A stretch of DNA of 64,000 nt from positions 62,001 to 126,000 of the forward strand of contig BGKB01000065.1 of NCBI GenBank assembly GCA_003116975.1, read 5' to 3'. This DNA comes from Aurantiochytrium sp. KH105. Lineage: Eukaryota; Sar; Bigyra; Thraustochytrida; Thraustochytriidae. Positions 1 through 64,000 of this stretch are shown in pieces (positions within the stretch are counted from its first letter, which is position 1; each line of letters opens with the position of its first letter). A program made the position numbers and the translations under genes. Below the pieces are notes generated by a model that was not told where the DNA came from, made no database searches, and saw only the letters and a program-made list of their open reading frames with translations.

Positions 1-246
1 CGGCATCGTCAAGTTCGCCAAGTCTCTTGGCCCCCGTGGTAAGTGAACTCGTGGATCTCGGTGATACGAGTAATCTCTGAAGAAGTGCAAAGAGTATAAA
101 TCTGACGTTGAGAACTCGCTCGAATGAAACGCAACACAGTGCCCTTCCTCGTGACCGGTGCCCTCGGTGGTGCCTGGCTCGTGTGGCCGGCCCTCACGCC
201 CGAGTTCAAGGGCCGCTGGGGCCTTGGCCCCAAGGTCGAGGAGTAA
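1..246 (+). CDS. Small membrane protein, 3' end only (two exons), possibly a QCR10/UQCR11-like complex III subunit
   Basis: The 5' part lies outside the window. The reading frame starts at base 2 and gives GIVKFAKSLGPR, then splices over 39-139 (GTAAGT donor, ACACAG acceptor, CTGAC branch-like sequence at about 102) into VPFLVTGALGGAWLVWPALTPEF and on to the stop at 244-246. The junction keeps the frame (g38 plus t140 g141 make Val). The product has one hydrophobic segment (GALGGAWLVWPAL) and a short charged tail. The string LGPR followed by a Gly/Ala/Trp membrane helix recalls the small cytochrome bc1 subunit UQCR11/QCR10, but the match is short and this identity is only a guess. Without splicing, the frame would stop at 44-46 after GPRGK. 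A separate 38-codon ORF from 124 that uses the same second exon is another possibility. Confidence 0.45.
39..139 (+). other. Spliceosomal intron, 101 nt
   Basis: GTAAGT is at 39-44 and CAG ends at 139. CTGAC at about 102-106 could serve as the branch site. Removing it joins two in-frame coding pieces. Introns are rare in this window, so this is worth confirming with RNA. Confidence 0.5.
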
Positions 247-714
247 ACTCTTTTTTCCGTCCATCCACCCCCATTTGATCCCCCAAAGATAGTGACTGGT
301 TGTTGATCAATCAAAAAAAGAGTAAACACATTTGACATTGTCTCGTGCATGCCCATCATGTATTCTGCATTTGTCCTGATAACTCTTTCGTTATCTTGAC
401 AGTAATCTGAACCAACCTTGCAACCTTACAACGTTCCATTTTCCGTTCAGACCAATGGCATGCAGACATTCGCATGTCAGTCATTCAGTCAATTACGTTA
501 GCTGGTTGGAAAGGAAAAGCTAAAACCGTTTCATCACATCTTTTTTATAAAGCAATTAGGTCTTCTTTCCTGTTTTTGAACTTGAAATCGCAGCGCGACG
601 CGGTACAATGAACAAGGAAAAGTGGCGACCACAACATGAGAAAGACGGCCCTTAAGAATATGCTCTCATCATCTCAGCTAGCCCTCGCCCACCCTCCATT
701 CCCTTCTCGACCGT
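247..714. other. Intergenic, between two converging gene ends
   Basis: This is AT-richer than the flanks and holds the 3' ends of the small membrane protein and of the LRRC49-like gene. No convincing gene, RNA or repeat was seen. A short minus-strand open frame covering 9-359 overlaps the first gene and looks random. Confidence 0.5.
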
Positions 715-3546
715 TCAATTCTGGGACGAAGAGGGTCGCCCCGATCGTTTCTGCACAGTCTCGTTCCGCAGACCCTGCAAAGTACGATCCCAGTAGTCGC
801 CACCCGAAAGAGAAAGTTCTGCCTCGCGATCCGCCTCCTCGAGACTGTGCGCATAAATCATGTCAAAGGCCGTCTGGAACTCAAGCTCCTCGCTCACGCG
901 CGTTCGGACGCGCTCAATCAAGTTCTGCGTAGCTCTAGTCGCGGTGCGCGAGGCTGCTCGCCGCCCACGCATCGACTCAAGCGATACCAAATCTCCTCTT
1001 GCAGGTGGCATTGTTTGCACCAGAGGACCCAAAAGTCGCGTGGCGGCCTCACGCTCCCCAGGCGTAATCACAACGCCATCGAGGACACTCACCGTTGGCA
1101 AATGGAAAATGAGCCAAGGCCTGTAAAATTGCAAACGCACAATCGTACACGCCTTGATCGCCAGCGAAGCCACGCTTGCCGGAAGGGCCGAGGCGAGCGC
1201 CGCAACGTCCCACAACGACTCCACACGCGGATTCAGCAGGATGACTCGCGTCACCTGCGGAAGCAAACTTGGCAAAGCTTGCTGCAAGAGATCGTCCAAG
1301 GTGCACTGCTGCAACTCGACAGCCGTGACGTCGCGCATGACGTCGGCATCGCGAAGTGGACCAAATGCGCGTCCGTAGATTCGCACCACCGTGCACGGAC
1401 CGCTCGTGTCGACCTCGTAATACCCCTTGCGCCGTTCCGCCTCGGTCAATTGCTGTTCAAGTAAATCAATCTGAAGCGCCGAAATGAACTCGGCATCGGT
1501 GATCTTCGTGCGCAAGCTCGTCCAACGCTGAAGAGGGTCCTCGCTAGTGTCCTTGCTGTCAGCACTTGGAGTTTCCTTGCACAGAAAATCGGTTGCGAAG
1601 CGAACGTTCATGGCCGACTCTCTCGTAAGTCTCACCTTGCTGCTGTGCTCTTGCGCGGATGCGCGAGACGGTCCGCGAGCAGAGCTTGATGCCAAATTTG
1701 TCGCAGTCGAACCTTTCGAACCATGCTGCCCCGCGCCCGATAAAGACGATCGTGCATTCGAACCTGCGCGTGATGTTCCCTTGATTGAGGCTGTCAAAGA
1801 CCGCGAGGCATGCGGAGAAGAGCTCGTCTTTGCAGAATTTCGCTCCGACGCCTGCACCGGGAGAAGGTCCAGCACGTGCAAATGTGGAAGGTGTCGTAAA
1901 AGCTCGCGCCGATAATCTTGCATATTTTCGCCCAAAGTCCGCATGACGCCGTCGTTGCCATCAAGCGTGAGCTCTGTGAGATTTTTGCACTTGAGCACCG
2001 GCTGCACAGCGTCAGCGTCGCCGCTCGGAAATGCATTGTTGGATAGGAACAAATGCTGAAGTGCTGGCATCGCACACACCCCTGGAACGCTCGCGATTGC
2101 GTTGCGGCGCGCATTAAGCTCTGTGAGTGATCGCAGACCTCGGACATCGGGCGCGCGAATCTCCGTAATCTTGTTCCCCGCGACATTGAGCACGCGAAGC
2201 GAGGCCAGCGAGCCAATCTCCTCCAAGGAGACCAGCTCGTTGGCATGCAAGTCAAGGACGTCGAGGTGCCGAGTCGCACTGAGCGCCCCGTTTAGTCGTT
2301 TGATGCGGTTTCTGCCCATCATGAGCACGCGAAGCATCGGCACACCATCGAGGGGTCCAATCTCTGTGATGCGGTTGTCGTAGAGGTCCAGGAAAACGAG
2401 ATTATTCAGACGAAGGTTCGACATAAGCTCGAGCTTGTTATGCTGCAAGTTCAAAAGCCGGAGACGGGGCTCGTTTTCGATGATTGGAATCACCTCGAGA
2501 CCGCGTCGATCGAGATTCATGCGTTCGGGACTCTTTTGGCGCGCAGCTTTCGTCCGATGTACAATTGAGATGCCTGCTTCCGTCTCATCGGTGAACGACA
2601 CTCCATCATTCAAAGCAGTTGCAGATTTTCCCGAGGATGTTTTCGGTGACACCTTATTTGCAGACGTCGTTTCTTGCACGCGCGGTTGCGTCATTGATGA
2701 CACAGTCGGTCCTGTGAGATGCATCGCAGACACGACTTGCCTCGGCCTCGCGCCGCCGTCAGTGGGCATGGCAAAGTATCGGCCCGTAGACCAGCTAGGC
2801 GCTCCTGTAGGCATTTCACGTCCGTGCGCAAAGGAGGTAGCGTTTCCCCGCGAGGCTGCCACGGCGCTCTGGGGGCGCTTCGCGCCTTCTCTACGTATTG
2901 AGGTCGCAGAGGGTTTAAGTTTACCTTGCGACCCTGTCCAAATATAACTCTGTTCTCGCTCGGCATCATCTCCAGAGCCGCCTGCGCGGACACGGACACC
3001 CTGCGACATGCCACCATATTTGCCGCCGCTGCTGCTGCTGTTGTTGCCACCATTATTATTATTATGATTGTTGTTGTTGTTAGTGTCGTGATCGTAGCTG
3101 TCGCTACTGTCGTGCCTGGTGACATCTTGTTGCGCGTACGCTGCGAGCCCGAGGCCATGGCCGAGGTAGCCCCGCGCGCCGCCAGCGCCAGCGCCGCCGT
3201 TTCTTCCCGTCGCAGACGCAGACAGGGGCCTCCGCGCACGCTGCAGCGACGCGTGCGCCGCGCCCACCGCATTGGAGGGCGTCACCGTAGCGGCGGCCGC
3301 CGCATGCCGCGCAGGCTGCCCGGCCTCGCGTCGCAGCTTCCTGGCCTCGGAGAAGTCGCTCAGCAGCAGCCTCGTGCGCTCGTGAAACTTGGCGTCCATG
3401 CCATCCAAAAAATTGGAGAAACCCGCGCCGGCAGCCTTGCGCGAGACGGGGCGGCCGAGGAGAACTGGGCGCCCGGACGCCCCCGCCGCGAGCCCCCGCG
3501 AGACGTCCCGCCGCGCAAGAACTCGGCGCGTTGCCGATTTAGACAT
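715..3546 (-). CDS. LRRC49: LRRC49-like leucine-rich repeat protein (tubulin polyglutamylase complex subunit)
   Basis: The 943-residue protein begins at an ATG at 3546. Residues 1-335 are low-complexity (Ala/Ser/Gly, an Asn run near 156-168) and probably disordered. Residues 340-560 hold about eight leucine-rich repeats of the SDS22-like type. They start with ERMNLDRRGLEVIPIIE, then LRLLNLQHNKL, LVFLDLYDNRITEI, LDVLDLHANEL and LRVLNVAGNKITEI. This wording closely matches animal LRRC49, a subunit of the tubulin polyglutamylase complex that acts on axonemal and other stable microtubules. After a Ser-rich linker, the C-terminal part (about 680-860) again follows the LRRC49 pattern, with ELQQCTLDDLLQQALP and a LPTVSVLDG segment. 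The protein has no catalytic domain, so a scaffold role fits. The long N-terminal disordered region is larger than in animal proteins. Function is inferred from the family. Confidence 0.8.
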   Translation of the reverse strand: MSKSATRRVLARRDVSRGLAAGASGRPVLLGRPVSRKAAGAGFSNFLDGMDAKFHERTRLLLSDFSEARKLRREAGQPARHAAAAATVTPSNAVGAAHASLQRARRPLSASATGRNGGAGAGGARGYLGHGLGLAAYAQQDVTRHDSSDSYDHDTNNNNNHNNNNGGNNSSSSGGKYGGMSQGVRVRAGGSGDDAEREQSYIWTGSQGKLKPSATSIRREGAKRPQSAVAASRGNATSFAHGREMPTGAPSWSTGRYFAMPTDGGARPRQVVSAMHLTGPTVSSMTQPRVQETTSANKVSPKTSSGKSATALNDGVSFTDETEAGISIVHRTKAARQKSPERMNLDRRGLEVIPIIENEPRLRLLNLQHNKLELMSNLRLNNLVFLDLYDNRITEIGPLDGVPMLRVLMMGRNRIKRLNGALSATRHLDVLDLHANELVSLEEIGSLASLRVLNVAGNKITEIRAPDVRGLRSLTELNARRNAIASVPGVCAMPALQHLFLSNNAFPSGDADAVQPVLKCKNLTELTLDGNDGVMRTLGENMQDYRRELLRHLPHLHVLDLLPVQASERNSAKTSSSPHASRSLTASIKGTSRAGSNARSSLSGAGQHGSKGSTATNLASSSARGPSRASAQEHSSKVRLTRESAMNVRFATDFLCKETPSADSKDTSEDPLQRWTSLRTKITDAEFISALQIDLLEQQLTEAERRKGYYEVDTSGPCTVVRIYGRAFGPLRDADVMRDVTAVELQQCTLDDLLQQALPSLLPQVTRVILLNPRVESLWDVAALASALPASVASLAIKACTIVRLQFYRPWLIFHLPTVSVLDGVVITPGEREAATRLLGPLVQTMPPARGDLVSLESMRGRRAASRTATRATQNLIERVRTRVSEELEFQTAFDMIYAHSLEEADREAELSLSGGDYWDRTLQGLRNETVQKRSGRPSSSQN

Positions 3547-3809
3547 GAACGGTGCAGTGCTGCGTCAGGTCTAACGTATGTGGACACATGTCAAGTGTCC
3601 TAAAGAATGATTAGGCGTCATCTTGCGTGAAGACTTTCTTTTGCGTGCAAGGGCATTGCTTTCAGTCACAATACCATTTTCCTGACGCAGCTTCCTGCAT
3701 TGTTTGATGAAAGCACAAGCTACATGTTCAGAAACAACTGCAAAAAAGGGTAAAATGTTGAAGTACAGGAAATAACCAATCTACCAAAGACGTGGTGGTC
3801 ACGGTGGGC

Positions 3810-6800
3810 CTAACGATACAGACGCTCCGTAAGGCGGTGGCCAACGTGCTTGATCCGTCCAGAGCGCTTACGAGCCTTTTTGGAGTGCTTGGATCGATGG
3901 ATCGCCTTGGCAATCGTCAGCGTGTGCTTCCATGCGTGCGGATCCGGAGGAATAAGGCCTTCCTCGGTTGAAATCTCGAGCCATTTGCAGCGCGTGCGGA
4001 GAATGCGAACATACCGCTCATGAATCTTAAAGTTCTGCGCCTTCATGAAGCGGAGCATGTCAAGAGACTCGTCGATGCGATCGTTCTTGGCAAGATATTG
4101 CACCAAATAGCCAGCGGTATCCGGGTGGATCTTCTTCGGACCTCCAAGCTTGGTCAGCGACTCTTCAAACAAATCAAGAGCCTTGTCCATTTTTGTCCTC
4201 CGCGCGTACATCTTGATCATTGACAGGTAAGTGTACTTGTCTGGCGCCACGTCGTACTGCGTGTAAAGCGAGTCGAACAGCTCTTCCGCGGCCAACATAC
4301 GAAGGCCCGAGGCGTGCACAGCCAGATAATTGTTCAAAAGATTGACGTCTGGTGTGATGCCATCGTTGAGGGCCTTGGCAAATGCTGCATCAGCACGCGC
4401 GTACATATGGGCCCGATCGCTCTTGAAGTTCTCGCGTTCAGGCACGTCAGGAAGAAGCGCTTGATTGCTCATGTCCACGAGCTCGGCAGAATCCTCGTCA
4501 AATGCCGAATCGTTCGAGGCCGCCCACACGCGTTGCAGTGTCTCACGCGGGTCCTTGTCACGTGCTATTTCACCTGGATTGCCTGACGGGCTCTCGTCTT
4601 CGCCCGAGGTCGACCACTTTTGCTGTTTCGCCTTCTCAAGCTTGGCGGAAGCCTCGCGAACAAGCTGATCAAACTCTTCGTCTGTCATTTCCACATCGTC
4701 CTCATCCTCGTCAAAGTCAGAGTCCTCGTCACTTTCAAAGTGACCGTCTTCGTTGTCGTCGTCGTCATCAAGAGGCACACCATATCGCTCGATGTCTTGC
4801 AAATCTTCGCGGTCCACCATTGCCAGTACCTCCTGAGGCAGTTTATGCTTGTTGGAGCGCACAAACTTGAGATGCTCGCGCAGCTCCTCTTCCGGCATGT
4901 TGCACACTCTGAATTGCGCCTCGCGCTTGCCAAGACCGTGCGTACGCAGCGTCGCAACCAAGAGTGGGATATCTGGCACACCAAGACGAGCACGGCCAGA
5001 GGGGATCGGTTCAGCAAGGGCCTTGCCCTCGAGCGCAGCCATGAGGTCGTCAAGCGTGTCGAACTCTGCGTCATCGTTTGCGTCGGCCATCGCCATGGAT
5101 TCCTCGTCTGGAGGACTGTCAAGAGGGCCGAAAACTTCGCCCTCGTCCGCCATCGAGCGGGCCATACGATCCCTGTCGTACCCGATCGCAGAGAACTCCT
5201 TGACCATGCGGTTCTTTGTCGTCGGGCTCGCTTGGAGACCAAGAAGGTCGTGTACAGCCTCAGGATCCTTCTCCGGGTCGACCGGAGTCAACAACGAGTC
5301 AGGAAGATCCATTTGCTGCGCCAGCTCTTGGCGCTTTTCCAGAGGTAAATTACTTGTTTGTGGTCTCGCCATGATTTCTTGCAAATCGGGAGTCTCTTGC
5401 TGCTCCTCTTCACGCCACATCAACGGCATCTCCAGCCCCATTTCGCGCGCACCAGGACCAAAAGACATGATTTGGTCTGCATCAAGGTAGTCTTCTTCCT
5501 GCCCATCGCTTGTGCCATCAAGGCTGCTCGTGTGGAGAGGCAGACTGCGCGCCTGCGCACCTTCAATCGATGCGTTTCGCATAGCACGTTGCTGCGCAAT
5601 GAGCGGAATTTCGCTTCCGTGTGCCAAAAGTTGTTCCTTTTGTAGTTGCTTCAAAAAGTATGGACGATCCTCAATGTGAAGGTCTGCGAAGGCCTCATGC
5701 CATAGTCCATCCGCCTTGGCATTGGCGTCAGCAGCCTCGTGCTCTTGCGAGGACTTGATGAGCAGTTTGTCGTAGTGCGGGTTAAAGTAGGCATCGGAGG
5801 GGAGATACTTGAGGAGGCGAATCAGGTCGCGAGCCTGATCGTATGGCTCGAGGGGCTGGTAGTCGCGGGGCTTGTTTTTTTCCCAATAATCCACCTTGGG
5901 CTTGGCGGAGACCTCGTCCGAAGCAATCACTCTGTACACGGCCAAAAGGCTCGAGTAGGCCATCGCGTCCGGGATGACGCCATCATTCTGTACACAGTCG
6001 AGCCAAATCTCCTCCGCGAGCTCCCAGTCTCGAAGTGTTTGGCATGCATTGATCAGGATTGAAAGCGTCACATCATTGCAAGGAAGATGGTGCGTGTATC
6101 GCATGGTCTTGTAAATATCAAAGACGTGATGCGCATTGTCTGCGTCCCGTGCGCACGCTTGCATGGCGTAATGGTACACATCGCGGACCATGATCACCTC
6201 ACGCCGGTCGTGCACATTTCCCATATCGTTCATCCGGAGCGCGCCCATGTCCAGCACTCCAGCCTCGAACTCTCCGAGCTGGCGGCGTGCTTTGAAGCCA
6301 TTCCGCTCGGCTGCAGCAAGCCGCAGGAGACTCCTGTTTAGCTGGATATCTTCCTCAAACTCGAATCGCATGCTAAGCGCGTCCCAAATGCCTCGCGCAC
6401 GGACGTGAAGTCGATTCCTGCACAGACCATCGATCAGGGCGCAAACCTGGGGCACAGTCGGCTCGCGGTCGCGCTGGATGACCAACTCGTTGAGAATATC
6501 TGCCGCCTCGTGCACCTTGGCATTGCCGGCGAGCACGGAGATGATTGCTTCGATGCCACTATTGGCCATTGACGTCTCGCCTGCTTCCTCGAGAACCTCG
6601 ACCATGCCAACAGCAGCGTCGATATTCCCATTGCGCACTTCGAGTTCGATTTGTTGTCTGGCAATGTCGGAGAGTACTTGGGCCTTGCGATCCGTGGGTA
6701 CCAAGCCAAGCGCGGCATTTTTCTCGAAAGCTTCCTCAATCTTCCCAGGAAGGTTCTGTGACTTGTTTGCGAGCGCGCCGAGAATATCGCGCCGGTTGAT

Positions 6801-7385
6801 GGGAACAATGCCATCTTCGTCATCGAGAGGATCTGGGCCGGCGGAAAGACGTGGGCGGCGGCGCGCATGGGCTTTTTGTTGAATTTCCTCCATTTTTCGT
6901 GCGAAATCCTCCTCTTCTGCAAGCGTCGTATCTCCGGGCAATGGGTTCCAGGCATTGGGCTCATTGATTCTGCTAAAGTCTGGGTTGGGCGAGAGAAGTT
7001 GTCGCATCAGCTCGGCGTCCATAACAATCTCCTTCATGTTGTCCGGGTCGAAGAGCTCCCTGGTCTCCGACAGTTGGCCCAGTGGAGTCTCGTAGTCGCG
7101 GCGCGCCTTTCTGCCGCGCATATTGAGCGGATCCTCTTGAGGTCCACGTGTCGGACGCTGCTTGTACGACTTGACTTGGCGTTTTCGCCTCGGTTTTCCG
7201 GCTTTGTAGCCCCGCGTCTGCGTCTGCGTCTGCGTCTGCATTCGTGTCTGCACTTGCTGCAATTGCCATCTGTCATCGTCCACGGACAAGAGGCCATTCG
7301 CGCGAACGACAGCGGCACTGCTTCGTGCGAGTCGTGGGCCGCCGTGGTGTCGAAGTCGCGTTCCGAGTGCCGCGAACCGCATCAT
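3810..7385 (-). CDS. Large pentatricopeptide-repeat-like mitochondrial protein
   Basis: The open frame extends to 7445, but its first codon there is GTG. The first ATG pair is at 7385/7382 and gives MMRFAALGTRLRHHGGPRLARSS, an Arg-rich segment without acidic residues that looks like a mitochondrial presequence, so I start at 7385 (1191 residues). A Gln-Thr dipeptide run follows at about residues 45-55. Helical-hairpin repeats of the PPR type are visible in two blocks: about 260-500 (for example VYHYAMQACARD and DVTLSILINACQTLRDWELAEEIW) and about 1020-1140 (DKYTYLSMIKMYARRTKMDKALDLFEE and DTAGYLVQYLAKNDRIDESLDML). Between them lies a long acidic linker (DDDDDNEDGHFESDEDSDFDEDEDD). The C-terminus is very basic. 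PPR proteins bind organelle RNA for processing or translation. The exact target is unknown. Confidence 0.72.
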   Translation of the reverse strand: MMRFAALGTRLRHHGGPRLARSSAAVVRANGLLSVDDDRWQLQQVQTRMQTQTQTQTRGYKAGKPRRKRQVKSYKQRPTRGPQEDPLNMRGRKARRDYETPLGQLSETRELFDPDNMKEIVMDAELMRQLLSPNPDFSRINEPNAWNPLPGDTTLAEEEDFARKMEEIQQKAHARRRPRLSAGPDPLDDEDGIVPINRRDILGALANKSQNLPGKIEEAFEKNAALGLVPTDRKAQVLSDIARQQIELEVRNGNIDAAVGMVEVLEEAGETSMANSGIEAIISVLAGNAKVHEAADILNELVIQRDREPTVPQVCALIDGLCRNRLHVRARGIWDALSMRFEFEEDIQLNRSLLRLAAAERNGFKARRQLGEFEAGVLDMGALRMNDMGNVHDRREVIMVRDVYHYAMQACARDADNAHHVFDIYKTMRYTHHLPCNDVTLSILINACQTLRDWELAEEIWLDCVQNDGVIPDAMAYSSLLAVYRVIASDEVSAKPKVDYWEKNKPRDYQPLEPYDQARDLIRLLKYLPSDAYFNPHYDKLLIKSSQEHEAADANAKADGLWHEAFADLHIEDRPYFLKQLQKEQLLAHGSEIPLIAQQRAMRNASIEGAQARSLPLHTSSLDGTSDGQEEDYLDADQIMSFGPGAREMGLEMPLMWREEEQQETPDLQEIMARPQTSNLPLEKRQELAQQMDLPDSLLTPVDPEKDPEAVHDLLGLQASPTTKNRMVKEFSAIGYDRDRMARSMADEGEVFGPLDSPPDEESMAMADANDDAEFDTLDDLMAALEGKALAEPIPSGRARLGVPDIPLLVATLRTHGLGKREAQFRVCNMPEEELREHLKFVRSNKHKLPQEVLAMVDREDLQDIERYGVPLDDDDDNEDGHFESDEDSDFDEDEDDVEMTDEEFDQLVREASAKLEKAKQQKWSTSGEDESPSGNPGEIARDKDPRETLQRVWAASNDSAFDEDSAELVDMSNQALLPDVPERENFKSDRAHMYARADAAFAKALNDGITPDVNLLNNYLAVHASGLRMLAAEELFDSLYTQYDVAPDKYTYLSMIKMYARRTKMDKALDLFEESLTKLGGPKKIHPDTAGYLVQYLAKNDRIDESLDMLRFMKAQNFKIHERYVRILRTRCKWLEISTEEGLIPPDPHAWKHTLTIAKAIHRSKHSKKARKRSGRIKHVGHRLTERLYR

Positions 7386-7880
7386 CTTGGTCACGAGATG
7401 CCGACCGGCCTCTTTGGCCTTGCCGACGACGTGCGCAGCGGCCACCGGGGGCGTCGACTACGCGGAGCTTGTTTCTCTCCGCCCGACCACCTCGTCCTCG
7501 CCGCGCTCCTCGCGGCTGAGCGTGTGCGAGTTCGCGCTTTGTCTCCAGTCGCCCGGCCGGCCACCCATCGTATTTCGCACTTGCGTCGGAAATACTCTAT
7601 TCAATGCCGCATATTCTTCACTTTGTTGATACCGAAAGTTGGACTCGAGTCTTCGCACGCCTGGAGCTATCTATCTGGGACTCTTTTCGTTTAGCTTGAC
7701 TGTAATAGAGGGGACGAGACAACAGATGGGGAAGGGAGACAAGCTTGCTCGCAGTTGATGTCCAAGTATAATAAAGACTTTCGAACATCGCTTCTTGATC
7801 ATAGACGCACTTTCATGTGCATCGGGCGAATCAAGGATGAAGAAGAAGAAGAAACCCGTGGAAAAAAGAAAAAAGAAAAA
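7386..7880. other. Intergenic between PPR-like and bromodomain genes
   Basis: This holds the upstream region of the PPR-like gene and the 3' region of the bromodomain gene. An A-rich stretch of GAAGAAGAAG and AAAAAAGAAAAAAG type lies at about 7838-7880, just past the bromodomain stop. No gene was seen. Confidence 0.45.
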
Positions 7881-9848
7881 CTATTCAGAAGCAGAAGAAG
7901 ACTGCAGTAGGTTTGCAACTCCGGCTTGCATGCCGGAAACGCCCGCTTGTACCAGCGCCAGAAGCTTGTCAATCCGTGCGTGCGCACGCTCAAGTTCGCC
8001 TTGGAGGCGAACAATCTCCGCTTCCGGATCAATGTTTGGAGGACGACCAACGCGACCCGGGCGTGCAGACCCAGGTCGCTTGAGCCCACTGCTGGTCGAC
8101 AAGGTCGAGAATCGCGGACTGTCGACGCCATTGCGGCGCGGAACATAGTTTGGATCGTCATTTGCATCACTTTTTCGGGCGCTAGACTTGGCGCCAGCAC
8201 CCGTTCCGGCAACCTTTGCGACAGGAGATTTGACGAGGTTCGAGGAGCGACTCTTGGACTCAAAGGTGAAGCCGGATTGAGGAATATCGAGCCGAAGTTG
8301 AAAGGCGGTTTGCGTGAGAACTTCGACGGACTGGGAGGCGAGCTGCGTCGCACGGTCGTGAACCACATGCGCAGCAGGATTAAAAAAGAGTGCGTTTTGC
8401 CAAATTTGGTAAATGTCCTTGGTGACGGCCATAAAGAGCGACTCCGGAGAGGTGCTCGGGTACTTGCCTTCCTCGAGGAGCTCCGACACGGTTTGGAGAT
8501 CCATTGGCCGCGAAACGGTCTCATAGTAGCCTGGCTCGTCCTTGGGCACGGGGCTGCAAAACCACTCGTCTTCGTCAGCCTCCATGAGCTGGTCAATAAT
8601 GGCGGCAAGCATTGATGTGGTCACTGCAACAGTGGGTCGTTCCCGTTCAAACTCTGTAATGAGCTTTGCTGAGGGGATGCTAGCGAGCTGCATGGCGTTC
8701 ACCGCGAGCGTCTGCGCGTAGATCGAGTCTCTGGACAGCTTGATTCCAGGCTGCCTGCTGCGGAGCTCATCGCAGAACTTGGACCACCCCATATTCATAA
8801 TGTTCATGAACATGTTGGCCGCCTTGGTGCTGAGCCTGCCCACCGTGACAGGCTGGATGTTGCACTGGCGAAGTTCCTCATTCATTTTATCCATGGCCAA
8901 ACCCGCGATTGCCCCGCTTTGACTTACGGAACGCCGAGGCGCGACCTTGTTGGCGCCGTCCTTTTCTGTCTTGAGCCTTTTAGGCGTGCGACTGTCGGCA
9001 CTGAGCGTGGCGGGGGATCCGGAAGCGCCGCTGGCGCTGCTCCCACCGCTATCATCATCCGCGACACCGCGTCCACTTGACTGATTGGGCGCCGCCTGCG
9101 TGTTCACCGAAAGGCCTTGCGACTTGTTCAGGCCAGCACCCTTGCTGGCCTCGCCAAGCTGGCCCGCTTCATCCAGTGGTTTAGTATGAGTCGGAACACT
9201 TCGGATCACAATGCGTTCCATGCTTCGCAAATGGTCAAGATTGTGTTTCGGCGGATTTCGCGTCTCAAAGCATTCCTTGCAGAGATCAAAGTCCTGACAC
9301 ACATGGCAATGATACCTCATATCCCGCAGAGGTTGTTTGCCGCATGAGTCGCATCCATAGACGAGCTGGTCCTCCATGCCGCTGGGAAGACTGCCGCTGA
9401 GGCTCTCCGAGCTTTGCGGCCCGCCGTGCGCCGGGCCGCTGGCGCTGCGACCAAAGACCGGGCTCGATGCCTTTCGCTTCATGCCGCTTGTGCTTCCGGG
9501 TCCGCTGTTGCTGGGGCCCATCTGCTGTGCAAAATTCCCTCCGACGCCCCCGACGCTGCCTGGGACCGCACCAAAGCCCTGCATATTGGACCTGTAGGCG
9601 CCCGTGAGCGCCGACGCCGAGGCGATCGCCGCTGCTGCTGCCGCTGCGTTGAACCTTTCGCCGCCCCCTGCGCGCATTTGTTCGTTCAACGCGCCACTGT
9701 TCATCATGAAGCTCGACGATCGGCCGCCCCTCGAAGGCTCGTCGCCTCCCGAGGTCTCGGAGACGGCCGTGTTGAGCGAGCTCTGCGAGACGTTGTTGTC
9801 GTCCAGGTACGAGGCGGCGAGGCCGGAGGAGCGTCTCGACGGGTCCAT
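7881..9848 (-). CDS. ZZ-type zinc finger and bromodomain protein
   Basis: The frame is open to 9857, but the first ATG is at 9848 (MDPSRRSSGLAASYLDDNN), giving 655 residues. Residues 1-155 are Ser/Gly/Ala-rich. A ZZ zinc finger spans about 162-206: CDSCGKQPLRDMRYHC, then CQDFDLCKEC, with closing His residues in PPKHNLDH. A basic PKRLKTEK patch near 290 could be a nuclear signal. The bromodomain covers about 410-520 with the ZA-loop part (CSPVPKDEPGYYETVSRPMDLQTV) and the BC-loop Asn at about 490 in ALFFNPAAHVV, where the usual YN is FN. The C-terminus ends in a short coiled coil (AEIVRLQGELERAHARIDKLL). The pair of domains suggests a nuclear acetyl-lysine reader linked to chromatin or co-activator complexes, but no acetyltransferase or other enzyme domain is present. 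The family assignment is good and the partner complex is unknown. Confidence 0.8.
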   Translation of the reverse strand: MDPSRRSSGLAASYLDDNNVSQSSLNTAVSETSGGDEPSRGGRSSSFMMNSGALNEQMRAGGGERFNAAAAAAAIASASALTGAYRSNMQGFGAVPGSVGGVGGNFAQQMGPSNSGPGSTSGMKRKASSPVFGRSASGPAHGGPQSSESLSGSLPSGMEDQLVYGCDSCGKQPLRDMRYHCHVCQDFDLCKECFETRNPPKHNLDHLRSMERIVIRSVPTHTKPLDEAGQLGEASKGAGLNKSQGLSVNTQAAPNQSSGRGVADDDSGGSSASGASGSPATLSADSRTPKRLKTEKDGANKVAPRRSVSQSGAIAGLAMDKMNEELRQCNIQPVTVGRLSTKAANMFMNIMNMGWSKFCDELRSRQPGIKLSRDSIYAQTLAVNAMQLASIPSAKLITEFERERPTVAVTTSMLAAIIDQLMEADEDEWFCSPVPKDEPGYYETVSRPMDLQTVSELLEEGKYPSTSPESLFMAVTKDIYQIWQNALFFNPAAHVVHDRATQLASQSVEVLTQTAFQLRLDIPQSGFTFESKSRSSNLVKSPVAKVAGTGAGAKSSARKSDANDDPNYVPRRNGVDSPRFSTLSTSSGLKRPGSARPGRVGRPPNIDPEAEIVRLQGELERAHARIDKLLALVQAGVSGMQAGVANLLQSSSASE

Positions 9849-10034
9849 GGTCTCCAAAGAGCCGCCAAAAGTGGACCCTCGTCCTCTTTTTTGCTGTCAA
9901 CGTACGCTTGCTCAGATCTGGAGCGCGAGGGGATCCCCAGAGGTCCCCCGCACGCGGCTCGAGGCGCCAGGATCCAGCTGTCGTTCGTTCGCGGCCCCTG
10001 CTCCTTTTTACACACACGCGACCGCGCCGTCAAA

Positions 10035-10256
10035 ATGCGCGCGCTTCTTCGAGGCCGCGTCAGCGCCAGATCTGCCGCGGCGCGGCGGTCGCCAGCGTCG
10101 CGCGCGTCCGCGTCCTCGTCCTCGTCCTCGTCCTCGTCGGCGTCGCGGGCGCGAGAAAATCCGCCTCCGCCNGCCCCTACTGCGCCTAGGGACGGAGGGG
10201 ATCCGTCTCTTCGCGGTCTGGGCGGGGCCGAGGCCGGGTGCGCGCGGCCGCCTTAA
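10035..10256 (+). CDS. Doubtful 73-codon ORF resembling a mitochondrial presequence
   Basis: The ATG at 10035 opens MRALLRGRVSARSAAARRSPAS followed by a Ser run and a Pro/Gly tail to the stop at 10254-10256. The N at 10172 falls in a third codon position, so the residue is still Pro. The first 25 residues (Arg, Ala, Ser, Leu, no acid) resemble a mitochondrial targeting signal. It could be a first exon of a gene whose later exons I cannot find, or chance in GC-rich DNA. No downstream partner frame was recognised, so confidence is low. Confidence 0.15.
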   Translation: MRALLRGRVSARSAAARRSPASRASASSSSSSSSSASRARENPPPXAPTAPRDGGDPSLRGLGGAEAGCARPP

Positions 10257-10451
10257 GCGATACAGCTGGAGCAGGACGTGGAGGAGGATGAGGAGGACGA
10301 GGACGAGGACGAGGAGAAGGCGTGCATTATTGGGGGTCGTCGCGGTGGAGCAGGGCTCGGAGAAGATGAAGGGTTTTGGGGCTGCGTCGGGGTGCCGGGT
10401 TGGAGGGGCGCGGGAAGTTGGTCGGGGTGTAGAGGGTTTTCTGATTTTCTT

Positions 10452-10467
10452 GGGGGGGGGGGGGGGG
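10452..10467 (+). repeat. G16 homopolymer
   Basis: Sixteen consecutive G follow TTTTCTT and precede AGGACGAGGACC. It is a slippage- and quadruplex-prone tract upstream of the bZIP gene, and assembled lengths of such runs are unreliable. Confidence 0.85.
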
Positions 10468-10675
10468 AGGACGAGGACCAAATGGGATCGCGAGGGAGAT
10501 GTTCGAGCATCTTTTGCAGGGAAGAGGAAGAAGAGGAGGCCAAGGTTGGGATTTCAGCTTGCCACAGGCTGGATCAGTTTATGGATGGCTGTGGAAGATG
10601 ATGGCTCAGCAATCGACCGGGATGACGCGGGACTGGCAGTGAATGAGAGCCGCGTCGGAGTTTCTTTGCCGCGCC

Positions 10676-10678
<3 letters not shown>

Positions 10679-10720
<42 letters not shown>
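10679..10720 (+). repeat. (CAG)14 microsatellite
   Basis: Fourteen perfect CAG triplets lie in intergenic DNA. They are part of no gene that I can support, and the length is probably polymorphic. Confidence 0.85.
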
Positions 10721-10724
<4 letters not shown>

Positions 10725-12043
10725 TTGACAGAGGTGCTACAGGTCTGACTCATTCGTGCTACTGTGCATGATACAGAATGGCCTCATTATGTATGTCAAG
10801 CGGCACCATTGCTTGGTCCCGTTCTTCTGTTCGCCTCGCCCAGCGCCTTGCAAGCTACAGCCAGCTAGCCAGCCCTTTATGCAGCAACATCTGCAGGAGA
10901 TAATGGACTCGATCGTGCGCGCAGCCCTCCTCGCCCTCCTCCTGGTCCTCTTTGTCTCCCAGCCCAGAGCAGAGACCGACCGTGGTGTTGATTTTCTCCT
11001 CGCCACTGCCTGTCAGCCCCAATGGCCCCTGCCAGCTCACTCCGTGCCGGCTGCAGCGTGCGCGTGCGCGTGCTCGTTCTGCTCGGTCCCGCCGCACACA
11101 GCAACCTCCAGCCGCGCGACTGCGACCAAGTGCGACTGCGACCAAGTGCAACGAGCCCCTTCATCGCCAGCCCGAGCGCACGGTCTCGTCCATGCACGTC
11201 TCGTATGATGCGTCCTTTTCAACGCAGTCGTCAGCGTCCTTCTCGTCGACGGAGTCAGAAAGTCCATCCTCCTGACGCTGCCCTCGCCAGTCTCCATCTC
11301 CGCGGCGATGGTCGATCAACCGCTCGCAGTCGCCGGCCAGCCAGGTCAATCTCGGCCGGCCGGGTCGATCGACGCGCCCAAGATCTCGGGCCTCCGTCTC
11401 CGTCTCCGACCTTGGCCCCGGCTCCGCCTCCATCCCGCAAAGCGCTGCGACATGGGGTCTCGCAAGCCGGCAGAGAAAAGACCTCGTGCGTTGCCGCAAT
11501 GATTTCCGTCGTTGAGCAATCATTGGTTGTTGCTCCTGGTTCAATCAACCACCAGCCACCATCAATGATGGTGTGTGATGAGAATCGTGAGCGACTCGAA
11601 GGAGTGTGTGTGTACGCGCTTGAAAGACCTGCTCTTTCAGAGCTGTGAGAGATCGAATGCCTCCTTCACCTCACGCCCAGTCCGCAGCGGCCCCTCCCCT
11701 CGCGCTCGCGCTCCTCTCCGCCGCCGCCCTCGCCGCCCTCCCGCCGCGCAGCAGCCGCGCGTGCCGCAGCAGCTGCAGCGCCGCGCGAGCGAGCGAGCGA
11801 GCGAGCGCGCGGGCGACTCGTCGTCATCACTTTTTCCCCCCCGCGCAGCACCGCGTTCTCTTCGCCGGAAAGAGAACGGAGCTGGACCGCGGAACGTTCC
11901 GTCGTTCTTCCTTCTCTCGCCGGCCGAGCGGAACGCAGAAAACACGCGCGGCTTTTCCTCTCTCAGCTTTCCCTTGTTTCCTTTCCTGCTCGAGGGGAAG
12001 GACGGCCGCAGCAGGCAGAGCGCATACCGACCGCGCGGGCGGC

Positions 12044-12074
<31 letters not shown>

Positions 12075-12184
12075 GGCTGCTGCGCTCCGCCTCCGCTGGG
12101 CGCGGCTGGGCGCGGCTGGGCTGGGCGCGGCTGGGCCCGGCGCGACGCGGCGCGGCGGGGCGAGTCGTCTCGCCTCGTTTCAAA

Positions 12185-12216
12185 CATCCATCCATCCATC
12201 CATCCATCCATCCATC
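12185..12216 (+). repeat. (CATC)8 tract upstream of the bZIP gene
   Basis: Eight perfect CATC units follow GTTTCAAA, about 255-285 bp before the bZIP start codon. A related CATCC/CATCCG array lies upstream of RAD52 on its coding strand (see 40023-40067). Confidence 0.8.
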
Positions 12217-12422
12217 GCTCCGTCGCTCCCTCGACCGCGCCCTCGCGCGCCCCGTCGCGGTGCGTATCGTCGCGCGCGAGGACGGCGGCGGCGGCGCGCA
12301 GGGAGAGCTGCGCCGCGGCGCGCGGCGGCGGCGCGAAGCTGCGCGGCGAGAGCGTCAGAAACGAGCGGGCCCGCGCCGAGGTGGACCCGAAGCGCCTCGA
12401 GCAGAGCGCCTGCGAGGATACG

Positions 12423-12431
12423 TATATTATA
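12423..12431 (+). promoter_or_regulatory. TATA-like box of the bZIP gene
   Basis: TATATTATA is the only AT-rich stretch in several hundred bases of about 75% GC DNA, and lies 41-49 bp upstream of the start codon at 12472. Its position would give a very short 5' leader. This is inferred from base composition alone. Confidence 0.35.
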
Positions 12432-12471
12432 GAGGGGGCCAGGCGGCGCCGCGGGGCGCGCGCACGGCAGG

Positions 12472-14817
12472 ATGCACCACAGACACACGCCGCAGGGCGA
12501 GTACGTCTGGGAGGAGCTGGACCTGCTCCTGGACGAGCAGGGCGAGCCCATCCCCGGGACCAACCAGCAGGGCGCGGCGCTGCCGCAGAACCCGTGGGTG
12601 GATGCGCAACGTGGAGGGGGCGCGCCGCCGGGGAACTCGCTGCCGGGCATGATGCCGGGCATGGTCCAGAGCGACCACGGGATGCCGCACCAACAGCAAA
12701 TGCACCATCACCATCTCGACCAACACCATCATCTGCCACAACACCAGCAGCACATGCACCATCCCATGTCGCAGCTGCCCCCTCCGCAGTCTGCAGGCAT
12801 GATGCAGGGCGGCGCAGCCTCGCATGTGGGTGGAATGCCCGATGGTCACCTCATGTCTATGCATCAGCAAACAGCCTATGGCACCAACCCGTACGCGCCG
12901 GACTCACGCATGCCCGGCTCCGCACAGAACACCGTGGACTATCGCCATCAAAATTACCATAATGGCATGCCTTCCCACCTCGGCGGTCACGTTGTGCCTG
13001 GCCCCGGGTCCCTGGCAAATCAGCCCAACCACATGGTGGACTCTTCGCACTATGCTAGGACAGGACCAGGCGTCAACGTGGAGTCGAAGGTACAGGGCGG
13101 GATCCTCCCCTCGTCGGTCGGCCCGCTGTCGTCCTCGTCTTCTTCGTCCTCGTCGTCATCGGCACATGCTGCAAGCGCACAGCGCGGAGCTGCCCGGGGG
13201 GCTCGGCCAGCAAGCAGTAGCAGCAGCAGCAGCAATAGCAGTAGCAATGGTTCCGCTGCAAGGGCCAACAATTCCGGGCCAGCGCCCTCATCTGGGCCAG
13301 CAGCTCCAAAAACCGGCGGTCGTCGAAGGCCAACATCGGGATCGCAACGCGCCGCAGCAGCAGCAGCAGCGCCCGCCGATCTTGACGCCCCACCCCCGCC
13401 CTCGCACGCGGCGGCGCCCGGCGCTTCTCCCGGCGGCGGCCCGTCCTCGACATCAAGAAGTCCTTCTGCCTCCACCTCTACATCCAAGGCCGGACGGAAC
13501 GGACCCGTAGACAAGGACGCCAAACGGCGCGCTGCAGTCGCAGCTGCAAGTCGCGCGACGCGTGCAAAGCGCAAACGCGAGCTCGAGGAGCTCAAAGAGA
13601 AAAATGTCAAGTTGGAAAAAGAGCGCGAAACCTTTTTGAACACGATTGCCGACCTGCAAATGAAGGTGCAGGCCCTTCGCGAGACCGGGTCTATTGACCT
13701 CCGTATGGAAAACGATCTCTTACGAGCTGAGCTCATGGAGCACAAGAGCTTCATCTCCAAGTTCAAGCACATTGCTGATGGCATCCCGACCACCACAAGT
13801 GCGAAAAAGCTCATGTGCAAACAAGGGTCTGACACGGCCATTGCACAGGTTCTTGGCCTGCTGTCCACCAGCATGGCAGACCCCTCGTGGCGCATTGGCG
13901 TCATTCGAGACCACCCCGAGTTTGAAATGCGCTATCAACGCCTTCCGCACGGCGTGAGCGCCGACCGCGCCAAACGATGCAGCATGCGCGTCGATATTCC
14001 CGTCTTTCCCGTCAAAGACCCGATCGAGGTTGCTCAGGTCTTGTGGGGTGTGTGGTGTGACGAGGACCTCAACAAGCGCATCAGCAAGCACTTTGGCGCC
14101 GTTTCCGTGTCGGTGCGCGAGATCGAGACGGGCATCGAGAACGGTGTCAAAGAGGCAAAGGACAGTAAAGCTGGCGACTCTCTCCGCAATCGCGTCAAGG
14201 TCTACTACTATCGCGAGGAAACCTCGCGCCACGGCTTTGATGCGGAGGCTGAGGGCAAGTCCACCGATGTCGTCGATACTGTGCTCTTGCTCTCGTCGCG
14301 CGAGAAGAGCATCTCACGCTCTTCGTTCCCGCCCGATATGCGCTTCCACAAATTCCCACCAGACGCCAAGGCAGAGCGCGCTCGCTTGGAGGGGAAAGTC
14401 AAGCCCGCGGAGCCTTTTACCCTCGAGCAGCAGCAGGGTCTCGAGGGCCAAAAGAACTACCACGCCATTGTTCTCGCATCCACCTCCACGCAGCACAGCC
14501 TCGGTCTCGTGCCCGTCAAGCAAGGTGTTCATCGCATTCGCTCCGCTTTGCTCGAGGGCGCGGTCTTCCGCAAGGTCGACAACGGGGTGGCCATGTCCTT
14601 AGTGTATTCCTACCCCTCGAACGCCGAGGGTAGAATCAAGGCCCACCACGATGCCCTTGTCGCGGACGACGGGACGCTCAACGAGCAGTGGGCAAAGGTG
14701 ATTTGCGAGATGCACGACATTGTCCTTGAACGTCTGCCCCCCGCAATCTTTGACGCCTACCGCAAGGCACGCGACCAGGGTGTGCCTTTTCCAAAGTCGC
14801 TCGAGAACCACCTTTGA
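12472..14817 (+). CDS. bZIP-type transcription factor with a conserved-looking C-terminal domain
   Basis: The 781-residue protein starts at an ATG at 12472, just after a TATA-like sequence. Residues 1-350 are low-complexity: Met/His/Gln-rich up to about 140, then Ser, Ala and Pro runs. A basic region (351-370, KRRAAVAAASRATRAKRKRE) runs into a leucine zipper (Leu371, Leu374, Leu381, Phe388, Leu395). By my alignment, the invariant Asn of canonical bZIP proteins is Arg353, while the downstream Ser360-Arg361 pair is kept. Substitutions at this Asn are known in oomycete bZIP families. Residues 440-781 are well-mixed and probably folded, with segments such as FEMRYQRLPHGVSADRAKRCSMRVDIPVFPV and VAQVLWGVWCDEDL. 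I do not recognise this domain, which could sense a ligand or a partner. A nuclear DNA-binding role is inferred. Confidence 0.7.
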   Translation: MHHRHTPQGEYVWEELDLLLDEQGEPIPGTNQQGAALPQNPWVDAQRGGGAPPGNSLPGMMPGMVQSDHGMPHQQQMHHHHLDQHHHLPQHQQHMHHPMSQLPPPQSAGMMQGGAASHVGGMPDGHLMSMHQQTAYGTNPYAPDSRMPGSAQNTVDYRHQNYHNGMPSHLGGHVVPGPGSLANQPNHMVDSSHYARTGPGVNVESKVQGGILPSSVGPLSSSSSSSSSSSAHAASAQRGAARGARPASSSSSSSNSSSNGSAARANNSGPAPSSGPAAPKTGGRRRPTSGSQRAAAAAAAPADLDAPPPPSHAAAPGASPGGGPSSTSRSPSASTSTSKAGRNGPVDKDAKRRAAVAAASRATRAKRKRELEELKEKNVKLEKERETFLNTIADLQMKVQALRETGSIDLRMENDLLRAELMEHKSFISKFKHIADGIPTTTSAKKLMCKQGSDTAIAQVLGLLSTSMADPSWRIGVIRDHPEFEMRYQRLPHGVSADRAKRCSMRVDIPVFPVKDPIEVAQVLWGVWCDEDLNKRISKHFGAVSVSVREIETGIENGVKEAKDSKAGDSLRNRVKVYYYREETSRHGFDAEAEGKSTDVVDTVLLLSSREKSISRSSFPPDMRFHKFPPDAKAERARLEGKVKPAEPFTLEQQQGLEGQKNYHAIVLASTSTQHSLGLVPVKQGVHRIRSALLEGAVFRKVDNGVAMSLVYSYPSNAEGRIKAHHDALVADDGTLNEQWAKVICEMHDIVLERLPPAIFDAYRKARDQGVPFPKSLENHL

Positions 14818-15439
14818 TGATCGACGCTGGAAGTCCGGGAGGAAAGAGACGAGAGAGACTGACAGGATTTTTACGAACATTATAGCTTGGGCAAAGCAGA
14901 TAACGCGATCTCTTTTCCTTTTCTCATTTTCCCCTCTTGTTTCCCTTTCTTTGTCTTTTTTGCGCCACACGGCTGGAGGCATAGGAGAATGATACAAGAC
15001 ACATCTTCACCTTTCTGCAAAGCAAAAGCAGGCGCGTGTTTGACGACATCTTCAACTTTCTGCAAAGCAAAAGCAGACGCGTTTTTGACGCCTTCGCAAG
15101 AATATCCTCTGAGCATGCCCAGATACTTGACCTATTCTTATTAGGAAAGTGGAAGTAAGACCACCAGCTTTGCAAAACGCGACTGGACGTAATCTTGTCA
15201 TCTCTTTTTTCCCCCATTTGAGACTTGCACCATGATCAGAGATCAACGCACTATGGCCACATCTAGCTATTCGTCTTGCGATGCTCTTTCTACGTGACCT
15301 GCAAGATTAGGTTCCTCGACTTGGAAAGTTACCAATTGTGAGCCACTCTTGCCTTCATCTTACTGTCAATGTCGAGGATTGCACACAAGGCCGACTTCGG
15401 TTCGTAAAATGATTTTATGGAACAATCCAATCTAGTAGC
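14818..15439. other. Intergenic between converging bZIP and CFAP43-like genes
   Basis: This holds two 3' ends. It is AT-richer than the coding flanks, with T-rich tracts near 14922-14970 and a perfectly adjacent 45-bp tandem duplication at 15001-15090. No gene was seen. Confidence 0.5.
15001..15090 (+). repeat. Tandem duplication, 2 x 45 bp
   Basis: Unit one (15001-15045) and unit two (15046-15090) both begin ACATCTTCA and contain CTTTCTGCAAAGCAAAAGCA. They differ at only three positions by my reading. They are non-coding, in the 3' intergenic region. Confidence 0.85.
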
Positions 15440-18400
15440 TTACTTTGCGTCTGGTGGTGCGGGATTACGCAAGGCGCCCATGGTCGAGGCAGCATGAGTA
15501 AACCGGGGGAAATTGCGCTCACGAAGACGATCAAGTTCCTGCTTGAGAAATTCAATCTCGTCCGTCTGCGCCCGTGCAAGATCCATGAGACGGCGGCGTG
15601 TCACAATTGCCTTCATGCGAGCCTTGGCGGCAGAAGCTCCAGATCCGACGGCAGGCGTCTGGGCTTTGCGAGGCCTACTTGCCCGCGCCCTTCGCTGTGG
15701 GCTTCCTGCTGCATCCTTGGTCTCTTCATCGGCATTATTGCTGCCACTGTTGCTGCCATGAGTAGCTTCGTGGTCATTGTCAAGCACGGAAATACCCGTG
15801 CGGGCCTGCAAAACCGCATTTCGCATTTGTACATTGGTGGAAAGGTCGCGAATTCTCGTCTCGAGCTCGACATTTTCGTCCGCGAGGCTGCGCTCTCGGC
15901 TGTCGATACGATCGAGCGCTTCTCCCATCTTGTCCATTTTTGCTTGGTGTATTTTCTTCATGCGAGCAACCTTTTGCTCCGTCTGCTGCGACTGTTCGTG
16001 GGTGTCAGTGACTTCGCCGCCCTTGATGAGCTCTTGAAGCTCGCGTGTCACACGCAGCATGTGGAGATCCGTGTAGTGCTCTTCGAGGTCGTACTCTTGC
16101 TGAAGCATGTACTTGTGCTCCCACTCCATGTAGTTGATGCTCTTGCGAAAGTCTTTCATCTTTTTCATGATGCCGACCTTTGCATCGCCCAAGTTGACAA
16201 TCTCTGCGTTCTCCGCTTCGATGACGGCTCGATCCAGGAGCATACTATCTGCATAGCTGGTGATGAGCGCCCCAGCTTTGACTTCGTCTTGTCCTTGCTT
16301 GATGCGAATAATGACCTCGAGGTCCTGGGATTCGAGCTTTTCGGATTCCTGAAGCTCGATGAACTCCTCGCCCAATGCCTCGATCTGACTCGCCGCCGCC
16401 GTGCGCTGCCCAACGAGCAGGCTGCCCTGCGACTCGAGCTGCGCAGCCTCCTGCGAGAGTCTCTTGAGGTCGAGCTCGGAACGGATCTTCTCCAGGCGAG
16501 AGCTCTGCAAGAGCGCCCAGCGCGGTTCGTCCATGGCAAGACTCTCGGGACAATCGCGCTCAAAGTCCAATGGGACCAGCGCGCGCTTCTCCTCCTCCCG
16601 CCGCTTGTCTTCTTCCGAAGTCTCGTCGATCACGCCGTAAGGGTCAAGTGTCTCCACGGTTTCGCTGTTTGAGGTCCCCACAGCCTCTGCCGCCACGGCG
16701 CCGAGGGCCTCGGCGAGTGCCTGTTGATTTGTGTTTCGGCCTATCGACGAGTGCGAGCCTCGGCGCTGGCTGTGGCGTCGATCCGAAAGGTCGCTGCTGC
16801 GCCTCCGATGGCTCGAGGCAGTTCCGTGCCCAAAGCCGACCGAGGAACGTCTGCTGGAGTGTCTCGAGATCTCGCCAAGAAAGGTCGCGCGCTGCCCAAC
16901 GCGGTACTTGAACATGGCCATGAGAATCTTCATTTCGTCGGCGTCGATGGTGTCGCCAGCGGCAGCAGCTTGCTCTTGGATCTGAAGCTTAAAGTTCTTC
17001 TCGAGCGCCTTATCCTTTTCTTGGCACATTTGCAATGAAGCGCGCGCAGCGTCCAGAATGGGCTGGAAATCGTCAATTTCCGCCTGCGCACGAGCGCGCT
17101 CTTCGAGCGCCTGCTCGAGGGCCTCACGGTTCTTAGCCTTGCGCACAACCAAGTCTTCGCGGCGAATGAGAGAGAGTGAGAGACGGGAAATGTACTGACC
17201 TTGCGTGGCAATGCTTTCCGCAACACGGATCTTGAAGCGCAGAAGACCCTTGAGCACCTCGCCAAAGACTACGGCAATCTCCTCGATCTCGCCGTAAATC
17301 TTCTTCATTTCCACTTCGAGCGACTTGATGTACTTGTCCTTTTCTTCGGTGAACTTCGCGAGCTGAATCTCGAAGTCATCGTGCTCCTTGCGCTCTTCCT
17401 CGGACATGTCGGCATAGTCAATCTCATTCATCCACGCTGGACGCTCCATGGTCTTTTCCGCGAGCGAGAGCTCTCGCGCCGCCTCAAGAGTGCCGTTCAT
17501 CATGTCGTCGAGCGCGCGTGCCCCCATGTTGTCTTTCGCAGCCTCTGCCTCTCGTCGGAGTCGCTCCTCTTCTTCCCGGGCCACTCGCTCCCGTTCTGCC
17601 TTGGACAGGTACTTTTCTACGCCGATCTCCTCCTGGCTGACCTCGAGCACGGACTCGGCGCGCTCGCTCGGATGCCAAAAGTTCGGCACGACTTCCTCTT
17701 CGCGACTCAGCTCGCGCAGAATCTCATTGATGCGCTCGTAGCGGCTGGTGATGCGCTCCACAGCGTCCTCCTTCTCTTCGACGACCTTGTCAAAGCGCTC
17801 ATTAAAAGCCTGCATCAACTTGCGCTGCAACTCTCGTAGCATTACGAGCTGATGGCGCACCTGGACGCTTGAGCGCAAGGCCGCAGGATGGTACAAGAGG
17901 TCGATGAGCATAGCGCCCGCATTGGCGCTGGCGGCCTCCGCAGCATCGCCATTAGCCCCATCCGCACCACCCTCATCGCCTTCGTCATCGGCATCGTCAC
18001 CCTCACCGTCGCCCTCGGCGTCATCGTCATCGTCATCGCCGGCATCGCCAGCGTCGGCGTCGGCGCCATCGTCGCTGCCGGCATCATCGCCAGCCTTGGC
18101 CTTTTCCGCGGCACCAGCATCGCCATTGCCCTCTCCACCGGGGCCATCTAGACCCGTATCATCGAGAGAAGGTTTAAGGACGCCGGCATTGACGATCCAG
18201 TCGACCTCATCCGAAATGGTGCGCATCGGGCCGCTCTCGGTCGCCCAAGTGTTACGCTTCGACGCTGTCTCGGGTCCCGCAGCAGCACGAATTTCCCGCA
18301 ACTCAATGGAGCGCATCTGCATGACGCGCGCCACGCGACGCTTCTCGGCGGCGCTCTGTTTGGGAACAGGAAAGTTGCGAACCTTGTTGTCCTCACCGGC

Positions 18401-20953
18401 GTCGACTGCGCGGACCTCGCGCGAGGGCGTTTCCATGGCTTCCCAGCAGTTTTGCTTGATGCGGGCATACAGGTCCTCGCGATCGGCAATCTCCTGCTCG
18501 ATTTCTGCGCGGAGCGCCTCGGCAGCAGCCTCGTTGCTCTGGCAAATGATTTTGCGGCCCTCGACGTCGACGACGAACTCTTCGCGAGGCAGCTTTTCAA
18601 GATCCGAAACCATTTTGTTGGCCTCGAGCAGACTAAAGAGACGCTCTTGCAAGACCTTGATGTGGCCGCGGCGCTCGCTTCGCTTCTTCTCGAACTCAGA
18701 CTCGAGGACGTCGTGGGCGCGTTTCTTCCACTTTGCGCTCTCGCTCATCGACTGTGTCCCAATGTTGGCCTGAGGCACAAGCTGAAGTTTGTCGTCGTCT
18801 GCGGCGCGCACCGAAGTGCCATCCTTGAGCGAGGCGTCTCGAAGAGACCGAGGAATCGGAACAAAGGCCACAGCACCGTCGGCAAGACCCACTGCAAGCA
18901 CGGAGGTGTCACTGGTAAAGCACAAGGTCGAGGGCATGACGGAGGACGCATAGACTGCCTGCGAGGTTTTCACCATTTTTGCAGTGTCCTTGGCATCGAG
19001 CCAGAGCGTCACCGTGCCGTCTAGCGAGCCGCTCGCGATGGCCTGGCCCTGCTGCGTGAGTGCCCAGGTTGGCCCTTCGTGCGCTTGAGCCGGAAGCGTC
19101 GATACCTGGACTTGGTCGCCCTGTGAGAGAGCAAGAACCTCAATCTCCTGCGGCTTATGCAAAAGCGTTGCAAGAATGTGCCCACTGGGGGTGCGGACCA
19201 TGCCCCCGATGGCGCCATGCTTGGGTACCGGCATCGTCCCTGCAGGCTCAGCAATGGCTCGCATGGTGCCAGTCTTGTTAATCTCGGACAGGGATGGCAG
19301 CGTGACGCGCTGCAAGCTCGCCTCGCGCAGAACATTATCCGCTGCTTGAGCGTCCGGGTCTGAGTCGGGCACAGTCTGGCCCGCCATGAGAATGGTCTCA
19401 GATGACTGCCAGACGAGGCCTCTGGGATGAAAGTAATCCGGAAGATCGGTCACAGTCGCAAGCTCAATGGCGTCCCGCTTGGATCGAGATGGAAGATTCA
19501 CGCGAAAGGTGCTCATGACGGCCTCCGCGGAGGAGATGGTGGCGAGTAAATTCCCGCATGGGCTAAAGACGAGCTGCGCGATGGCATGATCATGTGCACG
19601 GATCGTCTGCACAATTTGGATTCGCCAAGGTCCACTTCTCGGTTTGCTCACCTGAATAACGAGGACGAGACCACACTTTGTACCGACTGCGAGAAAGGGA
19701 GCGTGGGTGCTTGAGGCCAAGGAAGTGAGCTTGCGACGCGTGCTTAGCTCCTCGGCAGAATCACGAATGATGGTTTGAGCAAGAGGCACGCGCGAGTCCG
19801 AGGTCGCGTCCCAAATACGCAAGGAAGAATCCTGACCAATGGAAGCCAGAAGACCGGGGGAACCGCGCGGCCCGGTAAGAACGGGCGCCATGGCAAGCAC
19901 AGCGTCGGCATGAGCGCTCGAGATCAATTTAAAGTCCACATTCCCTCCATCGGTCGGAATATGGGTGCTGACCACGAAGCGATCGCCACGACTCGTAATG
20001 ACGAGGACCTTTGTGAAGTTGTCGTTGAGACGCAGTGCAACAATAGGAGAACGGAGAGCACTCGCTTCGTCAGTTTGCGGCGAAGAAAGGTCGTAGGGAT
20101 CCGCGACGAAACCAGACACGCAAGGCGTGGCGCTGTGAATTACGGCAAAGGTGGATTCCGAGGTCCAGAGAAGCGAGCCGTCTTCTGTGCCCATGAGAAG
20201 AAAGCCTTTGATGGCGCGAATGGTGATTGCTTTGCAGTCGTTTTCGACCTGTTTGATGACTTGGCCAGAGCGCGGGTCAACTCGGAGAATGTGTTGCGCT
20301 GTTAGGACAAGAAGCTGGCCATCCTTGCTCCAGGCAAAGTCACTGACCGGACTTTGGCTCAGCGTCTCGCAGGTGCTTTCGTGAAGTTCGTGTGACTTTG
20401 AGGTTTCCGCAATGTTGAGGAGACGGAGGCCACCAGGTCCGGCACAAGCAAGGTAGTTGGCATCCAGAGGGCAGAAGGAAACCTTGTCGAGGTCGGTGTG
20501 AAGTTCCTTGCGAGCGAGAATGCTCTTGTCGGGACATCGCAAGTCCCAAATGACGAGCTCGCGACTGAGCTCTGCGCCGACTGCGGCAAGACGCGTGCCG
20601 TCTCGCGCGAAGGCTAGCGCCGCGTGAGCCAGTTCGGCACCATTTGCAAGCTCAAAGTTCGATTCGGCCTTGTCATCGAGTGCTCGAACAACCACGGTGG
20701 GGCGCTCAGCTGGCCGGGAGTACGCATAGGTGCCCTTTGGCCCGGTACAAAGCGCCGTGATGTTCCGAAGCTCTCGTGCATCCTGCTGCAGTGATGCAAC
20801 AGGTGCAGGCTCGTTTTTGTGCGAGAAAGTCTGAATTCCAGTCTTGGCGTCGGTGATGCCGAGTGTGGTGCCGCACACATCAATGATGCTCTGCTCTCCC
20901 GCGAGCGCGGCTTGCGTCGCAGCGCCGCTGACGAAGCGCAAGGACATCGCCAT
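15440..20953 (-). CDS. CFAP43: CFAP43/CFAP44-type WD-repeat and coiled-coil ciliary protein, most like CFAP43
   Basis: The 1837-residue protein begins at an ATG at 20953 (MAMSLRFVSGAATQ). Residues 1 to about 720 form beta-propeller WD repeats, with blades ending in LVIWDL, LRIWDAT and VTLWLDA. From about 745 onward the protein is mostly coiled coil (for example ESEFEKKRSERRGHIKVLQERLFSLLEANK and AFNERFDKVVEEKEDAVERITSRYERINEILREL), interrupted by an acidic Asp/Ala/Gly stretch near 970-1020 and a Ser/Arg stretch near 1430-1470. The size and the order of two propellers then a long coiled coil match CFAP43 and CFAP44, which form the tether/tether-head of inner dynein arm f in motile cilia. The N-terminus (FVSG, then a propeller with DKVSFCPLDANYLACAG) is closer to CFAP43 in my memory. 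Its presence implies a flagellated life stage such as zoospores. Confidence 0.75.
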   Translation of the reverse strand: MAMSLRFVSGAATQAALAGEQSIIDVCGTTLGITDAKTGIQTFSHKNEPAPVASLQQDARELRNITALCTGPKGTYAYSRPAERPTVVVRALDDKAESNFELANGAELAHAALAFARDGTRLAAVGAELSRELVIWDLRCPDKSILARKELHTDLDKVSFCPLDANYLACAGPGGLRLLNIAETSKSHELHESTCETLSQSPVSDFAWSKDGQLLVLTAQHILRVDPRSGQVIKQVENDCKAITIRAIKGFLLMGTEDGSLLWTSESTFAVIHSATPCVSGFVADPYDLSSPQTDEASALRSPIVALRLNDNFTKVLVITSRGDRFVVSTHIPTDGGNVDFKLISSAHADAVLAMAPVLTGPRGSPGLLASIGQDSSLRIWDATSDSRVPLAQTIIRDSAEELSTRRKLTSLASSTHAPFLAVGTKCGLVLVIQVSKPRSGPWRIQIVQTIRAHDHAIAQLVFSPCGNLLATISSAEAVMSTFRVNLPSRSKRDAIELATVTDLPDYFHPRGLVWQSSETILMAGQTVPDSDPDAQAADNVLREASLQRVTLPSLSEINKTGTMRAIAEPAGTMPVPKHGAIGGMVRTPSGHILATLLHKPQEIEVLALSQGDQVQVSTLPAQAHEGPTWALTQQGQAIASGSLDGTVTLWLDAKDTAKMVKTSQAVYASSVMPSTLCFTSDTSVLAVGLADGAVAFVPIPRSLRDASLKDGTSVRAADDDKLQLVPQANIGTQSMSESAKWKKRAHDVLESEFEKKRSERRGHIKVLQERLFSLLEANKMVSDLEKLPREEFVVDVEGRKIICQSNEAAAEALRAEIEQEIADREDLYARIKQNCWEAMETPSREVRAVDAGEDNKVRNFPVPKQSAAEKRRVARVMQMRSIELREIRAAAGPETASKRNTWATESGPMRTISDEVDWIVNAGVLKPSLDDTGLDGPGGEGNGDAGAAEKAKAGDDAGSDDGADADAGDAGDDDDDDAEGDGEGDDADDEGDEGGADGANGDAAEAASANAGAMLIDLLYHPAALRSSVQVRHQLVMLRELQRKLMQAFNERFDKVVEEKEDAVERITSRYERINEILRELSREEEVVPNFWHPSERAESVLEVSQEEIGVEKYLSKAERERVAREEEERLRREAEAAKDNMGARALDDMMNGTLEAARELSLAEKTMERPAWMNEIDYADMSEEERKEHDDFEIQLAKFTEEKDKYIKSLEVEMKKIYGEIEEIAVVFGEVLKGLLRFKIRVAESIATQGQYISRLSLSLIRREDLVVRKAKNREALEQALEERARAQAEIDDFQPILDAARASLQMCQEKDKALEKNFKLQIQEQAAAAGDTIDADEMKILMAMFKYRVGQRATFLGEISRHSSRRSSVGFGHGTASSHRRRSSDLSDRRHSQRRGSHSSIGRNTNQQALAEALGAVAAEAVGTSNSETVETLDPYGVIDETSEEDKRREEEKRALVPLDFERDCPESLAMDEPRWALLQSSRLEKIRSELDLKRLSQEAAQLESQGSLLVGQRTAAASQIEALGEEFIELQESEKLESQDLEVIIRIKQGQDEVKAGALITSYADSMLLDRAVIEAENAEIVNLGDAKVGIMKKMKDFRKSINYMEWEHKYMLQQEYDLEEHYTDLHMLRVTRELQELIKGGEVTDTHEQSQQTEQKVARMKKIHQAKMDKMGEALDRIDSRERSLADENVELETRIRDLSTNVQMRNAVLQARTGISVLDNDHEATHGSNSGSNNADEETKDAAGSPQRRARASRPRKAQTPAVGSGASAAKARMKAIVTRRRLMDLARAQTDEIEFLKQELDRLRERNFPRFTHAASTMGALRNPAPPDAK

Positions 20954-21932
20954 GATGTTTGTTCACAGAAATGGCAAATTGCTCTGCTCTGCTGTGCCTT
21001 GTTTCGTTTTGCTTTAGTCGTGTGCTGTTCCGATGGCAAGCAAGTCGCAGGTACAGCCACTGCCGTCGTCGTCGCCGCCGCCGCAGTCAGCTCAGCTCAG
21101 CCCAGCTCAGCTGGCGCGATCACTCAGCTGACTCGCGCAGTCAGCCGACGCGACGCGACGCGACGCGACGCGACACAGTGCAAGAGACAGTCTTTGCTTT
21201 TCCCTAGCTCGTGCCCCAAAGATGAAAAAGTAAGGTACAAACAAATTCCGCTCATCCAACTGCCCGGCTCGTTAGACTGACAGAGCGATTGACCGGCCAG
21301 CCGCTCTCAATGTTTTCTGTCACAAGGAGGGAGAGAGAGAGAGAGAGTCATCAGCAAAGAGATAGATCCGTTGACCACCCCTCGAAACTCCCAAACCTAA
21401 CCTGATTTTTGCGTCAACCCTAGACGTTTCGGCTTTTGACGTTGTGTAACCGATAGAAACCGTAATTGGAAAAAAGACAGGTGTGCTTTGCTTTGCTCTT
21501 GACGGCGAATCATTTTCTGTCTTTGCGCTTTGGAGAGAAAGTCAGCAGGCAGCAGTTCGGCGATGGTGGAAAGCGTTGAGGGCAAAATCCGCTCATTACA
21601 GAGAGCGATTGAACGAGGGAGAGCGAAGCTGTATACTATGTAGCCCGCATGAAGACCGGAAAGCCGGATCGATCGAGATGTGCAACGCCAAGAAAGAACC
21701 TGCTGACAAATGAGGAAATGTAGCAAGTTGAGAACAAAGCGTGACGCGGGCTAATTATGATTCCTGATTCCTGCGACCGAGCAGAGAACGTATCCCGCAA
21801 AGCCAAAGCTCTCTTCCTAGCATACTTTTGCCTCTTCTTGCTCAAAAATTGTACCGTTCATTCAATAGTTAGTAAGAGGATAGATTGCAGATTCCTGGCA
21901 ATCGAGGCCAGGTTTGCAAAGAGGTGTGGGGA
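20954..21932. other. Intergenic, promoter side of CFAP43-like gene
   Basis: Near the CFAP43-like start it has CAGCTCAGCTC repeats (about 21085-21115), a CGACG repeat (about 21146-21174) and a GA dinucleotide run (about 21331-21348). The distal half is AT-richer and holds the 3' region of the secreted Cys-rich gene. No gene was seen. Confidence 0.45.
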
Positions 21933-22697
21933 TTAGAAGAAGTTGCTGGCCACGGCGGCGCGCGCGAGGACAAGAGAAAGAACGGCGGAAGCTCCGTAAC
22001 TCGAAGCGGCGGAAGGAGCATTTGTGTCTCCTCCACCGCAAAAGCCTTGCGCAGCGGCAAGGATCTCTTGGCTGGAGATGAGAGCAGTGAGATCGTCCGG
22101 GCAGGAGCAAGCTGCGCACGTGAGCCCCGGGAGAATCGTCGGGCTCTGCGTGATGGCTTCTTGAAAGAGAGCCCCAAGCGCGTCAGGGTCCGTGGTGACC
22201 ATGAGCTCCTGCAGGTATCCGTAGCAAACAGGGTCTTCGACGCAGTCCAACATGCTCTCGGCACAGGTGGTGAAAATGCACTGTGCGTCCGGCAGGACAT
22301 CGGTGATGGGGCAGTATTCTTGGAGCTGGGCCAAGGTCCCGTTGACGATGGTGCCATTGCCGAAGGCAGTGGTGAGCGCGGACTCAAATTCATCGTAGCA
22401 CGCGTCGCCGGAGCACGATGCGCAAGCGGCCACAAAGGATCCCAGCTCGGAGCTAAGCAGAGCCTGAGTGCTCTGGATTGCGGTCATCATGTCATCAGAT
22501 TCGGTCCCCTCGAGCGCCGCGCTGCACGTGGCATCGCTCTCGCACAGGTTCACCGCTGTCTGGCACTCTCCGTCCAGCGCGCTCGCCAGGCACGGCGTGT
22601 CAAAGAGAAAGCCCTCCGCGGGCTGCAGGTTGGCGGCCGCCGCCGCCAGCGCCGCCACGGCCGCCGCCAGCGCCGCTGTGCGCGCGCTCTTGCCCAT
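21933..22697 (-). CDS. Small secreted or GPI-anchored Cys-rich protein
   Basis: A longer frame reaches 23009, but the upstream part is Arg/Ser/Ala low-complexity. The ATG at 22697 gives MGKSARTAALAAAVAALAAAAANLQPAEG, a clear signal peptide, so I start there (254 residues). The mature part holds about 16 Cys in a pattern of short helical segments (CLASALDGECQTAVNLCESDATC, CASCSGDACYDEF, CIFTTCAESMLDCVEDPVCYG, CAACSCPDDL), with two Asn-glycosylation sequons in GNGTIVNGT. The last 20 residues (ASAVLSLVLARAAVASNFF) are hydrophobic after a small-residue stretch, as in GPI-anchor signals. I do not recognise the family. It was probably exported and disulfide-bonded. Confidence 0.65.
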   Translation of the reverse strand: MGKSARTAALAAAVAALAAAAANLQPAEGFLFDTPCLASALDGECQTAVNLCESDATCSAALEGTESDDMMTAIQSTQALLSSELGSFVAACASCSGDACYDEFESALTTAFGNGTIVNGTLAQLQEYCPITDVLPDAQCIFTTCAESMLDCVEDPVCYGYLQELMVTTDPDALGALFQEAITQSPTILPGLTCAACSCPDDLTALISSQEILAAAQGFCGGGDTNAPSAASSYGASAVLSLVLARAAVASNFF

Positions 22698-24545
22698 CCT
22701 TCTCCCGCTCGCTCGTCCGCTCGCTTGCTCGCTTGCTCGCTCGCTTGTTAGCTTGTTTGCTCTGGCGCGTCGCGTTGAAGGTTTGCGTGTAGGTGGGCAG
22801 GCGCAGGCGGGCCTCGCTCGACGCGGCTCGGCTCGACTCAGCCGAGTCACGTGGCTGCCCCGCCGACGTCCGCAGCCGCGTCCGGATTCGTTCTCGGGCC
22901 CGTGGTGGGTGTGGCTAGCTCTTTTCCTGGCCCCGTGTTCGACGTGCGATCTCCCCAGCGGTATGGCGGACGCTCCGTGCATTGCATTGCGTTGCTTTGC
23001 TTGCATCATGGTATACCACTAACCGTAAGCACGGCCCCTTTGGAGACGGTCCGGACGCGCTCTCTTCGTCCCGCACACACGCGCTCACTAACTGCCGCCG
23101 TTAGACGGCCACTCGCCGTCCCGCTTTTGGCGGCGCAGGCGCTGACCACCTGGCTGGCCGCCCGCGCCGCCGCCCGCGCGAGCCCGCGCGGCCTCCCGCC
23201 GCCGCCGCCGTCTGCGACGAGCGCGCGGGCGCGAGCCCTCGCTCGCTCGCTCGCTCGCTCGCACGCGCGGGCCGGCCGGCCGCCCGCGCGAGGCGCCGCG
23301 AGGTCGATTTGGTTTTTCCCCGTGGCCGCTATCTTTCTTTCTTGCTTTCCAGGTCTCTCGCTTGTCGCAGCGGCCAATGGTGTTTGCCGTGTTTGCCAGG
23401 TTGCTGGCCATGCCGGGGCGGCCGGCGGTGCGTGCGTGCGAGCGAGCGTGCGTACGAGCGTCTGCGGCGGCGGCGGGACCGAGCTGCGCCCGGGAAGCGG
23501 CTGCGGCGGCGAGCACTTCACAAGTGGCACTGTATGGATCCAGTCACTGACTCGGACGGAGTCGGAGTCGGAGTCCGCGTTGCCAAGCTGCGTTCTTGCG
23601 TTCGTTCTTTCTGCAACTAGTTGAGGGAATGGAAGACGGCGTTGGGAAGCCAGCCGCCGAGCACGGACCGGCTCCACCTTCGCGACGGTCACGCTTGGCG
23701 CGCCGCGGTGGCCCGGCTCGGGAGAAGAACTTGGAGAGAGGAGAGGAACGTACGGGGCAGGTTTTGGGGAAAAATCGATTCGGATTTTCCGATCGAGGCC
23801 GAAAATACTCCCCGCATAGTACCCTCTCGGCCGTAGCTAGTTTCGCATTCTGCTGCTGATTTTTCGTAATCCGAAAAAAAGGATAAAAGCCACTGCCATC
23901 TCGGGGCGACTCGGGGTTAAGAAGATCCCGTTTGCCATGAGGCGAAGAGCCCTGACGGTGCTGGTCTGGCGGTGGCCGCGTGGACAAGCTGCGGCGACAG
24001 GACTTGCGTCGAGCAACTGCTCAGGCAGTACCTGACGCAGCTCGTTTCGCGTAGTGGTGCTAGGTCCGTGGGAGAACGGTGTTCAGGACCGTGCGGCATC
24101 GTCACCTGCACGATGGACGCACCAGCGTGTCCGGATGGAACTTTTGGTGAGCGTGCCTCGACGAAAGGCAGACCCTTTAGCGTCACAATAGGTTTGGAAT
24201 TAGACGAGGCTTCGCTTTCTGGTGATCTCCCTCGTTTTGGCTGTGGTACGGTCGATGAAGAAACAAACAGCAGTCCATCTTCTGCCCAATCTACGAATTT
24301 CCGGCGAACTTCAAGCCGCATTTGTGACGATGCTGAAAGCCCAGCGTCTGCTGGCGTCGCTATGGTTTCTTCAAAATGCACACTCGAAGACGAAGCCAAC
24401 GCTGTTGCCCAGGCGACCAAGTCTTGAAGGTCGCTTGGATAGGTCCAACGGTGAGGACAATAACCACGACGACGACGACGACGACGACAACGACGGAGAC
24501 GATGACAATGAGCGCGGGTTAGCAACTGCAGCTGCCGATGGATAA
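22698..24545. other. Intergenic: promoter of the Cys-rich gene and left flank of the transposon
   Basis: 22698-23600 is very GC-rich with GCTCGCTCGCTTGCTCGC and (CTCG)n repeats near 22710-22745 and 23240-23270, and serves as upstream DNA of the 22697 gene. From about 23750 the composition falls towards 50% GC and transposon-like DNA begins. Two open frames here (plus 24113-24427 and minus 23917-24615) have reasonable residue mixes but contradict each other. I cannot decide whether either is a decayed part of the element. Confidence 0.4.
23746..23765 (+). repeat. 20-base direct repeat, left copy
   Basis: It matches 28619-28638 at 19 of 20 bases in the same orientation, 4.87 kb apart, on both sides of the transposon genes. 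It could be a shared dispersed repeat that the element inserted beside, or an element end. Confidence 0.6.
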
Positions 24546-26087
24546 ATGTTTGAATTGGAAGGCCATCCAACCGTACGATCTGACGGAATCCTCGATCCTT
24601 CAGCCTCCTGGCCATCGCTATGCAGGGAGACAGCGGATCGCGCTTGGGAAACCATCGGCGTTCCGCTTGGTACGATCGCAGCTATTGCTGCCGACCAGAA
24701 CAATCATCTTGGTATGCTCTCCGAAGTCAAGCAGGTTCTGACTGTCGCAAAGGATCTTTTGAAAGAACGCCAATTATGGATCGAAATAGCAGGCGCTGCA
24801 GAAAAAACCAGATGTCAAGCAGGCATCCCTGAAGACGCCCTTCCCGGCGTTGTTGGTGTCTGCAATAAGCGGCGTAACTCGGCGTCAGCGCCAATAGTCG
24901 CGAGTGACCTGGGAACTCTTTTTCCAACCGAATGTCCTCACGTCAAGTCTTCAAAATCCCGTGACACGGGCACCAAGACCCGAGGCAAAGACCCATTTCA
25001 AGTATCTGCGGTCGCTTTGTCACCAGCTTCGGGAAAGAAACACAGCAAAGCTTCGACGTTGATGGAGAATGCCCTTCGCTATGTCCTTATCCATGCTCTC
25101 GCAAACAGCGGAAATGGGCTGGTTGTCCAGGGCAAGTACAAGAATTACTTTGACAAGCCTTCCTTTCAATGGGTTACTCTCACACTTATCAATCAGATGA
25201 TTGATAAGGCCACGAGCAGCATGAAGAAAGGTGCAGAACCTCGCGTCGCCGATATACGGGTTATGAAGTCCTTAGAAATGGGGAACCTCGTCGCTCGATT
25301 GATTGAAGCGCTGATCAGTGACAACGACACGTCACTGGCTATATACGGGCAGATTACGATGGCCTCTGCTACTCGCCGCCATCTGACGGCCATGCAGATG
25401 GAGAGGTCTGCTCACTGGAATGATCTTTCCGCGCTCGTCGGAAGCGTGCGCTTTTCGCCTCCGGCGCGGTTGGAAACCGGAGTTGATCCCAGCGTCGCAC
25501 CAGCAAGCCCATACAAGCCATCTTCTGGAAACGACGTGCAGGTTCTGCTTCGTCAGATTCGCCAGGACGTCATGAAAGTCAAGGTAGCTTTCGAAGCAAG
25601 TGGTCGAAACGAATCCACCCTGGATGAGATGAACGAGAGAGGTACGACAATGTTAAATGGCCACGGTGATTACGGCGCAGCGATGATTTCAGATGGCGCT
25701 GCCGATACAAGTGCCGGTGCGTACGGGGATAACAATGCAGCGATGCGTTCCGAAGGCGCTGATGGGACGAGGCCCGATGCTGGTGCAGCCGCTTTCAAGA
25801 AGGTGGCAGCCTCATGCAAATTGAATGCGGAAAGTGTTATGTATGTAGCCAGGCTCTTACTCGAAAAGGATCACGGTGTCAGCTCCAAAGTCGGTAATCT
25901 CCTTGACAGTAGAGCTCAAAGTATTGATGATGTCGATGTCGATGTGGACAACATCACCCAGACGCGCAAACGCGCGAGGATCACTCCAATGGGCTCCTCG
26001 AATATTGGGAGTTTGATGTCTTCAGCTTCGAACATCATCAACACGCGGCAGGAAGCACTCCTCCAAAGCAAAAAGGAAGTGGCCTGA
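24546..26087 (+). CDS. Transposon ORF1 (accessory protein of the PIF/Harbinger-like element)
   Basis: The 513-codon frame from the ATG at 24546 ends at a TGA at 26085-26087. No homology was recognised. The middle (about 160-260, TLMENALRYVLIHALANSGNGLVVQGKYKNYFDKPSFQWVT) looks folded and the second half is Ala/Asp/Gly-rich with a DDVDVDVDN patch. In PIF/Harbinger elements the second ORF usually encodes a Myb/trihelix-like DNA-binding partner needed for nuclear import of the transposase, but no Myb signature is visible here. The same frame is open upstream from 24204 except for a TAA directly before this ATG (24543-24545). It also continues downstream of the TGA to 26357. This suggests either that the gene is decaying or that the true protein is longer. 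Confidence 0.55.
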   Translation: MFELEGHPTVRSDGILDPSASWPSLCRETADRAWETIGVPLGTIAAIAADQNNHLGMLSEVKQVLTVAKDLLKERQLWIEIAGAAEKTRCQAGIPEDALPGVVGVCNKRRNSASAPIVASDLGTLFPTECPHVKSSKSRDTGTKTRGKDPFQVSAVALSPASGKKHSKASTLMENALRYVLIHALANSGNGLVVQGKYKNYFDKPSFQWVTLTLINQMIDKATSSMKKGAEPRVADIRVMKSLEMGNLVARLIEALISDNDTSLAIYGQITMASATRRHLTAMQMERSAHWNDLSALVGSVRFSPPARLETGVDPSVAPASPYKPSSGNDVQVLLRQIRQDVMKVKVAFEASGRNESTLDEMNERGTTMLNGHGDYGAAMISDGAADTSAGAYGDNNAAMRSEGADGTRPDAGAAAFKKVAASCKLNAESVMYVARLLLEKDHGVSSKVGNLLDSRAQSIDDVDVDVDNITQTRKRARITPMGSSNIGSLMSSASNIINTRQEALLQSKKEVA

Positions 26088-26357
26088 GAACAGATACTTT
26101 TCATGAGAGAACGAGATGAGGCCGCAGACAGGCGTGCAGAACGGCAACATAAATTGAGAGAAGAGGAAATCAAGCTGGAAAGAGAAAAGTTCAAAGTATA
26201 TTCGCGACAGCAACAAATGGAGCATCTGCGAAGTTACTTTCCTTTGCTCGTCAGTCGTCTCAAGGATGAGAGAGAAATGGGAAATAGCGCTGAAGAGGAA
26301 TATCTTCGGCAAGAGATTCGAGATATACAAGCAGAGCTTCGCAAAGGAGTATTATGA
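26088..26357 (+). pseudogene. In-frame continuation of transposon ORF1 after a TGA
   Basis: Directly after the TGA the same frame stays open for 89 codons and encodes a strongly charged coiled coil (RAERQHKLREEEIKLEREKFK). Such a helix is typical of the C-terminus of transposon-encoded trihelix partners. The TGA therefore probably truncates a once longer protein. It could also be restarted from the ATG at 26103. Confidence 0.5.
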
Positions 26358-28220
26358 AGAATCTTCACATGATAGTTGCTTTGTTGTAGACTGGGTGCGT
26401 ACTCTCTTCTGGGATGCCCGTGCGACCGCTCGCGCTCCAATGTTTTTCCTTTTTCTTTCGTTTTCCTCTAAAGCGCGCTTCCGCTCAAGTGCAGGGTCGA
26501 AGCACCACACTGCAGATAGCTCCTCCATCAATTGACGTCGCCTGTTCGCACGCGATGTTCCATACCATTCTTGATTCATCTCCCGGTCGCCTCCAAGGTC
26601 AACGTGCAGCGCAGAAAGTCCATGCTCATCCCAGGCAAACACACTTTGAAAGCTCAAACTCAGCGTGGTGTAGTCTAAGGGATTCATGGTAGCAGTCAGC
26701 TGAACACGCTTCATACGAGCCGACGACCGTCGACGCATGAAGTTGTGCAAACAGCAAGCCGCATGAAAGATGTCTCTTTGACGCTGGGGGACAGGCGTTG
26801 GTAAGCCGTGCGAGATAATCCGAAAACGGCTGGTCAAAATGCCAAATGCCATTTCGATCCGCACACGCAAAGAGTTTAGTTTCTCGTTGAAGCTGAGATG
26901 GTTCTTTCCGGGCTGTGCAGACGTGTACGGAGTGATAACGGAGTCAGTACATGTATAGGCAGCGTCTGCTGCGATCCAATAATCCTCCTTGAGCTTCCTC
27001 TGAATTCCCAGAATCTCGTTTCCGTATATCCACCCGTAAAGACTCGTCTGACTAAAGCAGCCATTGTCGGAAGAACTCCCAACGAAGGCATCAGAAACGA
27101 AGGTGAAGATTGAGTCTGCATCACAAAGAGCCTGAAAAACCAGAGCCGTGTAACCTTTTCGATTGTGGAAGCGTGCGCTGTTCTCAACACCAGGCTTGCA
27201 GACTTTGACGACGATGCCATCAAGCGCACCCACGCACCCCTGCATTGTCTTCGGAGTATCAGGGTCATCAAATTTGTACGTCCTCGAATTGAAGGCTCGT
27301 GCGAGCTCGTCCATTTTTTTGTCGGAACCGAAAGGATCAGTGTCGATGAACCGGTGCGAAAGGCTCACGACAGCTGCCACACCATCGTAAAATGCCTTGT
27401 CGACAGTCGAGCGATGCAATCCCAGGTGAAGAGCAATATCCTGCGGGAGAGAACCACCAAGCCGCATCAACGTGCAGGCTAGAATTGTACGCTTGCAACA
27501 AGGAACCGTATCTTCTCTGAGACTCTTTGATGCGTCTCTATTCATGGTTTTTTGATTGCTGATCAATTCGAGCAAGGCTTCGAAGGAGGCTCTATCCATT
27601 CGCAGGAGCCTTTGAAAGTCGTCATCTGTAAGTCGAGAGTTGAATTCTTCCCAGGAAACACGTGGATTTACCTTTGTACGTGTATATATTCGTGGCAGGC
27701 AGCGAAGTTGTCGAGCTCGTGCGAGCAAAGCATGGGCTTTCTGTTTGTGCTTTCTTGGTAGATTTTGGGCTGCGAGCTCCAGTTCTTCTGCTTCAAAGGA
27801 CGGCGAAAGGTAGAATGGTGTTCGCATTCCAACGCAGTCATATGCGATATCGAGGCAAAGCTCAGGATCGCAGTTGTGAACCAAATGGATGAAGTACTCA
27901 AGGGGGTTTTCGTTTCTCATTTCGAAGCGTGCCGGCAGATCATCAAACGGAGGTAGCACAGTCCCAAAGATCGATCTTTCACAATCTTCAAATGTTAGAC
28001 TTCGGGAAAACGGAAACGCATCAACGAGCCCTAGGACACCGGGTATTTGAGGAAAGAGAGGAGAGTCGCCTACACCATTGAAGAAGCCCTCCAAGTTGGC
28101 TAGAAATCTATCTTTCCCGAACCCAAAAGCGAACTCGCCGTCATCATTAACGCCGTCACCGGTTTCGCCAAACTCATCCGATACTCCGTCCCAGTCTAGC
28201 GCATCGCCCGAACTCGTCAT
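26352..28220 (-). CDS. PIF/Harbinger-type DDE transposase
   Basis: The frame is open to 28328, but the first ATG is at 28220 (MTSSGDALDWDGVSDEFGET), giving 622 residues. A helix-turn-helix-like segment at about 235-280 (CKRTILACTLMRLGGSLPQDIALHLGLHRSTVDKAFYDGV) precedes a DDE_Tnp_4-type nuclease domain. The candidate catalytic residues are Asp334 in GALDG, Asp385 in VGSSSDNGCF and Glu456 in IEMAFG. Asp419 is in WIAADAAY, and CCLHNFMRRR follows the domain. The acidic first 100 residues are unusual in length. The catalytic set is intact and there is no frame damage, so the enzyme could be active or recently active. Its stop overlaps the extended end of ORF1 on the other strand. Confidence 0.85.
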   Translation of the reverse strand: MTSSGDALDWDGVSDEFGETGDGVNDDGEFAFGFGKDRFLANLEGFFNGVGDSPLFPQIPGVLGLVDAFPFSRSLTFEDCERSIFGTVLPPFDDLPARFEMRNENPLEYFIHLVHNCDPELCLDIAYDCVGMRTPFYLSPSFEAEELELAAQNLPRKHKQKAHALLARARQLRCLPRIYTRTKVNPRVSWEEFNSRLTDDDFQRLLRMDRASFEALLELISNQKTMNRDASKSLREDTVPCCKRTILACTLMRLGGSLPQDIALHLGLHRSTVDKAFYDGVAAVVSLSHRFIDTDPFGSDKKMDELARAFNSRTYKFDDPDTPKTMQGCVGALDGIVVKVCKPGVENSARFHNRKGYTALVFQALCDADSIFTFVSDAFVGSSSDNGCFSQTSLYGWIYGNEILGIQRKLKEDYWIAADAAYTCTDSVITPYTSAQPGKNHLSFNEKLNSLRVRIEMAFGILTSRFRIISHGLPTPVPQRQRDIFHAACCLHNFMRRRSSARMKRVQLTATMNPLDYTTLSLSFQSVFAWDEHGLSALHVDLGGDREMNQEWYGTSRANRRRQLMEELSAVWCFDPALERKRALEENERKRKNIGARAVARASQKRVRTQSTTKQLSCEDSS

Positions 28221-28964
28221 AGCCTGTGCGCGGCCACGCCTCGTGATCGTAGGCTCGCGCGAGGCGTGCGACTTGCGATTTTGCGCACTTGTGCACAAAC
28301 AATCTAGTCCGCGGCTTGCGAAACCCAAATTTGTTCATCTAGAATGTACTTGAAATCGCAGCCCAACAAGGACTCCGGATTGAGCGGGGAGGAAACACTG
28401 TCACCCCCCAGCCAGCTGAAAATGGGGAAAAACTAGGGCATCGAACCGATCGGATTCGGTATAGTTTTTCCTGTTCTTGGGATAGAACGATCCGAAGAAC
28501 ACTATTTGGGTTGCCCACCGTGACCGTGACAGCGCTCGAGCCCTGCCCCCCGGAAAATTTGGAAAAATGAAAATTTCGAACTGATTTTTCCGAAAAATCG
28601 GGCTGTGAATACAGGCTCGAACATACGGGGCAGGTTTTTGAGATATACGAAGTACGAAAATAATCATGAGAGAGGAAACGAGGTTGAAGTACAGAAGGAA
28701 AAGGGCCCCGCCGGGTCTGGGGTAGGCTAGGCTTGGTTGGCATCAGCTCAGCCTGGGAGAGAGAGTGGGCGGGGGAAGAGAACGACGTCATCGACATGGC
28801 TTCATGCTTGCTCTTGTCCTGGCTTGTCTTGTTTTGTCTTGTCTTGTCTTGCGTCTTGTCTTCGTCTCGGCCACGGACGAGGGGGGAAGAGAGAGAAGCG
28901 AAGCGCTGACTGCGCCGCGTCACATATCACACATCACACATCACACAAGAGGTCAGAGAACTAC
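28221..28964. other. Right flank of the transposon and 3' region of the G-alpha gene
   Basis: 28221-28640 probably belongs to the element. It carries the second copy of the 20-base direct repeat (28619-28638), and near 28543-28634 an imperfect inverted repeat whose arms end in CCTGCCCC and GGGGCAGG. 28790-28960 has TTGTCTTGTCTTG and CACATCACACATCACACA short repeats. No gene was seen. Confidence 0.45.
28619..28638 (+). repeat. 20-base direct repeat, right copy
   Basis: Same sequence as 23746-23765 except A for G at the fifth base. Confidence 0.6.
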
Positions 28965-30503
28965 TTAGATCATGCCGCTGATCTGCATGCCCTTGCGGAG
29001 AAAAATACCCTGACAAGAGTTGATGATGTTCTCCATGTTCTCGGTGGCGGTGGCGACGGTCTCAAAGGGATAGACCTTGGACATGAGGTCGTCGACAGAG
29101 GTGTTGCGCTGCACAATGCGGTCATGCGTGTCGCAAAAGCGCTTGGAAACATACTTGATGGCAGCGTCGGCGTCTTTGGCGGGGCCCGAATAAGATTGAA
29201 AGCACGTATTAAGTGAGATTTTCTGGATCTTCTCCCGGAAGATGTCGGACTTGTTTAAAAACAGAATGATGTTGGTCTGGCTGAAAAACGGACTCTCGCA
29301 GAGGTCCTTAAACACTTCGAGAGACTCACGCATTCTGTTGGTCCGGCCATCCTCGATACACAGCTGGGAGAAACCATCGAGACCCACGACGTAAAGAATA
29401 ATGTCCACCTCGTCAAAGTAATTGATCCAATTCCGGCGCTCGATGCGCTGACCGCCGACGTCAATGAGCAAAAACTTGTGATTCTTGTGGACGAAATCGA
29501 GCTCCTGCACCTTGCGCGTCTGTTTTCGCGCGTGCAGCATGTCGTCCTCGGATGGCGTGAACGACTTGCTGCTAATACGGTCGAGGTTCTCCATGTAGTA
29601 GCCGATGGGCGCCTCGAGCGTGGGGATCTTGCCCTCCATCTGATACACGCGCCTGAGCACGGGCTCTTCCCAAAGAATCTGCAGGATTTCCGCCACCGTC
29701 ATTTCCTCCGTCTCCTCGGAGACCTCCTCCGACCCGTGCTTGCCCTCCTGCGTGTAGGTACGCACGACCGATACTTTTTCATAGAGCTGCGTCCCCTCGG
29801 GGAGGCCGAGGATGATCTCGGCCAGGTGCGCGACCTCGTCTGAGATGACGGTGGACCCGCCGTACCTGTCGAGACCCATGGGAACAGGTTTTTTGCCCCC
29901 GGTGGAGGACCTCGTGGCCGAGACCTCGATGTCGCCAGCCCGCACGCTGCCGGACTCTGAGATGTCTGTGGCTCTGCCGCCGGACCCTCCAGAGGAGCTC
30001 CCTTCGGAGATATCCGAGGGCCGCGGTTTGTCCTGGCAATAAGAGGGGATAGTGGACCGGCCGGTGTGCCGGCCAGAAGGCGTGCTTTCCTCCGAGACGA
30101 ACTCGGTAAAAGACATTTTTGGGCCGTTCCGCATTCCCTTTTCCTGCGCGTCGTGCCGCATCTTCTGCACGAGCTTGCGGTCGAACTCCTCCTCGTGCAT
30201 TTCGCCTTCGAACAAGAGGTCATTGGCGCTCTGGATCATTTTCCGCACGGTCATGATTGTTGACTCGACCATGAGCGTGCGGTAGTAATTCCTTTCGGCC
30301 TCGCTAAACCCATTCGAGTGTTTGAGTTGGAACTGTTTGAACACGGTGCTCTTTCCGGAATTACCCGTGCCCAGCAGGAGGATTTTCGAGTTGTTCTTGG
30401 TCGACTTCCCTAGTCTCCCGCCCTGGGAGCGCGAGTCCGTGTCGGTCATCAGACGGTTCACTTTGCCGTCTGAGCCGCCCTTGGCGCACGCGCACTGGCC
30501 CAT
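28965..30503 (-). CDS. Heterotrimeric G-protein alpha subunit with a long insert
   Basis: The 512-residue protein starts at an ATG at 30503, MGQCACAKGG. Gly2 fits myristoylation, and Cys4/Cys6 fit palmitoylation. The P-loop is GTGNSGKST (45-53), where the usual GAGESGKS has Asn in place of Glu. The switch I Arg and Thr are kept in HARKQTRKVQE. Switch II is DVGGQRIERRNW. The guanine-specificity motif is FLNKSD. The C-terminal TATENMENI corresponds to the TCAT loop region. Between the helical-domain parts lies an insert of about 95 residues (roughly 130-225) rich in Ser, Gly and Arg, which makes the protein about 150 residues longer than typical G-alpha. It would sit at the plasma membrane coupling seven-helix receptors to effectors. 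The effector class cannot be read from the sequence. Confidence 0.88.
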   Translation of the reverse strand: MGQCACAKGGSDGKVNRLMTDTDSRSQGGRLGKSTKNNSKILLLGTGNSGKSTVFKQFQLKHSNGFSEAERNYYRTLMVESTIMTVRKMIQSANDLLFEGEMHEEEFDRKLVQKMRHDAQEKGMRNGPKMSFTEFVSEESTPSGRHTGRSTIPSYCQDKPRPSDISEGSSSGGSGGRATDISESGSVRAGDIEVSATRSSTGGKKPVPMGLDRYGGSTVISDEVAHLAEIILGLPEGTQLYEKVSVVRTYTQEGKHGSEEVSEETEEMTVAEILQILWEEPVLRRVYQMEGKIPTLEAPIGYYMENLDRISSKSFTPSEDDMLHARKQTRKVQELDFVHKNHKFLLIDVGGQRIERRNWINYFDEVDIILYVVGLDGFSQLCIEDGRTNRMRESLEVFKDLCESPFFSQTNIILFLNKSDIFREKIQKISLNTCFQSYSGPAKDADAAIKYVSKRFCDTHDRIVQRNTSVDDLMSKVYPFETVATATENMENIINSCQGIFLRKGMQISGMI

Positions 30504-30736
30504 CTTCTTCTTCTTCTTCTTCTTCTTCCTTGCTCCTTGCTTTGATGCCTGCCTGCCTCGGCTGGATCGGCCGTTCCCCTCGGCCTCTCCGCCCTCCTCG
30601 GCTCAGCTCAGCTCGCGTGCTCGCCGCTGCTCTTCGCCTCTTCGACTTGGCCCTTCTCTGAGCCCGCCTGGGCCTACTTTTGCCAGGCCGGCGAGACCCG
30701 CGAGGGCTTCTGCACCTCCGGCAGCTCCAGCTCCAG

Positions 30737-30770
<34 letters not shown>

Positions 30771-31897
30771 GCCACCTCGGGCAGCAAGACCGGGACCGGG
30801 ACCGAGCCCGAGCCCGAGCCCGAGCGAGGGATGAGATACGAGACCAAACGAGACGAGACGAGATGGAGATGGAGCTGAGCGAGATTGGCTTCCTCGCGCG
30901 CGAGCCGCGCCGACCCGCGCGCCCGCGGCTCGGTCGCGGCCTCCGCGATGAAGAGCGAGCGAGCGCGCAACCCGCGAGAGGAACGGCGAACGCCAGCGAG
31001 CCGCCTCGCTAGCTGGCCGGCAGCTCCTAGAGCTCGCTCGCTCGCCGGGTTGCGCGGGTTTCCTTCCGTGCGTAAGCAGGCGGCAGGACGCGCGGCCGCG
31101 GCGTGCACGTCTCGCGCGGCCGCGGCGGGCGCTCGGGCCGGCCTGGCGCGGCCTGGCGCGGCGCAGAGGCGGCGCAGAGGCGGCGCAGAGGCGCGGCGGG
31201 CGCGAGGCAGCGGCGCAGAGGCGCGGCGCGGCGAGGTCGCGCGCGGCCTCGGGGTGTGCGGCGCGCGCGGGCGAGATCCAGCGGCGCGCCTCCGCGGCCT
31301 CGCCGCGCCTCGCCCGGCCTCCGCTCCGCGGCGAGAGGCGCGCGGCGCGCGCTGCGCGGCGCGGGCGGCGCGGCCTCCTCGCGCGGGCTGGCCTCGCCTC
31401 GCCTCGCCTCGCNNNNNNNNNNNNNNNNNNNNNNNNNNNNNNNNNNNNNNNNNNNNNNNNNNNNNNNNNNNNNNNNNNNNNNNNNNNNNNNNNNNNNNNN
31501 NNNNNNNNNNNNNNNNNNNNNNNNNNNNNNNNNNNNNNNNNNNNNNNNNNNNNNNNNNNNNNNNNNNNNNNNNNNNNNNNNNNNNNNNNNNNNNNNNNNN
31601 NNNNNNNNNNNNNNNNNNNNNNNNNNNNNNNNNNGTCCGGCGGGCGGCCGCCCGCGCGCGGCCGCGGGCCGCGGGCGCGAGCTGCGGCGCCGCGAGAGAG
31701 AGAGAGAGCGCGCGGCGTCTTTTTCTGGATACACGGAGGCCGCCGCTGGTTAGTGCTAGCAGTAGCAGTGGATAGGCGGGGTTTTTGAAAACTAGGGGGA
31801 GGCGGAGCAGACCCGCATCGAGAAGGACGCGGAGAAGCGGCAGCGCGGCAGCAGGAGCAGCAGCGGCAGCGGCAGCGGCAGCGCAGCGGCAGGGAAG
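30504..31897. other. Divergent GC-rich intergenic region with an assembly gap
   Basis: This is the promoter region for G-alpha (minus) and the Tim13-like gene (plus). It has a CTT run right at the G-alpha start (about 30504-30528), ten TGC triplets (30741-30770), GAGCCC repeats near 30803-30823, GCGGC repeats and CCTCG repeats (about 31392-31412) running into 222 N. Long open frames crossing the gap are Arg/Ala runs and are not supported. Confidence 0.5.
31413..31634. other. Assembly gap, 222 N
   Basis: The gap is flanked on the left by CCTCG tandem repeats and on the right by very GC-rich sequence, so it is probably an unsequenced GC-rich repeat. Confidence 0.98.
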
Positions 31898-32296
31898 ATG
31901 TCGTCGTGGTTCGGAGGCGGCTCGAGCTCGAGCAGCTCGAGCGACTACAGCAGCAGCACGTCGAGCTTCGACAACACGGGGTCCGGCTTCGACTCCGGCT
32001 CGGGCTTTGACTCCTCCTCGAGCAACTACGCCGCCTCGCCCTCGTACGGAGGCGGCGGCGCGGCGGGCTCGCAGGCAGCGCTCCGCCAGGCGCTCGAGCA
32101 GGAGCAGCAGCGCGCCGTCGTGCAGGCGGCCATCGCCAAGCTCTCGGAGATGTGCTGGGATACCTGCGTCGGCCGCCCCGACGCCAAGCTCAGCAGCTCC
32201 GAGCAGACCTGCATTAGCAACTGCGCCGAGCGCTACCTTGATGTCAGCATGTTCATCATGGGCCGCATGTCCAAGGGTCAGGGTCATCAGCACTAG
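31898..32296 (+). CDS. TIM13: Tim13-like small Tim chaperone of the mitochondrial intermembrane space
   Basis: The 132-residue protein from the ATG at 31898 carries a twin CX3C signature: Cys86-WDT-Cys90 and Cys105-ISN-Cys109, followed by ERYLDVSMFIMGRM. This matches the Tim8/Tim13 family, which forms a hexameric Tim8-Tim13 ring that carries hydrophobic precursors across the intermembrane space to the inner membrane. The ERYLD after the second Cys pair is especially like Tim13. Import is expected through the Mia40 oxidative route. The first 57 residues are a Ser/Gly/Tyr/Phe low-complexity extension, nearly doubling the usual length of about 90. The extension lacks the positive charge of a presequence. 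Confidence 0.85.
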   Translation: MSSWFGGGSSSSSSSDYSSSTSSFDNTGSGFDSGSGFDSSSSNYAASPSYGGGGAAGSQAALRQALEQEQQRAVVQAAIAKLSEMCWDTCVGRPDAKLSSSEQTCISNCAERYLDVSMFIMGRMSKGQGHQH

Positions 32297-32870
32297 AGAA
32301 ACAAGCATAGCAAAAATCTTTTTAAAATATACCACGCCGCGCGCGCACGCGATATTGCATCCATTACACGAGCAGACATCCATCAAATCACTCTCTCGCT
32401 TCGTTTGGCAACTTTGTTCGGTTTGCCAGCTCGTAGATTGCTTAGCTGGTTCTGTGGTTGGCTTTCGATCACTTGGCGGGCGTAGAACTTGGTTTTCTTT
32501 ACGTCGACCTTCGGTTCCTTGGCCTTTACATCATTTGTCTATGGTATACTTTGGCCTTGCGCCAATCAATACGTCTTTGCTGACTGAGGATAGTATGGAG
32601 TACACCGCCTAGGGCACTTCGCAGACATCTATCAAATCACTCTCTCGCTTCGTTTGGCTCGGTTTACCAGCTCGTAGATTGCTTAGCTGGTTCCGTGGTT
32701 GGCTTTCGATCACTTGGCGGGCGTAGAACTTGGTTTTCTTTACGTCGACCTTCGATTCCTTGGCCTTTACATCATTTGTCTATGGTATACTTTGGCCTTG
32801 CGCCAATCAATGCGTCTTTGCTGACTGAGGATAGTATGGAGTGCACCGCCTAGGACACATCCTTACTCTG
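32297..32870. other. Intergenic, almost filled by a tandem duplication
   Basis: This lies between the converging ends of the Tim13-like and coiled-coil genes. Apart from about 75 bp after the Tim13 stop, it is made of two copies of a unit of about 240 bp (32373-32621 and 32622-32858). No protein-coding frame longer than about 60 codons follows the repeat structure. Confidence 0.6.
32373..32858 (+). repeat. Tandem duplication of about 240 bp, about 95% identical
   Basis: Both units begin CAGACATC[C/T]ATCAAATCAC and end in GACTGAGGATAGTATGGAGT, then [A/G]CACCGCCTAGG. Unit two lacks about 9-12 bases (unit one CAACTTTGTTCGG, unit two CTCGG) and otherwise shows only scattered substitutions. The duplication is downstream of the Tim13-like gene and could be transcribed as its 3' end or as a separate RNA. 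Confidence 0.85.
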
Positions 32871-34733
32871 CTATGCCTTGTAAGGGGCGCCCGTTGCTCG
32901 CGCAGCTCCCATGACCACGCCTCTACGCCGAGGTCGACCTCTTGCGCGAGATCGCTTCGAAGGCTCTTCTCGACGGCTCCACGCGTCCTCGTCCCTCGAC
33001 CGACTCACAACCGAGACAATCTCGCTCTCCGGGTGCGCATCCTCACTCTCCTTGGTAGACTTTACGTACCCCTTTCCATCGTACTCGTCAGTGAATTTGT
33101 TGCGATCCTCCTTTTCCTGCTGTTGTGGCCCGCGAGATTTGACGGGAAACAAGTGCTTCGTTGCCGCGTGAATTTCCTGACGGATGCGCGTGGCACGCGC
33201 TGCAATGGCATCCTGGCCGCCGCCATTCTCAGTCTCGCCTTCGTTGGCTCGCGACAAAAGACCCACCGCGTCCGTATTGAGGCTCGCAGACCTTGGCATT
33301 AGCGGGCGGGACTGCATATTCGTCAAGAGCTTGCTCAGTGTTTGCTCCAGGTCCGCAATGCGTGACTGTGCATCGTTGTCCGCCTGCGCCGCTTCCTCGC
33401 GAATTGCATTTGTCTGGGCTCGAGCATCAGCCAGCGACTCGCGAAGTGCTCCTTCACGCTCGCGAGCATCCTCGAGACTCTTGCGGAGCTCCTCCAACGA
33501 CTCCTCGTGCTCACTAAAGGCCTCGCTCCGAGCACGTTCCTGGCGCGCCGTGGCTTCGCGTGCCGCGTGGAGATCTTTTGTTAGCTTGGCGACTTGTCGC
33601 GAGAGCGAGTCCATCTCCAACGCATTCTGTTGCGTCTTGAGCTGCTCTTGCTCGAGCAAGGCCTGCCGACGTGCGCTCTCTGCTTGCGCTGCTTTCAGAG
33701 CGCGCTCGCTGCGCTCGAGGTCGTCTCGAAGCGTATCGCTTGTTCGTTCAAGCATCCTCGACTCGGCGCGAGACTCATCAAGAGCTGCTTCGAACTTTTC
33801 TGCTTGCCCTCGCATTTTCGCCTCGCCACTTCGTAGACCCTCGGCGTCCTCACGGTATGATCGCATCTGCGATTCGAGGGCTGAAATGCGTTGATGCGCT
33901 GCGCGCTTGAGGTTTTCCAAGTCCCTCTTTGCGATTTCGGCGTCGCGTTTGATTAAAGTGTTCTGCGCAACCGCATCGTGCGCCTCGCGTCTCGCCGCGT
34001 CGAGGTCAGCGCTCAGTCGTGTCCGCTGCACGCGCAGCTGTCCGCATTCCTGCTCTTTCGCCTCAAGACGCGCCGCAGCCTCCAGAATCGCACTTGCGGT
34101 CTCGTCATCTTCTCCCTGTGTTGCACCGGCTGTCATTCGGGCACGAAGAGCGTCGGCCTCTGCATGCCAGCGATCGGCGTCCGCGCGCAGATTTACGATG
34201 GTTTCACGTGCTGAGCGGGTTTCCTGGCGCACCGCCTCGAGCTCTTTGGTTGCTGAGAGCGCTGTTTCTGCAAGTTGTTGCACTCTGGACCAAGGCTGCG
34301 CACCCATGCGCGCCGAGGCGGCTTCTCGTTGTCGCAGCAAGGCAGTCACGGCTGCTTCGAGGTCGCGCTCGCATTCGTCGCGTAACCTGCATGCGTGCGC
34401 CAAGTTAGCCAAGTCATCAATGCTCAAGTTCTCGTCAACCGTGTTCGTCATGATATCTCCCTCGGCGTCGTCGTCGTCGTCGTCGTCATCGTTGTCGTCT
34501 TTGGTTCCTGTATTTGCATCCGGACGTGCGCTCTCGGCTCGCTTTGCTCTCGTGCTTGCCGGTGCTCGCCTTCGTTTCGTCGCGGTCGTCGTTGTCGTTT
34601 GCGTACGCGCCATGGCCGAGGTTCTGTTCAAGTTGGCTCGGCGAACTTGGACCTTTTCGCCTGGCGCCTCGCCCGAGAGCGTCTCCGATGCTGCAGAGAG
34701 CGCCGCCTTCGCCAGCAGCGTCCTCTGCATCAT
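32871..34733 (-). CDS. Coiled-coil protein of unknown function
   Basis: The frame is open to 34748 through a GTG, but the first ATGs are at 34733/34730 (MMQRTLLAKAALSAASETL), giving 620 residues. Residues 1-95 are Thr/Arg/Asp-rich with a run of Asp (DDNDDDDDDDDAEGD). From about 100 to 480 it is nearly continuous heptad-repeat coiled coil rich in Ala, Arg, Glu and Leu (for example RALKAAQAESARRQALLEQEQLK and EESLEELRKSLEDAREREGALRESLADAR). The last 130 residues are Arg/Ser/Glu-rich and probably disordered, ending in RARGRPRRRG. It resembles many structural or tethering proteins, but nothing specific. The unbroken heptads and third-position GC bias support a real gene. Confidence 0.65.
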   Translation of the reverse strand: MMQRTLLAKAALSAASETLSGEAPGEKVQVRRANLNRTSAMARTQTTTTTATKRRRAPASTRAKRAESARPDANTGTKDDNDDDDDDDDAEGDIMTNTVDENLSIDDLANLAHACRLRDECERDLEAAVTALLRQREAASARMGAQPWSRVQQLAETALSATKELEAVRQETRSARETIVNLRADADRWHAEADALRARMTAGATQGEDDETASAILEAAARLEAKEQECGQLRVQRTRLSADLDAARREAHDAVAQNTLIKRDAEIAKRDLENLKRAAHQRISALESQMRSYREDAEGLRSGEAKMRGQAEKFEAALDESRAESRMLERTSDTLRDDLERSERALKAAQAESARRQALLEQEQLKTQQNALEMDSLSRQVAKLTKDLHAAREATARQERARSEAFSEHEESLEELRKSLEDAREREGALRESLADARAQTNAIREEAAQADNDAQSRIADLEQTLSKLLTNMQSRPLMPRSASLNTDAVGLLSRANEGETENGGGQDAIAARATRIRQEIHAATKHLFPVKSRGPQQQEKEDRNKFTDEYDGKGYVKSTKESEDAHPESEIVSVVSRSRDEDAWSRREEPSKRSRARGRPRRRGVVMGAARATGAPYKA

Positions 34734-35637
34734 CCGCTCCTCGCGCACTCGCGCACGCGATCAATCTGTGCTTCCGAGTCGAGCCGTCGAGAATTCGTAA
34801 TCGCTCAAACGGTGTGTACTGTGCCGCCATAGGACAAGTCCGAGTCGCCACAGGGGATCAACCGTCACTTTTGCCATAGTAGACTCGTTGGAGAAGAAGT
34901 GGGGAGCGGGAACGAAGGAGGAAGAGGGAGAGGGAGGGGAGGTAATTTGGGGGATGGAGAGTAAAGAAATATCTTGGTCTTGATGATGTATACGAACTAC
35001 TCTCTCAAGGGTATACTATGAATTGTTGAAGGATTGGATTTGGTTTGGACACTGGCAGTAGGATGCAACAACGCATGCCACAAAATGAAAAAAACGCATG
35101 AACACCTCGGACGGCGCTGCTGGCAAAGCAGATGAGATGAAAAGGGTCTTTGTTGTATGTCAAATCCTTTCAGCTTGCGCTTCAAATTGTTCTCATAAAA
35201 TTCTTCATCCAAAAAATACCCTCGGCTTTCACATCTTTGTCACTTCTCTTTCAAAATTTTACTGGGATCACAGCGTCGAGCAAGCAGAGCTGTGGTTTGA
35301 CTACTCTCGGCATCCAGACCACGTACCTTTTCTGCCACCAAGATACCATTCGAGTCAAGCAAAGCATTCCTGCGCTGCCATAATCTTACGTCGATCGATC
35401 AAGAGTTGCGTTGCTTTCTCATCAATACGACTCTTTCGAGGAGCAAATGCTCTTCTCTTGCACGCAAAGTAAGTAAAGCGCTTGTCGCCACTTTGGCACT
35501 TCGTTGCTTGCCGTCTTCCGTCTCCACCGTCAACTACCTGTGTGGATGCCTTTGTGCGAATGAGATTTCATGTATAGGCTTATGACCAAAGACGAGAGAC
35601 GTGCGTCCATCCGTAGGCAGCAAGCAAAGACGGGACG
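34734..35637. other. Divergent intergenic region between coiled-coil and Obg genes
   Basis: GC-rich near the coiled-coil start, then a GAGGGAGAGGGAGGGGAGG purine tract (about 34915-34940) and a notably AT-rich stretch (about 34950-35470). A 125-codon plus-strand frame at 35098-35472 was judged unconvincing. A short upstream ORF of 23 codons (35570-35641) overlaps the Obg start codon by ATGA. Confidence 0.45.
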
Positions 35638-37281
35638 ATGAGGTATTCGCGCAGCGTGAAGCAGTTCACGGACACTGTGCGGCTGCGCGTCAGCGGCGGC
35701 AGGTAGGTGCGGCGCGGGGGTCGCGGCAGAGCAGGCTTACCCGAGCCTCGGCTCGAGCAGACGACTGACGGTGAACGGAGCGCCATGACCGACGGATGCT
35801 GTTGGACGAACTAACTCGCCAACCTCGGCGGCTACGACGACAACAACGACGATGACGATGACGATGACGATGGCGAGCGCAGAGGCGGAAATGGCGTCAT
35901 GACGTTCCAGGCCAGCGGCATGAAGCGGCGGCCCGACGGCGGCCACGGTGGGCGCGGCGGAGACGTGGTCATTCGCGCGTCGCAAAACATGCAGACGCTC
36001 AACTTTAACAAGTACTCCTTTCGAGGTGGCGATGGCGGAACTGGCGGCAAACAGGGCAAGCGGGGCGCTCTGGGACGCACTGTAGAAATTCAAGTTCCGC
36101 CCGGAACGCTTGTCACTGAACTGCGCATCCCGACGTACGAGTCAATCGGTGGCATGGGTCACGACGATGACGACGATGATGCGGATGTTGACGAGTTCAC
36201 TCGCGAGATGGCGACAATGGACGACCAAGAACGATGGACAGAGAGCGACGAGGCTGCATTCCAGGAATTTAAGGGCGTTGGAGAATTTGATGTCGACGAA
36301 GAGGTCTGGGACGAATATCTCGAGCTCCGTGAGCGGCGGCGGCAAGCTCAGCAAGAAAAGGTCATTGTTGATCTGGACGAGTCAGGCAAAGACTTCTTGC
36401 TCGTCAGAGGCGGCGCAGGCGGTCGAGGTAACTCGGACCAGGTGGCGTTGAGTCACACGTTTTGGAGCAAGGACGCTTTTCGACCCAAACTCAAAGGGAA
36501 GAAGGGCGAGGTGCGCGAGGTGCGTCTCACGCTCAAGAGCATTGCTGACGTCGGGCTCGTAGGTTTTCCCAACGCTGGCAAGTCGACGCTATTAGACGCG
36601 ATCTCGCGCGCTGCGCCAGAGATTGGTAGCTATCCATTTACGACCTTGCACCCCACCATTGGAACGGTGGAATTTTCCGACGGCGAAAAGGTCACCGTTG
36701 CCGACATTCCCGGACTCATCGATGGCGCGCACGCAAATCGTGGGCTTGGGCACCGCTTCCTCCGCCACGTAGAGCGCACCTCTGCCTTCGTGTATGTGAT
36801 CGATTGCACGTTGATGGGCCTTTTCAGTGACCCGGCCAAGTCATTTGCGAAAATGACCAAGGAAGATGAGGCCGAGGCGCGCGCGGCCATTGAAAAGGCC
36901 AGCTCGAACGAGCGCATCGTGGAGCAAGTGATTCACAATTTCAGTCATCTCGTCAACGAACTGGAACTCTACATGGACGGTCTTTCTTCGCGCCCTTGCG
37001 TGCTTGTGCTCAACAAGATGGATGCCTTGTCTGCCGCAGATGAGGCATGCGACCCGGCTGCAATTCTCGCAGCGCTCGAGGCGCACAATTCAAGAGTTGC
37101 CGAGGCTGCGGCCGCAGCAGAGACCGAGCCTGGGCCTGAGGACGACGATGAGGCCTTTGAAGACGTCGGCATCATGCTTCCGATTCCGACCAGTATTCAC
37201 CGCGTGAGCGCAAGACGAGGCAAAGGTCTGCCGCATTTCGTCAAAGACATGCGACGTATGTTGAAAGCCGCAAAGGAGTAG
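35638..37281 (+). CDS. Obg/CgtA-family GTPase (two exons)
   Basis: Exon 1 (35638-35702) encodes MRYSRSVKQFTDTVRLRVSGG. It is followed by an intron, and exon 2 (35883-37281) resumes RGGNGVMTFQ and continues for a 487-residue product. The join restores the glycine-rich Obg fold start (F-D-x-V, GGxGGNG, PDGGHGGRGGDV). G motifs are GFPNAGKST (G1), DIPGLI (G3), NKMD (G4) and a SARRGKGL segment (G5). Obg proteins bind the large ribosomal subunit late in assembly. In eukaryotes most act in mitochondria or chloroplasts, so an organelle role is likely, although the N-terminus here is short and lacks a strong presequence. An acidic insert of about 85 residues (MGHDDDDDDADVDEF to VIVDLDE) interrupts the Obg domain before FLLVRGGAGG. 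Nuclear GTPBP-type relatives cannot be excluded. Confidence 0.85.
35703..35882 (+). other. Intron in the Obg gene, 180 nt
   Basis: The donor is AG|GTAGGT at 35701-35708. AACTAAC at about 35808-35814 fits a branch site. The acceptor GCAG ends at 35882. Removal joins AG and A into an Arg codon and restores the conserved GGNG motif of the Obg fold, which strongly supports the splice. A naive single-exon model starting at 35899 would lose the first 27 residues. Confidence 0.85.
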
Positions 37282-37421
37282 AAAGTAAGATTTGATTTTA
37301 GCATTGCAAGATGGATAAAAACAAGGAAATGACAAAATAGAAAAGAAACAAAAAACTGCGGCATACACGCGTGCGTATGCGCGTGCGTGCTGCTTTTCCT
37401 TTTTAGAAATTCATAGGAAAC

Positions 37422-37640
37422 TCACGCGATCTGCAGGGTGAGACCACCCGCCACGATCAGGAACAGCGCGACAAACACGTACATGATGTTGAATTCAAAG
37501 GCGGGCTCTGGCTTGAACTTGTTGCTCGGGATGCCGTTCTTGGCGCGCAGCTGCGATGCCGACATCTCGTCATCCGGCATCGACTTGTACCTCTGGCGCA
37601 ACTGCGACGCCGAAAGGTTGTCGTCCGGCGTGTACGTCAT
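37422..37640 (-). CDS. Small tail-anchored protein with a duplicated SASQLR motif
   Basis: The 72-residue protein starts at the ATG at 37640 (a longer frame upstream begins with TTG and is Arg/Glu-rich UTR-like). It reads MTYTPDDNLSASQLRQRY, then MPDDEMSASQLRAKNG, so the segment [PDD][NE][LM]SASQLR occurs twice. It ends in one hydrophobic helix (IMYVFVALFLIVAGGLTLQIA) at the very C-terminus, as in tail-anchored proteins of the ER or mitochondrial outer membrane. I do not know the family. It lies tail-to-tail with the Obg gene (about 140 bp) and 200 bp beyond the RAD52 stop. Confidence 0.65.
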   Translation of the reverse strand: MTYTPDDNLSASQLRQRYKSMPDDEMSASQLRAKNGIPSNKFKPEPAFEFNIMYVFVALFLIVAGGLTLQIA

Positions 37641-37838
37641 CGTGCTGACTCTCTCCTTTTCTTCACTCTCTCTTTCTCGCGCGCGCGTGTGTTGCTTCCG
37701 ACGTGTCTTCAAGCCTGTCTTCTTGTCTCGCTCAGATTAGATTTGCAGACAGGTGCCGCGGATCGGCTGAGCCTGGCTGAATGGCGCCAAACCGGCCTGA
37801 CCAACGGCTACATTGCCGAAGTCGGTCGAGAGTCTTCC

Positions 37839-39593
37839 TTAGCCGCTGCCGGCCGAAGCTTGGGTGGGAGGTGGTGCGCGAGCCCCACCGGACCCGTTCG
37901 AGTGCAGCGAAGGGCCGCTGCAGCCACCGTTCGTGTACGAACCGGTGCTTGCGCGCAAGGGCTGCGCGGTTTGTTGGCCTCCGTTCCATCCGGCACGCAT
38001 CTGAGCCTGCGCCTGTGGCTGTTGTTGCTGGTGCTGGTGCTGGAGCTGGGGACGCGTCTGGTGGTGTTGGTGCTGGGGTAGCTGGTGTTGCGATCGCACA
38101 GGTGGATTTTGTTGTTGTTGCTGCTGCTGCTGCTGCTGCTGATAGGACATTGAGGGTCGGGGCTGCTGTTGTGGTTGCTGCTGATGTTGCTGCGCTAGGT
38201 GGTGCGATGTGCCTTGTTGAATAGGTCGCGAGGGCCGGCCAGCAATGCTGTTGTTTGCTTGCTGCTGCTGCTGCTGCTGCTGCATTATCGTTCTTGGGCC
38301 TCCTTGATTTCCAGGTTGTCCAGGACGCATTGCATTTTGGTTTCCTTGTCTTACCATTCCTTGATTTCCTGGCACACTCTGATTCATCGGTACACCTTGG
38401 TTCCTTGCTCCATTTTGCTGATTCATCGGAGCACCTTGGTTCCTTGCTCCGTTTTGCGGATTCATCGGCGCAACTTGATTTCTGGCTCCGTTCTGCTGAT
38501 GATTCATTGGAGCACCTTGGTTTCGTACTCCATTTTGCTGATTCATCGAAGCGCCTTGGTTTCTTACTCCCTTTTGCTGATTCATTGGAGCACCTTGATT
38601 CCTTGCTGCGTTCTGCTGATGATTCATTGGCGGGCCTTGGTTTCCCTGCGGCCGATAATTCATCGACGGAGCACTTCGTTGCTGCATGCCATGTCCTGGT
38701 ACGGACGTCTGCTGTTGCGGCTGCTTTTGGAGTCTCTGCTGGAGCTGTGGCGAGTGCGAGAGTTGCTTTTCGCCCGCTTGATGGCTATCGTTTGAACCAA
38801 TGTTTGCCCGGTTCTCATTCTCGCTCATACTACCAGAAGGCATCGAAGCTTTGACCAGGGGCGCAGCGGAGGAACTAGAGGAAGAAGACGAAGAAGAAGA
38901 GGCGACTGCAGGGATGTGCTGCACAGATGCCTTCATGTGATTGAATTCTGGTACCGTGCCTGGCACGCTGTGCTTGACGGCGTTGTCTTCGACCACGGCC
39001 TTGCGCTTTTTTACACTCATATCCTTGGTAAATGCCTTGTCATAGAGACTGAGACCGCACGCGCGACCAAAGTTTCGAAGCGCTCGCTTGCGCGCGTCAC
39101 TCACCGCCTGTTTGATGGCCTTTTCGATGGCGTCGCCCCGGTCTGGCATGTTCTTGGCATCGCCCCAGCCAACATCCTCGTGCGATGCCCCATTCTGCAG
39201 CGTCACTTTGAGCGTCACATACACGCCAACGCTCCACCTCCCATCGTTTTGTGATTGATACACAATTTGCGGCGGATTCATCTTGTCCTGCCACCCGCAA
39301 GGACCGAAAATTTCGTTGGCAATTTCCACCACGGTATGGTGCTCCAGATAGTAGATGCGCTGTCGCCCCTGACCCTGACGCTCAACAATGTTGCGCACGT
39401 CGACGTCCTGATTGAGCTTTTCGTGCAAGTCTCGCTCCTGATACAAAGTGAGCTGCCGCTCGCCAAAGGGTGGCGCTTGCGCATACGACTGCAGCCTCTC
39501 GGGGTTGCTGGGCCCGCTCATCTCGCCATATGTCCTCTTGGTCCCACTCATCGCCACCAAAGCGGTCTCACTCTCGCTCTTGGGCCCGTCCAT
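37839..39593 (-). CDS. RAD52: RAD52 DNA-repair protein with a Q/N-rich repetitive tail
   Basis: The 584-residue protein from the ATG at 39593 has the RAD52 annealing domain at about 40-185, with YYLEHHTVVEIANEIFGPCGW, SVGVYVTLKVTL, HEDVGWGD and AIEKAIKQAVSDARKRALRNFG, all hallmark segments. The domain forms a ring that binds and anneals single-stranded DNA in homologous recombination. A KKRK basic patch at 195-198 may be a nuclear signal. The rest is low-complexity: a Ser run (232-242), about seven tandem 13-14-residue units of the form APMNQQNGARNQG (317-412), poly-Gln runs (438-445, 485-495) and His/Gln stretches to about 530. I see no clear RPA- or RAD51-binding motif. The repeat tail is much longer than in yeast or vertebrates. 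Confidence 0.92.
   Translation of the reverse strand: MDGPKSESETALVAMSGTKRTYGEMSGPSNPERLQSYAQAPPFGERQLTLYQERDLHEKLNQDVDVRNIVERQGQGRQRIYYLEHHTVVEIANEIFGPCGWQDKMNPPQIVYQSQNDGRWSVGVYVTLKVTLQNGASHEDVGWGDAKNMPDRGDAIEKAIKQAVSDARKRALRNFGRACGLSLYDKAFTKDMSVKKRKAVVEDNAVKHSVPGTVPEFNHMKASVQHIPAVASSSSSSSSSSSAAPLVKASMPSGSMSENENRANIGSNDSHQAGEKQLSHSPQLQQRLQKQPQQQTSVPGHGMQQRSAPSMNYRPQGNQGPPMNHQQNAARNQGAPMNQQKGVRNQGASMNQQNGVRNQGAPMNHQQNGARNQVAPMNPQNGARNQGAPMNQQNGARNQGVPMNQSVPGNQGMVRQGNQNAMRPGQPGNQGGPRTIMQQQQQQQQANNSIAGRPSRPIQQGTSHHLAQQHQQQPQQQPRPSMSYQQQQQQQQQQQNPPVRSQHQLPQHQHHQTRPQLQHQHQQQQPQAQAQMRAGWNGGQQTAQPLRASTGSYTNGGCSGPSLHSNGSGGARAPPPTQASAGSG
38355..38650 (-). repeat. Intragenic tandem repeats in RAD52, units of 39-42 bp
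   Basis: The array encodes about seven units of (M-N-[Q/H/P]-Q-[N/K]-G-[A/V]-R-N-Q-G-[A/V]-[P/S]). Units differ by substitutions and by an extra Gln codon, so the array expanded and then diverged. It is in frame. Confidence 0.8.
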
Positions 39594-40022
39594 GGCTAAT
39601 ACGAGACAGCGTGCTCGACCTGACCGTTGTCGGCGTCGCCGAGAACGTCAAGACTTTCGATCTTTTATTCTCGCCCGCAAGCGAGACGGCAGCGAGCCCT
39701 CACTGCAACCGCGCCGCGCGAGAGCGTCTCCGTCTCCGTCTCTGCGCGCGCGAGAGAGCGTCCAAGCTAGGCCTGCCGAAGCGAGCCTGCCGAAGCGCGC
39801 CACGTGCACAAACGGCAAACTGGGCTCGACGTGGAGAGCACTACAATGCCAAGCAGAGCCGAAAGTAGAAGACGGGTGAGCGTCGGAGACGCGCGCCCTT
39901 GTGCCGCGTCTCCCGCGCTTCGAGCACAGCGCTCTCGCGCCGACGCCGCTCCCCGCCTCCTCCGCCGAAGCCGCGGGTCCTCCGCCGCGCGAGCTGATCG
40001 ACTCGGCGGGATAGTTGGGCGG

Positions 40023-40067
40023 ATGCGGATGGATGTGGACGGATGTGGATGGATGGATGGACGGATG
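40023..40067 (-). repeat. CATCC-rich array upstream of RAD52
   Basis: On the coding strand of RAD52 this reads as repeated CATCC, CATCCG and CATCCA units about 430-475 bp before the start codon, preceded by GTTTCAAAACAG. A CATC tract preceded by GTTTCAAA also stands upstream of the bZIP gene. Confidence 0.6.
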
Positions 40068-40111
40068 CCCCCAGTCTGTTTTGAAACAGCAATGCCGCCG
40101 CCCACCGCGCT

Positions 40112-40142
<31 letters not shown>

Positions 40143-40402
40143 GTCCGCGCACAGCGAGGCGCGTCCTGCTGCTGCGCGTCCCGCGCGCTGCGACCCGCGC
40201 TGCGCCGTCCCGGCGACCCTGAGCAATCAATCAATCGCCCCGTCGCTCGGCGCCGCGTTGCCGTTCTGCAGAGCCGCAAAAACGGGAAAACGATGGCCGG
40301 AACCGTTGTGGAACCGTTCCGGAACGCTGGGCGGAACGCAGGGGCGGCGGCGGGGGTAGGCGCGCGGCTAGCTAAAAGGGTAGAAACGCTTGAAAGCGGC
40401 GA

Positions 40403-40420
40403 GGGGGGGGGGGGGGGGGG
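40403..40420 (+). repeat. G18 homopolymer
   Basis: Eighteen consecutive G in intergenic DNA. Quadruplex-prone, and the assembled length is uncertain. Confidence 0.85.
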
Positions 40421-40827
40421 AAGGCAAGAGCTGGGTTGCGGTCGTGCGTGCCGCGAGGAAACTGAGAGCAGTGCAGAACGCGGAGGACGAGGAGGAAGAG
40501 AACCGCCGCGGCGGGGCGAAGGGAGAAACGTTTGGAGGGTCAGGAACACGTGAAGGAACAGCAGCGTAGCGAGCGAGCGTGGCAAAGAGACGGAGAGTGT
40601 CGGGGTTTCGGAGAACAAGACTGCATTGAGAGAATCGCAACGTTGTTTCCACAGTCAGTGCCGACAGGAATCGAAGACATCTTAACCTTGAAGCTAGCTA
40701 CTGCTAAGCGCAGGGAAGCGCTGATACCTGTGAATAAGTTCTTTGGTCGATCGTTTGTTTATTTAGTTTGTTTTTATATTCGGAAATGAGAAGCCTTACT
40801 GCCTTCCGCCGACGACAAAACCAAAGT

Positions 40828-43800
40828 CTACAGCCTATCTACTGGCGCAACGTACGGCTGCAGACCGAGCTGTCGAGTCTTCTTGGCACGCTCGTACATG
40901 ACTTCGAGGTACTTGTTCTCTTGTTCAAGATCTTCGTAAAAATCCTTCGGAGCATCTTTGTCGGCTTGATCGCTGCTGAGGCTCGACTCGAATGCAGATA
41001 TATTTCTCTCTGCGCTCTCCATCTCGCTTCCAAGCATTTCGGTCAGATCATCAGGGAGCGAAGCGCGAATTCGATCCTCAGAGAAAAGCTCTTTGCATCG
41101 CGCGAATTTCGATCCTCTTGCTGCATTTCTGACCTTGAGCGCAATCAAGGCAAGCTGCTTGAGATCGTTCTCAACCAGCCCATCCGTCATGGGGTCATGT
41201 GCTACCCAGCTTTGCACTGAATTATCATCATCTCTGCAGATCCACCATCTCTTGGCTTCATCTTCTGAATCCCACAGCTCCTCCGCACGAAAGACAGCGT
41301 CCAAGTCATCAGCGTTGTAGATGCAGTCGTCGTCTTGAGTCGCGTCATAGCGAGGCAAAGTCGCAGTTTCATTTGATCCTCGAGGACACCATGGGTGCCA
41401 AGACGTGTCCATATCTCCTCGTTGCCAGGTTCTACGCGAGTTAGATGTGCTCTCTGGTGTGGATCGCTGAATACGAACGCCAGTCTGGAGATCAACGGTG
41501 TCAAAGTGATCAATCAGAGCGTGAATTGCGCCTTTAATTGCATTGGAGCACCGCTCTCTTTCGGGATCCTTTTTGCTTTTGCGCATGATGCCGCCCATAA
41601 ATATGGACGTCGACCCGTGCTCCAACGTTTGGTCAATGAAAGCTACATGCTTTTCGACATCTTGCCAGCGAAGACGACCGAATTTATCCCAGTATTCACG
41701 CTGTATCCTTCCAGGCAATCTGTTCATGATCCCTAGACAGTTGTAAAGCTTCGTGGCAAACTTGCAAAACCGAGTCTTGGTGAGAGGATGGGGAACAAAA
41801 TTGCACCGTGTGCAAACTCGCACAATTTCTGCGTCCTTCGTTTGGCGTGATGCCGCGAGAAGATGCTTGCAGGCGTCAACGCGGCACATGCACCAATCAC
41901 AGTCCTCTCCGAGGAAAGTCCCATGTGCGCAAGTGAGACACTTCGGACAGGGACGCTTCTCATTGTTTGTATTGTCATTTCTGCCGGGCCTCACCAAGCG
42001 AGCCTGTTGATGTTCTGCGCAATAGCAGTCATTGCACTCTTTGAGAGGTATGTCGTGATCACACCACTCCTTACAGACACTGCAGCGTCCCCGGACCGGT
42101 TCTTCATCCGGATCAAGCTTGCGATTGCACTTGAAGCACCAACAACGATTGCAACGGCCTTCAGCGCAAGACCCAAGGCCGTTGCAGAGATCTCCATGTC
42201 GTTCACAATAGCACAACTTGCATTCCCTCTTGGGAACTTCGTGCGAACAGTTGCAGGGATCAATGCAAGTCAGACACGCACATACGTCGCTAACCTTCCC
42301 ATCGGGCCCTTCAAACCTCATTGTCCGTTTGTGTTTGGAGCAATAGTGATCTGTACACTCGTCTTTCTTTTGCACAACGTCCAGACCGAGGACCTCGCAC
42401 GTTTCACACGGATCCTCGCAAGCATTGCACTCGTACTTGTCCCGGGAGACAGTAAGCCTTCGCCGCTCGTGCATACGGCAATAGTGCTTCTTGCACTCAT
42501 CTCTTGGCATTTTCTCCCCATCTTTGCAGACTTCACACGGTTTTTCGCAAATTGGACAATGACCATCCATCTCAACAAGGTCGACACCACCGTTATCAAC
42601 GATGCCGCCATCAGAACGCCCGTGAATACTAGCAAAACACCAGTGAGGATTGACAGAGCCCGCGCACTCTCTGCGCGTCACCCATGGACTGTCGGCATCG
42701 TTCGCGTCGATGGCCTCGTGTGGGTGCTCGTAGGAGCAAGCGGGCTCGCCCTTACAAATGACACAGTCCCCGCCTTCTGCACGCCGCTTGTGCGTCCTGC
42801 AAAAGTGCTGTTGACACTCCATCCTTGAAGGCCTTTCCCAATCCTCTATTTTGCTTCCGCAGATTACGCATGGATCTTCGCAAACAGCGCACAGGAAATC
42901 GCCCAAGGTATCGGGTTGCTTTTCTCTTCCGTGCTTGGAGCACCAGTGATCCTCGCACTCTTCCTCCCAGGAGATGTCTTCCTCAGATTTGCCTTCTTCG
43001 CGACATATCTCGCAGCCAAACTCACAAGACATGCACTTGCGTTCAGAAGCCGACTGATCGCTCAACTTGTTTCCGCAGCCAGCCTGGCGACGGCCCCGGT
43101 GGGTTTCTCCGCAAATGGGGCATACGAGAACCCTGGTCGATTCATGAACCTGGCACCAGCATTCTTTACAATCACGTTTTATCCTGCCATGACTGCAACA
43201 GCATTTCGAGCACTTCCCTGTATCCACGTCGAGCTTGATGTTCTCGTGTCCAGTCTCTTTACAAAAGCATTTGTGACATCCTCTCTTGCCATCACGAGTC
43301 TCCAGAGGCTCTCCTGTGTGACCCTCCCGTTGGCAGAAGCACTCTTTGCATTCGATGCGGTACAAGTCCTTGTGCTTTGGGCAGGGGTTAGCGCATACAG
43401 GACATTTCTTCTTGCCCCAGCAAAACGGGTCCCCAACGCCAAAGACGTGTAACTCCTTCAAACGCTTATGCTCGCTGCAGTAGCAGACGCTGCATGCCGT
43501 GAGCAATCTTCGTTGCCGTATGGAACAGTCACAGATGCGGTCCTCGCTCAGGCTGCACGAGGGACACCCCACATTGGTGCGCATAATAAACAGGTGATCT
43601 TTGCAAAAGTGTTCGTCACATTGCCACCAAAATCGGAAGCGATGAGTTTCTTTCGCACACCGCTCGCAGTGTCCCGGTGAACGAGCTAGGGCGCATCGCC
43701 AATTCGCTCTGAGAAAGTGCGCGATGGGAACCAAAACTGCGAGGATGACCACCAGCGCTACGAGTGTCAACAACTCAACAGTGATGACAGAAGTCGATGA

Positions 43801-46800
43801 CCCAACCAGAAGTGGTCCATAGATAGAAGCAAACACAGTAATCGGGGCTACTGATAGTACATACGTAGCGAAGAGAATGATCGAGGCAAACAAGGAAACG
43901 ACAGCTGCCACAAGAAATCCAGGGACACTTGCTACATCACAAGTGAGAGAGCATTTACCTCCTCTGCATTTGGAGGGATTCTCCCCGCGAGAAGAGCTGA
44001 ACGTCTCGTTACTCTGTGAATGTCCTGATGAGCTTGACTTCGATGAACGTTTAGACAGCACGCCAGAGCCCGCTGAGGACTCCGAAGAAGAAGATGAACA
44101 AGACGTCTGATCCAGACTCCGCTCTGAATTAGCGTCTGCGACGCGATTCGATCGAGATAGGTCAAAAACACGAGCGAAGCCTTCTTGCATCGTTCCGCGA
44201 ATACAGTGCCAAAGAAAGGAGATATAGAGATTGCACTTGTTATGGAGCCAAGAGAGCACTGTGCAAAGCCTTAATTTTGTCAATGACGCAAACAGATTTC
44301 CCACGTCGAGTCCAATTTTCAAAAACGGCAGAAAGTACCAGCGAACGAACTTGCGCGAATAAACAAAGAATGCAAACCACGCAAAGAGCGTGACTGTTAC
44401 GCTCACTGCTTTGGGTATTGCCCAGAGCCTGCGATATGGGTGTGCGGCGCAGAGATGCATTTGCGCGTACGCTCGCACATAATGAGAGGAGGCATCATGG
44501 CCATCAATCTGAACAACGGTCTTCGAAAGAGTGTGAAACGGGCCTTCAAGAAAGTCTGCGCCTTCAATGTCCTCTAGCAACACCCGCATCTGTTCTACAC
44601 TGACGCACGTCCCCGCGAAAGCAACAACATCGGTCACGAGATGAGAGAGGCGTGAGCAATCTGCAAGGGATGTGTTCGTTGCCTCGTATTGTGTAAAGAT
44701 AGGCTCCATCGCAGTGCTCTTCTCCATGGAGTTTTTTACGGCAGGCACAATGTACACTTTAAGCAAAGGCACAACCGCGATAAAGATGAAGAGACACAAA
44801 CCGGGAAGAAGCACCAGCCACAGGGTGAATGCAATCTTTGCCCAGCCTGAAAGAGTGGCCGCGACATATTTATGCAATGGCTTTATAACGCCAGAGTCTC
44901 GCAGCGCTTCATACTTAACGCTTGACTTACTGTCAGTTCCTGTTTCCGCCGAAGATTGCTGTCTCTGGTCGCCCTTCCACAGCTCTTTATTCTGTGCACC
45001 CTGAAGCGTCTCCGAGCCAGCTTCTTCTTCGTCCGTCTGATCACCAGAAGGTAACCAAAACAAGTCCCTTCTTTGAACCAAAAAGTAGGCGTACAAAAGC
45101 ATGTCCACCGCAAGATCTCGAGGAATAACGTTGGAATTCTCAGTCGACTTCTCTGGATCTCCTTTGCCATCACCAATGTCTTTCACAGTGCTTTTGCTTT
45201 CCACGTCGGATTTGATTTCTCGAACCTCTTTCAGCTTGGCCTCAAAAGCGCGTTGATGCTCCTCCACTTGCTCACGCTTGGCTTCCATCTGGAGCGCGAG
45301 CTCGGATATAGATTCTGCGTTATGATGATTGTATGTGCCAGCCATCGATTCGACGTTATCGAGATACGACTTGCGCATACTGGCAAGGTCGTTCTTGGCT
45401 TCTTTCAGCGTCTTTTCTGCATTCCGTCGTCGCGCCTCGGCTTCGTGTAGCCGCCTCTTGTCTTGCTCAAGGCGATTGTGGCGAATGATTGAACTTCTCA
45501 GATCCTCCATATTGCCGAGACACTTCTCCCGGAGCTCTCGGAGATGTTCTTGCGCGTTGCTGAAGCCCCACACCCTCGACTCCAGTTTATTTTTCATCGA
45601 GATCAGGAAGTCCCAGAGACGAAGAATACCGTGCAAATGGGACCCGTTCTTCTCTTCTTCTTGAAAGCATTCTTCAATGAGGTTTTCTTTGACTCCATTC
45701 GAATGCTTTGTCTTGTCCATCAACTTCTCGTGCGCTTGCTTAGATAATTTGATGATGCCTGAGAGCTCCAGGTACAGAATGAAGTGTCTCGCGCCAAGTT
45801 TGAGCGTGTCAGTCGTGCTGAGCTTCAGTGCGACCAAATCGAGTAAAGGGCGAAAGAGCTGGGCCTCCTTCTCCTCGTGGGCATACTTGCCGAGCCGCGA
45901 GAGCACACAGAAAACCAATAGTCCACCTGCGATGAGACCTATAATTCTTTTCCGGATTTCGGGGTCGAAGCAACTCGTAAGTTCATATGCGCTCCCTTTG
46001 TAGAATGTGAAGGCCAAGTTTTCCTCACGGGTCACGGGGTAAAATATGTGCGAGATAAAGGTCCGGGCAGTGACTTCATCTGCCCGCTCCAAGAGAGGTT
46101 GGAGCTTTGCAACGTCAATGCACTGTCCGAGCCAAACAAACTGAGAAGAGGAAGTTACCGTGGCAATGTCTGCAAGGGTCAAAGAGCACCCTGCCGAAGC
46201 CGCGAGGTCATCGTCGTTGTCGAAGAGGGGAACCATCCAAAATGCCACCCAGATTAACGCGTAGGCAATGCACAGAAGTACGAGGAGAACCAGCAGTGGC
46301 GCGTACAACCATTTCTTGAATAGGTCTACAAGTGACCTTGCCCAGTCCTTTAGACTGCGCCACAGCTTCTTGATCTTTTCATTTTCGTCTGACTTCGGGG
46401 CGCTGGTTGATGAATTTGCGTCGCCTACTTCTGAAGTCTGGGACTGAGACTCTCTCGCGTCCTCCCTGTCGCGAGAGTTACTCCTGAGGCCGAGTCCGTT
46501 CGGGGCCTGAACGCTTTGGTGGCCTCTGTCCCCTCCTTTAACCTCCTCCTCCTTCTCCTTCTCCTGCTCCACATTGTCGTGGCCGCGGACATCTTCTTTT
46601 CCGTCGTCGACGTCGTCGCCCTCTACGCTTCTCTCGCTGGTCCAGTCATTCGTCGAGTCGAAGTCGTTAAAGGCTCCAACCGCATTCGAACCCTCATGTG
46701 AAAAGTCATGCCATGGCATGTCCTCCTTTTCCTCGTCGTCCTCGTCGTCCTCGTCCTCGTCGTTCTCGTCCACGAAGTCATCAAAGACGTGGTTTTGGCC

Positions 46801-47190
46801 AATGTGCCCGACGGCAAGTGTGCCGCCATGGTCGCCGTCTACGCTCGACACGTCGGGCGAGCGGTTGTGTGAGGACGTGCTCTCGGCACCATCCTCGTCT
46901 TCACCTTCGTCGTCCTTTTCGTCGTTGGCGGCGCTCTTGTCCGCGCTCTCGTCCGCGCTCTCGTCCGCGCTCTCGTCCTCGCTCTCGTCCTCGCTCTCGT
47001 CCTCGCTCTCGTCCTCGCTCTCGTCCTCGCCGTTCGCATGCTCGCTTTCGCTTTCGCTTTCGCTTTCGCTTTCCAGGTCCGAGGCGCCAAGGTCGCTCCC
47101 ATTTTCGCTTACGGCTTCGAGGCTGCCTTCGTCTTCCTGGCGAGTCGCGAGCTCCTCGCCAGGTACGCGCCCGCCGCGGGCTCGCCGCAT
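40828..47190 (-). CDS. Giant polytopic membrane protein with 13 Cys/His motifs (family member A)
   Basis: 2120 residues from an ATG at 47190 (MRRARGGRVPGEE). Order of parts: acidic, Ser/Asp/Glu-rich 1-280 with tandem EDES/ADES units (54-88); TM1 294-322; loop with Cys335, Cys357, Cys407; TM2 415-433; coiled coil about 545-680; TM3 785-815; second loop with Cys845, Cys862, Cys914 and an Asn-glycosylation sequon near 839; TM4 923-945; Ser-rich linker 1010-1070; TM5/TM6 1089-1162; Cys/His-rich 1175-1775 with 13 copies of C-x2-[CH]-[FWYM]-C-x2-H-like motifs, first Cys at 1191, 1233, 1281, 1305, 1341, 1412, 1459, 1509, 1566, 1612, 1657, 1719 and 1764; conserved block PHPLTKTRFCKFATKLYNC (1800-1818); then a variable tail with HDPMTDGL. 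Zinc binding by the Cys/His part and a cytosolic position are inferred. No known family is recognised. The paralog on the minus strand at 54311-61219 is closest. Confidence 0.85.
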   Translation of the reverse strand: MRRARGGRVPGEELATRQEDEGSLEAVSENGSDLGASDLESESESESESEHANGEDESEDESEDESEDESEDESADESADESADKSAANDEKDDEGEDEDGAESTSSHNRSPDVSSVDGDHGGTLAVGHIGQNHVFDDFVDENDEDEDDEDDEEKEDMPWHDFSHEGSNAVGAFNDFDSTNDWTSERSVEGDDVDDGKEDVRGHDNVEQEKEKEEEVKGGDRGHQSVQAPNGLGLRSNSRDREDARESQSQTSEVGDANSSTSAPKSDENEKIKKLWRSLKDWARSLVDLFKKWLYAPLLVLLVLLCIAYALIWVAFWMVPLFDNDDDLAASAGCSLTLADIATVTSSSQFVWLGQCIDVAKLQPLLERADEVTARTFISHIFYPVTREENLAFTFYKGSAYELTSCFDPEIRKRIIGLIAGGLLVFCVLSRLGKYAHEEKEAQLFRPLLDLVALKLSTTDTLKLGARHFILYLELSGIIKLSKQAHEKLMDKTKHSNGVKENLIEECFQEEEKNGSHLHGILRLWDFLISMKNKLESRVWGFSNAQEHLRELREKCLGNMEDLRSSIIRHNRLEQDKRRLHEAEARRRNAEKTLKEAKNDLASMRKSYLDNVESMAGTYNHHNAESISELALQMEAKREQVEEHQRAFEAKLKEVREIKSDVESKSTVKDIGDGKGDPEKSTENSNVIPRDLAVDMLLYAYFLVQRRDLFWLPSGDQTDEEEAGSETLQGAQNKELWKGDQRQQSSAETGTDSKSSVKYEALRDSGVIKPLHKYVAATLSGWAKIAFTLWLVLLPGLCLFIFIAVVPLLKVYIVPAVKNSMEKSTAMEPIFTQYEATNTSLADCSRLSHLVTDVVAFAGTCVSVEQMRVLLEDIEGADFLEGPFHTLSKTVVQIDGHDASSHYVRAYAQMHLCAAHPYRRLWAIPKAVSVTVTLFAWFAFFVYSRKFVRWYFLPFLKIGLDVGNLFASLTKLRLCTVLSWLHNKCNLYISFLWHCIRGTMQEGFARVFDLSRSNRVADANSERSLDQTSCSSSSSESSAGSGVLSKRSSKSSSSGHSQSNETFSSSRGENPSKCRGGKCSLTCDVASVPGFLVAAVVSLFASIILFATYVLSVAPITVFASIYGPLLVGSSTSVITVELLTLVALVVILAVLVPIAHFLRANWRCALARSPGHCERCAKETHRFRFWWQCDEHFCKDHLFIMRTNVGCPSCSLSEDRICDCSIRQRRLLTACSVCYCSEHKRLKELHVFGVGDPFCWGKKKCPVCANPCPKHKDLYRIECKECFCQREGHTGEPLETRDGKRGCHKCFCKETGHENIKLDVDTGKCSKCCCSHGRIKRDCKECWCQVHESTRVLVCPICGETHRGRRQAGCGNKLSDQSASERKCMSCEFGCEICREEGKSEEDISWEEECEDHWCSKHGREKQPDTLGDFLCAVCEDPCVICGSKIEDWERPSRMECQQHFCRTHKRRAEGGDCVICKGEPACSYEHPHEAIDANDADSPWVTRRECAGSVNPHWCFASIHGRSDGGIVDNGGVDLVEMDGHCPICEKPCEVCKDGEKMPRDECKKHYCRMHERRRLTVSRDKYECNACEDPCETCEVLGLDVVQKKDECTDHYCSKHKRTMRFEGPDGKVSDVCACLTCIDPCNCSHEVPKRECKLCYCERHGDLCNGLGSCAEGRCNRCWCFKCNRKLDPDEEPVRGRCSVCKEWCDHDIPLKECNDCYCAEHQQARLVRPGRNDNTNNEKRPCPKCLTCAHGTFLGEDCDWCMCRVDACKHLLAASRQTKDAEIVRVCTRCNFVPHPLTKTRFCKFATKLYNCLGIMNRLPGRIQREYWDKFGRLRWQDVEKHVAFIDQTLEHGSTSIFMGGIMRKSKKDPERERCSNAIKGAIHALIDHFDTVDLQTGVRIQRSTPESTSNSRRTWQRGDMDTSWHPWCPRGSNETATLPRYDATQDDDCIYNADDLDAVFRAEELWDSEDEAKRWWICRDDDNSVQSWVAHDPMTDGLVENDLKQLALIALKVRNAARGSKFARCKELFSEDRIRASLPDDLTEMLGSEMESAERNISAFESSLSSDQADKDAPKDFYEDLEQENKYLEVMYERAKKTRQLGLQPYVAPVDRL

Positions 47191-48789
47191 TCTGGGTTGG
47201 CGGACCGCGCGACCAGCTCAGATGGCTTCGCGTTTGGTCTTTGGTCTCCGCTCCCTGCGCAAAATGGCAAAAGCGCTGCGCTGGCTCGGCCATCGCCCGC
47301 TGGCCCCACGCAGCGCCTGCACACGATCCGTCAGGTCCACGCCGGCATTGACATTAATTCACGTCACGGTGCGTGCGCATCGTCGCCGGCGAAGGCGTGA
47401 GCAATTGGAAGAGAATAGGTTGAAAGCGTAGCCCAGCTGCCACCGCAGCCGACGAATCGTCGGACTCGCTAAATTGATACGTGTGGTTAGTAGTGCGTGT
47501 ACTCTGCGTGTATTGCGTGCCCCGCAGACAGAGGACGTACGGCCACGGAGACCGACGTCCGAGCCTCCGCTGCGCAAGAACCCAGCTGCAGGCTGCAACT
47601 GGCCGCACCAGCCAAAGCTTGAGCAGCAGCCTGGGTTTACCTTCCCTTAATTGTAAGCGCCCGAAGCTGGCTCTGCAGCTGCAGCTGTTGCTGGCAGGCC
47701 GCATCCCAAGCACCCGCCCGGAAGCATGAGCTCACAAGGCGGCTCCGGCCCACACCTGAATCCCTTAACAGTAAGGCCCAGAATAGGAGTAACTGTGGAA
47801 GTTGCACACCCTACAGCGCTCCCAAGGTCTGAGAGCGCTCGGTTGGTTGTCAACGAGCTTAGCTAAGCATGCGCAGCTTCGCCTGCGACAGCGACGTGAG
47901 CAAAGTCTGCGCAGACGTAGATGTAGACGCACGCACGCGCGCACGGCGCAGCGGTGCGTACGTCTCCAGCCAGACGTTCCCGGGGCTGTGCTGCAGCTGG
48001 CAGTGGCTGCAGCAGCTGCACAGCAAGCAGCCCCTCGCGGGCGGAGCAGCCTCGAAACCGAGGCATCGATGGCACGCGAGACGCGGCAGCGGCAGCAGCC
48101 GCGCGACTGCGACTGCCGGCGCGACGCGGGCGAGACGAAAGGAGACGAAAACGGAGACGAAGGGAATCGATGCGAGACACATCACACGCACGAGGCGCGC
48201 CGAGCACACCGAGCCTAGCTCGCGAGCCAGCAGAGCCTGGAGGCAGGGGAAGCTCAACCGGACGCACACGGAAGGTAGTGTACGCGCGTGCGTGCGTGGT
48301 GCCTGGGCGGGCAGACGGCCTACAACTCGCTGGCAGCTGCTCCTGCTGCTAGTGCAGGTGGAAAAGCCGCGTTCTTGGCGCGGAAAACCCTCGCAGCTGG
48401 CGCGCACACACGCCGCAGCGTTGACGCCGAGAAGCGAAGAAACATGTGCAGCTGCAGCTGGCATGGCTGCTGATGGCTTTTGGACGACGGCGCGAAAACG
48501 CGCCTGTCGCGACTCGATCGCTTGCAGCCACGGATCATCGTGAGAAAACATGGGCGGCAGTACCTGCGGAGAAATCGACTGCGGCGGGCGATGACCGGAG
48601 CTGCACCTGCAGGCTGCAGCTGACCAAACCGCAATAGGCCTACGCGTGGTTCGCAGCGTCGGCCGGAGGCCTGTGCCTGCGAAGAAGCGATAGCTGCTTT
48701 GGTTTCTCGGCGTCGGCCGTGGGCTCGTACCCGTGGAGAAGCGGTAGCGGCTGCGATTGCGGCGCCCACTGCAAGCGGTGGCGGAGGCG
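47191..48789. other. Divergent promoter region between giant genes A and B
   Basis: 1.6 kb of GC-rich DNA with many CAGCTG/CTGCAG words (about 47580-48650) and an imperfect 54-bp tandem repeat (units at 48656 and 48710, each beginning GCGTCGGCCG). Many mid-length frames occur on both strands, all low-complexity. No gene is supported. Confidence 0.5.
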
Positions 48790-51700
48790 ATGGAGGCCCC
48801 GGAGGAGGCCGTGAGCTTGAGGCTCTCATCCCGCGATGGGGACTCAAGCGATGGAGACAAGCCGAAGAAGAAGGGAAAACCGGGAAGATGGTTCTCTCTC
48901 GTCTGTGGAGGTCTTTGGTGCTTGCCGATCCTCGTGCTGGGTCTACTCGGCCCTGTATCTTGGCTCCTTACCATCTACTTCTCGATCGACATCGCGCTCG
49001 CGTCGAGCTTGGTGGAACAGCCATTGGAGAGCGCAAGCTTGGGCTGCAATACGCTCGCACAAGAGGCGCAGAGGCTTGGCGTGACGAACCTTTTGTGGCA
49101 AGGCTCATGCAACAACTTCGATGGCATCCGTGACATCCTCGACAAGAGCGCATATGTCGATCTCATCACGCTTCTCACGATGCTGATTGCCCGCCAACAA
49201 GATGTCAAGAACTGGATTGCTTCAACGTTTGCCCAAGACACAGGATGCTACGACCTCACCAGCAAGAGCATGTATTACATCTTAAGCGTTGTTATCTTTC
49301 TTCTTGCCATCTTTGTGCCACGATCATTTGGCTCGAATTCGCACTCTGGCAAGGAGGCTAAAATGTATCGTCCGATCAAGGAAATTGCCACGCGTTTCGC
49401 GTTCGACAGACGCTTGAACAATACGAACAAAGACCCAGAAATGCGTAAAGATCCAAACAGCTGGAAAGCCATCTTTAAGCGTGCCAAATTCTGGGATTCT
49501 GCAAACAGGCCCGAGAATTTTGCTGTTCTGGACTCCTGGGACGACAAATGGCGTTACATTCGTGACAAGATGAAGCCCGCCCGCTCGCTTGCACTCGGAG
49601 GCCAAAAGTTCGCGAGTTCAGACTTGCAAGCGCTCCTCGAACTCACGAAGAATGAAGATACAGAGACCAAGCCAGCGGCAGGGGACTCGTCGCGCCATTC
49701 CGACTCCGACAGCCCAAAGAGAAGCCTCGAACTTTCGCTGATCCCCGAAGCGGAAAAGCGCGTGCGTGAGGCTGAAGATCTTATGAGCGAGAAAATGGCA
49801 AATGTGGAAGGAGCCTTTAACGCACACAAAATGAGTCTCTCTCACTCGTTTGGGAGAGCCGTATCACAATCGCGTGCAGACAGCGAGCTCGCCGCCGTCA
49901 TTGAGGAAGCAAGGGATGCTGCGCGAGCACTCGCTGAGGCAGAAGACCACCTGAATCAACTTCGCGCAAACCAGCGCGAGAATGCTAACTGCACAAAGAG
50001 GAACGGAGGAGGAGGAGGTACTCATAACGACCGAAGCATGATTGTTATGGAAGCCATGATCGAGAAGGCCAGCGATAATGACCATCAATGGACATTCTAT
50101 CGATGGATCTCAGGAACAACAGACGGAGATGGTCGTGCCGACGGAAAGGAGGCCGACGAAGACCAGAAGATCCTCAGAAAAAGCGCTGAAAGTTATGTCA
50201 AGAACCGAATTGATCGCTGGGCAAAATGGTCTCTTTTCTTTTGGATCATCTGTTGGCTCGCAATGAGTGCGCATCTGGTTTTCCTTATCTTCATTCCTGC
50301 CATTGACGACTCCGGCATAATAAGGCGGCGGCTTTCTGATACAACAGATACTAATCACGCGTGCGTTCGTCTTTCCACCATTCTCGAAAACAACACAATT
50401 GCATTTGGTGGTGCGTGCATGGATACAAGATCCTTGGGAGAGGTCTTAGGCGTCCTTGAAACGACCGCCAATATCCAGCACGAGTTGTCCAGGGTCGACT
50501 CGATCCTTTACGCTTACGTTTTTAACGGAGACGCGTGGTCCCGCTTCCGACAGCAAAGCAGAGTTTGCACACCTCAACTCCAAAGTGGCAAGGGTTTTGT
50601 CAAAAGTATCCTCGGCTCCAATTTTTTACGAGCATTCTCGCTCCCCACAATTGTCTTTCCAAGTTTTTTCACATTTGCCTATGCTCCCGTTACGCAACGC
50701 TACATCATTCCCAGGCGCGTTTACATTATTCTGGGAGAACTAAGGGACCTCCTGATTTTATGGTACCAACGCGGAATCTCGCAGGGTAGTAAGGTGCTAC
50801 CGATAATCAAAGCGCTCGGAACGTGGGGTAATGCAGTACTGTTCTTCTTGGTAGCTGTTGGAGTCACCGTCATCGCCCTCGCAGTCAAGTATCTCCCGAC
50901 TTTGTTGGGAGATTTAGAAGCAATATCCCCTGGAACGCCGACAGTACCTCCAACGCTTTCGACATTTGCCCCCACAAACTCTCCAACGCAAGCGCCAACG
51001 CCTCTCCCTGTGCTCAGTCCAACTTTTGTGCCGACGCTGCAGCCTACGGCCTCTCCATCTACGAGCCCTGTAGCATCGGAAGATATGCACTTGACGGGGG
51101 GAGCCATCGCGGGTGCTACTGTTGCGGGCATCCTGTTTCTCTGTTTCGTCATTGCAGCATGCATGAGGTCGGGTTCAGGCAAGTCGGGTTCAGGCGATGC
51201 TGGAACTCCTTATCTCCCCAAGTCCCGAAAGTGCGCCGCAAAAGGTCTTCTCGGGCTCGTATATTTTGTCGTTGGAACTCCTTTTCTCCTCATTGTTGGC
51301 ATTGGCGCGCTCCCTATTGTTCTTTTAGCGCTTAGCGGCTACATAGTCTACAATGGAGCCAAAGGCCTTAAGTCTGGAGGCGGAAGCCTTTGGCGTCGCG
51401 CAAAATTTGTCGGAGCTTACTTTTGGACCAAATTCATCCGTCCAAGGCTTCCCGATGCCTGCGAGCTCTGCGACTTAGAGTTCAATCGATACAGGCGATG
51501 GTATAAGTGTCAGGACCATTACTGCGAAAAACATCACTATCGGCATGGAACTCTCCAAACACCATCTTGTCCAAAATGTGATGATGAAACTGTGGAACTT
51601 TGTGACTGCACGAAGAAGCTGAACCGCCCGCCCCTTCGTGAGTGCGAAGTGTGCTTCTGCATCACCCACGACGTAAGAAAGACTGAGTCCTCATCCAGAG

Positions 51701-54117
51701 CTCTCTGTGGAGAACCTGACAAAGTTTGTCGCATTTGCGATTGTCCGAACCACAAAAAGAGTCGGAAAGAGGAGTGCGTCAATTGCTTTTGTCTTCAACA
51801 TGATAAGCCGCTCACCGAAACCCGTGATGGCGAGAGAGGCTGTGAAAAATGCTTTTGCGAAAAGCATCCCAACATCAAGCTCGTCATCAAAGATGGTGAC
51901 GCCGAGAACAAAGAGCATTGCTCAAAATGCGACTGTACCCACGGTCGCATTCGTGAAACGTGCAAAAAGTGCTGGTGCCCAAAGCACGGAGCGAAAGTCG
52001 ACCTTTGGTGCGCGAGTTGCGAAGAGGCGCATCGCATCGATGACTTGGCGTGGGCTCGAGGTTGCCGAATGCCGCATGAGTGTCTTTCCTGCTTGAAGGG
52101 CTGCCAGCCTTGCCGCGAAAGCGGTGTGCCAGAGTCAGACGTACCCTGGCGAGAGTCGTGCCCGCGTCATTGGTGCGGCAAACACCGTCGTAGTGAGATT
52201 CCACGCGAGGATTTCGCGGAGAACGAGAAGTGCAGTGTCTGTCACGATCCGTGTGAGGCCTGCAATGGCAACGTTCCGAACGAATCGCTTCCAGCTCGAC
52301 AAGAGTGCGACAAACATTGGTGTACGGAGCATGGACGTTCTATGTGTGTCATTTGTAGCGGAGAAGAGCTTGTTTGTCCCTATTGTTTGGATGAAACCGG
52401 AGTGTATAAAACGCGAAATGAGTGCAACGAAGAATGCAACGATCACTGGTGCCACGACGAACAGCATCGCGACTCCTATCATGACGAATTAAAGGATGGT
52501 GACATCGAGTCGCGTGGAGATCACGTGACCGTGGATGCTGTGGGCTTTGTGAAACTTACCCAGTTCTCTCGCCGATGTCCGGTTTGCACAGATCCGTGCA
52601 GAGAGTGCTCTTACGAGAAGAAGCGAGTGCGGACCTCTTGCAACGATCACTTTTGCGTTGACGTTCACAAGAACCCAAAAGTTCTTCTCGGGGGTGAATG
52701 GAGATGCGAGCGCTGTGATGATCCGTGCCTGAGATGTCAAGAACTTGGGGAGGTTCCGCCCTTGCGAACCCAATGCGAACTTCACTTCTGCCAAGTGCAT
52801 GAGCGGACTGTCGAGAAGGACTCTAGTGACCGAAAGTGTATTGTGTGCACTGACCCGTGCTGTCACGCGAAGGAGAACCAAGTCCGCACCGAGTGTGAGC
52901 AGTGCTACTGCAAAAGGCACGAACGCTTTCTCTGCGAATTTCTCGATAGTTGCGCAGGCGGATTTTGCTCTGACTGCAATTGTGTGTATTGCAAGGCGCC
53001 TCTGAACAGAGGGAATCCGAAGATCCGTGACGCTGATCGATTCGACACTGATCGCTGTACGAATTGTGAAGGCTTTTGTCACCATGTCAAAGATCCTCGG
53101 ACCTGCAAGTTTTGCTGGTGCTTCTCCCACAACAAGGCCCGCCTCATCGAGAAAACGGATGAAGATCTCATCGATGGTCACTACAGACCGTGTCCCAAGT
53201 GTAAACCATGCGAGCACGCGGTCTACTGCCGCGAGGCTTGCGACGAATGTTTCTGCCAAAAGCACGAGATCTACAAGATTGCGCGCTACTCAACCCAGCC
53301 ATGCCTCACGAAACCTGATGCGTCTCAAAAACGATTTTGCCCTTCTTGTGGCGAGATCCCTGGACCGCTCACCAGGAAACGATTCTGCAAGTTCACTGCC
53401 AAACTCTTCAACTGCCGGCAAATGGACGAGGGTTCAACGAAGCGCTATACATGGATCGACATCTTGGACCATGTGACAGCGGATCGTCAAAGTCCCTCCA
53501 CCTCAATCTGGACTCAGGGAGGCGTTCGGAACGATCAGAATTTCGAGGAGATTTTCGAAGCTATCAGAGCCGCGCAACTGGAGATCGGAAGCTTTGTCGA
53601 TAATCCACCAGGTGTCCAAACATCCCGCATGTGGCTTGTCTATAATCCTGGGAGCCCAGATATGCGTTTAGATCAGGGCGAAGCGAGGCGTAGTCAGCAA
53701 CAAGAAGAAGGATTAGGTGATGAAGCAACGCGCAAGCTTGTGATTCAAGAGCTCTTTCACATTTGTGGGAGCCAATGGGTCAAGAACGGGGAGGAGCTCA
53801 TTCGGCATGATCCGGCAGCGGACATTCTCTTTGCTAGTGACTATCGTGAGATAGCGTCTTACGGTTCCGCTGAATCCAAGGAACCACGATTCGATTACAG
53901 AACCGTGTTTTCTTCCGAAGTGCTAAGGAAAAGGCTATCCGAAATGGAGTTTGAGAGACTGCAGGAGACCATTGACTCTGGTCCTCACGCATTCTTCGAG
54001 AAATCAAACGTCAAAATCCAAGAGGAAAAGGACGGGCACGATGCCGAGGGCAGAGAAGATCTTTATTCGCGGCTCATTGAGCGCAGCAACGAGGAAACCC
54101 GAGAACGACACGACTGA
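48790..54117 (+). CDS. Giant polytopic membrane protein with 13 Cys/His motifs (family member B)
   Basis: The frame is open from a TTG at 48757, but the first ATG is at 48790 (MEAPEEAVSLRLSSRDGDS), giving 1775 residues. There is no long acidic N-terminus. TM1 35-68 (ending LLTIYFSID); loop Cys86, Cys107, Cys153; TM2 161-178; coiled coil about 315-400; TM3 479-503; loop Cys525, Cys543, Cys593; TM4 about 612-635; TM5 681-705; a Pro/Thr/Ser stalk 712-764 of the PTxxPT type common in stramenopile surface proteins; TM6 769-791; hydrophobic hairpin 815-855; Cys/His region 891-1492 with 13 motifs (first Cys at 907, 952, 996, 1018, 1058, 1124, 1173, 1216, 1284, 1329, 1369, 1439, 1484); conserved PGPLTRKRFCKFTAKLFNC (1524-1542). 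The tail holds RHDPAADILF. The order and spacing match members A and C, but the residues are more diverged. Function unknown. Confidence 0.85.
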   Translation: MEAPEEAVSLRLSSRDGDSSDGDKPKKKGKPGRWFSLVCGGLWCLPILVLGLLGPVSWLLTIYFSIDIALASSLVEQPLESASLGCNTLAQEAQRLGVTNLLWQGSCNNFDGIRDILDKSAYVDLITLLTMLIARQQDVKNWIASTFAQDTGCYDLTSKSMYYILSVVIFLLAIFVPRSFGSNSHSGKEAKMYRPIKEIATRFAFDRRLNNTNKDPEMRKDPNSWKAIFKRAKFWDSANRPENFAVLDSWDDKWRYIRDKMKPARSLALGGQKFASSDLQALLELTKNEDTETKPAAGDSSRHSDSDSPKRSLELSLIPEAEKRVREAEDLMSEKMANVEGAFNAHKMSLSHSFGRAVSQSRADSELAAVIEEARDAARALAEAEDHLNQLRANQRENANCTKRNGGGGGTHNDRSMIVMEAMIEKASDNDHQWTFYRWISGTTDGDGRADGKEADEDQKILRKSAESYVKNRIDRWAKWSLFFWIICWLAMSAHLVFLIFIPAIDDSGIIRRRLSDTTDTNHACVRLSTILENNTIAFGGACMDTRSLGEVLGVLETTANIQHELSRVDSILYAYVFNGDAWSRFRQQSRVCTPQLQSGKGFVKSILGSNFLRAFSLPTIVFPSFFTFAYAPVTQRYIIPRRVYIILGELRDLLILWYQRGISQGSKVLPIIKALGTWGNAVLFFLVAVGVTVIALAVKYLPTLLGDLEAISPGTPTVPPTLSTFAPTNSPTQAPTPLPVLSPTFVPTLQPTASPSTSPVASEDMHLTGGAIAGATVAGILFLCFVIAACMRSGSGKSGSGDAGTPYLPKSRKCAAKGLLGLVYFVVGTPFLLIVGIGALPIVLLALSGYIVYNGAKGLKSGGGSLWRRAKFVGAYFWTKFIRPRLPDACELCDLEFNRYRRWYKCQDHYCEKHHYRHGTLQTPSCPKCDDETVELCDCTKKLNRPPLRECEVCFCITHDVRKTESSSRALCGEPDKVCRICDCPNHKKSRKEECVNCFCLQHDKPLTETRDGERGCEKCFCEKHPNIKLVIKDGDAENKEHCSKCDCTHGRIRETCKKCWCPKHGAKVDLWCASCEEAHRIDDLAWARGCRMPHECLSCLKGCQPCRESGVPESDVPWRESCPRHWCGKHRRSEIPREDFAENEKCSVCHDPCEACNGNVPNESLPARQECDKHWCTEHGRSMCVICSGEELVCPYCLDETGVYKTRNECNEECNDHWCHDEQHRDSYHDELKDGDIESRGDHVTVDAVGFVKLTQFSRRCPVCTDPCRECSYEKKRVRTSCNDHFCVDVHKNPKVLLGGEWRCERCDDPCLRCQELGEVPPLRTQCELHFCQVHERTVEKDSSDRKCIVCTDPCCHAKENQVRTECEQCYCKRHERFLCEFLDSCAGGFCSDCNCVYCKAPLNRGNPKIRDADRFDTDRCTNCEGFCHHVKDPRTCKFCWCFSHNKARLIEKTDEDLIDGHYRPCPKCKPCEHAVYCREACDECFCQKHEIYKIARYSTQPCLTKPDASQKRFCPSCGEIPGPLTRKRFCKFTAKLFNCRQMDEGSTKRYTWIDILDHVTADRQSPSTSIWTQGGVRNDQNFEEIFEAIRAAQLEIGSFVDNPPGVQTSRMWLVYNPGSPDMRLDQGEARRSQQQEEGLGDEATRKLVIQELFHICGSQWVKNGEELIRHDPAADILFASDYREIASYGSAESKEPRFDYRTVFSSEVLRKRLSEMEFERLQETIDSGPHAFFEKSNVKIQEEKDGHDAEGREDLYSRLIERSNEETRERHD

Positions 54118-54310
54118 GGACAATGCAACGAGGCCTGCGAAGAAGACGAGAAAACTTGCGCCACCTTTACGATCATTGCAGAAACCGGCCACCGATTGCG
54201 CGCTGAGGCCCAGTACGACGAGGTGGACGGGCGGGGAAGTCATACCAAGAGATTTAAATCCAAACAAACACATTTTTCATCATCTTATTCGAACCAGGTC
54301 CGCAAATACG
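54118..54310. other. Short gap between converging giant genes B and C
   Basis: 193 bp with an AT-rich centre (GATTTAAATCC, then ACACATTTTTCATC) that probably carries both 3' ends. The reading frame of B happens to stay open past its TGA into the antisense of C. Confidence 0.5.
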
Positions 54311-57300
54311 TCAATTCTCGCCGCTCCAATACTCGCGGTCATCGTCGTCCTCATCCGAATCCGAATCCTCACCATCACCTCGAAGCGTTCTGCCAGAAAT
54401 ACTTCGTAATACTGCCGCCCATGTTCGCCGTCGACGCCCCTCAGAAGGCCTGCCAATGCTGCCAGAAGTTGAGCGCGTTGTACGCAGCCGCTCGTTGTCC
54501 CACAGTCTGGGTCCACTTCCGAGAAGTGCCCTCGCGTTAAGCTGATTTTGTCCTGAAGCAAAAGTTCCTCTTGAAGACAGCTGTGTATCGCGACGCAGAG
54601 GCCTCAACGCAGGAAGAACGTAGGGCATCACGTTCACTTTCAAAACGTGCTTTGCATCGGCATGTGCTTTTGCGTCTTTTTCATTTACCTTCCGAATGAA
54701 CTTGTACGATTCCGAGTCTGCATCTTTGCTCTTCCGGTTTCCGCTAATTTCCACTAGGTAGTTTTTCAGGTCTTGTTCTGCCTTTCGTACTTCGTCCGTA
54801 AACAGCTTTGCTGTAGTACTTTGCGGTGCGCCCATTGTCTGCTGCGCTGGGTCTTGCACAAGAAAGCCCAACTGGTTCTCTTCAGAGAAATATGTCACGC
54901 ATCGAGGATAGCGCATGGCCTCCACTGAGTCTTTGAGGTCCACCGCCACGGCTGCAAGTCGTTTGATATCGGCCTTCGTTAGGACGTCCGTCATGGGATC
55001 GTGGCCGTACCACGAATCGCTTGATTTCCATCCGGCGTCGCCATTTGAGCCATCTGGCCACCATCTTCGGTCACTAGACGCATCCCACAACGAGTCTGCA
55101 CGGAAAATGTCGTCAAGCTTTCTTCCCTCAAGGAAGTGGCTGCCTGCCTCGACAGGATCCTGCCCGTTGTGATTACATGAGGGAGGATTTACGAACCATG
55201 GGTGCCAAAGCTTTTGGGGGCGAACTGACACTTTCCCGCCCCCTTTGGTTTGAATTCTTCGCGCATTCTCGCGGCTCGTATCCTCCTCCTCGAATTGTAT
55301 CAGCTTTGCTCGCTCACCGGTCCCAAGGTTAACAACTTCGAACTGCTCCTCAAGGGCGTGAAATGCCACCCTCACCGCGAACGCGCACTGTTTTTCCCGG
55401 CTCGAGCAGTCTCTCTTCGGGGTTCCACGTGTTAAAAAGGGGACGTTTTGATTTCTGCGCCCCGCATATCGGAAAGACACGTACTCCTCGAGATCACGCC
55501 AAGATAGTCGTCCTGAATCTCTCTTTGGTGAGAAAGGTCCCCACTTTCTCCGAGCAGGCCAATATTCACGCATGAGATTTTCTGGGAGCTTGTTCGTGAG
55601 AGCGAGGCAATTGTGGAGCTTGGCTGCGAACTTGCAAAATCGAGTCTTGGTCAACGGTAGTGGAACCACACTGCACCGCGTGCACACACGCACCCACGCA
55701 GAGTCCGTGCTTTGGCATGTTCGGGTGAGAAGATGATCACAATATGCTGGTGAGTGATCATCGCGCTGGTGCCGACAGTAGCATTGCGAACATTTACCGA
55801 TATATCCCTCATTAGAATGCTCTCCGCGCATTCCCTCTTCTTCGCCCGCACTCCAAAAATCTTCTCCCTCATGCTCGCACGAAATGCACCTGAGACACGG
55901 AAGAACTTCGGGCTTGGCACCGTCAAGGACAGGCTGCTTCCTCATCAAGCGAGGCTGGCCATGTTTCGAGCAAAAGCATTCATCACAGGTCTCGAGATCC
56001 ACATCGTGGTCGCACCAGCCTTTGCAGCGAATGCACCGTCCATGAATGGGTTTCTCATCCTTGTCCCGTCTCCGTTTGCAGTAAGAACAGATGCAGAGGT
56101 CGCAATATCCATCCGCACATCGGTCGCTCGCACAGAGAAATCGTTTGTGTTCGATGCAGTAGCATTTCTCGCACTCCTGGGCTGGAACGGGATGGCCGCA
56201 CTTGCACGGGTCAGTGCACAAGAGGCACTGACCATCATCCCGTTCCGAGGTCTCGGCTCGTCCAAGGTCCACTCGCCGCTTGTGCTTCGAGCAATAGTGG
56301 CCCTCGCACTCGTCCGCCTTTGGGGCTTTCGTATCGCCAGAACCCCGATCCTCGATGTCTTGCTGTGAAAGCTTCTGCTTGCACTCCGGACAGGGATCCT
56401 CGCATGCAGCGCAACGCCGAAAGCCGAAATTGCCCTTCACCTTGTATCGCGCGTGCGCAGCGCAGTAGTGCGATGCACACATCGTCTTGGCTCGCTTTCT
56501 GTCCGACGGGCACTCCTCACAGGGGTCGGCGCAAACTGGGCATTGCCCATTCGCCTCCACAAGATCGACACCGCCGTCAGTTTCAACGAGACCTTCATTG
56601 GTGTTCTTGTGCATTTCTCCGAAGCACCAGTGAGCATCGTCATGTCGCGCGCACTCTTGGCGAGTTAAGATGCGGTCTTCGCCCTCGTGATCGTGGTGAC
56701 ACGTCGGCTCACCATTGCAAACGATGCAGCGGCCGTCGTTCTTCGGGGCCTCGCGCTGGTGCTCCGCGCAATAATGACCGCGACGAGGCCCTTCGGGCGG
56801 ATCGTGGCACTCTGTGCGCGCGTGCATCATCTTGTCGTCAGGTACACCGGGGTTGATGCAATACGGACATGGGTCGGCGCAGACTTCGCATTCGCACTTG
56901 CCATTGCTATCGGGGCGGCCAAAGCGCGCATGTTTCGAGCACCAATGCAACGTGCACTCCTCTTCCCAGCACATATCTTCTTTACGGACTCCGTCCGCGC
57001 GACAAGCATTGCAGCCAAACGAACAATTCATGCAGATTCGGTCAGCCTCGGGATCAGCAGTATCGAGCTCCTTCGTCTTGCACTCTGCTTTGTGACTTCC
57101 AAGATGCGTCGAGTTGCAATCCCAACACACGACGGAAGTGGCGCGATCATGTATCTCACACCAGCACACTTCGCACGCGGAGCGATCCACATGATGAGCG
57201 CAAGTACACTCCGGACAAAGGCCCGTCAAGACATCGAGCTTGACGTCACGGTGATCAGGATTGCTCTGGCAAAAGCACTTGGCACAGCCGCGTTTGTCGC

Positions 57301-58193
57301 TACGCAGAGGTTCCCCTTTATGATTCTCTCGCTGACAATAACAGTCCTCGCAATATAGTCGGTAGACGAGCTCGTGCTGCGGGCACGGATCAGTGCAGAT
57401 GAGGCAGAGCTTCTCCCGAGCAGGATCTCTTTCTTGGCCGGGTACAACTCTTGTCTTGATAAGTTGGTGCTTGACGCAGAAACAGACGTCACAGTCTTGG
57501 CGAAGCTTCTTGTTGCGGCCACTGCAATCGCACAGCGGCTCGTTGCTCTCACAGGCTGGACACGCGTTTTCATCACTCTTGAAGAAATCGTGCGACTTGC
57601 AATAGTGAGTTTGACACGACTTCCAGAACCTATAGCGGTGATGCTTTTCAGCGCAAGCCCGGCACCGGCCCGGAGATATGGAGAGCGCACATCTCCAACA
57701 GGCTCGAAGTAAGAGCACGAGCGGAAGCACAACGGCCAGCACGACCAGAATCACGAGCAGCAGTCCGAATTCACCCGACATGATCGAGGTTGCCAAACCA
57801 ACCATGGTCGGTGTAGAAATGCTTGATAAAAGCAAGATCGGTGTTACAGAGACCGCGAAGACGGTACAAAGAACCACGCAAAAGCACACGAGCATCACAC
57901 TGAGGATGGCCAATTCAATACCTTGGCGTGACCGCTTCGCTAGTGCTCGCATGGCGTTAATGGATGCCTGATGATTTGCCTCATTCTTTCTCTGTTTCGC
58001 TGTTCTGGAAGGATCCTCGGAATGCGCCTTCTTATTGACGGGAGAAGAGGGCCATCTCGGCAAGCGCTTTCTGAAGTTATCAATGCTGCTGTTATTGCCG
58101 CTGCTGCCAGCAGAGCTGAAGCTCGCGTTTTCTCCTTGCTGCGACCCATCATCGCCATCCTCATCGTCATAGTCAGCGCCGTTGTCATCGGTA

Positions 58194-58226
<33 letters not shown>

Positions 58227-61219
58227 TCGTCGTCATCGTCATCATTGGTATCGTCGTCATTGGCAACATCATCATCGATATCGTCACCATCATCACCATC
58301 ATCATCGATATCGACTTCGCCATCACCTTCATCATCAGGAAAGGTCCTCTTGAAGGAGCAAAGGGAACGCTGATCTCGACAGACAGCGTTGCCATGACGA
58401 ACAACAATGCAGATCCCGCTCCACAGTCCAGAAATACATGTCCAAAACGTTCTCCCCAACCAGCTCAACCCTTTCCACAGACGACACGTGATATACCATG
58501 CGCATTCAACGCCCACATCGTAGCCCTCTCTTATAAAGGGAAGAAAGAACCATCTCACGGCTCTGCGCGAGAAGATAAAGTAGCCAAACCAAGACACCAT
58601 AGCGACAGCGATAGCTATTGTTTTGGCAACAGCCCAGGACTTCCGGTACGGATGCGCTGCGCAAAGGTGCATCTGGGCGTACGCTCTTGTCAATAAATCG
58701 ACTGGTTTTTCGTCAATCAGCAGAACGGATTCGGGCATTGAGTAGAAAGGCCCATGCGCAAAATCTGCCTCCTCGACCTCGGCGAGCAAATCGTAAAGGG
58801 TGTCGTAGTCGATGCAACGGCCCGCAAATGGAACTTGGCTGGGAAGTAAATCCGACAGACGAGTACAATTTTCGTTTCGTGTCGTCCCTGGCCATTCGGA
58901 CATAATCACCTGCCCCCACACACACAGGCACACAAGCCCGATGCAGATCGCGAGAGTTGGAAGCGCAGAAAACCAAAATATGTACGCAGAGACGGCCCAC
59001 TTTGTGAGAACCTCCTGCACATAATTCGACAGCATCTCCTTCGTATTATATTTTTCGAGCAGCGGATACGCCTCCCCTTTCGGATCTTCCGTCTCCTTTT
59101 CAGCGCCATCGTTCTGCTCGCCCTTCTGCTCTGCATCTGCGCCCAGTCTGCTCAGAATGCCGTTCACGCAACCCTTGAAGCTACACCACTTGGGTCGCGA
59201 ACAAGCGCATAAGGCGTGGCAAGAAGGACTGCTAGATCCTGATCTGCACTTCGAACATGCCCATTCACATCGTACGAGACGCCAAAACCAGTCCGTAACG
59301 CCCCAGCAGCTGAATCGCGGAAACCAAATTCGTCGTCTGAGCCGTGAGAGGGGGGCCGAGCCTGCGTCTGACGCGTCTGACTGACCAGGTGGTCGTCGCC
59401 AATACAATTCCCGCTTGTGCACCATAGTAAAAGCAAAGAACATCATTTCGACCGCATAATATGCGGCTATCTTGCCTTCGTTTTGCCCTGTGACTTTTTG
59501 CAACTTTTGTTCAATCCCTCTCCGACGTTCCATGAGAGTCTTTCGCTCCTCTTTGAGGGTCTTTCGCTCCTTTTTGAGTTCATTCGTTTCTTCAAAAAGA
59601 TTGTCCATCGGCACTTGCGCAACGAGCTTAGAGAGCAGCTCCTCGCTCTTCTCTGCAAACTGCTTTTTCCTCTCCCGAAGGTCCACATCAAGTCTCTGAA
59701 GTCTTTCATCGATATTCTCCAGCTCCCGTTTCAGGGCAACGAATGTTGCCGGAGATAGGCGGAACACTTTTGCCGTGCCTGCATTTCTAGAGTCGCGACT
59801 TGTGTCATCATCACCAAAGTGCGCGTCACGTAGATCTCTGAAAGCCTTGGTTGTATATGTGAGGCCAAATGCCGAGTCTTTAAGAAAGACATACGGCTTT
59901 GTTGCAAACTTCATGATCCAGTGACTTTCTCCGCGATATCGCTCGACAGCGTCGATCTCGCGAAAGCTCGAGACGTACTTTTCGAAGTCATCGGCACTGA
60001 GATCAGCAAAGTCGTGCATGGTGAGATAAACCATGGCAATATTCAGAATGGGGCGGTAAAGCTGTGCTTCCTTCTCTTCGTGCAAAGTTTCGCCGAGCCA
60101 TGACAGCGCAATGAAGACGACAAGACCAAGACCAATGCCAATGAACATCAAGATGCGCGTTTCCCCGTCATAGCAGCTTGCCACCTCGTAGAGACTCCCG
60201 TCGCGCCAGCTGTCCCAGGACAAGAGGGTATCAGGTGTTCTCGGGTCGAAGATTTGCGAGGCAAAGGTCCGAGCAGTAATCTTGTCTGCGTTTTGAAGCA
60301 GGTTTTCCAGTCGTGAGAGATCGGTGCACTCCCCGAGCCAAAGAAACCTGTTTTGGCCACTGGCCGCGGCGATCTGTCCAAGACCTTGCGTGCACTCAGT
60401 CGGTGGCGCTACCGCTCCATCGCAGTCAAAAGCTGGCCAGACCCAGACAAATGCCCACCAGAACAAATAGGCGAGGCAGGTGATGAGCACAAGCCCAAAG
60501 AGCGCCCAACAGCACCATGACTCAAAGCGTGAGCCTGCAAACTTGGGCAGGTCCTTGAAGCCTCTCGACTTATTTACTTTTTCGTCTTCTTCTTCAAATT
60601 TCATACGAACCTCTTCGTCGCTGACAGTCTCGTCGTCATCGCTGTCTTCGTCTCCACTCGAGAGGTCTTTGCCAGGACCGTCTCTATCTGCGGCGGCTTC
60701 TCCCTCGTGATCGTCATAACCTTTTCCCGCGTCGTTTGTCTTGTTCTTGCCGCGATTCCGATGGAAAACCTTGCTCAACGATGAATATCTGCTGGACATA
60801 CTGCCAGCACTCTGGCTCTTTGCGTGCACACTGATTCCCCCGGGCGCAATAGCGTCTTCAGCTTCTCCTCTTCCTTGTTCTCCAAACTGGTCGCCGTCTT
60901 GATCCTCGTCGCGATGCTGACGATCATCCCCAACATCGCCGTCATCGCCGAGGTCACCTCGCTCGATCGTTTCTTCAGATGGAATCACTGCGCCAATCTG
61001 CTGCTCCATGTGTTCCTCGCGGTCGTGGACCGAAAGATCATCCTCGCCCCCCTCGACCTCGGCGCCATTGCGCTCGTCATCTCCATTCTCTTGTACGGCA
61101 AAGTTGCCGTTAATCTCGCTGTTTTCGCGATCGTCGTCTTGCCCCTCGAAGCCGGCAGTGAGCGCCTCGTTTTCGGTGCCCTTGGCAAGCGCCTTACCCT
61201 TGCGGATTAGCCGCCGCAT
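54311..61219 (-). CDS. Giant polytopic membrane protein with 13 Cys/His motifs (family member C)
   Basis: The frame is open to 61381 from a TTG, but the first ATG is at 61219 (MRRLIRKGKALAKG), giving 2302 residues. Member A and the fourth member also begin with MRR, which supports this start. Acidic, Asp/Glu-rich 1-220; TM1 236-262; loop Cys276, Cys298, Cys349; TM2 355-375, then HEEKEAQLYRPIL, nearly identical in A; coiled coil about 495-585; TM3 742-768; loop Cys785, Cys802, Cys853; the segment RAYAQMHLCAAHPYR is shared with A word for word; TM4 863-883; Asp-rich linker 962-1022; TM5/TM6 1100-1173; Cys/His region from about 1176 with 13 motifs, some with stretched spacing (CEDCYCQRENH, CAKCFCQSNPDH, CARHDDAHWCFGEMH); then PLPLTKTRFCKFAAKLHNC and HDPMTDVL. 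It ends in an acidic tail (GEDSDSDEDDDDREYW). Closest to A. Function unknown. Confidence 0.85.
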
Positions 61220-62170
61220 CTTCACGTTTTTGCTGCCGCTCCGCGACCCTGTTTCCGTCGCGTCAGGGTCACGCAGAGTCGGAGTCCGCTGCCGAGTCCG
61301 AGTCCTGCGCAGGAATCGAAAGTCGATTGCTGCTGCTGCTGCTGCTAATGCTGCTGCTGCTGCTAATGCTGGTGGCAGCAATCATCCAAGTGTCAACGCT
61401 AGTGAAATGTTCGTGCACGCGCACGTGCAGCACGCGCTGTCGCTGGACGTGCAGCCTGGGAGCTGGCGGGGTTGCGCCGCAGCAGTATCCTCAACTTGCA
61501 CGCTTCGCTTCGCTTTACTCTGCTCTGCTCTGCTTTGCGTTGCCCTGCCCTGCTCGGCTTCCCTCGCGTGGCCTCGCCTCCCGCGCCGTGTCGCCGCCCG
61601 AGGCAGAAGCCCCGCCGCGTGGAAACCATAGCAGCAGCCGGGCGGTCTCGGAAGCCTGCAACATCGTCACCATAATCATCATCTTCTTCATCACATCTCT
61701 CCTCTGGGCACGCTTGACCAAGCCCAGCCCGAAACTCGCCAGCGCGGTCTTCCGAGACGCGGGCTCTCGCTGCGACGCGCCGCGCCATCACACGGCCGGC
61801 CTCGCCTCGCCTCGCCTCGCCTCGAGTCGGGCTTGCGCGGGCGCGCTCGCTCGCGGCCGCGTCTCGTGGCGGCCTCGCATCTCCCGCATGGGCCCGCGCC
61901 CGAGGCGAGGCGAGGCCGCCGGCGCGGCTGGCGGCACTCGCACGTCGCGCTGCGGCTGGCGAGAGGCGGGGCCGGGCGGCGTGGCGGGCAGGAGCCGCGG
62001 CTGGCCTCGCCGGCATGGACAGCGAGCGTGCACGGGCGGGCTCCCCAAGCTCGATCCTGGGTTGTTGTGGAAACCTGGGACGTAACACAGCTGTGGGGCG
62101 ACACGTGCGGAGCCACGGCCACTGCGAAGAAGTGCCTTGGCCCGAGGTCTGCCTTGGCCAAAGAACTTTA

Positions 62171-62268
62171 GAGCAAAGCAAAGCCAAAGCCAAAGCAAAG
62201 CGAAAAGCAAAGCAAAGCAAAGCAAAAGAAAAGCAAAGCGAAAAGCAAAGCAAAGCAAAGCAAACCAA
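62171..62268 (+). repeat. AAAGC pentamer-type array
   Basis: About 100 bp of degenerate AAAGC/AAAGCC/AAAGCG units with strong purine strand bias, upstream of member D. Confidence 0.75.
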
Positions 62269-62296
62269 GGCGTCACGTGGGCTGCACGAAGATCGC

Positions 62297-62320
62297 GGAC
62301 GGACGGACGGACGGACGGAC
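62297..62320 (+). repeat. (GGAC)6 microsatellite
   Basis: Six perfect GGAC units followed by GAACGG. Confidence 0.8.
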
Positions 62321-63769
62321 GAACGGAGGGGCTGTCGGCAGCGGCAGCAGCCCCTGGCAGCAGTGCAGGCTGCGGCGGTCGGAAGCGACTTCCTGGTTGT
62401 CCTGGAGAACGTTCACTTGGAAAGAGCAAACATGATCTTGCGCTCCGAGTCAAACATCCGATCAGCCAACCAACCAACCAACCAGCGGATCGACCAACAA
62501 TGCCACCGACCAACCAACTGCAACTGATCGACCAATCGACCAAGCTTTCCCAAGTAGCAGCCAGCACCAGCAGTGACTCGACTGCCACTGCCAGCTGCTG
62601 CTGCCGCCAAACAAACTTCTTGTGCAACGTCGGCCGCATCGTTACACGGCTGCGGGCTGCTCTGACTCGCAAGAATCACGAGGACAGCCGCAGCCGTGAT
62701 GTACTTACCCACTCTTCCAGTTGTTGAGTGGCTGGCCGTCGTGGCAGTGGGGGCTGGCTGCATGTCACAGCCATGCCATGCCATGTGCTGCTGCTGATGC
62801 TTTTATCAGCACGTCGGTCAGCCAGACGCCTGCGCTCTCCAATTTCTCAGAAAAGTCATGGAAACCTGTGCCGATCGATGCTGGTGCTGGTGCTGGCAGC
62901 GCCCGAGGCGAGGCGCGTCGTCCATGGAGCGAAGTCTACGCTGTTGCAAGTCGCAAAAAACGCCTCGTTGCGGCTGAGGATCCCAACAATGTGAAAATAT
63001 CCTGCGGCGGCCAACGTGCTCTTTCAAGATGGCTTTTGGCCTCCGCACCGCGCCGTCGCCCGAAAGCGGAGCGATGAACGCCGCGGCGAGACGCGGCGCT
63101 GTCGCCCGTGCGCGCAGCCCCCTCCGCTGCCGCGCGCGCGGGCTCGGTGCTCGAGGGCGACGCTCATGGCGAGCGCGGCGCGCCAGGACGCCAGGACTGA
63201 CGTCATGACTGACGCTAGCGACCCCGCGCGCGGCGCAGCGACGGCCGGGGAGACGTGGCCGGCGGCCGGCAGCCGCGCAGCGCCACGCGAGCAGCCTGCT
63301 GCGGCGAGCTCGCGCGCGAACGGCCGCTCCGTCGTCTGCTCTTGGTGCGCAGCGCCGCCGTCGTTAGTGGCCTCCGCGCACATAATCCTACTACTATCCT
63401 ACTACCTGGCCGCACACACCCTCAGAAAGTGAGTAAGAGCTGGTTTAGGGGCGGCTTTTCGCCAAGCCCTGCTCGGAGGGAGGCTCTTGGAGGCTGGTGC
63501 TGCACGTCTGCGTAGGATGCGATGCGACGCGGCGGGAGACGGAGGTTCGGGCTGCTGCTGCCTGCTGCAGCTGCTCCCGCATCGATCTTGTGGCCTTGGA
63601 AGAAAGGGGAAAAGTGGGCTGGGTCGAGGAATTTACACTTTCTGGGCCGAGCACGATTGTGTGGGAATCGAGGGCCGCCGATGGCGTGGGCTCGGTGGGG
63701 TGGGCGGCACGGAGATAGATAGATCGATCAACGGCGAGGTTCCTGCAGCATCACGATGTGCAAACCGCA

Positions 63770-64000
63770 ATGCCAGCCATGAGGAGAGCGGGATTCGGGA
63801 GGGTCGCTGCGGCGGCGACGACGAGATTGCCCGCAAATCATGCTTCGGAGTCGTCAGAGTCCGATGCCCAGCGGAAGGGGCAGTCAAGGGTCATTCACAT
63901 TCTGCGGCTTGTCTTTGGGGTTCCACGCGCACTCGTTGTGGTGTTCCTCCGAGGCTTCCTCGTGCCTCTCTTCTGGATCGTGTCCATTTACTTTTCTGTG
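63770..64000 (+). CDS. Start of a fourth member (D) of the giant Cys/His membrane protein family, cut by the window edge
   Basis: The frame opens after a TAG at 63716-63718. The first ATG is at 63770 (MPAMRRAGFGRV; a second ATG follows at 63779) and the frame is open to the last base, giving 77 residues. After a Ser/Arg-rich start, a hydrophobic segment (about 48-77) ends LVPLFWIVSIYFSV. This lines up with GPVSWLLTIYFSID at the end of TM1 in member B. Like B it is on the plus strand, lacks the long acidic N-terminus of A and C, and is divergent from its minus-strand neighbour. Only the N-terminus is visible, so assignment rests on this alignment, the position and the strand. Confidence 0.6.
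   Translation, partial: MPAMRRAGFGRVAAAATTRLPANHASESSESDAQRKGQSRVIHILRLVFGVPRALVVVFLRGFLVPLFWIVSIYFSV

Follow-up and report, generated by a model that had tools for sequence, protein, structure and literature searches.

The locus examined here raises the question of what kind of protein joins a giant multi-pass membrane part to a long, ordered array of cysteine and histidine motifs, and what such an array might be for. The window, that is, the whole stretch of 64,000 nucleotides that was analysed (C65:62001-126000; C65 and C34 are contigs of the Aurantiochytrium genome), carries three such genes and the beginning of a fourth. Gene A (P0001, A-type; 40828..47190, minus strand) is an open frame of 2120 amino acids with 89% amino acid identity to its copy on C34, and is laid out as an acidic N-terminus, a membrane part, the Cys/His array and a C-terminal part. 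Gene B (P0002, B-type; 48757..54117, plus strand), with its first ATG at 48790, shares 93% amino acid identity with its C34 copy, and gene C (P0003, A-type; 54311..61381, minus strand) has a probable ATG at 61219. The three frames run without stops for 2120, 1786 and 2356 codons, respectively. Gene D, which is B-type, contributes its first 74 codons to the window (63779..64000, plus strand), the rest lying beyond it on C65, and was recognised by similarity to the N-terminus of B: the 81-codon frame from 63758 gives a Smith-Waterman score of 61, reached by none of 500 shuffles. A, B and C are paralogues, with identities of 46% (A-C), 40% (A-B) and 38% (B-C) in the array and of 36%, 28% and 28% over the whole proteins. 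Long acidic runs, including poly-Asp, are found in the N-terminal part of the C product and ahead of its fifth helix.

The array of A (residues 1175-1818; 41737..43668, minus strand) holds 91 Cys and 32 His, that of B (residues 902-1553, 13 modules; 51460..53415, plus strand) 92 Cys and 35 His, and that of C (residues 1240-1925; 55607..57664, minus strand) 91 Cys and 40 His. The first-pass annotation had described in each member 13 copies of a motif close to C-x2-[CH]-[FWYM]-C-x2-H, nearly equally spaced and held in register. Thirteen motifs per member are borne out, their positions align in A, B and C, and the register across the three arrays is supported; the spacings given for B are exact (starts at 918, 963, 1007, 1029, 1069, 1135, 1184, 1227, 1295, 1340, 1380, 1450 and 1495), and those for A match provided that motif 8 begins at C1509. 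As a total, however, 13 is too low, given additional motifs in B (CRICDCPNH at 991, CSKCDCTH at 1055 and CSDCNCVYC at 1404). The strict pattern occupies 28 of the 39 positions (9 in A, 11 in B, 8 in C); the other 11 motifs, located by alignment, bear insertions or changes, and all but one of the 39 have F, W or Y at the junction. Shuffling each array 5000 times yielded a mean of 0.008-0.010 strict motifs and a maximum of 2, the shuffled stretch of C containing 7 of its 8 strict motifs. Most motifs are preceded by a conserved, CxxC-based partner. A profile built from the modules of A and C only (19 windows) recovered all 13 modules of B in order, 12 with i-E<0.01, and, among the further members described below, 15 in F, 12 in E and 11 in D (13, 11 and 9 of these, respectively, below 0.01), the match in E being no independent test because E is close to C. 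The same profile, run on three shuffled arrays and 21 other ORFs of the window, gave nothing below 0.01 (best 0.071).

The array cysteines are nearly frozen, as expected of metal ligands. The three arrays A, B and C agree at 85 of the 92 gap-free Cys columns (taken from B) and at 23 of 33 His columns, whereas for columns with neither residue the count is 82 of 483; a potential ligand stands in all three at 109 columns. Between genomic copies, summed over six gene pairs, none of the 552 array Cys differs, as against 3 of 220 His and 249 of 3255 residues of other kinds. Between close paralogues the array Cys are unchanged for C against E (0 of 90), but 3 of 83 differ for D against F. Over the 12 genes of the family, 104 Cys/His columns are identical (82 Cys and 22 His), six of the Cys being in the membrane parts; 14 further columns have Cys or His in at least 10 genes, of which 12 differ by gaps in shortened copies of D and the last two change in B and its copy. 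With Cys and His removed, array dN/dS between copies is 0.32 to 0.68. Read with the ligand counts, this means that the frame of the array is fixed and its surface less so.

That the array belongs to no named family, as had been proposed, agrees with all the searches: no significant match to it was obtained in Pfam, NCBIfam or the sequences of the PDB. Against Pfam at E<=1, the whole proteins gave no match for A or B and three for C, the best of them below cut-off, and against NCBIfam none for A or B and five for C, all below cut-off. DUF2207_C (E 2.1e-5, 24.8 bits against a cut-off of 33, with no single stretch passing) and SepX_GlpR (26.6 bits against a cut-off of 160) were both considered for C and rejected; their matches fall on membrane and acidic stretches. 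Among PDB sequences, B found eight non-significant matches (E 0.038-0.23), the best being the lin-28 zinc knuckles over residues 1410-1462, and profiles of the array, of the modules and of the C-terminal part found none. Two AlphaFold models were obtained, both poor (pLDDT 47.6 and 51.4), and the Foldseek search that had been suggested, run with the first of them, failed to produce a significant fold match, its nine matches all having E>3. With models of this quality, the treble clef proposed in the first-pass annotation, with its zinc knuckle, hairpin and helix, is no more than a candidate fold. In the literature no such family is described among the matches listed, a weak negative, and the motif, spelt in five ways, had no literature match.

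The motif C-x2-[CH]-[FWY]-C-x2-H seems to mark the place where one zinc site meets the next rather than to be a single site, so that the repeat unit would have to be re-cut. Gaps between ligand pairs alternate between long ones of 4-36 residues, which would lie inside sites, and short ones of 1-7, which would lie between them. A partner ending in Cys goes with a motif of the form CxxH-x-CxxH in modules 6, 7, 9 and 10, and one ending in His with CxxC-x-CxxH in modules 3, 5, 12 and 13; module 11 obeys the latter rule in B only and departs from it in A and C, modules 1, 2, 4 and 8 are without a full partner, and there are insertions in C7 and C13. When pairs are joined sequentially, 20 of 22 sites are C3H and two are C4, a result equalled by 1 of 20000 label shuffles, and the other sequential phase gives C3H in 10 of 21. 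Cross-brace pairing in its four phases gives C3H in 13/22, 10/19, 9/19 and 10/19, the best being reached by 28% of shuffles, and nested pairing gives 9/22, 18/19, 10/19 and 18/19. These counts omit the non-invariant pairs at 1092, 1207 and 1368, all but the first pair of the irregular stretch 1385-1407 and every pair from 1500 onwards. The shuffle figures overstate the support, because the data had been seen before the scheme was settled on and because the modules share an origin by duplication. The test ranks the pairing schemes and proves none of them.

The closest competitor to sequential pairing is a set of nested double-zinc modules, in which an outer site made of CxxC and CxxH would enclose an inner one, each module being a separate repeated domain. 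Its two well-fitting phases (matched in 1 and in 0 of 20000 shuffles) equal the sequential fit, and the His moves in step between ligand positions 4 and 6 (modules 6, 7, 9 and 10 against 3, 5, 12 and 13). Both of these phases, however, leave one or three pairs unused at the start of the array, and module 4 lacks a CxxC partner of its own; we judge the nested arrangement unlikely. Sequential pairing is preferred because it uses every pair at the array start and needs no partner for module 4, and it would place about 27 sites in each array.

The nearest architecture to such a sequential chain is the LIM-like double finger. The spacer of LIM domains is two residues long and contains an aromatic. 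The resemblance to LIM (PF00412) would lie in two zinc sites bound in order and abutting through a short spacer; the differences are a spacer that in the motifs has a single residue (1-7 across all junctions) as against two in LIM, loops that are mostly shorter, and a chain unbroken by single-domain boundaries. LIM domains are presented as tandem, non-overlapping treble clefs in one paper (PMC4999995), and another assigns LIM a sequential binding topology and RING a cross-brace (PMC7614390). The LIM profile matches 28 places in the genome at E<=0.001, none of them in the C65 or C34 cluster, and has no match in whole A, B or C or in the 29 module windows scanned out of 39. Other families share single traits with the proteins, namely the long Cys/His arrays of NFX1-type zinc fingers and the Cys-rich part that DHHC acyltransferases carry on a multi-pass membrane protein, and some array junctions read DH[FWY]C; at E<=1, A, B and C gave no match to either family.

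The very high Cys content is shared with metallothioneins, and the proteins could be imagined as a buffer or sensor for zinc or another metal at the membrane, with the array as a store whose shape follows the metal load; the potential ligands common to A, B and C at 109 columns would speak for this. Unlike metallothioneins, the array is built of long repeats in fixed order that contain His, are joined through aromatic residues and keep their spacing; its aromatic-flanked sites and short, constant junctions look structural, where metallothionein is flexible, and no transporter family was matched by A, B or C at E<=1, which leaves storage or sensing distinctly improbable.

Still less credence is due to a membrane ubiquitin ligase whose RING-like or B-box-like, cross-braced units recruit E2 enzymes. 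The B-box topology is a cross-brace, and the array does resemble B-box and RING domains in its alternation of Cys/His pairs; RING models match unit A7 below threshold (best E 0.00084), zf-RING_5 matches 2 of 29 windows (best E 0.007), and structures with B-boxes account for three of the nine non-significant Foldseek matches of the poor model. The pair spacing differs, however, from the B-box and RING consensus; no RING model matches more than 1 of 25 units or 2 of 29 windows (of 39 modules), none rises above cut-off (best 19.8 bits for zf-RING_10 against 31), and none matches whole A, B or C at E<=1. The suggestion of B-box-like units made in the first-pass annotation is not supported either, since the zf-B_box profile, with four genome places at E<=0.001, misses the cluster entirely and the ligand types expected of a cross-brace occur at chance.

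On which side of the membrane the array lies depends on the membrane part, which by hydropathy spans residues 299-1153 in A (43732..46296, minus strand), 46-861 in B (48892..51339, plus strand) and 294-1225 in C (57707..60502, minus strand). The coupling of the array to a multi-helix membrane part with two loops holds as originally described, whereas the figure of six helices is only approximate. A and C have six helices by hydropathy (at residues 299, 416, 792, 925, 1089 and 1135 in A) with an extra hydrophobic stretch between helices 5 and 6, and in B-type proteins an extra hydrophobic stretch precedes the array and the fourth helix is weak. Loop 1 of A (45946..46239, minus strand), probably extracellular, and loop 2 (44419..44760, minus strand) each have three Cys, which are invariant in all 12 genes, and the two loops are related (hhalign P 2e-4, probability 46%); B has a Pro/Thr-rich loop between two late helices (50887..51105, plus strand). 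In the six-helix reading, Lys and Arg flanking the cytosolic side number 17 against 8 on the other in A and 17 against 6 in C. These counts favour a cytosolic array, with some doubt about its side because the helix count is uncertain by one. That same uncertainty, together with the Pro/Thr-rich and Cys loops pointing to the extracellular side, is what an extracellular, disulphide-rich array in an adhesin or surface component could appeal to, but because A, B and C agree at 23 His columns that are in register with the Cys, and because a K/R-rich stretch devoid of acidic residues follows the last helix in A and C (that of B being K/R-rich too), we find it hard to credit.

The reading that we prefer is that of a family of giant multi-pass membrane proteins, detected in a single gene cluster of the genome, with two related loops of three invariant Cys each that are probably outside the cell. 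Probably inside are the chain of metal sites, a C-terminal part and a charged stretch that, by eye, may be coiled. The chain would consist of about 27 metal sites, most of them C3H, in the form of 13 double-site modules; the first half of each motif would close one site and the second half open the next, with a single aromatic between them, in the manner of abutting LIM-like fingers. It may present a row of small zinc-held surfaces in which the ligands are frozen and the exposed residues vary, and it would probably dock cytosolic partners at the membrane. By analogy, a membrane-anchored scaffold is our best guess for the function. A-type and B-type proteins possibly work together, as a pair, given the three head-to-head arrangements of their genes. 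We hold this reading as a whole, docking scaffold included, only tentatively, as somewhat more apt to fail in one of its parts than to hold in all. The genes, the register of the arrays, the conserved Cys, the kinship of the loops and the paired order of the genes are directly shown, whereas zinc as the metal, the pairing of sites, the topology, the scaffold role and the partnership are inferred. The two C4 sites, the exception of module 11 and the array Cys that differ between D and F count against the reading. A more specific version, in which the roughly 27 abutting sites, nearly all C3H, form a zinc rod on a paired A-type/B-type receptor and the rod lengthens by two-site modules, is conceivable, if rather on the doubtful side. 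Such a rod, with junctions of one to a few residues and with 13 modules in A, B and C and three more in F, would represent a new class of zinc protein. If this is true, we would know of no membrane protein with a longer ordered chain of structural metal sites. The module number varies by whole two-site steps, which makes the family a natural setting in which to ask how chains of zinc fingers grow and whether abutting sites fold as one rod. The special surface structures of thraustochytrids are poorly explained at the protein level according to one paper, in which three candidates with transmembrane and extracellular parts are called too divergent for its authors' interpretation (PMC12221091). 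A role of the family in the ectoplasmic net is only a thought.

The extent of the family was determined in the 76 Mb genome (367 contigs). It comprises six genes on C65 and six on C34, on strands that alternate - + - + - +, with A, C and E of A-type and B, D and F of B-type, forming three head-to-head A-type/B-type pairs. Searches at E<=10 that used the A array or residues 291-1030 of A as query found no other genome locus below E 1, and B as a query at E<=0.001 found none beyond the cluster, with 26 of 55 candidates scored. C and E are 88% identical, D and F 82%, A and C 36% and B and D 38%, copies across the two contigs are 89-96% identical, and the 199 bases following C are 95% identical to those following E. 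These gene identities and the gene order point to a probable duplication of a head-to-head A/B pair, followed later by another of the C/D pair. Many profile matches are paired on two contigs, a pattern that points to two haplotypes or subgenomes. Scans of viral contigs with the array (70 stretches matching two short patterns) and with the C-terminal part (45 such stretches), and of GTDB contigs with the array (again 70), confirmed no relative.

Within the cluster, gene F has three additional modules of 42 residues in both genomic copies (period 126 bases), each holding the ligands for two sites. In gene F (C65:142417-149931), ahead of the array, residues 880-1479 hold 41 Trp, spaced at intervals of exactly 11 residues in 24 of 40 cases; this long 11-residue repeat is probably an amphipathic helix, and its edges resemble D. 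The two copies of gene D (C65:125719-132032 and C34:281745-287657) end at about 1700 residues, after module 12, and past their ends family-like C-terminal sequence continues in other frames, with stops on C34. The region C65:62001-152000 includes 223 undetermined bases (N).

Elsewhere in the window, a transposase-like ORF (26355-28328, minus strand) matches DDE_Tnp_4 (E 4.6e-27), and CFAP43-like, G-alpha and Rad52-like genes (15443-20953, 28968-30503 and 37842-39593) occupy long open frames, which points to a eukaryote, perhaps with few introns. In the wider genome, matches of the PfaD family with 682-711 bits lie on C72, C155, C17 and C58, in open frames of 1845-2152 amino acids; in view of the PUFA synthase of thraustochytrids they fit a protist like these, but as a hint only, since the PfaD-type family also has matches in three of 14 control genomes.
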